A stretch of DNA of 63,337 nt from the NCBI RefSeq assembly GCF_000003605.2, contig NW_003129359.1, positions 464,928-528,264 on the forward strand, given 5' to 3'. Origin of the DNA: Saccoglossus kowalevskii (lineage: Eukaryota; Hemichordata; Enteropneusta; Harrimaniidae). Below the pieces are notes generated by a model, which saw nothing but the letters and a program-made list of their open reading frames with translations, made no database searches and was not told the origin of the DNA. The position numbers and the translations under genes are program-made. Shown here in pieces: positions 1 to 63,337 of the stretch (positions are counted from its first letter, which is position 1; each line of letters opens with the position of its first letter).

Positions 1-391
1 TCCGACATGGTGATGTTTTTGTCCGCGATCTGAGCGATTTTCAGAGCTATTGCATCTGTATTTTCACTTTCTGTTTGTGGCACACCACTAATGACAAGGT
101 TTTCTCTTCTTATATACTGATCTAATTCGTTATGATTACATTCTAAATCCGAGACTCTGTATTTCAGGACTCTGTTCTCTTCCACAAGTAATTGGTTAGC
201 AGCCTGCACCTCCTCTAATTTCTTTCTGTTTTCTTCAAACAAAGCGTTAATAAATTGCATAGATGTTTCTACCTTTTCAAGTTTGCCTCCAATGCACCCA
301 TTTTCTCCAACTTTTCATTAATTCCACGTATTTCCTGTAGAATTGTTAGTATATTGGCTTCACTGTTGTTACCATCATCTGTTGTTACCAT
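1..391 (-). pseudogene. LINE ORF1 protein fragment (coiled coil plus start of RRM-like region), frameshifted
   Basis: The minus strand reads from an ATG at 389-391 into a Lys/Glu/Leu-rich heptad region and then the segment LDQYIRRENLVISGVP followed by ENTDAIALKIAQIA. A coiled coil followed by R-R-E-N-L-x-I-x-G-V-P is the signature of the RNA-binding ORF1 protein of non-LTR retrotransposons of the L1/CR1 type. The frame shifts by one base near 270-290, so the copy is not intact. The reading continues past base 1, so the rest of the element lies outside the window. The family assignment rests on pattern recognition; the exact LINE clade is not determined. Confidence 0.75.
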
Positions 392-477
392 CCATCTATT
401 TGCTATTTAATAGAATGTCAATGGACAAGGTTATAACAGTTACGCTATGCTTTTTATTCTCTTTCACGGCAATGCAG

Positions 478-618
478 TGGGCGGATCTAGGATTCTGGAA
501 TAGGGGGAGGCGATAAGTTTGCCGAAGGCCAAGTTCGCGAGCGCCGATGGCGCGAAGCCCTGTTGGTTGTTAAAAATAGGGGGGCCGCGGCCCCCTCGGC
601 CCCCTCTAAATCCGCTCA
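478..618. mobile_element. Short GC-rich terminal-inverted-repeat element (MITE-like)
   Basis: A 141-bp block starts TGGGCGGATCTAG and ends CTAAATCCGCTCA, so its 13-bp ends are inverted with two mismatches. The interior is rich in G on one side and C on the other (gggggccgcggccccc), unlike the AT-rich surroundings. No clear target-site duplication is seen. It is probably a non-autonomous DNA transposon relic. Confidence 0.45.
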
Positions 619-926
619 TGCAATAAGCTTTCCAACTGCCATTTGCTGTATAGCCTTTGACCCTGTCTGAGTTACGATCTGACCAGACGTGATCTGACCT
701 TTGTAAACTGCGTGCAAAGAATTGAAAGAATACACGTGATCCACCAATCTTATTCGTGACTTTATGTAATCTTCTTGTATTCATTAGTACCCCCTAACTG
801 ATTGACATTTATGTGACAGGGAATGTCAGCATTATTCGCCCACTTTGTACATGTAGTCTTGTGTGTACAAGATATTAAGTTGTGTACAATAAACTCACTG
901 TAAAGTAAATGTTCACAAAACAAAGT

Positions 927-1649
927 TCACAAGTTCAAATAGAGTTCATCGGGTTGATAATGTTGGTATACAAAAAAAGTATTCGAAAATAGCTGAATCC
1001 TCTGAGAGTAACGTTGTTTAGTCTGCTGCTCTATTAGCTTCATCGACAACTCAATATCCCGTAATCGTTTATACCGTGTCTTCATCCGTTTAAAAGTCCG
1101 CGATCCACGGACTTGATGCCAACGTTCCTCAATGAATGTGTACACAACCGCAATCAACTGGGTAGACTTTAATGCGGTGGCAACATCCAGTACAACGCCC
1201 CAATTGTCCCTCGTTATTTGTCGTCCCAGTTCGGCCAGAAAGTCTCCAGTAACTAATAAAAAGTCTGCTGTTATTACAAAGTCGGCTGCGCTTCGGTATT
1301 TGAAAGGTTTCTTGTGAACAACATCCAAAAAGGCAGAGAAAGAATCGTGATTCGGTACACCTCCCAAAAGCCGTAATACGCGTGGCTCCCGGTTCGTAAC
1401 ACCGCCGTAGAAAGAAGCCATTGCTTTGAAATAGTCGCTGTGTATGCACAGTAATTGTTTATATGAATGGTAATTAATGCCGTCTATATGGATTGCGATG
1501 TCCAGCTTCCTGTTAAACCCGAGCTCTGCACGACTGAATTGGACACCACGCTTCGAGTATTCTGGGTCATCTTGCCTGTATCCGAGTCGTTTGTTGTTCC
1601 CAAAACAGGACCACAGTTTCAGTGCCGCCGGCATGTTAAGCTGCCACAT
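927..1649 (-). CDS. BTB/POZ domain protein with partial BACK region, kelch-less
   Basis: This uninterrupted 240-residue frame carries a BTB/POZ fold at about residues 48-150: DIAIHIDGINYHSYKQLL, then HSDYFKAMASFYGG, then the helix pair SAFLDVVHKKPFKY and ADFVITADFLLVTGDFL. About 40 residues of a BACK-like helical region follow (WGVVLDVATALKSTQLIAVV, then FIEERWHQV), and the tail is basic. BTB proteins of this kind dimerise and usually recruit cullin-3 ubiquitin ligases, but no kelch or MATH substrate-binding domain follows. It may be a short intronless gene or a retrocopy lacking its kelch half. The start used is the first ATG of the frame (residue 1, MWQLNMPAAL); a downstream start at Met6 is possible. 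A truncated paralogue lies at 4447-4860. Confidence 0.65.
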   Translation of the reverse strand: MWQLNMPAALKLWSCFGNNKRLGYRQDDPEYSKRGVQFSRAELGFNRKLDIAIHIDGINYHSYKQLLCIHSDYFKAMASFYGGVTNREPRVLRLLGGVPNHDSFSAFLDVVHKKPFKYRSAADFVITADFLLVTGDFLAELGRQITRDNWGVVLDVATALKSTQLIAVVYTFIEERWHQVRGSRTFKRMKTRYKRLRDIELSMKLIEQQTKQRYSQRIQLFSNTFFVYQHYQPDELYLNL

Positions 1650-2364
1650 GCGCTATAGATAAGAGATAACTATGTAGAAAGGTCAATCAAGGCAACTTGT
1701 GCACTTTTGCACAGTCTTAGTGCCGCCAGCTTGTTAGACTGATGCAATCACTAGGACAGGTGGAATAACTGTATATTATGAAACGTTTTTTTTTTTTTTG
1801 GTTACATTTAGATACATGTACACACAAAATACATTCCTGAGATTATTGTACCATTTATAGATATTTACTTCATATCTGTACTGTTGCTGGCTGGTATTAG
1901 TTGGTTTGGTCAGCGGTTTGCAAATAATACTAACAAAACAACTGCTCGGTAAAAAATATTTGGTGTGTCATTTTGAATGTGTATATAGTGCATACTGACT
2001 ACTCGGTGGCCGTATGTTTTTGCGTTTGTTAGGACCCCATCGTTGACGAATATGCTGTTATTATATTAAGGATGATTTATGGGAGCAATGAGAATCGATT
2101 TCAGGGTTTGCACCAATGCATTGTGGGTAATAAACATGTTGCTGTTCCATATTTTTTAGAATTGTTTATACAATTTAATTATGTAATTCTGTAAGGGAAT
2201 TAAGATTATTACAGTAAATGGAGTATTGTTTGAGGTCAAATAAATATTTTTTATGTAATCATAATTTATTGATTATTTCCTTGGGATTATTATTTTGAAT
2301 AGGGCCTCCTGGTTTACCGATACAAAACCTGGTTGATCGTCTTGCCACTACACTATTGTAGTGT

Positions 2365-2862
2365 TCAAACACGTAACAGTTTATTTAATCTACTCTTTAA
2401 AAAACACGTGTTAATAAATTTACACCACGCGGAGTAAAAGGGTTGATCTCGACCCGCGACTTCCGTTACTAAAATGTAATGTACTTTATCTCCAACAATT
2501 GGGCAGGAGATATTAACACCGCAGAGGAACCCTTGCCGTTTTGGTAAAATATAAAAAGTAACTGTTCCTTGCAAAGATTTTGATACATTTTGGATGTGTT
2601 GTTCAGATGGCAATGTGTGTGTGACCTGTTTAAATGAAAAAAAAACTTTCTTCTGCAATAAGACCTTATTACATATTAACTGGACTAGGAAAATGATCAG
2701 CAACATATAGCATGCGATCCACAGTATCAATTTTAGAATATATGCTGGCTTTGAATTTTCTTCACGTGTGAGTATACCTTCAATGAGTGGCATTTTTTTT
2801 ATTCCTAAAATGTCGACATAACATGTTTCATAACATAAAATTAGCGCTTCGTTCAAAATCAA
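2365..2862 (-). CDS. Unknown 165-residue single-pass membrane protein ORF
   Basis: The frame has a short polar N-terminus, a strong hydrophobic segment at about residues 43-64 (ILKLILWIACYMLLIIFLVQ), then about 100 polar residues with several cysteines. A second start, MPLIEGILTREENSKPAY, matches the conserved start in the duplicated copy. The layout resembles a type II membrane protein with a lumenal or extracellular C-terminal part. I do not recognise the family. The paralogous block at 7325-7800 keeps the first 31 codons in frame with about 18 identical residues, then breaks. It could be a single coding exon of a larger gene or a chance ORF inside a repeat. Confidence 0.35.
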   Translation of the reverse strand: MILNEALILCYETCYVDILGIKKMPLIEGILTREENSKPAYILKLILWIACYMLLIIFLVQLICNKVLLQKKVFFSFKQVTHTLPSEQHIQNVSKSLQGTVTFYILPKRQGFLCGVNISCPIVGDKVHYILVTEVAGRDQPFYSAWCKFINTCFLKSRLNKLLRV

Positions 2863-3330
2863 TTTAATCTAGTGAATAGATACGCGTTGAAAACATGAAG
2901 ATGAAGCGCGTGTAATAGTGATAATAAGATCAAAATGTGTGATTAATTCCCGTATTCCAGCAACGTAAAATCCATCAGACCGAGAGTGATAACCAGATAA
3001 TGTATTTTCATATACAGCGCCACCAAGAGTCGACACTGCATCCAAATAGAAATATCTAAAATACGTACATGTAGATCTATACACATACTACTATAAGGTA
3101 TATGCCACGAATTTCTGTCTTGACATTGAACATACGCCATTCATTGATAATATATATTGTATTGTATTGTATTGATAAAATATCTGCAGTATGCGTTATT
3201 TGAAAATAAGTTGAGCGAATGTGACACTCTATATACTTGTATCGTTCCGATCACAATATGGGGTTCTAGTTCCGGTTACGGGACCACAGCTTACACATAC
3301 GGATTTATCTTTCAATGACGCATATCAGCG

Positions 3331-3360
3331 CACAGTCACTCTACTAGGAGAGTGACTGTG
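3331..3360. mobile_element. 30-bp perfect hairpin insertion flanked by a 7-bp direct repeat
   Basis: The insert has two 12-bp arms (CACAGTCACTCT and AGAGTGACTGTG) that are perfect inverse complements around a 6-base loop. It is flanked by ATCAGCG at 3324-3330 and 3361-3367. The paralogous site near 8174-8181 has a single ATCAGCG and no insert. This is what a very small terminal-inverted-repeat element with a target-site duplication would leave. Confidence 0.7.
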
Positions 3361-3862
3361 ATCAGCGTATGAAATGAGACATTCAGGAAATATTTAAGTT
3401 TGCCAAACGTGCTACTTATTATTAATTTATTTTCTCTAGAAGAGCTGTCAATTACTACGTCTATATATTTATATATATAGTTTCTATAAACCACAATTAA
3501 TAATCAGAATATTGCAAATAATGTTAAGACTGGATCATTCATACAATAGTGAATTAGTGTGCACGTGCTTTAACACAAATTTTCGGCATGCTTACTTACC
3601 AGTACAGGGCGCCGCCTATCGGCTGAGTGGGACATCATAGCACAAGTTGAAACTTAAATTCGAAATAATTGAAATATAACATTCCACGTTGGCTATTTCA
3701 AACACCCTTGCCCGGATATCTGCCACCACACTGGTTTTGATTTGCACCGACTTACAGCACTCATGTATTTCTCAAATCATATTTATCAAACGCCTAGCCG
3801 TGGGCGCCAATCTTGCCAACCGCGTGACGATGCATCCATCGTTTCCACGCCTACATCATAAC

Positions 3863-4194
3863 ACCTGGATATAAAATCTACGTTTTAGATGTATGTAATA
3901 AAATGCAGTTATGTCATCCACATCACCCATCACTTGCATAGGCTGAGCGAGGACAAACGGGTATAGCCGATTTCTCACAACGGCACAGGTGAATGTGCTT
4001 TCCTGCACAGAAAAATCGTACTAATATATTCCTGATGTAGTTAGAGTCGACTGGGACACGATTTTCTAAGAACTGATTAACGGCAAAAAAAAACAAAAAA
4101 AACGACATATTCAAACTAAAATACTAATAAATATTATATAACGTGTCATTTAAAAAAATGGAGCCTCATACCTACATCGGATTTGAATTAGATT
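3863..4194. other. Spacer between duplicated segments, no gene seen
   Basis: The stretch between the two duplication copies is AT-rich, contains an A-rich run near 4085-4110, and has no coding frame with recognisable features. Confidence 0.5.
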
Positions 4195-4446
4195 GATAGA
4201 CATGACCAGACATGATCTGACCTTTGAATATACGTGATTCTCAATGAGAGGAAGACCTCCAATCCACCAATCATATTCGTGAATTCATTTTATCTTCTTG
4301 TATATACTGGTACCCCTAACTAAATGGACATTATGTGACAGGGAATGTCAGCATTATTCGCCCACGTTGTATTTTGAGACTTGTGTGTACAAGATATTAA
4401 GTTGTGTACAATAAACTCACTGTAAAGTAAATGGTGCTTAGGGAGT

Positions 4447-4860
4447 TCACAAGTTAAAATAAAGTTCATCGGGTTGATAATGTTGGTATACAAAAAAAGT
4501 AATCGAAAATAGGTGAATCCTCTGAGAGTAACGTTGTTTAGTCTGCCGTTCCATTAGCTTCATCGACAACTCAATATCCCGTAATCGTTTATACCGTGTC
4601 TTCATCCGTTTAAAAGTCCGCGATCCACGGACTTGATGCCAACGTTCCTCAATAAATGTGTACACAACGGCAATCAACTGAGTGGCTTTCAATGTGGTGG
4701 CAACATCCAGTACGACGCCCCAATTGTCCCTCGTTATTTGTCGTCCCATCTCGGCCAGAAAGTCGCCAGTAACTAATAAAAAGTCTGCCGTTATTACAAA
4801 GTCGGCTGCGCTTCGGCATTTGAAAGGCTTCGTGTGAACAACATCCAAAAAGGCGGATAG
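4447..4860 (-). pseudogene. BTB/POZ protein paralogue, 5' truncated
   Basis: The minus-strand frame from SAFLDVVHTKPFKCRS to the end is nearly identical to the C-terminal two thirds of the BTB protein at 927-1649 (ITRDNWGVVLDVAT, then the same tail with a few substitutions). Homology stops near 4860, where sequence belonging to a LINE begins, so the N-terminal half of the BTB domain is missing. The few residues upstream of the break (MVSPCLYSL) are read from the adjoining LINE sequence. It is best treated as a truncated pseudogene. Confidence 0.75.
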
Positions 4861-4871
4861 TGAATATAAAC

Positions 4872-5216
4872 ATGGACTCACCAATACCAGATAAGACTAC
4901 TAGTGACTTCTACTCTGTTGACCAGCTCAATTTAAATAATATTTTCTGTAAAAAATAGTTTTCTTTTTTACACTTAAATGTCAGATCGCTAATTAAACAT
5001 TATGACGAGTTTATATCATTCCTCAACACTATAGAGCATCGTTTTCATTTCCTAGGGCTTTCGGAAACTTAATTAAATTCTAGTTCATATTCTGCTCTTT
5101 GTAATTTGCCATTATATAATTTCATTACTTCTGATCGGGGAAATTCAAGAGAAGGGGGCGTGGCACTCTACGTTCACAACTCATTATCATTTACCATCAA
5201 CATGAATATGGAGTAG
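4872..5216 (+). pseudogene. LINE ORF2 N-terminal endonuclease fragment
   Basis: A frame starting ATGGACTCACC reads, after an in-frame stop at 4956, into FLHLNVRSLIKHYDEF, then FLGLSET, a second stop where the conserved Trp of the SETW motif would be, then GNSREGGVALYVHNSLSF. The H-L-N-V-R-S-L, G-L-S-E-T and G-G-V-A-L-Y-V motifs are those of the apurinic-type endonuclease of CR1/Jockey-like LINEs. All pieces lie in the same frame, so only point mutations, not indels, have damaged it. Its start abuts the break of the BTB copy, so the insertion probably caused or accompanied that truncation. Confidence 0.75.
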
Positions 5217-7324
5217 TCGACCTTCAACAATGTTGTTGGCACTGAGGACATTGACCTTTTTCCTAGGATTAGCTAATAGGCTATATTCCGCTTCGGTCGA
5301 GATATCGCGAGACCATTAAATTTGCCTAGCAACCGGTTGTTTTGAATCAAAATAGCGCTAAATCGTGCGTGCACCAAGTGTCGTGCGTTAAATTTCCGAG
5401 TGATTTATTGCATTTGTTTCACGTTTTCGACCATGGCTGACTTCGAATGACCGTGCCTCAGCTCAAAAACTTCGTGCGTAAATTCGGCGTTTCAAGAATA
5501 TTCTTCTTGCAATCGCTAAAGCTGTGCACGATTTGAAGCTCGAGGAAGACCCTGAATTTTATGATCCTAAAAAATGAGCTCGCTTCAATTAGCAAACTTG
5601 GTTGCAATTTCATCGATCCTTTGCAATTACCAGGCTATTCTATAGTAATTTCACGAATGTTCCAGAATTCGGTTTGTCAGATGTTTTAATGCGTTATCGG
5701 AAAAATCTCTGGGCCTACAAATCGTGCGAAGATTTCAAGTTGTTTGACGACGGGCATGTTTTAAATGTAACATCTGTCCGTGTACTGGCATCACATGTCA
5801 AAGGCACATACTTCACATTTCTGCTACTGTCACCATTACTAGCGTGAACAGCTTTTGAGATTCCTAACAAATATCGGGAAACAGCCAATATTGCATGATT
5901 CACATATTAGTTCATATGAATAACAACAATCTGTCGACACTGCCTAAGACGCACAAGCATCCACACAAATAACAGGAAACTGTCAATATTGCTTATAGTA
6001 AACAAGCATGCTTTAAAAATACATAGCTTGAAAATTCATAACTTTTCGAAATAGAAAGGAAGTTGAATAAAACAATTTTTAAAACCCGTTAAGACAAGAT
6101 GTACAAAAAAATGGCCATTCCCATGGTAAACCACATTTTATTCGGAATCGCAATGAAATACACGATCATAAAATTAAAACAATAAATATTGATGGCATGA
6201 AAACAAGCACGGTAAAGTTCTAATCAGTACATCTTGCAAAATAAAGGTCAACCGTAGGTCAACAGGTTTCAATGTTTTCCGGCGCTTCTTTTGATTGCCG
6301 CTTAGCGATGTCCTCGACTTGAATATACGGCGTTCGACACCTCTCGCAATCGCTGTTGTTGGGTCTGGATACGACTCCGAAGGACCCTTTCCTTCCACAA
6401 AGTGCAGGAAAGAAGCGTACATGTCCTGGATGGTTCTGTGTCGGCCAGAATTGTGTCCCGACACTGGCCCGAGATCAGGAACTGATCCATCGATCGCACT
6501 TTTCAGACTGCGTTTTTGATTTAGGGAATCGCAAAAAAAACAGCATTCATATAATTTTTGTACTGAAAGCGAGAATCACTCTTACATTCGCCGTAAGCGC
6601 ACCGTTTGACTCACATTGGGACATTATTAGTTAATAAATACAAATACACCGTACACGCAACGTGGAGTTATTAGTTAGCGTGTCAGTAACAGTTGGCATA
6701 GAAATTAACCCTGCTCAAGATCGTAATGCTGACCAAAAATTAAAAAAAAAATGGACTGAAATAATACGTTTGGAGTTATATGATTCTTCAATAAATTACT
6801 TTATATCTTCATCATCAAGAAGTTTTTCCGTTTATTTAACATGATCTTCATGAAGTACTTGTGACAGGTCTGATATATATGATGCGGTGGACTCAGTGTC
6901 GTCTCTGTCATCCTGGGTTTTAGAACAAATAGCAGTTTTGCGGCTGAAAACATCTACTGAACCTTTGGGTTTTTCACCATGGTTTCACTGACAGAGTTTT
7001 CTTTATTCACAGTCGAAGCATCACCTGTCACTAATGGCGTTGCTATGGTTGCACCGACCGAGTTATTTTTGGTGCCTTCATTTACATTACAGAAAAACGT
7101 TATTGACAAAAGGTGAGACTCTAGAAGTGGTGGAAATGACTGAAAATCCAGGAGCGATGAATCAGCGTGTAGCTCATTAGCATCAATTTAGTTATTTATT
7201 CAGTTATCCAGTTATTTATTTATCTATTTATTCAGTTATTTACTAATTGATCAAATAATTGATAGAATATTTCATCAACAGTTTGTTATTTTACTTTACA
7301 TTAATTCACTGATTTAATTATATT
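5217..7324. other. Unassigned sequence between duplication blocks
   Basis: About 2.1 kb without a recognisable gene. Several ORFs of 60-96 codons occur (for example 5602-5847 plus and 6174-6464 minus), but none shows a known motif and they overlap on both strands. GC is locally raised around 5280-5560 and 6240-6500, which would fit old transposon coding sequence. AT-rich low-complexity repeats of the TTATTTA type lie at about 7185-7260. Confidence 0.4.
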
Positions 7325-7349
7325 TCATTAATACTATTCAACACGTGTG

Positions 7350-7800
7350 AATAGATTTACCACGCCTCGACCCGGGCAAGCTTAGAGAGGAGTCAAAGGC
7401 CTAGGGTTGATCTTGACCCCGAGTTCCGTGTTTATTATTGTAATATAATGTACTTTTTCTCCAACAATTGGACAGGTGATATTAATACCGCGTAGTAAAC
7501 GAACCGTGGCTTTGTAGCAATTTGCAAATATATAAAAAAGAGTTTTTCCTTACAAACATTTTGGTAGATTTTGATGTGTTGATTCGGGGGATATCTGTGA
7601 CCTGTTACAATGAAAAAAACTTTCTTCTGCTAACCGTACCTCCCCTAAATGCATATTAACAGGAATATAAAAATGACCGTTGGCGTATTCATTACAAGCA
7701 GCGCATATACAAAGCGATCCACCGTATCAATTTAAAAATATATGCTGGCTCTGATTTTTCATCACGTGTGAGCGTACCGTCAAAGGTGGGCATTTGTTTA
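7350..7800 (-). pseudogene. Broken copy of the 165-residue membrane ORF
   Basis: On the minus strand the copy starts MPTFDGTLTRDEKSEPAYIF and continues KLIRWIALYM, aligned with MPLIEGILTREENSKPAYIL of the intact ORF at 2365-2862. A stop and indels then break the frame inside the membrane segment. Block-level homology continues to about 7350. Confidence 0.5.
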
Positions 7801-8207
7801 TTCCTAAAATGTCGACAATTTAGTTCATAACACGAAACCGACACTTCAAACAATTTAATATGATGAATTGATACGTCCTAAAAACTAATGATAATAATAT
7901 CAAATTCTAGATTAGTTCCCGTATTCCAGCAACGTAAAACCCATCAGACTGAGTGTGATAACCAGATAATCATGTATTTTCATATACAGCGCCACCAACA
8001 TGCTACTGCGCTATATGCCATTTGCGGCATGCAGTATGCGTTGTTTGAAAATAAGTTGAGCGAAAAGGCACTCTAAATACTTGTATCGTTCCGATCACAA
8101 TATATTTTCTGGGGTTCTAGTTCCGGTCACGGGATCACGGCTTACACATACGGATTTATCTTTCAGTGACGTATATCAGCGTATGAAATGAAACATTCAG
8201 TAAATAT

Positions 8208-8515
8208 TTAAAGCGCGGTAGTCGTCGCGCTGCGCATGTGCGAGATATATGGGTCTCATATAAACAAAGATGGCGACTTTGAGTGTTGCGCAGATCAACG
8301 AGTACGAACTGAGACGTTTCCAAGCTTTAACTAGGCAATTTTCATGTGATTGGAAGATATCGTAGGTGTCACCGTCGGTAATCAGTGCAAGTCGCGTCCA
8401 GGTCAAACCTCATACTTGTGATTTCCATTTGAAGAACGCATTGGATTGTGGGAAAATCAATGTTTATCAACACAAATGTCGCACATGCGCAGCGCGACAA
8501 CAATGTTATTTTTAA
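8208..8515 (-). mobile_element. MITE family 1 copy (TTAA-flanked, about 300 bp)
   Basis: TTAA lies at both edges. The left end reads AGCGCGGTAGTCGTCGCGC followed by TGCGCATGTGCGA; the right end carries GTCGCACATGCGCAGCGCGA. The interior (containing CTCATACTTGTGATTTCC) is the reverse complement of the copies at 13293-13554 and 16413-16705. The paralogous block in copy 1 (near 3392) shows the same flank, TATTTAA, without the element. Confidence 0.75.
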
Positions 8516-8892
8516 CGGCTTATGAGGCAAAGACTGGATCATTCATACAATAGTGAGCTAGTGTGCATGTGTAGCTGTCACACAAATTTACGGCATTCTT
8601 ATTTACCAGTGCAGTGCGCCGCCTATCGGCTGAGTGGGACATCATATCACAAGTTGAAACTTACATACAAAAAATAATTCATATACAGAATTTCTACGTT
8701 GGCTATTTCAAACACCCCTGCCTAGATGTCTGCTGATTTCATAGTCGCTACTTATTTTACTTTTATTTGTACCGACTTACAGTACTTATGTATTTCTCAA
8801 ATCCTATTTACACAACGCCTTGCCGCAAGCGTCGAGCTTTCTCAACCGCGCGCGTCACGGTGCATCCATCGTTTCCACGCCTACATCATAAC

Positions 8893-10423
8893 ATACATCC
8901 ATGCATCCATGAACCTAAACGTGAGTCCCAGGAAATGCATTATAACAATCATGATGAAAATAATGAAAATACTTATTTTGGTACGCTAGGACCCAAAATG
9001 CGTGGTTATCCCAACATTTTTAATCATACTTTTACTCTCCATTCCATATTATTCCATGTGTCAGTGTACCCTTTCCTATATTCAACTTTAAGCACAAACG
9101 TCAGTTCCGTGACCTCTACAACGGTGGATAAAACACTACGTTTGTTTCCACGTGATGTATCATTCTATATGTCGTTTATGGTAAAAATGTCATTCCATCA
9201 ACTTATATATACTACACGTTACACTTGCCCCCCCCCCCTCAGTGATATACTAGTACTACCACGTATTAACAAAGACATTTACACATAGCAGATGAGACCA
9301 AGAAATGTGACCCACTGCTATAACAAAATACCCAGTCTGGCACATGTGTTGTGAACACTAGCGTGTGTTCAGGAATCAGGAACTTCGTCTCGCTTGGCTG
9401 ATGTCACTTACACGTAGAGGTACCAGACTCCACTCAAATGAATACACATTAGTCCATTACAGAGTCCGGCTTTAGTCACACAAACAGTCTGCAGAGGTAA
9501 CCCCTCGCTGCACCATTCTCTCGTTTTCTCTCCCTCTTACAAAAGTTTACAAACTCTATATTAAAACCGAATCAACTATGACGCAGTGAAAAAATATTGA
9601 AAGCATTCATACTATGGATGGCGAACTGGACGATGCACGAATTGTAACCCTCGTTCCCTGTGAAATAATGGTACGTCTCTTCACAGTTGATTTTAACACT
9701 CATAACTACAAGAATGAATGCAGCATTCTGGAGTTAAAATCTACCCAGCGGCACATCGAAGCAAAAACCTCTCTGAGAATTAGAGTATTCCGATCAGCGT
9801 AAATTTACTTTTCATGTTGAGGGAATTATTCCCTTAATTGGCTACGGAGCACGCGTGCGCACAACAATAACGTTCAATTTAATGGAATAAAACAACATTA
9901 TCCAGCCGTCGCTTTCTCTGTCGCCTACTCTCCAATTAATGGGAAAAGATTTGAAAATATTATTGGGTCAATGGATTAATACACTTTACGTGGGTAGTAT
10001 AGCTATTTAGTGTGGTGATATATTGGAATCTACTTTAAGACGTCACAAAGTAAAGCTTTGGAAATAATACATTAAATTGCATCGAACCTCGTGGTAAATG
10101 GTTAGGACCGGAAAGGGGATATCGACGCAGAATGCGATGCCTCGTACGTCACTTTTGTTGTATGACTGGCGATATTCTCTCGTAACACGACCTTGTGTGG
10201 CATACTAGAAAGTTTTTAGACGCATCGCATACCACGAGGTACGCTGCCTCCAACCTGTACGATTCCGGAGCATGAGTGGATTCCATGCAGCCACTACTCA
10301 CGAAAGACGCCCATACACAGTTGAGAATGTCAAGTTGTCGTATTTGAAAATACATAGGTCGATGAGCACGCCGATTAGCGCTTTAAAGTCTTGTTCAGGC
10401 CCTTGATATGATCCGCCTGTAAG
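8893..10423. other. Region upstream of gene A, no gene seen
   Basis: The stretch from the end of the duplication to the first exon of gene A holds a short poly-C run near 9230 and overlapping ORFs under 180 codons with no recognised motif. Any promoter or 5' untranslated exon of gene A should lie here, but no TATA box or initiator could be assigned with confidence. Confidence 0.35.
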
Positions 10424-10493
10424 ATGTGGTCGCTAGGATGTTGGCTTCTTCTTCTCTATTTACCACATTTTATGGTTGTGCTCAGCAAAACAG
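10424..10493 (+). CDS. Gene A exon 1: start codon and signal peptide
   Basis: ATG at 10424 opens MWSLGCWLLLLYLPHFMVVL followed by SKT, a textbook signal peptide with a hydrophobic core, and ends in phase 1 at a GTAACG donor. The next strong exon, 16914, starts in phase 1 and joins to give SKT-DSNHTY. An overlapping ATG at 10438 gives phase 2 and does not fit. The exon is too short to stand out as an ORF. The assignment rests on hydrophobicity and phase only. Confidence 0.6.
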
Positions 10494-13400
10494 GTAACGG
10501 TCTATTTATGTGTACTCTACAACCAGTAAAGAGACAATATATGTTCTAAAGTAAAAACACATATCAGTGTAATCTAAAATTGGGCTGATGTAGTATAAGG
10601 GCCGGACGGTCCTGTTCACTCCGCGGTTTTGCATGTTTTCAAATCAACGCAAATCGTACTATAATGAGTAATTCTTCAGAAATACTTGGACTTTTCAATA
10701 TTAACCCAAATCGCTACAATATATCGCTAAATTACAATGACAAAATAGCAAGATTTTGTGTACAGTTTCCCAGAAATACCACATGCAATAATAACGCGCT
10801 TCAAAATTTAACTACCACGTTGCCATGGATAAGTGTTACCAAGCACACATACTAATACTCACAGTTTTATTACAAGTGTAGATATGATTATCATTATTAT
10901 TCATGTTTTTAGAGACGTGCGCGAAAGAAATAGAAACGTATTGTTTACGGCGATCCTGTAAAAACGATTCAATCAGCATATCTTTAATTTACCGTAGCTA
11001 TTAAGGTCTTAGTACACTTAACGGGGAAACTGTTCGTGATGGTGTGAATGTACGTACATTCAATGTTATTGTTTGCTCTACTCGATCGCTCTTTGCATCT
11101 GCTGTCAGTAGGTTCTGCTTAATTCTGGCCTTTGAATTCCTCATAATTATGCATTTTTTTAGTCCATTGTCCGATATATGCGGTTACGTCAGCACTGTGT
11201 ACATTGGTTGAGTGGTGTTGTTAGAAATACAGAACGAGTAGAGGGGGGGTGGCATAGGCGCTGCTCCTACAGCGACTCCTTCACATCCGACAAAATCAAT
11301 TCATTCTCCATGATACTTGTTTTTTGAAAACCTAAAATTGTACATACACATGGAAACCTTCGTGCAATAAAGGCGTTTACAGTATTTTTTTTCTTTACCG
11401 GGACTTCTCGTTGTCATGTGAAGAGGCGCCGCGTTGCCATGTTAGGAGACGCCTCGTTGCCAAATGAAGGGACGCATATCCAGAAATATCACTGTGTGTT
11501 TGCCAATTTTTCATGCTCGATGGTTTTTAATGAGAGATTTGAAGTAGATACAACGATCTTGCAGTAATACAGCGTGTCCTAATTAATTATCTGGCATCGT
11601 GGCAGTTCCACATAGATTCTAACAATTATTAAAATATTTGTAATTATTAATTAGTTTTTAATTAATTATCGTCATGTTCAATATCCGTGTTGTTATTATG
11701 CAACTACGACTGCAACTGTGTAAATCATGAAAAACAAACGTGACATTAGCGTTAATATATAACTGTTTTAAAACTGTTTCATCATGAAGTCTGTTGATTT
11801 GTTCAATGTTTTTTGAACGGCCTAATATTATAGAAAAACATGTCCATAGGCAGCAATGGGTTATGAGAACATTGCATAGCACACCAGACCGCCCACCGAA
11901 CCTCGTCAAAATAACGCGGCTATGGGAAATCACTGCTGCAGTTATATCGGCTAAATTTCAAATAATATACAATGTACTCCATTTCCTTCGTTTTGAAAAG
12001 TATTTTTTAAGATTCTTTTCGATGTTTTTATTTTATATTTGTGTACCAGACGACAGTTCATCGTTGTCTTCTGACCTTCCTGGTGTCGCAAGTTTTGACA
12101 ACTCATATAGTGTATTTTGTCCCAGAAACTACATACCACCGTATCTCAATCAAAAAGCTAGTTAATACGCTAGCTCAATGTCAAATAGGCCTGGTTGAGC
12201 ACAAACACATGCGAGAGTTGCCCGAAGCTCAAGCAAATCGCATCCGTTAGTAAATAAATCACGACCGATAACGTTGTACTTCCCATTGAGTATATGGCAC
12301 ACTAGCCTTCTGTGTGTTCCAAATTGCACTCACTTATTAGAGTGGAATCGAAGTCTGAGTTCATAGGAAACGTGCAACACACACTGTGTCATTATTAATC
12401 AGTTGGAGAGACGTGTTGCTGTCTCAGTAATTCAGTACTAGTTTACGACCACTATTCTCTGAAAATGAAAAGCGTGTTTTTTTTTGTTTTTTTTAAGGCT
12501 AACTGCGTTTCCCTCTTTGCCATCATAAGAGTGCATTCGATTTGGCTGCAGGTCTAGTGTGTTATCCATTATTCAAAGTGAAACATGCACAATCTGTACT
12601 GAAAGGTAGATTATGTGTACACGGAGAAGTAAAGCAAGTATTTTAAGCAAGGAATTCAAATTTGGAGTTCTAGCATTTTTTATGCACTAAACCGAACATC
12701 ACGTTCAACCATAATCAACAACAAAAAATGTGTTAATTGTTTAAACGATTACTGTAAAATGACTAATTTTCGCTGGATTTAAATTTTGTTGATTTGCCAT
12801 TTCAGGCATATTTAGTGGGTTTAAAATTCACGGTTTTGTCATTTAGATAATGTGTTCTATGCTAAATGTTACATATTCACTGGGTTTTAATTTAGCGCAT
12901 TTTACAGTACTTGTTTAGACTATAGACGTACTAGTACTAGTTTTTTTGTTTTGACTAACTGTGATAATGACGATTCTATGACGTAAATTGTTTCGACTAA
13001 CTGATAAGATAATTCTATGACGTAATTTGTTTTGACTAATTGTGATACGGATTATTCTATGGCGCCATATTATATTGCATTGTGATTGTGTAATTATTAA
13101 GATGACTTCACGAGAGCATTTCTAATTTTATGAACATATAATATACTACTGACAGTAAGTTAATTTCTGTATTTCTTGAGGAAACATTCTGCCAACATGG
13201 TTATTTTCTAATGCCTATCCCATCAATATGTTTATTCCATGGCTTTAGGCATTGTTAAATTAGATATTATAATGTGTGTATGGGACTTCTTTTTAAATGG
13301 CGGCTGTCGTCGCGCTGCGCATGTGCGACATTTGTGTTGATAAACATTGATTTTCCCACAATCCAATGGAAATCACAAGTATGAGGTTTGACCTAGACGT

Positions 13401-16400
13401 GACTTGCATTAATTACCGCCGGTTATTCCTTGGATATCTCCCAATCACCTCAGTTTGTACTCGTTGATCTGCACCACAGTCAAATTCGCCATCTTTGTTG
13501 ATATGAGACCCATATATCTCGAGCATGCGCGGCGCGGCGACTACCACCCTTTAAACCTTAATGTTGTTGCGACTTTTGTCGATAGATGTTTAGTTCCAAA
13601 CTATCAATGATTGCTATCCACCTGACAATGACGTCATGCGTGAGCGTCAACGTATGAACCGGAACTAAAAAGTGAACAGGCCTGATGACAGCCGGTAATA
13701 TTGTCGAAGCCGTAATAGAAAACATTAAAATTCAATGAATATTGACTGTGACAGACGCTTACAAACTGGCAGCGGACGTTTCAGATTATTCACGGATAAA
13801 TACCTCATTTTTCATACAGAAAATGTTTTGTTATGTCCACAGGATGTCCACAATTTTTAAGTAACGTTTTGTTGCTCTGATCTCTCGCACAAAATCAAAT
13901 CAAAATGTTGCCCTACTCGTTTGAAAAATTCTCATTGTACGCCGATGTTGGCGAAGACTTCGCACACAGAGAGCTCGGAGCTCGGAAATTATTGATGGTG
14001 GTAGTAAGATGGGTGAACTAGTGATAGAATATGTGACAATTACAATATTGGTAATAAATTTATAGCAGAATAGGTAGGAAGGGTTACTGGTGTACGTATA
14101 ACAGTAACTAGAAGAACGGGATGTAAAAACTTGAACTCGACAAATTTCATACCCCTGCTCCTCCCTAAAAATCTAATTTAAAAATAAGCGTGGGGAGCTT
14201 TTTGCGCTTTCAGATAGTATTTTCTACTTCATGTCTCTGATAGAACCAGTGTCAGTGGTCTACAATAATTCAAAACATGAGACACTAAATCTTCGTGATT
14301 TTCGAACCATCACAACAAGTACAAATTGAACTGTAACATTAGGCGAATCAATTGTTTCATCGAGAAAGCATATGCTGTTTTTAGTATATTTCGACTGACT
14401 GTCACTTGACATTACTTATTAACCCCCTGCAAAGCAGATATCCCCCAAATGAATCGAATTCTCGTTCAATATGGCGCTGTGGGTTGTTCGATGTTATACT
14501 ATTTGAACTACAGCGACGACTATAGCAATGACTAATTACTTATATGAATGAATCTATTATAATGATAATGAATGGTGCATTGAATCGACACAGACGCTGT
14601 AACGAGAATAAAAATATAGTAGAAACTAACAAATCAGGCGTTTTTATAAAACTATAAAACCGCTGAATTATAGAAAATAACACAATTGATAAATTATTTC
14701 ATCAATTGCACGTGACCAGTAAAGAGTAGGGCGTAAATAAGCAGTGGCATTACGTGTGCCAATTAAAGCCACTTTTGGCCGTAAATAAATTAAGTGAGTT
14801 CAAATTATCTGTACGTGAAGGGACATCAGTATTCGCGTTTTACATTATTCATTGGAATGGCTACTACGTTTGCTGTCATCGTTTTTTTTTAGTTTACAAT
14901 AAACCATACCATATAAATATAAATATAAACATAAATATATTAATATATTAAACATAAATATAAATATAATATAAATATAAATATAATATAAATATAAACA
15001 TAAATATAAATATAAATATAAATATAAATATAAATATAAATATAAATATAAATATAAATATAAATATAAATATAAATATAAATATAAATATAAATATAAA
15101 TATAAATACGATCATAAAAGAAGGGTGAAAATTTCTTATTGTTCGGTTCATTCATATATTGCATTCGGAATTCTTGTGCGCACTCACCCAATATATAGCC
15201 AACATGTAATATGAATTAATATAAATTGTTTTTATTATACGATGGACTGTGATTCAGAGCACCAATTAAAACATCCATTCATCGCGTAATTGGTTGTCAT
15301 AAGTCTAATGAGTGCACTGCGACGTAACAAAGAAATTGGTTATTTTGAAGATACTTCCAGTAGTTAATGTTCAAGGCAAGTAGACTCCAATCAGGCTAGC
15401 GTAATACTAGTTTAATACCAGATGTAAAGTTTTATATTATCGGTGCAAATTGCAGAAGTAATTTATATTTTATTGGTTTGCGGCATGGCTTTGCCATTTA
15501 TGTTTTACGATTTTCCAGAAGCTAGTCATAAACTGATCCAAAAAAACGGTCACAGTTCTAAATTGGACTTGAATACGCGATGAGCTAAGATGCCACGTGT
15601 CGTTACACGATTGAGAGATCTTAGCTCCACGCGTGCGTCTTTCTATAACATCACGTCAACTAGTACTAATACACTTCCTGGTTTTATTAGATTCAGATCT
15701 CTTGGGAACGCCACTGTCCACTCTTGTGTAAAATCCTCAGCGCGAATCAGGTGACTGACTAACGTTTAAGGATTTAATCCATGAGATTCTTTAATCTCAG
15801 CCTGTAGTTGCACTAATCTTCAAGATGTAGAATGTTGTTTACATGAGTTGCTGACCCATCTGCTTATAGAGGATGTGATGTGACTTGTTTGTCTGTTACA
15901 GTAAATCGACATCGCGTGACATGGGCATCTGATCATCACTCTGATAAGTGTCTAGCCCGAACGTCTTCAATAATATTCCGTTCTTGCTTGTCACATGACC
16001 TGCAATTATAGGTATCCTGTCGTATTGACACCTTCAGACAATACTATCATTGCACCATTTTGTTTGCACAAGGTAGAATAAAAAATAAAAATTGTTGTAA
16101 TTTTCTATATTTTTATGAATTTTATAGGATGAAGAACATAAATAAAAAATATGGGGTCTGAAAAAAATACATCATACAGTGAAACGTTTGTCTGTTTTAT
16201 GGCGTTTTATGGTTTTTACCATTTTTTTCTGTGGCTAAGACATGTCCCAATATCCCTAAATCGTCACATATCGTTACCAAGATGTAAAGTGTCTTACAAA
16301 GTACTTCTTTGTTTCAATAAGTATTTAAAAAAACAGTAAACCAAACAAGTTACATATTGTTGATTAATTGTAGACAGATTTTGACACGAAATCTCTCAAG

Positions 16401-19400
16401 TAGCATACTACCTTAAAGGACGGTAGTCGTCATTTGTGTTGATAAACACTGCATTTCCCACAATCCAATGCGCTCGTCTTGTGGAAATCACAAGTATGAG
16501 GTTTAACCTGAGCGCGACTCGCACTAATTATTGCCGGTGACTCCGATCCTTCAATACCTTCCAATCACCTGAAAATACCTAATTAAAGCTTGGTAACCTC
16601 TTAGTTTGTACTCGTTGATCTGTGCAACAGTCAAAATCGCCATCTTTGTTTATTTGAGACACATATATCTCGCGCGTGCGTGGCGCGACGACTACCGCCC
16701 TTTAATGTAATATATAAATGCTATAAACACAAAGATTTAGGTTCTTTGAAACGGAATTTTGTAAAATCAAAATGAGAATACATTTGAACCCGTTTTGCTT
16801 GCACTCTAGCAAAATCGTATGATTGTGTGGTAAGACCCAATGCGATCATTGTTTTTTTTTAATATTCATTGGTAAATATACGTCCCTGATTGACTTTGTT
16901 CTTTTATTCACAGATTCGAACCACACCTACTTCAGTGCTACACAGAGCGCAAATACAACAACAAATATAACATTACCTACTTCAACACCGACTCCGTGTC
17001 CGAATCAGACTTTCTATCAATTTCATTCATCCAACAACGTGAGCCAATGCGTCGAGACATGTGGTGACGCGTATGTCGGATATACGTACAATTTCACGTG
17101 TTTGCGGTGTTATGAAGGCTGTACTTCTTGTTTGGAAAAGACAGATGATCTTTCTAGTGTGTGCTTAGCCTGTCAAGACGGGTATTATTTTGATAGGAAT
17201 GGTAGTTCACTAGGTGGCGTGTGCAGAACAAGCTGTTATGATGCTACCTCAGACTCAGAGAAATATACACATGAAGCATCAGCTAAGGTTAGACTCGTGG
17301 ACGGGGAGGATGCTTCTCAAGGACGGTTAGAGTTGTTAGTAGATGGAACGTGGGGTCTGGTCTGTGATGATGGCTGGACATTGGACAATGCTCGCGTTGT
17401 ATGCCGTGAACTTGGGTTCACCGACGCTATGCACTTTTACAAAAGTTCCTACTTTGGTTTGGATCCAAGTAAAGATTTTCTCTTCGATGACGTCAATTGC
17501 ACTGGAAGGGAATCCTCTATATTTCACTGTCAGCATTCTGATCTCTGGGTACACAATTGCCAAAACTCGGAAAACGTTGGTGTATCGTGTAATGGTGCAA
17601 GGCACACTAAACGTTGCCTGGAACGGTGTCCACGAGGAACATTTGAAAACAGAACTTATTGGAGCTGTGACGAGTGTGACAGTAACTGTTTGCTGTGTGA
17701 TAATTCTACTTTTTCGTGTTCTGAGTGTCTGAAACCGTTATTCCTGCAACTCACTGAAAACGGCGGAACTTGTGTTTCAGATTGTGACGACGGGTCGTAT
17801 GGCAACGTTAATACCATGGTGTGTAGTCCTTGTAATTCGAGCTGTGCACAATGTAAACAAGGGCTTCGTGATGATATATGCATTGAATGTGACGAATATC
17901 ATATGCTATTCGATGAATACTGTTACGATTCGTGTCCCCCGGGCACGGTGTACCTGTTGGACGAGAATGATTATTATTACTGTGCCGCAGAATGCCCCGC
18001 TGGGTTGTACCTCACTTCTGATTCCAGCAGCTGTTCAACATGTACCAGTAATTGTGCCACTTGTGTTGGTTCATCTGATAACTGCACCTCGTGTCCACGA
18101 CAGGACCAAGTAATGTACACCTTCGCGACCCTTGCAAGTGGAGCAATAAAGCGACGATGTCAAGAGAGATGTGTCAATGGTTACTTTCCAGACAGGAATC
18201 AGATCTGTCAACCTTGTCAAGATTCCAACTGCATTTCATGTGTCAGAGGAGGGGAACATTGCACAAGCTGCAAAGCAGGCTACATTCTTAATAACTTGCG
18301 ATGTCAAAGGTCTTGCGGCGAAGGGTATTTCAACATCAATGGTAAATGCAACACAGAGTGTAAAACTGGATTCTATGCAGACTTGTTGAATAACCAATGT
18401 AAGAAATGTAAACCCTTGTGCATGGTGTGCAAAGGACCAGACACATGTGCGTCGTGTTTCCCTCCTTACTATAGTTTACAAGGAGAGTGTGTGTTGGATT
18501 GTAGCCCTGACATCGCAGTCAGTTATCCACCGAGCAGCAGAGTAAGACTGATGGGAGGTAGCAACACTTTAGAAGGCAGAGTAGAGGTATATTACGCTGG
18601 TAAGTAAGATAATAATTGTATAATGCAATAGAAAAACAGTGATTTGTAAAATTGAAATTGAAACATCTCTAAGAAACGTATTCATCCCCACTTGACAGTA
18701 TCTCACAATAAACGAACTGACAACAGCCAAAGATGTGTTGCTTAAATCACAACCTAACATACTTTCTAAAATGAATTCACAATAGAAACAACATTCATAT
18801 AGCTTTGTAAAATAAAACGTCTGAATACATAATCTGCGTTATATTTCCCTTTTACAAAGTAATAGGTTAAGGACACGTTTTAAGTTAATTAGACGCCACG
18901 ACTCCCCTACTTTGATTAATAATTACTGGCAAGCAAACATCATTCGCAATCTACAATTGTAATTGTATTTCTAAGTGTGATTGATGTACACATTATTAGA
19001 AATACCTAATTATAGTTTCTGAGTATATTGTTTGAACTTTAGGTCAATGTTGAGAAGGTCGTTATTAGTAGTAGAAATTCTGCCGATCAAGTCGACATGA
19101 CTTGCCATCTTTTTCCGAGTACGGGTTTTGTCACATCTTAGTCTTTGCTCACGTGTAAAGCAGATGAATGTCTATTAAGCGACTCTGTTTTATTGATACA
19201 ACAATTTCATCTGCATGATAAGTATACATTTTTCTTGACTGAATTTGTCTAAAATTAATGATAGATTTCACTATAATTATTTTGTCTACCCAGTTTGAGA
19301 AATTGTATGTTCCCTGTCCGCGAAGAATACACTTCCCACTTCATCCTCGTCGTCAAAGTCATGCAATAGGATTCATAACACTATATAATGGGCATAACAC

Positions 19401-22400
19401 CACACTATCCTGGTGTAAACATATCACCACATTGTCTTGGTACAAATATACACCGCACTGTTCAGGTTTAGACATTACACCACCTTGTCTAGATGTGAAC
19501 ATATCATTTGATTGTCAAGGTGATTGTCTAGGTGCATGACACAACCTTGTCCAGGTGTGGACTACATACCACACTGTTTAGGTCCGGACTACACTGACGC
19601 TACACAGTATAGACATTACACCACTGTTTAGGTGTAGACTTTACACCAACCACACTTTCTAGACATAACACCACTGTCCAGGTGTACACATAACACCACA
19701 CTGTCTAGGTGTAGACATAACACCTCACTGTTTAGATGTAGACATAACACCACACTGTCTAGGTGTAGACATAACACTTCACTGTTTAGATGTAGACATA
19801 ACACCACACTGTCTAGGTGTAGACATAATACCTCACTGTTTAGATGTAGACATAACACCTCACTGTCTATGTGTAGACATAACACCTCACTGTTTAGATG
19901 TAGACATAACACCACACTGTCTAGGTGTAGACATAACACCACACTGTTTAGATGTAGACATAACACCACACTGTCTAGGTGTAGACATAACACCTCACTG
20001 TTTAGATGTAGACATAACACCACACTGTCTTAGGTGTAGACATAACACCACACTGTTTAGATGTAGACATAACACCACACTGTCTAGGTGTAGACATAAC
20101 ACCTCACTGTTTAGATGTAGACATAACACCACACTGTCTAGGTGTAGACATAACATCTCACTGTTTAGATATAGACATAACACCACACTGTCTAGGTGTA
20201 GACATAACACCTCGCTGTTTAGATGTAGACATAACACCACACTTGCAGGTGTAGACATAACAACACTTGTGCATGTGTGGACATATCGCTAGATTGTCCA
20301 GGTGTAGACATAACGCCACTCTGTTTAGGTGTAGAAATACCACTACCTTGCCCAGGCGTGGACATAACACCACACTGTATAGGTGTAGACATAACACCAC
20401 ACTGTTCACGTTTCGACATAACACCCCACTGTTTCGGTGTAGACATAATACCACACTGTTTTGGTGTAGACATCACACATCACACTGTCCGGGAATATAA
20501 TTGTCGTGATATATGGTCGATATATGACTAAAAGGAAATAGAACAAAACAACCATGTTACGAGCCAACTGTAAATTAACTGATTAAGAACGTGCTATCGC
20601 TACATGCTTCCAAGGCCGTGACGATCTAATACAGTTTGTTGGCTAAGTACTGTAATGTATTCCTTAATGACGTGTTGTTCAATCAATATATTGCAGTTTC
20701 AAAACCACATGTGAGATTTACATAGGAAATATTCACTGATAACATAAACTATGAAATACCCAAGGGCGATAAGATCGCTTACGCCCATGCTTTCAGTGAA
20801 TTGGTGTTCACAAAAGTCATGCGTGTCGTATAATTGTTTAATCAATTGTTTGGTCCGTTGTTGAGGGGGAAAGGTGATGACATTTGTAATAACGTTGATG
20901 CGTTGTTTGCACTGACGAGCATTGCTTTTCACCGTGCTTGGTGTTTCTCCGTAAGCTTGCGGATCTTGTGTCATATGTGGAAGATTTGATTGGCAGAAGA
21001 AATAGTCCCAACGCAGTTACATACGATCTAGCAACATGAATCACGGGATACAACAACATCAAACCGATGTTGTTTTGTTACGGTTATCGCTATTTGGAGT
21101 GTTTAAGAAACATAATATCGTTTGGGAATTGTTACGGTGGTGTGATATTGAAAAATAATGTGATTGTATAGAATTTCTACCATCGCAAGTTCTTCTATGT
21201 CTGANNNNNNNNNNNNNNNNNNNNNNNNNNNNNNNNNNNNNNNNNNNNNNNNNNTTGCAAGTGTTTATTCTATATCATAATATTATTTTATTCAAGTATT
21301 TAATAATCTGATATTAGTTTGTACTAGTTTTGAAAAAAATCTATTTCAATCTTAAAATGGTTGTGTGTTAGTTTTCAGAAAACATCGACGAATATTAAAA
21401 TTACATTTCATACAAGAGAACTGTCTAGGAACTCTGATTGAATATGTGATGTTTGGTTATAATTCGTTGAGATAAGGATTAGATTAAATTCAATGGTTCA
21501 TTGCGGCGATGAATATATTGTTTTGACATCTGCATAATGAGATCACGAAATCATACATTCACACGTGACATAAAAATGACAACTCGCTACTTCCAGTAAC
21601 AGTGACATCACAGAGACATTCGCACATTGATAGACGTTACAAAATCAACTTAGTTTCTAGTTTGTCAATAAACAACATTATTTTATAAAACTGAAAATTC
21701 GCCCGCAAACATCTTTCACTCTTGCTTGTATGAGATTTGGGCCTAAATTAAACCGATCACCATGGTATCGGTAGTAGATCGTTTTGCTGAATAAACACTT
21801 ATGTGTTCAAAATTATTCATATTAATTATATATCAATATATCGTATAGACAAGTAATCAGTGTGACAACAACAAATTACAAGATGATTCTGACATTATTT
21901 GTTCGAGTCACTTCTTGTATATATGTAACTCGAATGTGTTACACAAATGTGCGAGTATGCTTAACCATTTCAGTTAGCTGGCATATATCCGGGTTCCCGT
22001 ATTCACTACACAACTGAAAGTGCACCACCTGATACATTCAATATTAGGCTTCTGTGATTTGATTATCTTTATATATGAAGTGATATTTCTTACGCCAAAA
22101 ATACATCGAGAAATGAAACATTCAAACTGATAAACTTGTTTAAATTGTTTTGATAATAAATGATTTCAAAATAATTATCATTATTATACATCTGTCACCG
22201 TAACGCCATAAGTTACAGCGTGCCGTAAATTTTCGGTATTTTACGGGGTATTTTCATCCTACCATATTAGCAAATGCGAATTCCAAATATGGAGCGAGTG
22301 CGTGCGTGGGCGTCCTCTAATAATAAAACATGGCTGCCACCGGACCGGAGTTTGACCGAACACCACAAAATGAGGTTCGCTGATTCTGCTCTGAACTTGT

Positions 22401-25400
22401 TGGATTTCGGCATTCCTATAATGTATCCTTGGGAGGAAAAGATATATAATAATAAGATTATTGTACTGCCTTCGTGGATACTTTTCGGTATCCTCGTAGT
22501 AATCATCATTTTCGTTCATAGTCGCATCTGTAATTGTTCCACAGTCAAAATCAGACGACTCGGCAAATACGGAAATTGGAAAGAGTAAAATTATAACCAT
22601 CTATTTTGTTATACAGTGTGACAGAAGGCAAAATTCAAGGCAGAGATGTATGAAGCATGAAAAGCAGAGCACATATTGTATTATTCAAAATCTCAAGTTC
22701 AACTAGATATATAGTTGGAAGATAAACACAAAATTTAGGATTTTTTAATGAAAGTACATCGTCAATATATCTGAATCTGAAAGAAATACGACTTAGCATT
22801 TTTCGCATTTGCAAGATGAGGGCGCTATACATCATGTCGTCACGTCCTGTTTGGTGACTTATGTGTCATTGTCATATTAAAATAGTTATGCTTACAACGT
22901 GTGTATCGTCGATAATAACTTTTAAAAACTCCTAAACGCAAAACGTCTCTTAGTATATCAAAAGGTTGTTGGGTAATTTTCTTGATGTTTGTGTCGCTGT
23001 TAGTGTGTTATTCGAAGTAAACTAGCGTGCGTGTAACCAGTTCATAGACGTCAAATGCCCTTCATTTTGCTTCAATGCGATCATTATTTCGAAACTGTGC
23101 TGCTAAGTGTCTATGCCTATTCAAAACATTTCTATAAAAGCATAAATTCGATTAAAGCTTGAAGGCGTGTATAAGTGTGGGCAAAAGGTGTACGTGCCTG
23201 TCGACGACCTGCTGCAGTTAGATGTTTAATGCTACGCATTACAAACCATGAATGGTCGCTGAGATGAGTTAAGTATTCTTATAACAATTATTGAAATGAA
23301 GAGTTAAGACCGTAATGTAAAATAGTGCAGAAATAATAAAAGGGACCCGTCCCAGGAGTAGAAAATCGTATTAACCGGTCAGGTTATTAAGTCATTAAGT
23401 ACTCTCACAAAACGGTGGCCTCCAAATTGTAATTACTCCATAGAAACGTTACTGCTTTCCAAACACATGGAACGTTAGCTTTTATCTGTACCTCCACTCC
23501 TATTATTCTTGTTGGAATTATTTAATTCAAAATTTAGACAAACAGGTGACTCACTCTTTTTTATATTTTGTATCATTTCGTCGAATTTCATTTACATATT
23601 ACATTAATTAAGTTAGGCTTGCATTGTGCATATTGACACAAGTTTACATTCATTGTATTCAGATTTACAAGAAATATAATATTAATTAAAAGGTCATGGT
23701 TTTCATTCAATGGTGTTACCATCTTGTTGCTTGAACACGCATGTAAATTGACGTAAAGGTCAAAAACAGGAACTGAATGATATCACAAAAAAAGATTGTG
23801 ACATTTTGTGTGAAATGATTAGAAACTATAATTTATCTACTAGTATAAACGTTGAATTGATTAGTACCATGCCCATAAAATCACTCTCAAACAACAAAAT
23901 AACGCAAGTTTCTATTTATTTTGTCAACATCGCATGAATTCATTCATATTCTTAGAGGCCAAAATACATAAAACCACATATAAACACGGGTAAAATCACT
24001 TCCACTATGCCGATATATCGAGTGTGCTCAGTAGAACCGCCACAATGTTGAATTAATTGTGTTGTCAGAAGCAATAATATTTATTAAAAGTACCACACAG
24101 AGAAAGCCAAAGATCATTCTTCATTAGATCAGCTGTTTCGATATATTGCAAATATTGCTCGGCGATTCCAATAAATATTGCCCCTGGATAAATACATTAC
24201 ATGTCAACTATGACTGATGGTATGTATGTATGTATATGTGGGCATAGCGAAATTGTGTTGTTTAATATACCAGTACCGTCGTCTAACCACCCTAATAGAC
24301 AGCGTATCCCGGTAATGTAAGGCAATAATATTACTAGATAATTACTCAGTTTCAATCACAAATTATTGCAAACTGTGTGATTGATTGGATAAAATATATG
24401 AAAAGCGCACTGTTCTGGTTCAGTAGTTAGCGGAAATTAAACTACCACATTTAAGCTAGGAAAAGAGAAAGTGAATATCTGATACAATTTCAGTTTAATC
24501 AACAGACATTTGTAACTTCTACTATTTCAATTAATGAACGGTGCTAGACTGCAAAGTATTACGATCGAATTGAATTTCTTTCTGCTTCAGTATTATTCGA
24601 AACAAGTAAAATACTGAGGTGAAGAATATTTTAGATTTCCTATTCATTTTAATTTACGCGTGGTTGCCCTGATACCAAATAAAAAAAAAGTGTTTCGTTT
24701 ACCGAATTATACATCAGATATAATAAAAACATCGTCGTTCGTGCAGAGATTATAAATCTTTGGTACATTCCAATTGATTTATTATTTCGGAAGTTGAAAA
24801 ACGTTGATGTACATTCCACATAATATAGTATGCAGTGACTGAAAAATGTAAACTAAACATTGACTCTATTTTGTAGGTGTATGGGGACCTATATGCGCAT
24901 TCAACTGGCAGTACAATGCCGCCAATGTTGTTTGTAAGGAACTTCAACTGGGAATAGTTATTGAGGTTAGTCGTATTACATGTTTTTCAATGGACGAGTG
25001 AACTTCATATATCATTTGTGTTTAGTGATAAAACAACTGCGCATGTCCACAATCATTAAAACAGTTCAGAAGTAAGTGGCTCCCTGTTATTTTAAGCGTT
25101 AAAGCGATGGAGTTGTCACTTGCGCATGCGTCAAACGGACATAGCGTGCCGTTCACAAACACATAAGTCTTTGCGTTTTTAGCGTGCGTTGTTATCGTTG
25201 CGTGGGACTCAGTTTCCGCGCGTGCGCAGGTGACAACCCTCCCGCTTTAAATAAACAGTACCTCAATGACTAAGAGAATGTTTACTTGTTAGTCCCGTGG
25301 TGGTAGCGTATAGTGGAGGATATCGAGATTTATCACGGGTGTGTGATTTTCCATGCAGGTGCTACAGACCAACGTGTTTGGAAAGAGTGACATGAAACCG

Positions 25401-28400
25401 TTGGCGGCGCAGTTCTCGTGCAACACGCCGGATGAAGTAACAATATGGGATTGTTTAAATGACGTACCGACACCTCACATATATGACTGTACGCAGCCTG
25501 GACAGTTGGTAAATATGTTTTATTGTTATACATATGACACCCGAAGCCACAGAATTTTTCCATGGGACGTAGAAGCGCTATAGCGCATGACAAAAATATA
25601 ATTCTGTCACTGAACTCAAACGTTCTCACTCGCATTGTCATTGTAAAATAATAGTATTATCACGAGGAAACCACAAAGTATGCAATTAGTACGCGTCGAT
25701 CGATACGACGGCCGTACTGCCTTCGTGCATGTTTTGCGGTATTCTCGGGGCGGAGCTACGGCTCAGAACGTTCTACGTTGCTAAGACGCGCACCACTGTA
25801 CCATGTATTTACAAGGGCTCTGTGTGAGCTGCATACTAGTAGTTTCGTACTGTGCGCGCGTGATGTTCGTATCGTTTCGTAATTACCATTGTTACAGTAC
25901 AATTCTATCCATACTGGGTCATTCAACTTGAATGTTATCGGGGGAGGGTTCTTTGCTGCGTCTCTTACAATAGGGGCAATACACATAAAAACAATCAATT
26001 GTGAAAATAATTATTGAGCACTCACTCTTATCTGCCCTTTCGCCTTTAAAATAATAAACCAACAATGTTTTATATACAGCTGCAATCGTGTTTATTCTAA
26101 TAATGGGGGTCACTCCTTCAAGTTTGCAAGCCGTCACACGCGTTTTGTTACTTAGTTACGTTGCTATTGCTTGAATTAGCGCTGTTAATATGATACGAAC
26201 ATAGCTGTCATATTTACGACTAACAAGGAAATGCAACGAAAATTAAACATTATACAAGAGCCTTACGGCTGAATAAATTGTTGATGAATGGACAATACTT
26301 CAACAAATCTTTTTCCTACAAATTCCCCATGATTAATATTTAATCATTTGCATAAACACATAAATATTTGCAGTTCAGTTTTCTCTCATACCCACGTAGT
26401 CTCGAGTCTAATCGTGACTAGACTCTTCTAATGCACCATATATTATTTATAGTTGTTCTCTTAACGGAATGTAATCTTATTTTACTTATACATACATCAC
26501 GCAATTTACAAGAAAACTCCATTATTTCAAATAACGTTTGTAGAATTACAGATTTCAATAATTATTTTGTTTCAAGGGCAACGTGCAGATTGCTGGCGTA
26601 CGTTGCAGTGGGCCTGATAGAAGCCAAATCCGCGAGTGCCGCCCTTACAACGATGTCAATTGCCATGACGATAGTCCGCCCTGTTTCGTCGGTGTTGAAT
26701 GCCATCAGTATCCTGTTACCGACTCCGGTTGGAATCTTGAAACTGGTTCATTTTGCGATCCGTGCCCTCTTGACTATGTCGGAGACGGTCGGGTTTGTAC
26801 GGAGAATTGTAAGTACATGTTTCATGATTTCAAATATATGTGCGTTCCTCTTTAAGGTGATTTCAAAAAATAATGTTTACGTGGAACTTTTAAGGAGGTA
26901 CTTGGAAAAAATCGATGTTGTGGACGAGGTGGCACATACGAGATTGGCCAATAGTACAAGTGACACCTGCCGTTTTTTACCAATGTCAGGAGAATATAAT
27001 AAATTAATGATGAACACTTTCATGGCCACTCAGATTAGTTTTAAGTCTCCGTCCGTCCTAGACCGAACGAGGCCGCGTGTAGCTGTGGTTTTGTATAGTT
27101 GCTTTAAATTTCATGTTTTCTTGGCCATTTTTCTGATTTACATTGAAAGATTTGTACTCAAAGTAGGTCGAAAGACAATACTTAATGATATGCATATATA
27201 TAGCCGTCAACTGTTTCTCAAGTGTTCCTGAGGCATCATTCAAACTTAGTGTTGTTTTTACTCATGATGGGTCACGAATGCATGTCATATATTTTCGTGA
27301 TTTAATTCAAAATGGATGCGACCAACTCATTTTCCCATACAGATACACTTTCAACCGTTACAAAGGCGAGACATAATTGCGTTAAAATTCCTCTAATATT
27401 TAAAAGCAGTGCTTATGAACCAATTCCACATGTAGCCATGGCAAGTTTCATGTGAATAAACTTAAATTTTCCGGTGAAAACATATCCACTTTTATTTAGT
27501 TATTTGTGATATCATGTATTTCTCGCATAAATTCAACTAAATGCTACTTAGGATATTTCACAAAAGTACGAACTGACTCTGAGCATGCGACTTCGGTTGG
27601 TTTATTCTATATTAATATTTCATAATACTAGTTAGGGGGCTCTTTAAATGTTCAAAGTTGGTGACCTGGAAAGGGGCACCAAGAAATGTTCAGACTATAT
27701 AATGAAAAACCTCAACCCCCTCCTTCCATAATCATTTTATTTGAAAGCACCCTTATGACAAGTAAGTTGACCTCAGCATTTTTAACATAATTCCATAATG
27801 TCGACTATTACGTCATGCTTTGTATATTTCAGCGGTGTTGAATAACACTGGTCCACCTGAGATAATTTATCCACGTGGTGACGTAACTATCCTCAATTGG
27901 CCAAAAGGCGAAAAGCTAACATTACTTTGTTCAGTGCAGAAATATACCTCCATTACGTGGTACAAAGACATCGAGGTAATCCAAGCGACACAGGACATTA
28001 GGTAGGTCGAACATTCTTGACCGTATCCATGTATATTTTCGACAGTAGATTAAAGGGAAAGGGGGGGTCACCTGCGCATGCGGCCATAGCATGTTTACAA
28101 ACAAGCTTCTACCCACGAGCCTTTGCGTTTTTAGCGTGCATTGTTATCGTCGTATTGAACTCAATTCAAGCGTGTGCGTAGGTGACGCTCCTCAGTCTTA
28201 GCACCGCACCGTGTTCGCATGGTTCTATGCGACGCAGTGTAACACCTTTTATTTTCACTAACATTTAATTTCAATATTTTGATACTTTGAGCATTTTTAA
28301 TTTACTCTGTTTTAATTTGCACAAATTTGTTAAAGAAACAATGAGATTTATTGTTAATTATTTTACATGTTCACGTAGATTTAATTTAGCGGATTTTACT

Positions 28401-31400
28401 TATCAGCGAAAATAGCGAAATTAAAACCCAGTGAATAATTAAAGCATTATTTTATAGTATACGACAATTCGTTTATGCACAATTCAGACGCTTTACACTA
28501 TGACGGTAGTGGTTTAAAGCGGTAATTGAGTCCCAAGCGACGATAACAACATACGCTAAAAACGCAAAGGCTCATGGGTAGATCCTTGTCTGTAAACAAT
28601 GACATGCTATGGCCATCTGACGCATGCGCAGGTGACGACTCCCCCGCTTTAACATATGGTGGATGGTGTATATACCTTCCTTCATGTCACTGTGATTGTC
28701 ATTTCAGAATCCTTCCATCCGGGGCACTGGAATTATTTTCACCGACTGACAGTAGTTCTGGGCTATATACGTGTGTAGCGAGTAATCTGAATGGACAATC
28801 TATCAGAATAACGACAGTCGTAGTACAGGGTAAGATTCACGTCTGCTAAGTTAATTGTTTCAAGACGTCCTAGTCGATTCTAAGTTTGTATTCCTGTAGT
28901 AGATATATAGCTGTAAATGGGGTCACTTTATGTCATTCCTTCACTTTGAACTTTACAAAATACTATTATTGCCAAAAATATGTTTTTACAAAATATGGGT
29001 AACAAATTATTTCCACACGTTATGTACATTACTTTGAAAGATTTGATGATAAACTAAAGTGTGGTCGCCGACAAAGTAAGGTTATGGCATTGCAACGTGC
29101 AGACGCTGCCATGTTTTCATAACTCAAAATACGTTGTACATTCTGTTTATAATAGAACCAATCGTCATTACTAAGCCTCCCGATACGCAGATTGGAGTGA
29201 GTGGTACTATTACATTAACATGTGGTCACATCGGGTCGCCAACACCAAACGTAACATGGCTGAAAGATGGACAGCGCCTGGATATCGGTAAACAATGCAT
29301 AATTATACCTTTATATATATATTGTTTAATTTCAAATTGATTATTGGAAATATGTTTTTAGATGTTTAACGCGATGACAATTATGATGACACCACGCGAC
29401 TACAATGTTATTGTTTTTAATTAGTATGGCATAATGTAGTGACACTAATTATTTTAAATTCGTGTATGGTCTTTTAGATTTGAACCCCAGGCTGAGGTTG
29501 ACAGTGACAGGTTCTTTACTTATTACCGGTGACCGTGGGGAAGATAGTGGAGACTATTCTTGCAAGGTGGAAAACGAGTTGATGACCATGACGTCTCACG
29601 CAACTCTTCAACTTCAAGGTATTAAAAGTCTATATATAATCTTAATATACTATTAAAACTTAACGATTATGTCTATACAAATGCAGCGATAAGTAACAAA
29701 TGAAAAAGTAATTCCACTGCAGCACTGTAATAAGAACACACTCGGCACCTAGAATTCAGTTAATCACTGCTAGCATTAATAATACGTCACAAACAACCAT
29801 GTCCTGTAGTAGTAATACGACACCTTTACCAACCTCGTCTCCGTTTCTACAGTCTACTAATGTAATGTTACTTTTTTTCTTGAACTAATCATTACCATAT
29901 TATCTATGACTAATAGCAAAGCCAGTGATAAAACCGGCGTTTCCAAATAACATTGTAATCATGAACATCAATGACAGTTTGGAAATACCTTGTGATACGA
30001 CTGGCGCCCCAGAGCCAATATTATATTGGAAGAAAAACTACGATGATATCCATGACCCAAAAATTAAGGTAAATACATATATGCCATAAACGTTTTTTGT
30101 TTTGTTTTTTTGTATTATATATCCTTTTGACGGCCAATATGTTGTGTACCGTTTCACACCATGTTGCCAATGAATATTTACAGAAATTGGTGTAGCGCCA
30201 CCTTGATTGAGGTTGTACGAATGCTGACAGTTCGTCGAGCATGATGGCGCACTTCTCTGCGAATCAACACCGTCCACGTTTATTTACGCATTATCACGGT
30301 ACCGGTGGCGGATTTAGAGAGACTTGAACACAAATATATCCCAAAATACAATGCAGTAATGACGTCATTGTAAAAATACACCCCTAATTTCTCATTCTGC
30401 ATCCGCCCCTGTACATTAAGTACTTCTTTCATTTGTAGATATCTGACTCTGGAGTATTGTCAATGGCGGATATGCAAATTACAGACAGTGGCATGTTTAC
30501 ATGTTTTGTTAATAACCAATTCGGTTCTGATACGTGGTCTGTAGATGTCCATGTACTAGGTATGTACGATATCGTCAACATTCCGTGACCCTAACGGTGG
30601 TTAGTGACCAATCACATGTCTTGTATCATATATTGAATCATATTGCAATAGTAAACCCGTGAGTGAAAAAATCCAGCCGAGTCCTGGGTCTTTTATTTAA
30701 ATTATAAATGTCGCAAAATCGAAACAGATTCATTGATTGGCGCCCAGTATCGTCTGACGAGAAATAAATAAATAAATAAATAAATTACTCTAGTAAGATT
30801 TGCTATTGGACGTTGGTATACACGTATCCACCAGTTTCAGTGTGTAAAACGAGCTGTGTGTTAATTCTAATTCCGGTCGTAGCTTTTCTTGTGTTATTAC
30901 TTCGCAACGAAAAAACCTCTTTAACATGTCAGAATGTGCGTAGATTTATTTAATGATTTTAACCCAATTTACAGTGGAACCTGTCGTCATGGCAGCAACG
31001 GTGGATAACCGATCGGATTATTCCATTGGTGAAAACATTACGGTCGTTTGCCGTGTGAGTATACACGATTTATCGACAGTCACGTGGTTTAAGGATGGAG
31101 TTCCTTTGAACAATCCATCGAAGGTAATAATATATTAACTGTTTCTCACATCAACTAATTTGATCACATATAGTGCAACATTTTCCTGTCAAATAAGGTC
31201 ATTTCAGTGTTTCACGTCTATGTCATAAAACAAAACATACAACCAGAGTTAGTAAAATGTAAATTATTATGGTTTGGCGTCACGTGGCCATTAACTATCA
31301 AATTGATATTTTTATGTTTGTTATTGATCACTTCAAGTTTTGTGCTTATAGCACATCGAACTTACTTTTTCAACTTTATCGACGGTTATATCCTAGTGTT

Positions 31401-34400
31401 ATCATCATCGACTGATTAACTGCTCGCATTCGGTAATGCAGTCTGGTACTCAACGTGCTTTGCGCTCATATCTGTTGTTGTTTGTCGTATTCCAATAAAC
31501 TTGCTTGCACATGTAAAATTCACAAAACATGCATTAGTGAGTTTAGGAAACCACACGACATATGCGTTGTGAGACCGTAGTCCGCATTATCACCCCGATT
31601 TACTGTAGAGTTAGATATTCAATTATAATATCCTGATTATCTTATCATAGGAAGGGGGCACTTGGTATAATTTTTCGATAGATACACGTGTACATTCCGA
31701 ATTTGACAGAATAGGGATATACTTTTCGAATTTCGAAAAATACTCATGCGTCAGCCAAGTACCCCAAGCCTGTTAGTTCGTGGCGCCTTAATGCAGTTGA
31801 ACATGTTGTCTAGACTCGCTCTTACGTCAGCGCGCTAATCTGAATATGCTAATTTTCCGACAAATGGATGGCAGTTATATGACCCTGCACGCGCTGTACC
31901 ATAGTTGCCACAGAGACGAAAGTACGACCACCAAGTCCTTTGTGATTTTGGAGCGCATTTATATGGTTACTGAGCAAGATCTGGGCTTCAACTCCAGACT
32001 ATTTATAAAAGACACGAATGACTCAGCAAATATAAAAGTATGGTAACCAGGCGAGCTACGCATAAACTGGTTGCTTTAAATTAATTTGTAGTACTAAGAA
32101 AGGTCAACATAATTTTCTCGTCAGCAAATCACTCTATAATTTCTACCATCTCTCGACTCTGATCACCCGGGAGCCAGGATCACACATGATTTACTACTTC
32201 ACTGCTTAAAATATTCCTTCCTCTCAACAACACAGTGAAACTTTCACGCCAACTGCTTTAAAGTTTACAGTGGGAAATTAGGGTCAAGGGTGTAGCTACT
32301 TACAAGAGTGTACCTGATTGGCTACCCAACTCTAACTCTTATCAGTCAGACCAATCAGAGAGTAGCTTGTTTGTTGAAAGGTTCCTTCGACATACCACAT
32401 TTTGCCTTGAATATATATGTTTCGACTCAACTGGATAATTATGGCCAGTCACACCATGAAACGTCTCTCATTGATGCAATAAAATCACCAATTGCAATGC
32501 CATCGCTTATTGGCTACCCGCGCTGTCAATCTGTCATCCGGTGTAAAAGTTGCATATTCTTATGTCGCTTGGTTTAAAGCGCGGTGGTCGTCGCGCAGCG
32601 CGTGTTCGAATTTTATGTAAATAAACAATGTATTTTACACACGTTGTATACGTCGCTATGAGTCCCATATCGAACAGGACGCGACACGACGACTGCCACC
32701 CGTTAATGATTTTAATCCACAAAACAATAAGAAATTACGACAGCAACATGTGTCAAATTTATGCAATGTGTCTACCAATAATGATCTTCCAACAACACCA
32801 ACAACACCGCCTCCATCGGCTTAAATCGAGAGAGTCATCACCTGCGCAAGCGCGGGAATTGAGTCCCAAGCGACGATAACAACACACACTAACAACGCAA
32901 AGGCTGATGGGCAGACGCTTGTTTGTAAACAATAACACGCTATGGTCATCTAACGCATGCGCAGGTGACGACTCCCCCCGCTTTAAAAGTTTGTCCGCTT
33001 GATTGTATAAAAAAAATAGATTGACGGTCGTAAAAAGTGTGATCATTAGTAATATATCTATTCTATCTAAGTTCTTCAGTGGGATTTGTGGTTGTGATAT
33101 GTTCTTATAATCGTTATATGATTACTGAATTAAACTATAGTAAAGCAACAAATATTATTATACACTGACTTGGCATCTCCCGCCTCTGCACTCTTTGACG
33201 GACATGTATGAAAGCTGTCTATATAGATTCTGTAAATGTCATTCATTCACGTGGGGAAAGGGTATAATTATTAACGACCTTTGGCTTACAATTCATTTGA
33301 ATATACTTGTAATTTCCGTTATCATGTTAACACATCTCTCACATCCGGTAATTGGGAAGGCGCTTTAATTTTTATTTTCTGCATACGTGTTTGGGATCGT
33401 TACTGTTTTGTAATTTTTCGCTGTGATAATAAATAATGTACGATCTCAATAAGTTTTGTGTCAATCACAATTTATAGTGTTTTTTTTTTCCCGAGGCAGT
33501 GAATTACCTGACAATAATTATATGTCGCATTATTTAAAATGTTGTTGTTGTTTCTTTCTGCCAGTTTTCACTTTCGTTATTGGATGTCAAGGAGAATGAC
33601 GCCGGTGTTTATACATGCGTAGCTTCAAACCCCATTGGTCAGTGTGAGGATTCAGTGAACATTCTCATAAAAGGTATCATCTATTTCTGAATCGTGATCA
33701 ATGTAGCGACATGGGTGTATGAGTTTAAAATTGACCTATGACTCAGACATTCATTCAAGTTACTAAGCTATACATGATCTGGAACTTGGATATAGGCGAA
33801 TAAGGACGTGCATATGAATAAGGAATTACCTGACGGCCAATTTTGTATTGTGCTTCTTTTTACTATGACGACTATTGAAAACACAATCCATGTCTGCAGT
33901 TATTTGGTTGTAGCAATATACTGACGTCATCGTCTAGTCCACACGTCGCACGTCATTTGCATTATTCAATTTGTTATGACGTTTCAATAGTTAGAATAAT
34001 GTTTGCACACACGAGAACAATTAAATTGTTAAAACATAATTTGTTTGACAATGCTAAATAATCGTCATCTTGTATCTATTGCAGTTCCACCACGGTTCAT
34101 CATCGCACCACAAAACGAAACTGTCCTCGCCAACTTCCCAGCTGTCCTGCTCTATGACGTTTATGGTTTACCTGCACCCGATATTACATGGACGACTCAA
34201 GGCGAGCAGCTGCAGCACCCTGGTGAGCATGTAAATTATATTGCACCTTGGTATATATGCAAATTATGTTGCACCCTGGTATATATGCAAATTATGTTGC
34301 ACCCTGGTATATACGCAAATTATGTTGCACTCTAGTATATACGCAAATTAAATTTCACTCTGATGAGTATGTAAGTTAGATTGCACTTAGGTATATATGC

Positions 34401-37400
34401 AAATTATATTGCACCCTGGGTGAGTATGTAAATTATGTTGCACCCTGGTATATGTGAAAATTATGTTGCACCCTGGTATATGTGAAAATTATGTTGCACC
34501 CTGGTATATATGCAAATTATATTGTACCCTGGGTGAGTATGTAAATTATATTGCACCCTGGTATATGTGAAAATTATGTTGCACCCTGGTATATATGCAA
34601 ATTATATTGCACCCTGGGTGAGTATGTAAATTATATTGCACCCTGGTATATGTGAAAATTTGATTGCACCCTGGTATGTTTTCAAATCGGATTTAAGGGT
34701 TTTGCAGTCAGAATAACCTGTTCGTGTTTTTCTTTATTGTCACGGCAACGCACATTTTAACTTCCTGTGGTAGTTATTATATCGACGGAAGCAGGTCTGT
34801 ACAACACATTCAGGTTCCGAGTCTCACATAATGTGAGGTAAAGAAGTCACGACAGATAAAAAGCATAATGACCGGGATATTACTTTCAAATCGAGTTTGT
34901 TGTGTTGCCTCACCACTACACACTGCTAGAGGGGACAAGTCTGCGAGTTTGTTTATTCTGTAATTGCAAATTCACAGATTCCCCTTAAGAGACTAGAACT
35001 AATGATTAGATCGGTGAAGACTACGTGTGTTTTGAATATGGATACTTATTTTTTCGATAGCTTTGGTATCCATCATTAAGTATGTTTATGATTTTTTTTT
35101 CTTTGAGAGTTCACCATCACGCCGTCTTGGTTACAGTTCGTACCTAGCTACCCAAACGACACTGGACAATATACTGTATCGGCTAATAACAGCGAGGGAG
35201 TTCTCGAAGTTGATATTTTCATTGAAGTTATAGGTTGGTATGATTTCAAATATTCTACCAAGACCAAATTACCTTGCTATGCTACGTAAGGATGAACAAA
35301 CGAATGTGGTGTCTAGAATACAAGCGATTTCGTCATTCACATTCACATTCACATTTAGTATGTTTAACCCTTATGTCATCCCGATGTGCTTTTACATTGA
35401 TTTGACCAGATTATGTTTGTAGTCATAATTTATTTCAAACACCCTTGGATGTTATTTGTAATCCCGCAGCTTTTCATACCACCTGTAAATGACAGTATTT
35501 CTTTTCATAAATTATTTAGTCATGATTTGGTTTAATTGTATATATATATATATCATGTGTGTGTGCCGTACTTTTGCAGAGAGTTTCAAACCACTGCACA
35601 TATGGGAGGTACGGAATTCCTCATTCACTGTCAGTTTCGAAGATATATTCTGTAACACCGAAAATACGACTGACGTGTACCAGTTGATAGTGGTTGATTT
35701 ACCGGAAGGATACACTGAAAACACGTCACTTCCTGTGGTTAGTCCAATCGATTTGAAAATCAACGACTATGACTACCAGCCGCATATGAGGTCAGTAACA
35801 TCTCAACCCGAAGTGCAATGTTCGGGTATGTGCCGCCCGACTGGGGTGTCATTTCACGTTATTTTGTTTAGAAGTGGGTGGTCATTTATCACTAGTTTGG
35901 TTTAGAAGTGTGTAGCATTTATTTACATTTTCACAGGTCTTTATATTCAAAGCCAAATACATGTACCGGAAAAGGCTGGATAAAATGCATCGCCCGGATG
36001 CGCTCACTGGTTGCGAAAGTTGTGAGCTGGGGGTTTGTTTGTTTATTCGCTGAAAACACTTGTGTTTAGAAGTGGGTATATAAATAGAAAATAAATGGTT
36101 TAGAAGTGAGTATGGTTTACGAGAGGTGGGCTGCACACCCTTACCAACTTAATGTGGAAGTAGCCCGTACCCCCCCCCCCCGGCATCTCAATAGCATAGT
36201 CACAATTATCTCACTCTCTTGAGGTATGCATTTATACAGCCTACGTTGGTTGGGACCCATCGAGTGCAGACACGTGCGTTATGCATGCTTTATTGAGTAT
36301 TGAGTTGCCTGAGTATTAAATTAGAGTAATTTCTTTTACTAGTATTTCTTTATTCTTGTATTAGACCCACATAAAATTGCGCAATGTTTATGATATATGA
36401 CATAGCTAGGTGACACGCATTGATAGCCGTCTTTTATTTAATTCTCTATCATAAGATACCATCGTCGTGTTATAACCCTTGCAATCATCGTATGACAGTG
36501 ATTGATGAGACGTTCTGACTTGGGACCTGCCATTATGTCTCATTCCGCTTATCTAGCTTAGAACAGAGCACACCACAGCTGATGAGAGAATCAAAACGGG
36601 ATGTAAATTGCCACTTTGTTATGTAATGCCAACTCGAGCCTTTGTGATACGAGCGATGATTCATCGTATATATTCCCTTCAACATCAACTGTCGAACTTT
36701 TAGAGTAAAACTGCCAATCGCGAGAAAAGATGCAATTTAAATTTAAATTTGCTGAATGTAATTATAGCTCATGTACTATATGTCCGATTATGCCTTAAAT
36801 AGTCAAAAATACGTATACAAGCACCGAACATACACACGTTATTTCAGTATTCAGGGACGTATGTTCTGATGCGACGCTGAAGCGAAGTAAAGTGAGTAGC
36901 TATGTGATCATTTATGGCATGAACACAAGATACACTCTTCAAAGAATTCCCAGACTACCAATTGAAAAGACGTTTTCTATACATGATTACACGAGTGTCA
37001 CTAGTTTTTTTCTAGTATAGTGATTTTTGTTTTACGGATAAGTAATACGAAATTACATTAACGGGTGTGACTGATAACTTTTACTATGAAAACATGAGCA
37101 CCCCGTTGGCAAGCCAGTCACACTGGTTCTCACTACAAGAGGTTACGATCCCTCTACCAAATGCTAAGGAAAACTGAAACATATAAATACATATTTACAT
37201 TAAATCTTGTCCACCTATGTGGATCTGTTTGTGCAGGAGTTTTACGACCGTGTGCCCTTAATGACGTAAACCAAACTTATTATATTGGAAGAGTGCACCC
37301 AAGGCTGACAGGTAGGTAGTTGTGGCAAAGGGTAACCTCATTCTCCCAAGTACAAAAACTCCACAACCGGATGCAGTTTTATTGTCGTACCCAGGACAGT

Positions 37401-40400
37401 ATAGTAGTGTACGTAGTAGCCGTGTAATTCTAAAATAAATTCAAGTCCTAATCGTTTAAGCATAATGCTACTGACCCCACTAAACCCCACCTAGAAGCTG
37501 GTTATTAATACTCTAAATATAACATATTATTGTTGAAATGCAGATCTTCACTGCTTGGCTATTATCGCCAATTTTTCGTCATCGGGGATTTACATCCCGA
37601 GTTATGGTTACCTTGGCGTCTAACCTATCTAACCACTGAGAAGAATTTGCTTTCACTAAAAACTATTAAAATTTTGTGCAAAATCGGTTGTTTTTTTCGC
37701 TTGGAACGGAAAATGCAAAAGGCGAAACGACTTAATTTTCAAGGACGCGCGTCGCTTGGATCGGAGGTTTTTTTTTGTTCCCATTTACTATGTCTATAAA
37801 CGTTGTTTTTATTTCTATATGCCAATTTTCACAATATTTTCATTGAAGGACGCCCGTGAAAAGATTCTTCAACTCTATAAAATTTGACAATGGAACAACT
37901 GTAAGAATAGCTTTCCCGTTCAGCGTAATTACAAAATAGATGTCAATGAATACAATATTTGCAAAACAACAAATAAACAATTCCTGCACCCCCATAGGCA
38001 ATTGAACCAATTCAAACAATCTAGCTCTTAACTTTAGATTTAGTTACTAGAATTTCCGCCCGATGCTGGAATGATTCAAAAATGTTTAACTATGGCATTT
38101 TGCAAATTATGTAATAAATTCTCTTACGAATATTTGATAGGTATTTTCCTGGGTATGTACTAAACTCTGTACACCTATTATAATTATCAAAACTTCAAAT
38201 GCGAACTTCGTACACATGCAAAGTCAATACAATTAATTACAAGTAATTTTGGATTTGTTGAAAATGAGGCAAAATGCTGTTACACGGAATATAATAGATG
38301 ATGAGAATTACAAAGCGGATATAATGTAAAATATTTTCGCGAATATCACTGTTAATATCATAATACCATTATTTGAGTAGATTCACGATGTTTAATATTA
38401 TAATTTAAACCATAATGAAATCAAAAGTTATCTTTCTATTGATTAAGTTTAAATCATTGTACCATACCAGCGTAACGTCTCCACACCAGCATGTGAGTTA
38501 ATACAATGTAGCTTGATTTCGTTTTTCTTTTGATAATGAGTTCTGACTGCTGCAATTTACCCGATTACGGTATCGTGTGTTTACACGGATATAGGTCAGG
38601 TTAGGCTTGAGAAACAAGTGTCAATCTATACGTGACAAGCCATATTGCTCGATCGAATGTCTAAACTTCGTGAGCTGAATAGGCTGTCTTAAAACGTTTG
38701 CTTTGACAATCGCATCAAACTTGTATAGCGCAGTTCAGTGTACTAGTTTACTGGGTTTCCAGCAGCGAATTCGATTAGATTGACAGTGTATCGGTACATT
38801 ACCTCGTTTAATAAGATTGTGCAACGTTGCATTTGTAGGAATATAATGAAATATATCTTAACCTATTTTCAGTTGTGATAGCTCTATTGCCTGTATATTT
38901 TACGGCTTTTATTGTTTTAATTTCGTATTTTTTTATTTTTTATTTTTTACTATTTTTGTTATTATCTTTTTTTCCTGTTATTATATATGTTATAAAGGAG
39001 CGGAACTATTCACAAAATCAAATCATTCGATTTTGCTGCAGACGTTCAGTCTACACCTTTCACACATTACGCAAGAGCTCCGTCGCAGAGAGCGGGAAAT
39101 CACTTATATGATAGAATGCTTGGATCGTACAGAGAGTTACAATCCATATTTATTTTATTGTAACGCCGAATGTATAATTACGGGTAACCATAGCAATACG
39201 TATCAGACTACCTAAACAACATCAATGTATCATGCAAGATTAGAACATGGGGAATTCATGGAACAACAAGAAGTTACGAAAACATTTAAATTCTGCGTAA
39301 TGGTTTGATGCAAGAAGGAATTAGGAACTATGACGCTTATGCTATTGGCTGACAGAGAAATAGGGTTTCCACGAAATACGGCCTCGGGCACGTCACTCAT
39401 TATGTACACTCAAATAAAACCTCTCATGCAATGTAAATAACCAATTTGAAAATATGAAATTATTGTTAATCGAAATGGTGAATCTTTTTTAAGCGTCACT
39501 GACCTCTGGTAGAATAATATTTTTGTCCGTATTTTATAAAATTTCTTTTCCAAAGAATTGAAGATTACACTTTGGCATATAGAGCTGATTGTTACTTAAT
39601 ATTTACAATTTTAAAGACTATTTTGCGTTTTTATTCTCATAATCAGTGTTATTGTGTGTCTGTGTGCTGACTGGGAGTGATAGAACAGTTTTTAACGTGG
39701 CTTTAGCTCTATTGGTTCAATTTAAAGCAAACCTAATTATGCTTTTAACCTTTCAAAACCAACATCTCCCCATTACTGCTAATCATATTTGACGCGAAAT
39801 GAACTGTATAAAGCGGAGTTACAAATAGCAAACTTCTTTTCAATTCGTGAGTGAGTTTCTGAAAATGTAATTTCTAGTACTACTGTGTTCCCACTTTGTC
39901 ATCGTTCTCAACCAGGAAACTATTTTCCTCTTGTTATTAGGAAGACGAAAATTCCACTTCCTAACAACAACCTTCAGAACACAATACATACATAATTAGA
40001 CACCGTTAATATTGGGTATATTATGTTACCTTGGCTACCAATAATACCTAAATATATTGAACTTGATTTATCGTTTGATTCATTCCGTTCATGGTTATTA
40101 TGGATGACTTCAAGTTGGTTTTTGCTCTAATTTCATCGAATAAGGTACACACCTTGTTTATACAGTACATTTAATTTTTTTTCGCGTGAGGACTATTGTT
40201 GCACTTGTTGATGTTGGTAGCTAATTACAGTGGAAATAAAGCTACCCATTAAGCCGTGGAAGTGTTGACGTCATTTGCATATTTGCATATGAATAAGTCA
40301 ACCAAATCGTCGGTGTTATAGATTGCCACGCACTGTAGGATAAAGGGGCAAATTCAGCGTGAACAAAGAATAGTAAATCCCAGTGGATGCAGTCTTAATC

Positions 40401-43400
40401 AGGGCTATAAAACCTATTTCCTGCTATAACTGTCCATTACCAGGGACTCTGAGATCACGTGGTGCGTTGGCAATTCAATTTCCTTTAACGTTGTAGGCCT
40501 GCTAATTTGCTTCTCAAAAGCTGACTACGTCAACGATGATTTCTCTCTATATATTCCTATCCATAGTTCAATGGACACCGATTTGGCTGCTTATGCCACT
40601 TTAGTTTTGGACACTTTGCCGACAAGCGTCGTGGTCGGTGATGGAGAAGTCTACTCTAGTTTAAAACTACAGGTGAGTTCTTGTTTCAGCATCCGCCGCA
40701 TGTAAATACACACCTATTTGTACGCACGCTATTTGATGTTAGCTTGCAGAACTGTTATTTGGCCCGTTACAGTGGGACTTCATTAATACCTCTTAATCAT
40801 AGCTAGCTAATAAGGCATATCGTAGCGCTATTTTTTCAGCAAGGTGTGAAACGTGTTATCAAACGCAAGTTGAAATATTAACGATAACAAGAAACAGTCA
40901 ATGCGCAATTAAAGTGTATTATTTTATAATATTTTGTTCAGTAAATATGAACGACGAACAAGCAATGTGTATTATCGACACAACTTGCAGCAATACGGCC
41001 GTATGATACCATGTAGATATATATATGCAGTCTGACAACATACGGGGTAGAACATAGATTATATAGACACAGACTAATTAACACTGTACTCGGACTACAT
41101 ACGATACTTACGACGTGAAACACATACTAACTAACGAAATTGTAGCTAGCAGGTCGTGTAGGTCATTTCATTCTGATCGTCGTAAAGCACTAATGCATAT
41201 ATTATCATAGGCAGCTAGACATCAATAGCCAAAGTTGTTATAATTTGTTTGTAACGTAATTTCACATGGAAGAAAACAAGTTACGGTGTGTTTAGTGCTC
41301 AGAATACTGTACCAAATACCGTATCGACGAAACTCGATGTAAACCTGTCATTCTAATTTCTTTCGCCAGCTATATGACATTAACTCCCGAATTATATATG
41401 GAAAAGAACAGTTAAAGAACGGCAGTCGTCACGCCGCGTCCTGTTGGATATGGAACTCATAGCGACGTATACAACGCGTGTAAAATACATAGTTTATTTA
41501 CATGTAATTCGAATACGCGCTGCGCGATGACCACCGCGCTTTAATATATATGTAGTTTAGATTGTTCTAGACGCTTTATGTAATATGTATTCATCAAAAC
41601 GTTTACGTTTTATATATCACCAATGAACATGTAACGTTGGCAATAAATTGCCAATAAAGCCCAGGGGAGTGCTTAACGAAGACTGAACATCCGACGTGAT
41701 TTATTCACGGGTTTATTACTTCATTTAACTTGATCAGAATGTAATCAAAAAATTGGCGAATTGAATGGGAAGATTGCCTACCTTGTCGTATATGTTTAAA
41801 ACAACTTGGAGGATGATTTAAGACAACAATATCAAAACTTTAACGTTGTCCCTTACTTTGGAGTTTTGAAACGCGCAAATTTGATCAGGGCTTGTGTATT
41901 TTGCTGTTCATCTTTTTGATTCAATGTGTAGTTTATCACTAATGGGTGTTCTTCTAAATTTCGATATTTTAATAATGTATAGTGTTTGCTAGTTGACAAA
42001 ATCCACTTTGTATTATCTACGTCTTATTAACTTCGCTAGGCATTAGCATTCCTGTTTAAAAATTTAAGTACTTTCAAATTTCAGATTTAAATTTACCCAT
42101 TTATATATAATCAGATCATTCAAGTCATGTCACGCACTACGTTGTGTTATTGCGGACATTTTATCAACTATAATGAAAATATATTGTACATTAAAGTTTT
42201 TATTTCCTTGGTCAGCGAAATACAAGGTGTAGTTAAATCTGAACTTAAAGTAAATTCGCTGTCACATTGCATTATCCGTGAAGAAGCTGAAACGAGTTGA
42301 GATTATTTGTGATAACAAAAGACGCTATTCACTCTGTCAATATGACATTATAAGCAGGTATGGCAAGTGACATTAAGTAGCGCTGAAAACGTTGGTGGCA
42401 TTTTACATCCACTAAAATAAGTGACTTGTCTATTATTCTCTAAATTGTCCACCCAGTTATTATTTTTTTCTCGGATTCAAATTCAAAGTATCGCCAGACA
42501 ATGCACTTCATGACTTCCGGATGTGGGTGCAACCGGAGGGCAGTACAATTCTTCATATACTCCAATTTTGGCATACGATTATTAGAATCAAATTAAAAGT
42601 ACATGTATACTTGTAAACAAGTGGGATTATGTCGAACACCATTTGTAAAAACCTGAAATTATCTGCTGATGTGACATTGATCAGAATAAAAATGGTTTGG
42701 TACATGTCAAGGATAACAATCGTCTATGTAAAATCGACACGAAAAACAATCATTCTCATCAGTAGCTTATCTGTATGTATGACAGGTCGATGACATTATC
42801 CAGCGAAATCTAAACATCTAACAATACTAAAAACTATGGCAACAAAACAAACATGTTCATCATCATCATTATATATGTATACTATTTACCATCTACACAT
42901 ACTACCGGTATGGATATGCATACACGTATTTTCACTTATGTTTTTTTTAGCTAGGAATCACAATTACTAAATATACTTAAATTATTAGTATCACTGTTAG
43001 TCTGGGCGATTAATAACACCCCACTGTTTGGCAAAACTATTTAGTTCAGATCTCGATTTTTCTAGTTAACATGAAAACGTACCTTTTGAGAAGGATCGAT
43101 ATTTCGACTCAAGGTTGTATTAAAATATATTTAATAGAGTATTGTGTGTCTTCTGTTCGTGTATGTTAGCATTGTCGTGTTTAGACTAATCAGAAACCAC
43201 ATGTAGATAACATTAAAGGGGGCGCAGAAATCTACCGAATTACATGCATTCAGTCTTATCAAATTGACTCACAATATTTACTCTAGTTTTCCCTTCGTAT
43301 TTTTTCGCGCTTTCGGTTTTACACAAGCCCACTTATTATCTGACTGTCTGATGAATATACGTTGAATTTACCCATATTCAGAATATCCAGGGTGCCACAA

Positions 43401-46400
43401 TGCGTTATCGGCTCACTAATCAATGGTTTGTACTTGTGATATTCAACGTTGTTTAAAACGTATATCAATGAATCTACCTAGAGCGAGTTAATAACCCAGG
43501 GTAGGGCCAGGGGCATATTTTGTCTCTCAATCAATCCACATTATACATGACAAAAGATGCCCCATGCTAACATCTTGACAATTCGTCCAATTTATTACTT
43601 CGTAGATTTGAAAAGGTTGATACACATAACGCAAATTGATGTACTGTGTTTACCCCCTATAGCGCAGGTTATATAAACATATTTCGATTTATCGGCTTTG
43701 ATAGCTCTAACCTTGAAATCTGGCTGATGAATTATGTAATATTCAATATTGATTTCACGTCAATTCGCTGAGCAATATATTTTGTAAGAAGACATCGAGA
43801 TCCACGAATACTGTTATTACCTTGTGTTCGTATATTCTACACCTGTAGACGACGAATACACGTATGGTGTCTTTATCGTCGTACAAAACACTCTTAACTT
43901 AATTCAATGTGTTGATCTGCCGCAGGTGAATGTTACAAACTGGCCGTTGAAATACAACCAATGGTATCTGGTATTTCTTAAAATCACTGAAGTGAAAGAT
44001 TACGTGGATACTGGTAAAGTTATCGCAGCGTCTCTCTATCAGACCGTTCATATTATACCTAAAATGCCGCCAACAACGTTGCCCCCGGTCGTTACAGGTG
44101 AGTGTGACGTCAGAGTGGATTATTTTATTGGGTTCAATTTAGACAGTAATTCATATTTCAATTCATATTCATATTTATTAAAGATAACCAGGTTGACCTT
44201 GAAGTATGCGTGGCAGACTATATCTGCACCCTAACTATGGAAATTCATATATATGGCATTATATCGTATATTAGTCGCCACTGAGAATCTATAGGATTGA
44301 CAGACTAGCGTTTTTACTACACCAGAACTATTATTCACCCAATAAACTCTTTGTATTCATGCCAATTCCACCCATCTTTTGTAAGTATTATTAGTGAAAT
44401 ACAAACTCACGAGTATAACAATAACCTTCTATTATTGCATTTGTTCGTAGATTCCCGTGATAATGGCAGTGGATATTCAACACATTTCTCAGGTACTCAT
44501 TTCCCATAGCAATTTCAATATCATTGTGTAGTGGCTCGTCAACGCACTATGTGAACATTATGATTTTGCATGCTTTATTGTAAATTTGTGTTCGCTATGT
44601 TTTGTTGCTTCGTAAGCTCCCCTTCAATGCATGATTGTTAACCAGAGTGCCTCACCCCTAGGCGACACGAAATGTTTTTTTTTCTAAATATATAATTTAA
44701 GTGGTAAAAATAAAATTCTGTTCTTTCGTTACTGATTATTTACCATATACAGCAACAGTTGTCATTGGGCGTTACGTAACACTAACTACTGTCAATTTCT
44801 AGAAGTATGACAAAATGCACATATATAGATGTTAACTTACTCCAACCTGTCATGTCTACCACAGATATCACAAATTGCACTGATTGTACAAATCACACAG
44901 AATTGACAACATTATCGGATCCGGTCGACTTCAGTACTACAATTACTGAGAACACGACAGGGACACCACCGAGTGTCACTGTAATGAACAGTTCCAGTGA
45001 CGTAACGAGTAACACAGTGGGTGGCAACGTTTCTGAAAATTTAGATTATTTCACACTTACGCGTGCAACTGTGGTGCCGTCAAACTCAACAGGATCGGTA
45101 AATGGGATGAATGCAACCACAATGACTAACGATGTCACATCTCCCATAGCAACCGAAACGTCCCCAAGCCTTGTCAGTTATAGCAGTACAACTGTGGACC
45201 AACAAACTACAGGTACCAGTACATCGTCGTTATCCGGCAGTACTGCCTTAGAATTAACAACCGACGGGCGTAGTACATCAGCGACCACAATCACAAGTAC
45301 AAATACGGTATCCTTCGACAGTTCAACGAAAACTGAAACAGGTAGTTACGGTACTTCAGTGGTAACTGATACATTAGTCACTGATTCCAGCTTAGCTTTG
45401 ACGTCTAACGTCTACGCTGTGTCTACAGTGTCTGATGATATATCAACCAGCGTACATATACAGACAAATGAACCACCAACAACAGTAAGATCGGAACGTA
45501 CCTCTAATCAGTACCCAACTACTCTACTTGGGTATGAATCAACATCGACTGAGATCAGCCCAACTTACCCAACCTCCCCAGTCACCCAGCTGGATATTTC
45601 CACGGGTTATGTAAATGACACCGGCATGACCACCGTGTCATCGGGAAATAACATTAATTCAACAGACTTTGAGAATGCTACCGAATATGTGACTTTCAAT
45701 ACGACGACAACTGCGTATAATGAGACCACAACCAGATACCCCGAGGAATACACCACAGATCGCCCGACTACAGTGTTTAACCGCAGCAATTCTACTACGG
45801 AGTTTGTTACTGATACTGGCAGTCAAATTAATACAACAAGTGATACAACGACGTTAACACAGGATCACATCACTCCAATACTTAACACAACCGATGAAAA
45901 TAATTGGACAGATATGTCAACTGAGCTGGCAGGAAGGAATACATCAATAGACTCGTCGGCAACCGAACAAACTGATATCAACACTAACATCCAAAGTAAT
46001 CAAAGTTTGAACAGCGATGTGCCAACAACGCCTGTCTTATCAACTGACCAAGTATTATCTAACTTTACTGATTGGCAATCGATTAATAACACGACTGGAG
46101 ATTCTACGTTGTCCACCAGCGATTCAATAGCTCCAACAACTGAGTCAACTTTGAATTCCACTGAACTCCGGGATTCTACAACACTGTTGACGGAAAACGC
46201 TGAATGCGTGTGCCCTGTGACGGTACAAGTAATGACTGACTGCTACGAACAGGACAACAATACGGCGGCAGGTACGTCGAGATTCTTTATTATGCTTCGT
46301 CGGTTTTCTCCAGGGAGTTGATGTGATCCATGTTTTGTGTGTTGCGCTCGTTGAATGACTATCAGACTCAGAATAGTTCATCAATATATATTCATTGAAC

Positions 46401-49400
46401 TTCAACGTGTAATGTTGCATTGAAATTAGGATTGTGGCTTACTCGGTGTTGCATCATTTGTCCGTTTTTTTTATAATGTATTATTATATAATTGCACGTA
46501 GACGTTATAACCTGTCTTAGCATAAATTGTATTGTTTTTAATGGTGCGACAAGTCTACATTGTAACATGATTGCACCTCCATATCGATAATCGTGTCACG
46601 TGTACTTATTTTAACGTATAAATACATAGATCGTATCATTTGCTTTCATTCTCGACAGGTACATTTGGATCACTCGGTAAATACGAGATAATAGCACTGC
46701 TCTCTGGGGTATCAGCACTGGTAATCATATTACTGGCTTTAATTGCAACATGTCTATATGTCGTGGTCTATCAAAGACGTCGAATACGAGATCATGATCC
46801 TCATACAGGGAATGCTGGAGATACCCTCATCAATGGAAATACAGTGTAAGTACAGTATTCCATTAAAGCGGAGGAGTCGTCACCTGCGCATGCGTCAGAT
46901 GGCCATAGCGTGTCATTGTTTACAAATAAGCGTCTACCCATGAGCCTTTGCGTTTTTAGCGTGTGTTGTTGTCGTCGCTTGGAACTCAATTCGCGTTCAA
47001 TTCATGCTGCAAGGTTATCGTAGCATTCGTTTTGAATTGTACATTTTTTGCCCAAATCAACAGCATTGAGTGGGGGAAAATAACATTCTAACAAATGTCA
47101 TTTCTTTAATAACATTGATTATATGTATTTTTTAAATGTATAGAAATCAGGAAGTGAGAGACGAATTTGACAATCCTGCAATGGAGAATTCCGACTTGTC
47201 CAGCCAGCCTAGTTTTATGTCTCGTGTAAACACCAAGACAACAAGTGATGTATATCTACCACCGCCGCCTTTTCATAATGCATATGACAACGCAGGTAAT
47301 TTTTCACAGTGCTTATCCCCCTTGACATCACGTCCACCAAATGTCAGAGTCGCGTACGGTAGGGGACTTATGCCTGTTGTAGGTATTCTAAAATGAACAC
47401 ATTCAAAATTATTTGCAAATTTGGACATAACGAAAAAAAAAGTTTTATTTTAAGCCAGTTTATCGGCGAAACAGTATGTGTGACGGGGTTTTCGCATTCT
47501 ATACTATTAGTATATTCGACAATAGCTGTGCGTGTATGTTCTGTGCCATCTGGCATTGTGACAGTAATTGCGAATTCCGGATCTCTAATTGTCACTTTCG
47601 GGTAATACCGGAGATAACGCATGGTGTATTGATATTTGCTCAATGCAGCTTGTCGCGTTATCTCCTGTATTAGCCGCGAATAACCCCTTAATACCGCTCT
47701 TGAGAAGATTGGTTTATTCTTACATTGTAGGCGATCATGATGAAGAATTAAAAGAAGATTGCAACCTAGATACTGCGTTTTCTCTTAAAGAAAGATCCCT
47801 AAATCCTGACGATGCTCTGGAAGAGATTATTCTACAAGCAGATACCACCGAAATAAGTGATGTGGTGATGGGTTCCTCTAGTTTTAAACGATATAGAGCT
47901 GTAATTGTCACATATTCGGGGGATCATAATGACGAGGAATATTTTAATAAAACGCAGTTGAACAAAGAAAACTCGGATATAACATGTGCTACAACGTCCG
48001 CTGGCATTTTTAAAGATACGAGTGGTACACATGATACTAATTCAACAAAGGCAATATTTTCACAAAACTGTGACATATCCATTTATCGCAAAATCGATGA
48101 CAATATAGACATATCCGAGTCTTGTCAAAAAAAAATCGAACCTGATGTCGTAAACCATGACACCAGTAGTAATGTTAAATCTCCAAGTGCAACTAACAGC
48201 GTCAACTGCTGTGAACATACATCTGCAAATGAAACTTCAGATACAGAAAAAGCTATTCATGAAACCGCCTTTGAGTGTAATTTGAATGTATGTGGGCATC
48301 ACCAACACCATCAGTTAGAAGCGACGGACATACGAGAGGAGGTAGAAAGTAACGACGTCACCATTACGACTTTAAATTACCCAACAATCATATCTGCGCT
48401 TGAAGAGAATTTTTCTTGCGATACGAATTTGTCACGCACGCACCCCGAGTCGAGTGCCCATGCAATGCATGAAACCAATTCTAAGAAACACGGAGATACG
48501 TATGACGACAAACATGTTATGCTGAAAGACATAAAGAATAAAGCCAGGAATTTACTTGGGAGACTACTCCATAGGAACGACGGTAGGCCTGACATAGAAA
48601 CAGACTCTGCAAATAGCCATCCAGTTTCTAGTAAGCATGACAACCTAAGTGTTCAGAGAGCAGAGGAAATTGACGATTATGCCATATATATCGACCCACT
48701 GATGGTCAGTGCGTATAAACAACAAGAACACGAAGGTGACAGTGCGTATCAATCTCGTGAAGCTCGCAGAAACAAAACTGATGTTTCTGAAGAAATCATC
48801 CACGTACATAATAGGGAAACAATGCCTTCATTCAAACCTGAAATGCATGCAAATGTACACAGTGACAAAGTCGAGTATAACGAGATTCAGACTGGTGCAG
48901 TGAGCTCTGTTGTCAAGTTTCTTGAACATAAGGGACGTGAAGAACAGCAAAATACATGGAAGGTGGGGAAAAAGAAAACATCGGTAGTCGAGGAGCCTCT
49001 TTATATAGAATTCGACCCAGCCTTGAATCCACCATATGTACCATTAGGTGGGACTGTACCAGTATACCCCGATGAAATCAACGATTCTGGTTTCATCATC
49101 ACACCAGAAGGAACAGATGATGAGATGGAAGTTGGTGACGAGAATAACCAAGCTAAAGTAAAGGTAAACTAATTTGGGACTATTAAACAATCTTAAACCT
49201 GAGAAATGCATATGTATTTACCCAACTATGTCATAATTGAAAATATTGTTTTGTTATGTTACAGGTTACCTTCATTCCAAAAGTGAAACCACCGTTGCCA
49301 GCTCCGAGAAGCATCCTACAAGAAATGTCATCTTCCGCGCTTGATTCAGTCAGGTACTTTTTCGGTGATGTCATGGAGAACAGATCGGTGTTGCCTGGAA

Positions 49401-49726
49401 ACCAGAAAAACATTAACATGGAAACACGATGGGACAGCAGTTTGTTTGGAAAAAACTATGGCAACAGTAGTTTTCTTTTCGGTAGCAACGTTACCGGCGT
49501 AGCGAATCCACTCCCGCCTAGTTTCGATGAAGAACGTACCGAGAACGCCGATGAAAACACATCCGCAAAAAATGAGGATCATGGTGATTTGCTGGGGAAA
49601 GAAAAACTAAAACCAAAAGATTCTGGTTTCGGAGAGGTGTCTTCCGAACAGAACGATTTCACTCAAATTGTTGAGGAATATACTCCAAGAAAGTTAACAA
49701 TCCCCAGTGTGTTTTTGCAGGCATAG
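10424..49726 (+). CDS. Gene A: giant chimeric SRCR / furin-like / Ig / FN3 / mucin transmembrane receptor (multi-exon gene model)
   Basis: I reconstruct about 24 exons by joining GT-AG sites of matching phase. Domains in order: signal peptide (residues 1-22), furin-like Cys-rich repeats flanking SRCR1 (about 50-560, SRCR1 148-249), SRCR2 (566-675), EGF-like (690-739), five Ig domains (740-1192), RPTP-like FN3 (1193-1381), Thr/Ser mucin stalk (1396-1864), one membrane helix (about 1875-1900), and an acidic, disordered cytoplasmic tail to about 2607. Module borders are almost all phase 1, as in exon-shuffled receptors. No kinase, phosphatase, TIR or death domain is seen. By architecture it is a cell-surface recognition or adhesion receptor; ligand and signalling partners are unknown. 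One junction (40672 to 43849) is out of phase and may hide a micro-exon or an indel. The exons could in principle belong to two adjacent genes, but the unbroken phase chain argues for one. Individual exons are listed separately. Confidence 0.75.
13293..13554 (+). mobile_element. MITE family 1 copy
   Basis: TTAA flanks both ends. The left end is ATGGCGGCTGTCGTCGCGC plus TGCGCATGTGCGA; the right end is GCATGCGCGGCGCGGCGACT plus ACCACCC before TTAA. The interior shares GATTTTCCCACAATCCAATG and AGTATGAGGTTTGACCT with the other two copies. Confidence 0.75.
14917..15108. repeat. (AAATAT)n microsatellite, about 190 bp
   Basis: Near-perfect 6-bp repeats of AAATAT run through this block, with short interruptions in the first 80 bases. 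The apparent Ile-Tyr and Ile-Phe ORFs on the minus strand are products of the repeat and are not genes. Confidence 0.9.
16413..16705 (+). mobile_element. MITE family 1 copy next to gene A exon 2
   Basis: TTAA-flanked, starting AGGACGGTAGTCGTC and ending GGCGCGACGACTACCGCCC. The interior carries the family signature (CCACAATCCAATG, CACAAGTATGAGGTT, GTTTGTACTCGTTGATCTG). It lies about 200 bp upstream of the exon 2 acceptor. Confidence 0.75.
16914..18599 (+). CDS. Gene A exon 2: furin-like cysteine-rich repeats around SRCR domain 1, start of SRCR domain 2
   Basis: A single 1,686-bp exon enters in phase 1 after TTATTCACAG and leaves in phase 1 at GTAAGT. It begins with a Thr/Ser-rich glycosylation-prone linker, then a furin-like repeat (CLRCYEGCTSC), then a full SRCR domain: KVRLVDGEDASQGRLELL, GTWGLVCDDGWTLDNARVVC, and a C-terminal HNCQNSENVGVSC. 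Then come six or so furin-like CxxC repeats, for example CDECDSNCLLC, CSPCNSSCAQC, CSTCTSNCATC, CKKCKPLCMVC. The last residues (RVRLMGGSNTLEGRVEVY) open SRCR2. SRCR domains bind polyanionic or microbial ligands in scavenger receptors; furin-like repeats occur in growth-factor-binding receptors and R-spondins. Both domain calls are strong; function is inferred. Confidence 0.9.
19380..20490. repeat. 27-bp minisatellite with 54-bp higher-order unit
   Basis: Successive copies of GTAGACATAACACC plus CACTGT-TAGRT units have a 27-bp period. In the core (about 19660-20230) two variants, with CACACTGTCTAGGT and CTCACTGTTTAGAT, alternate and give a 54-bp dimer. The edges (19380-19620 and 20240-20490) are more degenerate. 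Because 27 is a multiple of three, several strands and frames read as long Cys/His/Leu-rich ORFs, which are not genes. Confidence 0.9.
21205..21254. other. Assembly gap (50 N)
   Basis: A run of exactly 50 undetermined bases. The true gap length may differ. Confidence 1.
24877..26808 (+). CDS. Gene A exons 3-5: SRCR domain 2 completion and EGF-like segment
   Basis: Exon 3 (24877-24965) reads GVWGPICAFNWQYNAANVVC then KELQLGIVIE, the middle of an SRCR domain. Exon 4 (25359-25508) reads VLQTNVFGKSDMKPLAAQFS, then WDCLNDVPTPHIYDC. Exon 5 ends the domain with IAGVRC; I prefer a start at 26589, which gives near-normal cysteine spacing, with 26577 as the alternative behind a better pyrimidine tract. 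Exon 5 then encodes CFVGVECHQYPV and CDPCPLDYVGDGRVC, an EGF-like pattern as in thrombospondin-type proteins, and leaves in phase 1 at 26808. SRCR2 is more divergent than SRCR1 and is split by two phase-0 introns, whereas SRCR1 is intronless. Confidence 0.8.
25099..25250 (+). mobile_element. MITE family 3 copy (TTAA-flanked, about 150 bp)
   Basis: TTAA at both ends. The left end is AGCGATGGAGTTGTCACTTG plus CGCATGCGTC; the right end is GCGCAGGTGACAACCCTCCC plus GCT. The interior carries TTTGCGTTTTTAGCGTG, the family hallmark. It sits between gene A exons 3 and 4. Confidence 0.8.
25780..25845. repeat. Interspersed repeat fragment shared with 54960-55025
   Basis: ACTGTACCATGTATTTACAA plus GGGCTCTGTGTGAGCTGC here aligns with ACTGTACCAAGTATTTATAC plus GCGCTCTGTGCGAGCTGC downstream. 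The element type is not recognised. Confidence 0.55.
27833..28829 (+). CDS. Gene A exons 6-7: Ig domain 1
   Basis: Exon 6 (27833-28001) enters in phase 1 and encodes GPPEIIYPRGDV, LTLLCSVQKYTSITWYKD, the B-strand Cys and C-strand Trp of an I-set Ig fold. Exon 7 (28708-28829) joins in phase 2 and encodes SSSGLYTCVASNLNGQS, the Y-x-C motif. It ends in phase 1 at a GTAAGA donor. Ig domains of this type mediate protein-protein contacts outside the cell. The intron between the two halves carries two MITE copies in opposite orientation. Confidence 0.85.
28050..28201 (+). mobile_element. MITE family 3 copy, intron of Ig domain 1
   Basis: It starts at TTAAAGGGAAAGGGGGGGTC followed by ACCTGCGCATGCGGCC and contains GCCTTTGCGTTTTTAGCGTG. 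The right end is degenerate (GTGCGTAGGTGACGCTCC) with TTAG instead of TTAA. Confidence 0.75.
28514..28652 (-). mobile_element. MITE family 3 copy, reverse orientation
   Basis: TTAA-flanked and inverted relative to the previous copy: CCCAAGCGACGATAACAACA, CTAAAAACGCAAAGGCTC and GCGCAGGTGACGACTCCCCC before GCTTTAA. The left end has lost part of its inverted repeat. It ends about 55 bp before exon 7. Confidence 0.8.
29156..29618 (+). CDS. Gene A exons 8-9: Ig domain 2
   Basis: Exon 8 (29156-29287) encodes EPIVITKPPDTQIGVSG, ITLTCGHIGSPTPNVTWLKD, and exon 9 (29478-29618) encodes LRLTVTGSLLITGDRGEDSG then DYSCKVEN. All borders are phase 1. It has the canonical Cys-Trp-Cys pattern of an I-set Ig domain. 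Confidence 0.88.
29917..30559 (+). CDS. Gene A exons 10-11: Ig domain 3
   Basis: Exon 10 (29917-30068) encodes KPVIKPAFPNNIVIM, LEIPCDTTGAPEPILYWKKN; exon 11 (30439-30559) joins in phase 0 and encodes SMADMQITDSGMFTCFVNNQ. Both cysteines and the Trp are present. It ends in phase 1 at GTATGT. A short degenerate inverted-repeat element starting GTGGCGGATTTAG lies in the intron at about 30307-30410. Confidence 0.88.
30757..30786. repeat. (AAAT)n microsatellite
   Basis: A short perfect run of AAATAAATAAATAAATAAAT lies in the intron between Ig domains 3 and 4. Confidence 0.8.
30975..33673 (+). CDS. Gene A exons 12-13: Ig domain 4
   Basis: Exon 12 (30975-31123) encodes VEPVVMAATVDN, NITVVCRVSIHDLSTVTWFK; exon 13 (33565-33673) joins in phase 0 and encodes FSLSLLDVKENDAGVYTCVA then SNPIGQ. 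The canonical cysteines are present, and the domain is slightly short. The 2.4-kb intron holds two MITEs (32574-32706, 32821-32986). Confidence 0.85.
32574..32706 (+). mobile_element. MITE family 2 copy (TTAA-flanked, about 130 bp)
   Basis: Left end AGCGCGGTGGTCGTCGCGC, right end GCGACACGACGACTGCCACC, with TTAA at both edges. The interior GTCGCTATGAGTCCCATATC is shared with copies at 41412-41544 and 53091-53216. Confidence 0.8.
32821..32986 (-). mobile_element. MITE family 3 copy
   Basis: TTAA-flanked; carries AGTCCCAAGCGACGATAACA, ACGCAAAGGCTGATGGG and GCGCAGGTGACGACTCCCCC in the reverse orientation. It ends with CCGCTTTAA. Confidence 0.8.
34085..35233 (+). CDS. Gene A exons 14-15: Ig domain 5 lacking both canonical cysteines
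   Basis: Exon 14 (34085-34222) encodes VPPRFIIAPQNETVLANFPA, VLLYDVYGLPAPDITWTTQG; exon 15 (35108-35233) joins in phase 1 and encodes FTITPSWLQFVPSYPNDTGQ then YTVSANNSEGVLEV. The C-strand Trp and the D-x-G-x-Y signature are kept, but the B-strand Cys is Tyr and the F-strand Cys is Val (Y-T-V instead of Y-x-C). Both losses together suggest a stable disulphide-free Ig fold rather than decay. The donor of exon 14 is embedded in a minisatellite. Confidence 0.8.
34211..34675. repeat. About 28-32-bp minisatellite starting at the exon 14 splice donor
   Basis: Units of the form GCACCCTGGTATATATGCAA plus ATTATGTT, with variants CCCTGGGTGAGTATGTAAAT, repeat about 15 times. The first unit is the end of exon 14 and its donor (CACCCTG-GTGAGC). 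Several units keep a GGTGAGTATG donor-like core. Confidence 0.85.
35580..44097 (+). CDS. Gene A exons 16-18: FN3-like region resembling the membrane-proximal ectodomain of receptor tyrosine phosphatases
   Basis: Exon 16 (35580-35790) encodes FTVSFEDIFC and VYQLIVVDLPEGYT; exon 17 (40567-40672) encodes DLAAYATLVLDTLP and SVVVGDGEVYSSLKL; exon 18 (43849-44097) encodes DEYTYGVFIVVQNT and QWYLVFLKITEVKD. The order Y-Q-x-I-V-V, then A-A-Y-x-T, then V-G-D-G-x-x-Y, then Y-x-x-x-F matches the juxtamembrane FN3-type region of type IIa/IIb receptor phosphatases. No phosphatase domain follows. Exon 16 leaves and exon 17 enters in phase 2, but exon 17 appears to leave in phase 0 (CAG-GTGAGT) while exon 18 must be entered in phase 1. 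The exons are reliable; the join between 17 and 18 is not. Confidence 0.7.
35791..40566 (+). other. Gene A intron 16 (about 4.8 kb)
   Basis: No exon candidate that fits phase is visible. A poly-C run lies near 36170, a pyrimidine-rich run near 38930-38980, and an ORF at 37530-37799 has no recognised motif. Two overlapping ATTTGCAT octamer-like sites occur near 40275. Confidence 0.45.
40673..43848 (+). other. Gene A intron 17 (about 3.2 kb)
   Basis: Apart from a MITE family 2 copy at 41412-41544, nothing is recognised. A small exon of 3n+1 bases is expected here if the flanking splice sites are right, but I could not identify it. Confidence 0.45.
41412..41544 (-). mobile_element. MITE family 2 copy
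   Basis: TTAA-flanked. Left end AGAACGGCAGTCGTCACGCC, right end TGCGCGATGACCACCGCGCT. The interior GATATGGAACTCATAGCGAC is the reverse complement of the copy at 32574-32706. Confidence 0.8.
44451..46271 (+). CDS. Gene A exons 19-20: linker and Thr/Ser-rich mucin-like stalk
   Basis: Exon 19 (44451-44492) is a 42-bp phase 1-1 linker (DSRDNGSGYSTHFSG). Exon 20 (44865-46271) enters after TCTACCACAG in phase 1 and encodes 469 residues dominated by Thr, Ser and Asn, with many N-x-S/T sites (for example NCTDCTNHTELTT, ENTTGTPPS). It ends with a Cys-containing segment (ECVCPVTVQVMTDCYEQ). The composition predicts a heavily O- and N-glycosylated rigid stalk that lifts the globular domains off the membrane. 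Unlike vertebrate mucins, it has no tandem repeat. The ATG at 44807 that would make a longer ORF lies in the intron and is not the start. Confidence 0.85.
46659..46845 (+). CDS. Gene A exon 21: transmembrane helix and stop-transfer
   Basis: The exon encodes SLGKYEIIALLSGVSALVII then LLALIATCLYVVVYQRRRIR, one hydrophobic helix followed by a basic stop-transfer cluster. This fixes type I topology with the C-terminus in the cytoplasm. It enters in phase 1 and leaves in phase 2 at GTAAGT. Confidence 0.9.
46863..46996 (+). mobile_element. MITE family 3 copy, 3' truncated
   Basis: It starts at TTAAAGCGGAGGAGTCGTCA followed by CCTGCGCATGCGTCAGATGG and contains TTTGCGTTTTTAGCGTG and GTCGTCGCTTGGAACTC. 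The right inverted repeat is missing. It starts 18 bp after the exon 21 donor. Confidence 0.75.
47144..49726 (+). CDS. Gene A exons 22-24: cytoplasmic tail and stop codon
   Basis: Exon 22 (47144-47295), exon 23 (47731-49163) and exon 24 (49265-49726) join in phases 1 and 0 and encode about 680 residues, ending PSVFLQA and TAG. The tail is acidic, rich in Asp, Glu, Asn and Ser, and looks disordered. Possible adaptor-docking tyrosines sit in YLPPPPFHNAYDN, DDYAIYIDPLMVSAY, EPLYIEFDP and EEYTPRK; YLPPPP could also bind SH3 domains. No enzymatic domain is visible, and no perfect ITIM or ITAM was found. The large ORF extending upstream of 47731 is intronic and is not coding. Confidence 0.85.
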
Positions 49727-49734
49727 AACATTTC

Positions 49735-49740
49735 AATAAA
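49735..49740 (+). terminator. Polyadenylation signal of gene A
   Basis: AATAAA lies 8 bases after the stop codon of gene A. A 3' end so close to the stop is short but usable; later AATAAA-like sites exist (for example near 50010). Confidence 0.5.
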
Positions 49741-51755
49741 TATCAACCGTTACGCATTTGAGCCTTAATAACAACCCTAATTTATGAACTGACCAAAGAA
49801 CAATATGTGACGCACAAATTAGCAGTTGTTACAAATACATATTATCATTCCATACTTGTACAGATGACTCGGGTTGCATCATTTTCAGATATTCCAAATT
49901 TGTGATTTACCATTGTATATGATGAGTTCAAATGAATTGTTACGGTGCTTACATTTACATAATAACTTTGACGAATAGATGGAACGGAAAGACTCCGTTT
50001 ACATTTTAACAATAAACATTGTTCACTAAATATTAATATAGTATTAACTTTTTACTATCATACTCACTCAGGATAATGGACCGTTTTCCATACATAGTTT
50101 ATAAAAAGTGTGCACCTTATTTGAGAATGTATGTGTTCTCATTTGATGTATCCAATTATCTAACAAAATATTGATGTATCCAAATATCGAAAAAAAAATA
50201 TTGTTAATTAGTTGTGTTTGATTCACTTTCTTCGACATAACGAGCACATGTATTTGTAATATGGCGCAATCTTCTCATTATTTTCAACATGCGTATTTTT
50301 CCCGAATTTACAAACCATTTATTCGTTACAGTATATTTATTTCACAATGAATTATGTATTAGTCAGTTTACTGATCTGAGAAGTGGTTAATGACATTATT
50401 ATAATACAAAATTATAGTTAATGTCATGATAATTACGGATATTTGCGAGCGTGTATTGTATATGTTATATTGTACACTGTGAGGTATATATTATATTACG
50501 CTTAGGACACACCACATGGGACTTCATTCATTCAACGAGTGTAATAATATCCAATTACTTGCTGCAATAAGATAACACTTGTTCTCATAGGGTTGTCTCA
50601 GAATAAATATTGCTGATGACTTTATTTTGTATGTAATGAAGAACGTTCTATATTTAAACCATGTGCCCAGCTGGAATAAACATTTATTTCAATAATGCTT
50701 TTGCTATGCCTAAATTGTATTATTTATTATTATTATATCATTGACGTGTTACTGCTTCTATATAAATGTTCTTTTCTTATGTCGCCCTCGGAATACATTA
50801 TCCTTTCATATTCAAATGCGGATTTTTGATAACCAACAGGGACTAACATTATTGATTGTGTGTGCGTCTGTGAGTTCATTTGTCAAAGTAGTCGCTGGGT
50901 CGTTAGGATTCCAATATACAATTGTATAAGCCAACTTTTCGTTTAACACCTCATGTTTTGTATCATGGGCATTGGGTGCAACTGTTTTAATGCATTGACG
51001 TCGTACGTGTCATGTAGCTCCCATGCACTCATAATCGACATAACAATCATGTGCTGTGACTACGTGATTACGCATTATGTACGTAACGCATTTTGCCACT
51101 TTTCGCACGTTAATAATTTATATATATTTGGTTTCCAAATGTCGTAATTGTGACGTTAGCTATTTAAGCTATGCACATTTGGTGACACATTATGACCTGG
51201 GAATGAAAAGTATGCAAATAATGGACGAATGACATTACAGTGTTAGTAAATAGAATGGATTTATATTTCAGCGAAGCAGTACTTCATGCACATGAAATGT
51301 TAGTTGGTTACAATCTAAAACAAAGCAGTATATACGTATTTCAGCGGAGGACTCTGGAGGCCAACTTGGGTAGAACCAAATGAATTCACATCAATGTGTC
51401 GGCTGCTAAACGTGCGTGCCCGTTAACAATAAGCAACACGTTACAATAGATGGTAAAATCATAATATATTTTTAAATTGTAATCGGATTATTTCGTTACG
51501 TAATGGACACAATGTAATACGATCACGTTACATGCCACATACTGGTATAGTAAACCACATAACTGCACCTAGTATTGAAGTAAGGTATGTATGCCGCAAC
51601 TCCTATCGTACATTATTTTATTTTATTTTATTTTATTTTATTTTATTTTATTTTATTTTATTTTATTTTATTTTGCTGAGTATATCGTACGATATGAATG
51701 TGACTTTTTCTCCTTTTTCGTCGAATTTAGTTAATACTTCACGCTATATACCGAG
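49741..51755. other. Intergenic region between genes A and B
   Basis: About 2 kb of AT-rich sequence with no coding features. The ATTTT microsatellite at 51613-51674 is listed separately. Confidence 0.5.
51613..51674. repeat. (ATTTT)n microsatellite
   Basis: Twelve or so perfect 5-bp repeats, located about 80 bp upstream of the gene B start codon. Confidence 0.9.
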
Positions 51756-54700
51756 ATGTGGAAATACTGTGTTACGTTGTTGGTGTTTCTCTCCATGGAA
51801 AGTTATGCTGTAGGTGGGTATACTAGTAGTAGAACGCACTGGTTCATGGTCGACTGGTGTAACAGCCACACTGTGGGACCGCCAGATCCACGAAATTACG
51901 ATATTCATAATTAGATAAGATTTTTCAGCGCACCAGTGCAATCAAATCTGTTCAACCTACAATGGGTTTCTTTCAGAGGCAACGTGTACTAAGAACCAGT
52001 TTAGGTGTAGCGATGGTTCATGTATACCGGCCGCTTCCCGTTGTGATTTCCAATACGACTGTCGGGAGCGAGATGACGAAGCGGATTGCCCGGAACCAAG
52101 TAAGTAGTTACTGTAGGAGAGCTATATAGATACACTAATGCAATCAGTAATTTGATTGATCTTGTTACTCGAGTTTTGTGGGAGGAAATTTGCAATCACA
52201 AGTCCATTTGAAATGTACCAACTTGTATTTCAGATCCATGTAACGACGAGTTTGAATTCCGCTGTGATAATGGTATGTGTATACCGAGATATCTGACTTG
52301 CGACGGCAGTGCTTTCTGTGAAAACGGCGAAGATGAACAAGATTGTGGTATGTATTAATTAACTATAGCTAATAGTTTTACGATGAACAAAATTCCTTAC
52401 ATTGGATGCCTGCAATATGTACATTTTGCCGGGAGTGCATTTCCGTCAACATTTAATAATATGGTTGTTAACATCACAGTATCAATTCATCATTTCACTG
52501 TGACCTCGATGTTGACGGCCATTGTATGCATTAATTAACTAAGGAATTAGCTCACACAATGTAAATGATGTGAGCTGTTGACTGGGATGATAATAAAACT
52601 ACTAATATATGTACATACAGAAATATAATCACTAGTTTCGTTACGAATGCATCACGGACAACAAACCAATTTGAGAAAATATAACTGTTCACAAACAGGC
52701 AAAATTCAGAAATTGTCTAAAAAATGTCAATAATAAATTTTAAAAAAGCAAATAATAGCATATATTTGTAATTCCGGTTGATGGTAAATACATATTTTTT
52801 TTCGTGTTCGAACGTGGAAAGTATGGTAAGTTAAAATGTGTAAATATTGCGTTGGTGTGAAATAAACTACCAATCCTGAGGTGTAAATTTAAATATTATT
52901 ATCGAAACTGAATAAAATGGGAGATTTGATGAAGTATGCTCTTGTGATTGGCTCTGCTCATCGACAGCTGATATTACGCGAAGGCCAAACTGTATCGTTG
53001 TCATGTGATGCACCATACATGATAGAACAGTGCCTTATAATTCAAACTCTGTACATAACTTTCAATCATGGATATATATTGAACCATGAATTAAAAGGTG
53101 GTGGTTTTCGGGAACCGCGTGTTCAAATTTCAAACAATGTAATTATACGTACGTTGTGTACGTCGCTGTGATTCCCATATCGAGAAGGAAGCGGCCCTAC
53201 GACCACCGCCCTTTAAAGAAAAAAACAATTTGTAATTCTGATTTTGTCTCACCATTGTTTCTTCAGGATCACAGTGCGCATTATGCGAGAACCGATGGAT
53301 GGATGAATATGACGAGTGTTATTCCCCGAGATATCCGATCACATGCAAGAAAAATATGAGTTGAATGGATCAGCATGGCTACTGTGGAAACATTTATATT
53401 AGCGATACAGTCTATTTTGTCGATTATGAAAAGCCATTTGATATTGTATATCGGGATGACATGTTTGATGTGTTGCAGCGGTTTAAGTTTAGTAATTCGT
53501 TTCGTCAGTGGTTCAAGTCGTTAAGAGCTGCTCGGGCTATTTTATGTTAGAAAGAGGAGTTATACATGGCTGATCTTATTTGTCTGAGGTATTTTTGCTT
53601 GCCATGGGGATACTAGCTTGTAACATCAGGCACAGTAAGGTTATAAAAGGTTTTCAATTTCAAAGGTCATGATACAAATATCCATGAAGGTATAATTACG
53701 TCGCTAGCAGATAACACAACTATTTACGTTCGCGATGTCACGTTTATCAAACATGTACATTTCGTTATGTGCTCATTTCATTACTGTCGTGGTTTGAAAT
53801 TACGTAAAGCGAAAGGCAGTCTGGTTAGGGAGCATGGAAAACGGTGACCATACAGTCACTGTACAGGAATATAACCTGGACAAAGAATCCTATTAAAACT
53901 GTAGGTGCCTATTTTAGATATATACAATGCAAAACGACGATGAACAATCTTGAATCATTGGAAAATGTGTTAAATACATTAGACGACGTCACCCGTCTTT
54001 GTACGGCAGATTATTAATTACGAAAAATACATTTCTTTCATCAGTGATCGGCATACCAAATTATATCTCTTGTCAAGTCCTGAAACGTAAATAAAAAAAT
54101 ATTAACTCGGGTCCGTGAAAGACAATACAATTGTTGCCGAGTCAGGCACGTGTCAAGTACAAGTACGTCACGCAATGTGGACTGATAAAGTGATTGATAG
54201 AATTTGAAGACACCCGTGGTCTGCCATAACATGGTCATATATGCAAATGAGTGAAAATGTCAGTAATTAACAGCAGCGTGTTATTTGGCGTACTGTGCCG
54301 AAACCTGTTGACACAATTATACCTGAGTTTTGTATCAGTACGTCGCGTGCGGTGTAAAGAGTAAACACTGATTTCTCCGACCGTCAGTGCAGTACAATTC
54401 ACAATGACGAATTATAATATATGCAATACTGTATCTACAGGAAGTATGTATTACCCGTATAAAACAAAACAGTCGAGGCAATATTATGTATTCTGTGCAA
54501 GGATGTATTGCAAAAAAGGTAAATTACGTTGCATGATCGTAATGCATGTCCTCGATCATTTTTGACAAAAGTATGCACACGTATTAATTATTAAATTCAA
54601 CCAGAGCCAAAAAATACATGTAATTGTAACTGGCATTACGTATTGTATGTATTTCGCAGCGTTGTGATATTTTACAAAGTAAAAATGTACCCGGATGCAA

Positions 54701-55377
54701 TCAAGACATCATTAGCGTAGCTTCCACTTCAATGTGTACAGTGTGCTGTAACAACGACCGATGTAACCATCCAGATAATTTGAAAGTACAAAAAGGTATC
54801 GTATGACAAGCGTCTCATTGTTCACATAGGTGACTTGGGTTGTTAAATATTATTGCGATCTGCTGTAGTGAATATCCGACTTGTAGTGAATATACGTTGT
54901 TTGTTGACACATAATTCGAACTCGCTCGCGCTGCGCGGCGACCAATTCTTAGACGAGGCGCTACGTCGTGGAACGTTCGTGCACTACTGTACCAAGTATT
55001 TATACGCGCTCTGTGCGAGCTGCTCCTGAACGCCGGTGAAAACAGCTAAAGTCGAGAGATCAGTACAAATTCCATCTACTCTGAATTATGGAATTGAGTT
55101 AATACTTGTTATATATGCCACGAACTTGCATGACCGTAATTTGTTTGGAACACATATCATATGTCATGTTTTCAGCCACAACATTTCTCTGCGCGAACTG
55201 TAGGGGGCGGTGTAATGTGTTCCCACGAATACATACATAACTGAAAGGCGAAGTATATATAACGCGATGTAATAAAGCTTCGAAAATCGACACTGCTGGG
55301 TATAAATATGTCCATAATGTTCACTGACACAATTATTCTCTATAATTTTACAGCCGAAGATACAGTGTCCCAGTAAT
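51756..55377 (+). CDS. Gene B: secreted protein with two LDLa repeats and a Ly6/uPAR-type three-finger domain (splice donor damaged)
   Basis: Seven exons give 206 residues: 51756-51813 (signal peptide [18 protein letters not shown]), 51977-52099 (LDLa1, [19 protein letters not shown]), 52234-52347 (LDLa2, [19 protein letters not shown]), 53267-53355, 54441-54518 and 54660-54795 (three-finger domain from CALCENRW through ITC, EVC, QGC to [12 protein letters not shown]), and 55355-55377 (AEDTVSQ, stop). LDLa modules bind calcium and protein ligands; LU domains form disulphide-pinned three-finger folds that act as ligands or receptor modules. LU exons match gene C exon for exon. The donor after 53355 reads ATGAGT where gene C has GTAAGG, and reading through hits a stop at 53362. 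Gene B is therefore either a recent pseudogene, a non-canonical splice, or an assembly error. Assignment of both domain types is firm. Confidence 0.75.
53091..53216 (+). mobile_element. MITE family 2 copy in gene B intron 3
   Basis: TTAA at both ends. It starts AAGGTGGTGGTTTTCGGG and ends GCGGCCCTACGACCACCGCC plus CT. The interior GTCGCTGTGATTCCCATATC is shared with the other family 2 copies. It lies about 50 bp before the exon 4 acceptor. Confidence 0.75.
53380..53990 (+). pseudogene. L1-like LINE reverse transcriptase fragment inside gene B
   Basis: Frame 53365-53550 reads [20 protein letters not shown] then [17 protein letters not shown], the palm region of a LINE reverse transcriptase (D-x-E-K-x-F-D). 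Further on, in another frame, [20 protein letters not shown] is a decayed form of the catalytic A-D-D-T-T motif with the second Asp changed to Asn. Stops and frameshifts are frequent. It begins about 25 bp after the end of gene B exon 4. Confidence 0.75.
54900..55030. repeat. Interspersed repeat fragments in gene B intron 6
   Basis: GCGCTGCGCGGCGACCAATT resembles a MITE family 2 end, and ACTGTACCAAGTATTTATAC plus the following 20 bases match 25797-25830. The type is unresolved. Confidence 0.4.
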
Positions 55378-58300
55378 TATATTCCAACGAAGAATTCACC
55401 ATTTGTTTGACAGATTATATGTATATTCGTGCATTATGCAAATAAAGTTGTAGACTTATAATGACATGAAACACTGAATCTATGTGCCGTAATGACATTC
55501 TAATGACGCGGTGTTGTTGTGGAAATGTACGGGTGACTGATTGTTTTACCATTAATAGGATAAAACCCGAGTACGATGACTCTTGTGGGATACGTTCCGA
55601 CCAGAGATAAAGTATCGGTGCCACAGGCCGAGACTTTTTATTGCGGAAAGGTTTTCATTCATAGAATAGTCGAGGTCTTTATCTGACCTAAAACCAATCG
55701 CCCAAAATTATCTATAAATATATATATTGAATGAATTCTCACACTTTTTAAAGTATTTCTTGTCGACAATGCTGCACGAAATTCCCAATGGGAAAAGAGT
55801 TTGCGCAATGTGTGAATGACATACACGTGTGCGTAAGTGTAATGAACATGATGTACGTGAAATATGCATGATTCAGCTTATGAGTTATGATTCTTAAGAT
55901 CACTGTGTAAAGTACTGCTGGGTAGGTAGTTTTCTACATGCCATTAGTTTTTTACCGTGACGTTAATAGTTATGCATGACAGGTACGCGAATGGAATTAT
56001 TATAAGAAGAAAGTGGTTAGACGTGAAAGTTAAACTTTGCTGGGTTTTTATCTGCATTCATACGACTTTATGGTTTGGTTACCGTTTTGTAAATGCGCGC
56101 TTTTTGTGCTGAGTCTATGGCGTTAGTTGAGTAATTTTACGGGGAGGTCATTAATGTTTTTCTATTTACTTGATCTCTTCGCAGTCTTTTTACTGATTTA
56201 GTGTCGTCGGTTTCTAGTGAGTTGGGTGTAGGCGTATTACATGCATTGCATATAGTCAACGGCAGTGGAGTGCTGTCCCGCCCGTCCTTCCATCTGTCGT
56301 TAGTATTCCAGGCTCAGCAAGTGGCGGCGTGTATCAAAATCACTGGGCTATGCAAAGAGAAAGGGGGTGAGAGGAAAGGGTGAAGGATGGGTCGTACCCT
56401 CTCTTCGGCCTCTTCCAAAAAATGTACACACTAATTGTTCCAAAGCGTGGTTGACAGGAATATTTATTTATGAATGTCGATTCAAATAGTATTGAGGATG
56501 GGTCATCATATTCCGACATAACTTTGGGGGAGTCAGGGCGTTTTGTTTCCTGTAGTGTGGTACGGTCGTACAATTTTGCTCATCGGCTTTCCTTGTTTCC
56601 CCCGGCCCTCCCCCTGATAATTACCGTTCAGTCATTTACTTTGTACGTATCTGTGTCATGCCAAGATGTGCTACGCTGTGGATGACACACCGAGCCTGTA
56701 TTGATGCATCGTGTCGCATAACTAGCAGACATCGTAATCCTGGATCGATCATATACATACCTAAATACAATTACTACGCCTACATATTGTTCTATCCGGT
56801 ATTATATCATTTTATAGCGTTTTGCATATGTAAATTATATCCACTTGCAATACACCAACTACTAGTATTACTACACATTGTAACTATACGGTCAGATAGA
56901 AGTGAGAGGAGACGAACTAGTTATTGTATTCTAGGTAGGACACGTTGGGTGAGTATGTCAACACTTCAGTCAAGATTGTAACCATAATACTTCGTCACCT
57001 CTAGAGCCATTTTACGTGTGAAGTACATATTATATACACCCAGTTTGATTAACATTTCTTTGTAAATGCGAGAATACATAAACAGTTGTTTTTTTAGTAT
57101 TTGTACTCATTGTGTCTTTGCTGGACACATTTCCTGTAAAATGTGAAGTACATCTATATCGTTGATACCACGGAAAATAGCATTGAAGATTTGATGTTTT
57201 GCCAAAATATATTAAAACGTGTGCGAGTCTAAACAAAATTTACATCTACTGCAACACGTTACAGACCCGATGGATAAATTGAGTTTCTGGTTACGGACTG
57301 TTGGCTGAATAGTATTGATAAGAATGAGAAATTGTAATTGCAATTGCTGCTACTAAAGCATACATCATTTGATTCAGTCTTAACTATCACGATTAATCTA
57401 GTAATATATTAGTATCTGTAATTTGTTCACGTTAGAATTAATGATGTAATGTGTGTTATTATGTATGAGTATTCAAACAGTTTAGTATATTTTACGAACT
57501 CGATGGGAAATATAATCATGTTAATGACTACTAATACTGAGAGCTTTTGACAGTGTTAGAAACAAATCAAACACTAATTTGATTATTCGTAAATGGTGCA
57601 AAACATAGTAGTGTTTGTCTGACCGAGTGGCCGATTGTCGATAGCATACTACTACTGCTTCAAGTTAAACCTATACTAACCGAGTCGCATACTCAATTCA
57701 GTCATCACAAAATCCGAACTAAATTGACACAATTATCATATAACATCCTTTAATATTGTGCGGAGTTATATATTAGTTGGGGGCGGTAATTGACAGTCCG
57801 TGAGTACAATATCAGTTGAGAGAAAATTGAGTTTTTGGTCTAGGTTGTTTTGTTTTCCTTGAATAACGCAAACACAGTACAGAGAAGTAATGTTCATTCA
57901 TTATTACATATATTTAACTATGTTTTATAATTGACTTGATCAGTACAGTAACTTTCAATTGTTTCTTTTAAATGTTGGATTCTCATTCATAAATTATTTA
58001 ATGCATTTTTATTGATATTATGAGTACACTATTATTGAACAAAACTGAGTGGTTGCGGAGTCTTCAGTCATACTACATTACAGAAAATATATATGTTTTG
58101 TAACATAATGAGCTACATCAACTTGTTTCAGATAAATGTATATATGAATACCAGTCGTTAAATTACGGCTACAAGGTCACAACCGTGTTGCAGTGATCGG
58201 CTCTGATACATGGCTGAACGCATCAATGAATACATCCTAGACACTATTCGTTAGCTCATTGCTTTCCAATGAAAATGTGAAGGACGGCTGGAAATGCCCC

Positions 58301-59389
58301 ACCCCCTGAAACACGTTTAATAACAATATAAGTCGTTTAAAGTGTTAAATTACGGGCAATGTAACAGCATATTATCATACGATAAATCAAACACAGCTTG
58401 TATGCATGGTATGTTACTGACATTTGTATGACGTGTGGTTGTTGACAGTAACATCCTTCTTCAAACAACGAACAAGGAACATTTGTTTTACATTTGATTG
58501 ACCATGTGTGGCTATGATATCAGACACAACGACAACATTGCATGTGAAACGTGTTACAGCACATTACAACGAGTTATCAATATAATTGTGTGGTGGGTTT
58601 TTAGAACATGCGTTTTAGTTTGTTGAGTGTTGTTATGTTTACGATTCATCGGACGTATGAATTATGCCTGATTTCCAAGCATATTTCTATAAGGATAAAC
58701 TGCCGTTGTTTTCGTTTGAATATTTTGCCATTCTGATGATAGCCTAACACACATAATTTAAATTATGTGACGTAAATGTAGTAACAGAATGTTACGTCAC
58801 CCTTGACAAAACAGTTTAAGACAGAGAACGCAAATTACACATCCTATACATCTTTTTTTTATGAATTGCGCCTTTTTGTATCTGTATTAGTTCGTCAATG
58901 ATGATTATGTTTTAGATAGAATTTACTGTATTATAGATGACTGTTATCTCATTATGACATTTCACATCTAAGGAATAAATTATAAACGAGAATTAGTACA
59001 AACGTAGTGTGGATTGTAAACACACTTTCGGCAAACGTGCAGTAAGTAAAATAATAATGAACAAGGCTTACAGGGAAGGACATTTCGTGATGGAAAGCTT
59101 TATATACACAGACAACATTCACCGAAATGAGTAACCGGAAATGGAACTGAGCTATTACCATTACTATACCCTTTATTATGTATGTGTATCAATCAATATA
59201 GTTTTCCGTTTTCTGCATGCTTTTCTGGGGCCCAACCCTTCTGCATTATCGAATCGGTCGTGCGAATAACTTGAACAAGTGTTTGTTCGTTGTATGTATG
59301 AAGTTTTCGCGCTTTTTTGTATTGTGTAAATTTTACGTGTTATATCAAAGGTCAAAAGTGTGTTTCTAAATGTTAGGAGCATCGGAGAA
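55378..59389. other. Intergenic region between genes B and C
   Basis: About 4 kb with no recognised gene. ORFs under 110 codons occur on both strands (56201-56981 has several) but lack known motifs, signal peptides or LU and LDLa cysteine patterns. No third paralogue was found. Confidence 0.5.
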
Positions 59390-59905
59390 AATCATTAAAG
59401 ATAGGAAATTTTCAATTGTTTACGTAAACAAAAGGCCGATATTGTTCTTTTACCGGAAACCTACTCAAGTCAATGTGTTGAAATTTGATTGGGCAGACGA
59501 GCTGTTTTTTTTTTTTTTAATTAACGAAGATCAGTCTGCCTTCATTAAGGAAAGGCGTATCACAGATACTATTCGTTTGATAACTGACATTATTAATTGA
59601 TGTGAAGTTAACTGGAAATCAGAGAGCACTGTTATTAGAGTCCCTTACCTACTGCGCTCTTTGTTATTTCGATAAAAGCACTCGCCATTAACGTAAGAAA
59701 CAACGACAAGATTAAAGGTATCACATTACCTTCCGCGTACGAGCATAATTGATATGTATAATCAGATGACACAACACTAAAGACAGCTCTTATGTAATCG
59801 AATTTTAGTGAACTGACTGATTTGACCATAAATTTAGACAAGACAGAACTAATTCTCATTGGTAATCAGAATGGGGTAATGCAAACATTAGAATATCATG
59901 TGATG
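59390..59905 (+). pseudogene. L1-like LINE reverse transcriptase fragment upstream of gene C
   Basis: Frames read INEDQSAFIKERRITDTIRL then ITDIIN (the Q-x-x-F-x-x-x-R motif), then, after a gap, FVISIKALAINVRNN and KIKGI, then SDDTTL (decayed from A-D-D-T-T), then LTINLDKTELILIGNQNG. The order is that of an L1-type reverse transcriptase with the central palm region deleted and several stops. It ends about 140 bp before the gene C start. Confidence 0.75.
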
Positions 59906-60042
59906 ACAAAAAACTTAAGTTTTCAATTCTGAGCGCTGATATTACAGTAACCATGTGGACCGTCTCGTCAATATGTACGTACGCAACCGTTACTACTCAT
60001 TTCTAACATATTTGTCCATTCAGATAGGTGGCATATAAAGAA

Positions 60043-62293
60043 ATGTGGAAATATTGCGTTACCATTGCAATACTTCTAATTGTTAACCACCATGCTGAAG
60101 GTGAAGGTAAAGTAGAATTTGCAGTCTCGCGAGATCGGGAAATCGTAAAATAATATAATATAATATTAATTACGTCATCATTTTTTTGTGAAATTATTCG
60201 TAGAATTACCATTATTACAAATAGTAACATGTTGTTTGATGGAACATACAAACATATTGCAAGACAAGTAAACGTAACTTATTTCAGGGGACATTTTTAT
60301 TTCACTTGATAACAGCTTGACAAATTTACTTATTTGTAGGCAGCTGTAAAGGTAAACATGTATTTGTATGTAACGACGGTACGTGCATACCACGATATCT
60401 CCGATGCGATGGGCATGTGACATGCGCAGACGGGGAGGACGAGGAGAACTGTGGTACGTGATTGACATAGATAAATACGTTACGACATGTGAAACCTCCA
60501 CCTTGTTGGATTTGTTTTTATTTGATTTCTGTGATAAAATTGCGGGAAATCAACAAATCAATGAAAAGGCAATTGACAAGTTACCAGAAGACGCTCCAAT
60601 TAACCAGATAAGTGTCAGATATCAATGCTGGAGATTAACAATAATTTCATTTTTTGAAGAATCGTGTACTTAATATTTATCTATTACCACGCATGCGTAC
60701 ATCTGATGGTAGCCCACGTGTTACCGCTGGTGCATGCGTTAACGTTGCTACTGCACGTTGTCAAAATATAAATACTTCAATGGAGGAACATACAGAAACA
60801 GGGCGTGTGTCTAGGTTGAATACAACAGTCAGTTCCGCCTTTAAGTTTGTTTGTTTATTATTAAATGTTTCCAAAAAATCGAGTTATTATTCAAAATGCT
60901 GTTGAATTTATTTAGTAAATGTGTATCTAATGATTCAAAATCGTGATCATTAATTGATGAATTGATCATTAACGCCCGCACTTGTCATTTTCTTGTCCAT
61001 AGGCCCGACGTGTCACAGGTGTGCAAATCGTTGGATAGACATTGACAATGGAGAATGTCTGGCGGCGGGAAGATACACAATAACATGTGAAGGAGATGTA
61101 AGGATGATTTCATAGCTTGTAATCTTTGTATTGTTTCATGGCTTCGCAACAGAACGTAACATACAACCATCAAACATATATTGTTTTTTTTTCACATTTC
61201 CTCCTATGTGACGTCATCAGTAACAAAAAGTAACTATACATATGTATACAATATTTTCATTAAAATTATGATCCTAATAAATATGTTAATTTGACACAGG
61301 AAGTATGCAAATCAACCATAAAGGAGCGGCGTGGAAAGATTGTGTATTCAGCTAAGGGGTGTTTCCCAAAAGATGTGAGTTGTGTGCTTGATTTATTTGC
61401 GACAGATACAGTAAACGTCATTCATTGTCACTTTTTATAGGTATTCTCTGGCTACTGTCGCCATTATCAAACCCACTAATACGATCATCTGGTGATTTTA
61501 TATTTTCGACAAGAAACTCCACGTGAAGTTTGTGATCGTGAAATGCGTTTTCTGATTACAGAAATGTGAGCGTAAACAAAAGAAAAACAAACGTGGTTGT
61601 AGTGAAGATGTTATCAGTATGGCTAAGAGGATGACGTGTACAATATGCTGCGATACCGATTGGTGTAACGATCCTAGTAGGATGGAAATAGAACACAAGC
61701 CTGCTAAATCCCGTAAACCAAGATTCATGGATATAGAACACAGGTATGGTAAACCCATGAACCTAGATTGCCGGAAACTGTAATTTGGCGAAAGATTGTT
61801 GTTCATACTATAAATTTCTACAATTTAGCGTGTGGTTGAAATTGGATCATGTAACTGAACGTCAACGCGAGATTTTGATCTCATAATTATGATGACTACG
61901 CGTCGGTCAATACAATGACCGTACCGTACCGCCTACATTCATACCTTGCTGCATTCTCATATAAAGTTTAAATACGTTTAAGCTGTTGAAATTCAGCGAC
62001 GACTGCTTGCAATTTTGCAGAGTGGAATATGCATGCGATTATACCACTTCTAGAAGGCGCACCCTTCGATAGCTACAGATCGCTTCTATGACGTCAAAAT
62101 TACTCAAACTCTCAAGGTTAGCCAGGCTGTGTGTAAAACATCCAATAATACAATACGCCAGCGTTATGAAATACCTTTTATCGTCATTAATTTCATCGCA
62201 ATAACTTATTCATTCTTATTCATTATTTGACAGAGATTGAAACGGCGTGTCACCTTCTCGCCTGCTGGAAGAGCAGTATTATGGGATGCCTGA
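60043..62293 (+). CDS. Gene C: secreted protein with one LDLa repeat and a Ly6/uPAR-type three-finger domain
   Basis: Six exons with matching phases give 195 residues: 60043-60106 (signal peptide [20 protein letters not shown]), 60340-60453 (LDLa: [19 protein letters not shown] then ADGEDEENC), 61003-61097 ([19 protein letters not shown]), 61300-61374 ([20 protein letters not shown] then C), 61562-61743 ([27 protein letters not shown], basic tail) and 62236-62293 ([18 protein letters not shown], stop). The LU part has twelve cysteines at the same places as gene B. The LDLa aspartates and glutamates for calcium (D-x-D/G-E-D-E) are present. It lacks the first LDLa of gene B. A 5' untranslated exon is likely because CCATTCAG precedes the ATG by about 20 bases. 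No GPI signal is seen; the C-terminus is basic, suggesting secretion. All splice sites are canonical. Confidence 0.8.
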
Positions 62294-63324
62294 GTGTGTC
62301 CATTATATATGCACTACAATACTGTGGTTCCACTCGCTGAATATATTAGAACATCAATCCAATCATTAATAGCGTTGGGATGTTATGTAAATTACGTCTA
62401 TAATTAAATCTGCAAGCTATATATATGACTGAATATATAATTAGTGCCTTTTATTGTTTGGGTATCCGCGTCAGTTACCTAGCCACTTAGCTTAAATGGA
62501 GGTATATGCTTGTTTGGTATGTTGGTGTGCATCAAGTATAAATATTCAATAGATTTTGAATTTAAAACAAAATTGAAATGGTTAATTATTAAAAATAAAC
62601 GTGTTTTGTTTGAAAAGTAACAACTATAGATTTCGATAAACATTCCACAAACGATATCATAATTGTAAAATAATAAATAGAAATGTCCTACACTGTGCCC
62701 CGTGTTCTTCTACTCAGATGATGATTACGAGATACGATATACAGAGGCGGCGGCACAAAATCTTGCATGGGGCGAGATCTGCTCACCATCCCATGATGCT
62801 CCCCCGGGAAAACATTGAAATGTAGACCCTGTAAAACGCTACTCCTGCATTTGGAGGGGCTAATTTTGTTGACATACATATTATATAACACTAAGAGTTT
62901 CAGCTTGATTTTTGGAGGGGCGACAACCACCTTCCCCAACATTTTTTTCCGGGGGCGACCGCCCGCTCTGCCTCATCCCGGCGCCGCCGCCACTGTGTTA
63001 CGTTCAACATAGTGGTATTGGTACCATAGTGGACAGGAAGTATATTCTAATACAACGATTGAGGTCTTTATTGTATGATGCCTTGACTTTATTTATTAAT
63101 TATTTCACAACTTGAAAAAATCTTGAATGATTAGAAATTGCATATTAAAATATTCTATATATATATATATTATTTTCATTGAAACGGATATTCTTCAGTT
63201 GATTGGCAGCTAACAATGATCTGTAATTGTTGGTTGTCATCCTTAGACAATCAGGGTTTCGGTGTAGGTTGAGCTGAAAACGAGAAAGCAAAGCTTTAGA
63301 AACAACATGCACTACTCGGTGTTG
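62294..63324. other. Sequence downstream of gene C
   Basis: AATAAA-like signals lie near 62592 and 62672 and could end gene C. The rest holds the GC-rich inverted-repeat element at 62751-62996 and AT-rich sequence with a TATATATA run near 63155. Confidence 0.45.
62751..62996. mobile_element. GC-rich terminal-inverted-repeat element
   Basis: The left end ACAGAGGCGGCGGCAC and right end GCGCCGCCGCCACTGT are inverted complements at 14 of 16 positions. The block is much richer in GC than its flanks. The ACAGTGGCGGCG-type end resembles hAT-like non-autonomous elements, but no 8-bp target-site duplication is clear. Confidence 0.45.
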
Positions 63325-63337
63325 TTAAAGCGGGAGA
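63325..63337. mobile_element. Start of another TTAA-flanked MITE (cut by window end)
   Basis: The last 13 bases, TTAAAGCGGGAGA, match the end of MITE family 3 (TTAAAGCGGRGGAG). Confidence 0.45.

What the first reader, a model, noticed from the sequence alone, without database searches (positions are those of the whole stretch)
10424..49726. A single receptor combining SRCR, furin-like, EGF, Ig, RPTP-like FN3 and mucin modules with a non-enzymatic tail
Seen: a chain of exons in matching phase encoding these modules, one membrane helix and a 700-residue tail. Known: SRCR proteins, Ig adhesion molecules and RPTPs are separate families in vertebrates. Inference: this is a lineage-specific chimeric recognition receptor whose ectodomain joins pattern-recognition and adhesion modules, and whose juxtamembrane region may derive from a receptor phosphatase that lost its catalytic half.
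Basis: partly seen in the sequence, partly recalled or inferred. Interest (0 to 1): 0.8.

Follow-up and report, generated by a model that had tools for sequence, protein, structure and literature searches.

The report
Chimeric SRCR, furin-like, immunoglobulin membrane receptor
This stretch of an animal genome very probably encodes one large cell-surface protein that joins scavenger-receptor, furin-like and immunoglobulin modules on a sugar-rich stalk with a long non-enzymatic tail, a new arrangement of parts that invertebrates are already known to mix.

Summary
The core observation holds. A phase-consistent chain of 23 exons (10424-49726, + strand, 2,598 residues) encodes a signal peptide, furin-like repeats, SRCR1, more furin-like repeats, SRCR2, a small cysteine-rich module, five Ig domains, a 190-residue membrane-proximal region, a Ser/Thr-rich stalk, one membrane helix and a 700-residue tail. 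Pfam confirms SRCR (twice), furin-like and five Ig, but not EGF or FN3. The RPTP label is weak: no Pfam or PDB match, no signal against PTPRM, a modest one against a PTPRD segment (6 of 2,000 shuffles), and only self-matches in the 572-Mb genome. None of 47 phosphatase-domain matches lies on this contig. SRCR1 keeps all six cation-site residues of SALSA/DMBT1; SRCR2 keeps none. Best reading: a cation-dependent ligand-capturing adhesion receptor that signals or traffics through tail motifs. SRCR combined with Ig and FN3 is already described in invertebrates (PMC7308585), so this is a new variant of a known kind. There is no transcript evidence, exon borders are partly hand-set, and lineage specificity could not be tested.

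The parts
10424..10493 (+). exon 1: start codon and signal peptide, ends in phase 1
16914..18599 (+). exon 2: furin-like repeats, SRCR1 (residues about 148-252), furin-like repeats, first strands of SRCR2
   Evidence: Pfam SRCR 1.2e-26, Furin-like_2 3.6e-16; PDB CD163 and, weaker, R-spondin-2
24877..24965 (+). exon 3: SRCR2, second part
   Evidence: Pfam SRCR on the spliced piece 3.2e-20
25359..25508 (+). exon 4: SRCR2, third part
26577..26808 (+). exon 5: end of SRCR2 and a small cysteine-rich module with a thrombospondin-EGF-like cysteine pattern (recalled resemblance)
   Evidence: no Pfam match for the EGF-like part
27833..28829 (+). Ig domain 1, exons 27833-28001 and 28708-28829
   Evidence: Pfam I-set, five stretches, 4.9e-60; Cys pair 775/821
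29156..29618 (+). Ig domain 2, exons 29156-29287 and 29478-29618
   Evidence: the second exon was missed by the generic model
29917..30559 (+). Ig domain 3, exons 29917-30068 and 30439-30559
30975..33673 (+). Ig domain 4, exons 30975-31123 and 33565-33673
   Evidence: end of the second exon set by hand
34085..35233 (+). Ig domain 5, exons 34085-34222 and 35108-35233; no cysteines
   Evidence: end of the second exon set by hand
35580..44097 (+). membrane-proximal 190-residue region, exons 35580-35825, 40521-40672, 43926-44097; FN3/RPTP resemblance by eye, no HMM support
   Evidence: no Pfam or RPTP PDB hit; PTPRD segment z 4.2, PTPRM z 0.12; only self-matches in the genome
44865..46271 (+). mucin-like Ser/Thr-rich stalk exon
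   Evidence: 39% S+T, 24 NxS/T sequons
46659..46845 (+). exon with the single membrane helix and the basic stop-transfer stretch
   Evidence: hydropathy 2.77 over 21 residues; phase 1 in, phase 2 out; borders combined by hand
47144..47295 (+). tail exon 1, contains PPPPF
47731..49163 (+). tail exon 2: acidic, three ITIM-like tyrosines (motif starts 2084, 2182, 2348), NPPY (2400)
   Evidence: single copy in the genome; no Pfam
49265..49726 (+). tail exon 3 and stop codon; one class I SH3-type motif (2451)
   Evidence: only a sub-threshold Pfam match

Best explanation
A single-pass receptor of an animal, probably an invertebrate. Shown from the DNA: one consistent gene model with a secreted-type start, scavenger-receptor (SRCR) and furin-like modules at the tip, five Ig domains, a Ser/Thr-rich stalk with many glycosylation sequons, a membrane helix and a 700-residue tail without a recognisable enzyme domain. 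Inferred mechanism: SRCR1, which keeps the complete dual cation site, captures ligand in a Ca2+/Mg2+-dependent way (microbial polyanions, matrix or a cell-surface protein); SRCR2, which has lost that site, is a spacer; the Ig array adds protein-protein adhesion; the mucin-like stalk holds the head away from the membrane; on clustering or engagement, tail tyrosines and short linear motifs (three ITIM-like, one NPxY-type, SH3/EVH1-type) recruit cytoplasmic partners or drive endocytosis. It therefore works as a scavenging or adhesion receptor that borrows enzymes instead of carrying one.
For: Gene model and phases. Domains. Cation site: SALSA SRCR8 uses D1019, D1020, D1058, D1059, N1081, E1086 (PMC7043408 passages); by my mapping on the alignments (to CD163) and by spacing, SRCR1 has D175, D176, D215, D216, N238, E243 (6 of 6 identical), SRCR2 has A593, F594, A632, Q633, D658, G663 (0 of 6 identical; Q633 and D658 are of a tolerated kind). 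Both SRCR domains keep six cysteines (group A definition recalled). Tail motifs: ITIM-like 3 against 0.98 expected (23 of 500 shuffles reach 3), NPxY 1 against 0.09 (40 of 500), PPxxF 1 against 0.06 (29 of 500). No enzyme domain over a cut-off. No phosphatase match on the contig.
Against: No RNA evidence; everything rests on ab initio exon calls partly set by hand, which independent codon models reproduced exactly for only 4-12 of 23 exons. Tail-motif enrichments are nominal and 15 motifs were tried, so they may be chance; no ortholog was available to show their conservation. The ligand is unknown. The single-sequence structure prediction of exon 2 failed (mean pLDDT 34.2) and adds nothing; the tail was not predicted.
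Confidence: 0.55

Rival explanations
1. Two or more genes were run together: an SRCR/furin secreted or membrane protein at the 5' end and an Ig adhesion receptor at the 3' end.
For: No transcripts. Introns of 6.4, 6.3, 4.7 and 3.3 kb exist. A second locus with SRCR-furin-SRCR order occurs elsewhere in this genome, so that block can occur in another gene.
Against: SRCR2 itself spans exons 2-5, bridging the second-longest intron; the same exon ends SRCR2 and begins the next module; the junction to Ig1 is in phase 1 like the other module junctions (9 of 9; one of them with hand-set borders). No second signal-peptide exon was recognised before Ig1, but I searched for one systematically only in 5000-16850.
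Confidence: 0.15
2. A receptor tyrosine phosphatase that lost its catalytic domains.
For: A motif-level likeness of exons 17-18 to the membrane-proximal part of PTPRD (score 39, shuffles 22.9 +/- 3.9, 6 of 2000 reach it) and the by-eye pattern GDG..Y...N.PL....Y.
Against: No signal against PTPRM (z 0.12, 859 of 2000 shuffles reach it, and other parts of the same protein score higher), no Pfam or PDB match, no tblastn match better than E 0.11 upstream of phosphatase exons on 14 of 17 contigs, only self-matches in the genome, no phosphatase match in the tail or in six frames of the flanks. PTPRM and PTPRD segments themselves match only at E 0.66-0.84, so distant kinship cannot be excluded.
Confidence: 0.12
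3. A Robo-like or IgSF9/Turtle-like five-Ig guidance receptor with an SRCR-furin head added.
For: Five Ig domains followed by one FN3-like region (by eye), a helix and a long tail (family layouts recalled); the best of 211 PDB hits of the Ig block (60 shown) is Robo2 (7.7e-47).
Against: DSCAM, sidekick-1, titin and neurofascin follow at 5.7e-39 to 1.6e-36, so the hit may be generic; FN3 repeats are not found by Pfam.
Confidence: 0.1

Closest known systems
Invertebrate modular SRCR receptors (cnidarian, placozoan, ctenophore and other repertoires; passages of PMC5119243, PMC6321704, PMC11797021, PMC7308585)
   Same: SRCR combined with Ig and other extracellular modules in one chain
   Different: in the passages read I saw no protein with this whole order (furin-SRCR-furin-SRCR-Ig5-stalk-helix-long tail); [quoted passage not shown]
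CD163 and SALSA/DMBT1 SRCR proteins
   Same: SRCR fold; SRCR1 retains the dual cation ligand site
   Different: they are SRCR arrays without an Ig array or furin-like repeats (recalled)
Robo and other I-set adhesion receptors (DSCAM, sidekick, neurofascin, contactin)
   Same: tandem I-set Ig ectodomain
   Different: no FN3 repeats found by Pfam; SRCR and furin-like head added
LAR-type and MAM-type receptor phosphatases (PTPRD, PTPRM)
   Same: possible weak likeness of the membrane-proximal region to PTPRD
   Different: no phosphatase domain; no profile match; no likeness to PTPRM
SRCR-furin-SRCR locus on contig C354 of the same genome (L006, L008)
   Same: SRCR followed by furin-like CxxC repeats and another SRCR
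   Different: 34% identity over query residues 220-341; SRCR introns at other positions and phases by reading; its continuation could not be read

Membership tests
SRCR superfamily | SRCR domain over the curated threshold | tested here: met
   Pfam PF00530 93.3 and 72.8 bits, cut-off 26.1
SRCR superfamily, group A | six conserved cysteines (definition recalled) | tested here: met
   six cysteines in each of SRCR1 and SRCR2 by reading the domains printed
Immunoglobulin superfamily, I-set | tandem I-set domains | tested here: met
   PF07679 five stretches, 4.9e-60; four of five domains have the Cys pair
Furin-like repeat proteins | furin-like cysteine-rich repeat over threshold | tested here: met
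   PF15913 59.7 bits, cut-off 28; 18 CxxC in the two blocks
Receptor protein tyrosine phosphatases | cytoplasmic PTP domain | tested here: not met
   no Pfam match in the tail or, at E<=0.01, in six frames of 49729-63337; none of 47 scored genome matches on this contig
Receptor protein tyrosine phosphatases | RPTP-type membrane-proximal FN3 region | tested here: inconclusive
Robo | five Ig and three FN3 domains, conserved tail motifs (recalled) | tested here: not met
   five Ig met; no FN3 by Pfam; tail motifs of Robo not tested
EGF-domain proteins | EGF-like domain by profile | tested here: not met
   no Pfam EGF match for exon 5
ITIM-bearing inhibitory receptors | cytoplasmic ITIMs that recruit SH2 phosphatases when phosphorylated (recalled) | tested here: inconclusive
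   three matches to the pattern, 0.98 expected, 23 of 500 shuffles; phosphorylation and binding not testable here

The most novel reading that the evidence does not exclude
A chimeric recognition receptor in which a scavenger-type, cation-dependent capture head sits on an Ig adhesion array, the membrane-proximal part descends from a LAR-type receptor phosphatase, and the lost catalytic half has been replaced by an ITIM-bearing tail that recruits phosphatases in trans.
Probability: 0.08. Interest if true: 0.65.

Novelty: new variant of a known kind. Interest (0 to 1): 0.36.

Why it matters
If expressed as modelled, it links scavenger-type ligand capture and Ig adhesion in one chain with a tail that occurs once in this genome. 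It gives a concrete case of how animals assemble recognition receptors by phase-1 exon shuffling, with a testable head (SRCR1 cation site intact, SRCR2 lost).

Tried and rejected
Tried without gain: PDB search of the membrane-proximal region (one irrelevant hit at E 0.51; none); AlphaFold2 of exon 2 from its sequence alone (mean pLDDT 34.2, so no fold search was made); the tail was never predicted (not accepted, not tried again); tail in viral contigs (1 stretch matched a pattern, no relative) and exon 2 in genome contigs (11 stretches matched, no relative); Rfam and tRNA scans (nothing). Papers: searches returned no paper; one returned two coronavirus papers; 35 ten papers; 41 two papers (a neuromuscular-junction review and PMC5094078); 51 one paper on cilia; 57 eight listed of 40; 79 three, of which I saw only the listing. 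Only the passages shown were read of PMC5119243, PMC6321704, PMC11797021, PMC4284660, PMC7308585 and PMC7043408; the other papers were seen as listings only.

Considered and rejected: extra exons inside the long introns (introns 1, 2, 12, 16 and 17 scanned in all three + frames, no Pfam domain); the downstream LDLa exons as part of this gene (they follow the stop codon and belong to an extracellular-type protein); SRCR2 as a broken domain (all six cysteines kept). I looked whether SRCR2 introns match those of the C354 locus; they do not.

Full report
What was checked. The window is part of a 572,110,611-base genome in 4,830 unnamed contigs (window = C2108:464928-528264); its spliced genes and domains are those of an animal. 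A small dynamic-programming gene finder written here, followed by hand inspection of splice sites and frames, gives 23 exons from 10424 to 49726 on the + strand, 7,797 coding bases, 2,598 residues, one terminal stop, all 22 introns GT-AG. Real sequence scores far above chance (101 against 8.6-21.4 for 12 dinucleotide shuffles and 15.7 for the reverse strand, region 18600-50500, codon model trained on exon 2 alone). Exact exon borders are less certain: models not trained on the whole gene recovered 4, 9 or 12 of 23 exons exactly, with 11, 16 and 11 further predictions sharing one border and 19, 42 and 10 with no counterpart.

Architecture. Signal peptide; furin-like repeats; SRCR1; furin-like repeats; SRCR2; a small cysteine-rich module; five Ig domains; a 190-residue membrane-proximal region; a 470-residue stalk with 39% Ser+Thr and 24 N-glycosylation sequons; one membrane helix; a tail of 708 residues with net charge -54. 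Nine of nine junctions between ectodomain modules (introns 1, 5, 7, 9, 11, 13, 15, 18 and 19) are phase 1, the classic sign of exon shuffling. At intron 15 I set both borders by hand with phase 1 in view, the finder having preferred phase 2 there; at introns 13 and 19 I moved a border without changing the phase. PMC4284660 (passages) describes the same 1-1 phase bias for shuffled domain exons in lancelets. SRCR1 lies inside one 1,686-base exon while SRCR2 is spread over four. Ig5 has lost both cysteines.

What the domain libraries say. Pfam: SRCR 1.2e-26 and 3.2e-20, Furin-like_2 3.6e-16, I-set 4.9e-60 in five stretches; nothing for the membrane-proximal region with the limit at E 10 (HMMER's filters drop most matches above about 0.1); nothing for the EGF-like module, and nothing over a cut-off for the stalk, helix or tail exons (sub-threshold matches such as PF09307 at 0.0011-0.0029 on the helix). 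PDB by sequence: CD163 for both SRCR domains, R-spondin-2 for the furin-like part (7e-5), Robo2 first of 211 Ig proteins, 60 shown (7.7e-47).

The RPTP question. By eye, exons 17-18 carry a GDG..Y......N.PL.....Y pattern like the membrane-proximal FN3 region of receptor phosphatases. A PTPRM segment (recalled, confirmed) gives an alignment no better than shuffles (z 0.12; 859 of 2,000 reach it; other parts of the same protein score higher); a PTPRD segment gives z 4.2, reached by 6 of 2,000 shuffles, and the two best-scoring windows of the protein are those over this region. That PTPRD segment came to light through its own match to PTPRM, and the two barely match each other (E 0.66 and 0.84), so absence of a significant match is weak evidence. 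Twenty segments upstream of phosphatase-domain exons, on 14 of the 17 contigs with such matches, gave no tblastn match better than E 0.11 and no match to the pattern (upstream exons may lie farther away). The region matches only its own three exons in the whole genome (3 of 3 candidates). I therefore leave the RPTP origin open but unlikely on present evidence.

No enzyme. Flanks 1-10423 and 49729-63337 were scanned in six frames at E<=0.01: only LDL-receptor class A exons downstream. Introns 1, 2, 12, 16 and 17 were scanned in the three + frames: nothing. Of 47 phosphatase-domain matches in the genome (61 candidates scored, a lower bound), none is on this contig; kinases were covered only by the Pfam scans named. 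The main tail exon occurs once in the genome (1 match of 3 candidates).

How it may work. PMC7043408 (passages) defines the dual cation site of SALSA SRCR8 (D1019, D1020, D1058, D1059, N1081, E1086), reports that D1019A and D1020A abolish ligand binding, and argues the site is general to SRCR domains. SRCR1 here has all six at near-identical spacing (D175, D176, D215, D216, N238, E243); SRCR2 has none identical (A593, F594, A632, Q633, D658, G663). This mapping is my reading of the alignments to CD163 and the coordinates. So the first SRCR is the likely ligand head. The tail holds three ITIM-like tyrosines (0.98 expected; 23 of 500 shuffles reach 3), one NPPY (40 of 500), one PPPPF (29 of 500) and one class I SH3 motif (88 of 500); 15 patterns were tried, so none would stand after correction. 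Mechanism beyond capture is inference.

Known context. PMC7308585 (passages) states that invertebrate SRCR domains occur with immunoglobulin, collagen, LDL receptor and fibronectin type III domains; PMC5119243 reports cnidarian proteins with several SRCR and several Ig domains; PMC6321704 counts more than 20 domain types in placozoan scavenger receptors; PMC11797021 mentions scavenger receptors with Ig in a ctenophore. In this genome 51 SRCR exon matches were scored (76 candidates); exon 2 has 21 matches including itself (44 candidates), of which one locus, on C354, also shares the furin-like part and shows an SRCR-furin-SRCR order, with introns at other positions. The full order seen here did not turn up in the listings of searches or in the passages read, which cover open-licence papers only; that is no proof that it is undescribed.

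Verdict. It is a new variant of the known class of modular invertebrate SRCR receptors.

Noticed in passing
window 34215-34677: A 28-base minisatellite (about 16 copies) begins in the last 8 bases of exon 14 and repeats its splice donor: 25 donor-like sites scoring over 1.0, the original included, four others at 5.9 or more. 15 of the 25 are out of frame; the donor 84 bases on could extend the exon in frame without a stop.
   Followed up: partly
window 51795-62818: Downstream + strand gene or genes with LDL-receptor class A exons (51977-52099, 52234-52347, 60340-60453) and exons with CC..D.CN-type endings that look like Ly6/uPAR three-finger domains (recalled resemblance).
   Followed up: partly
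window 19660-20489: 27-base tandem repeat, about 31 copies with a 54-base higher-order unit, inside intron 2, with long open stretches in all three + frames; a shorter related array lies at 19397-19459.
   Followed up: no
window 25140-25219, 28092-28185, 28519-28652, 32838-32978, 46863-46995: Dispersed copies of a short repeat, 82-93% alike in the better-matched pairs, in both orientations within introns of this gene; perhaps a SINE-like element.
   Followed up: no
L006 and L008 (G000 contig C354): A second SRCR-furin-like-SRCR locus in the same genome; its continuation could not be read.
   Followed up: partly
L002, L003 (C1362, C2597) and L005, L007 (C4776): Other SRCR loci: proteins resembling Bark beetle/Anakonda and a lysyl-oxidase-like gene (names recalled from the translated sequence).
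   Followed up: no
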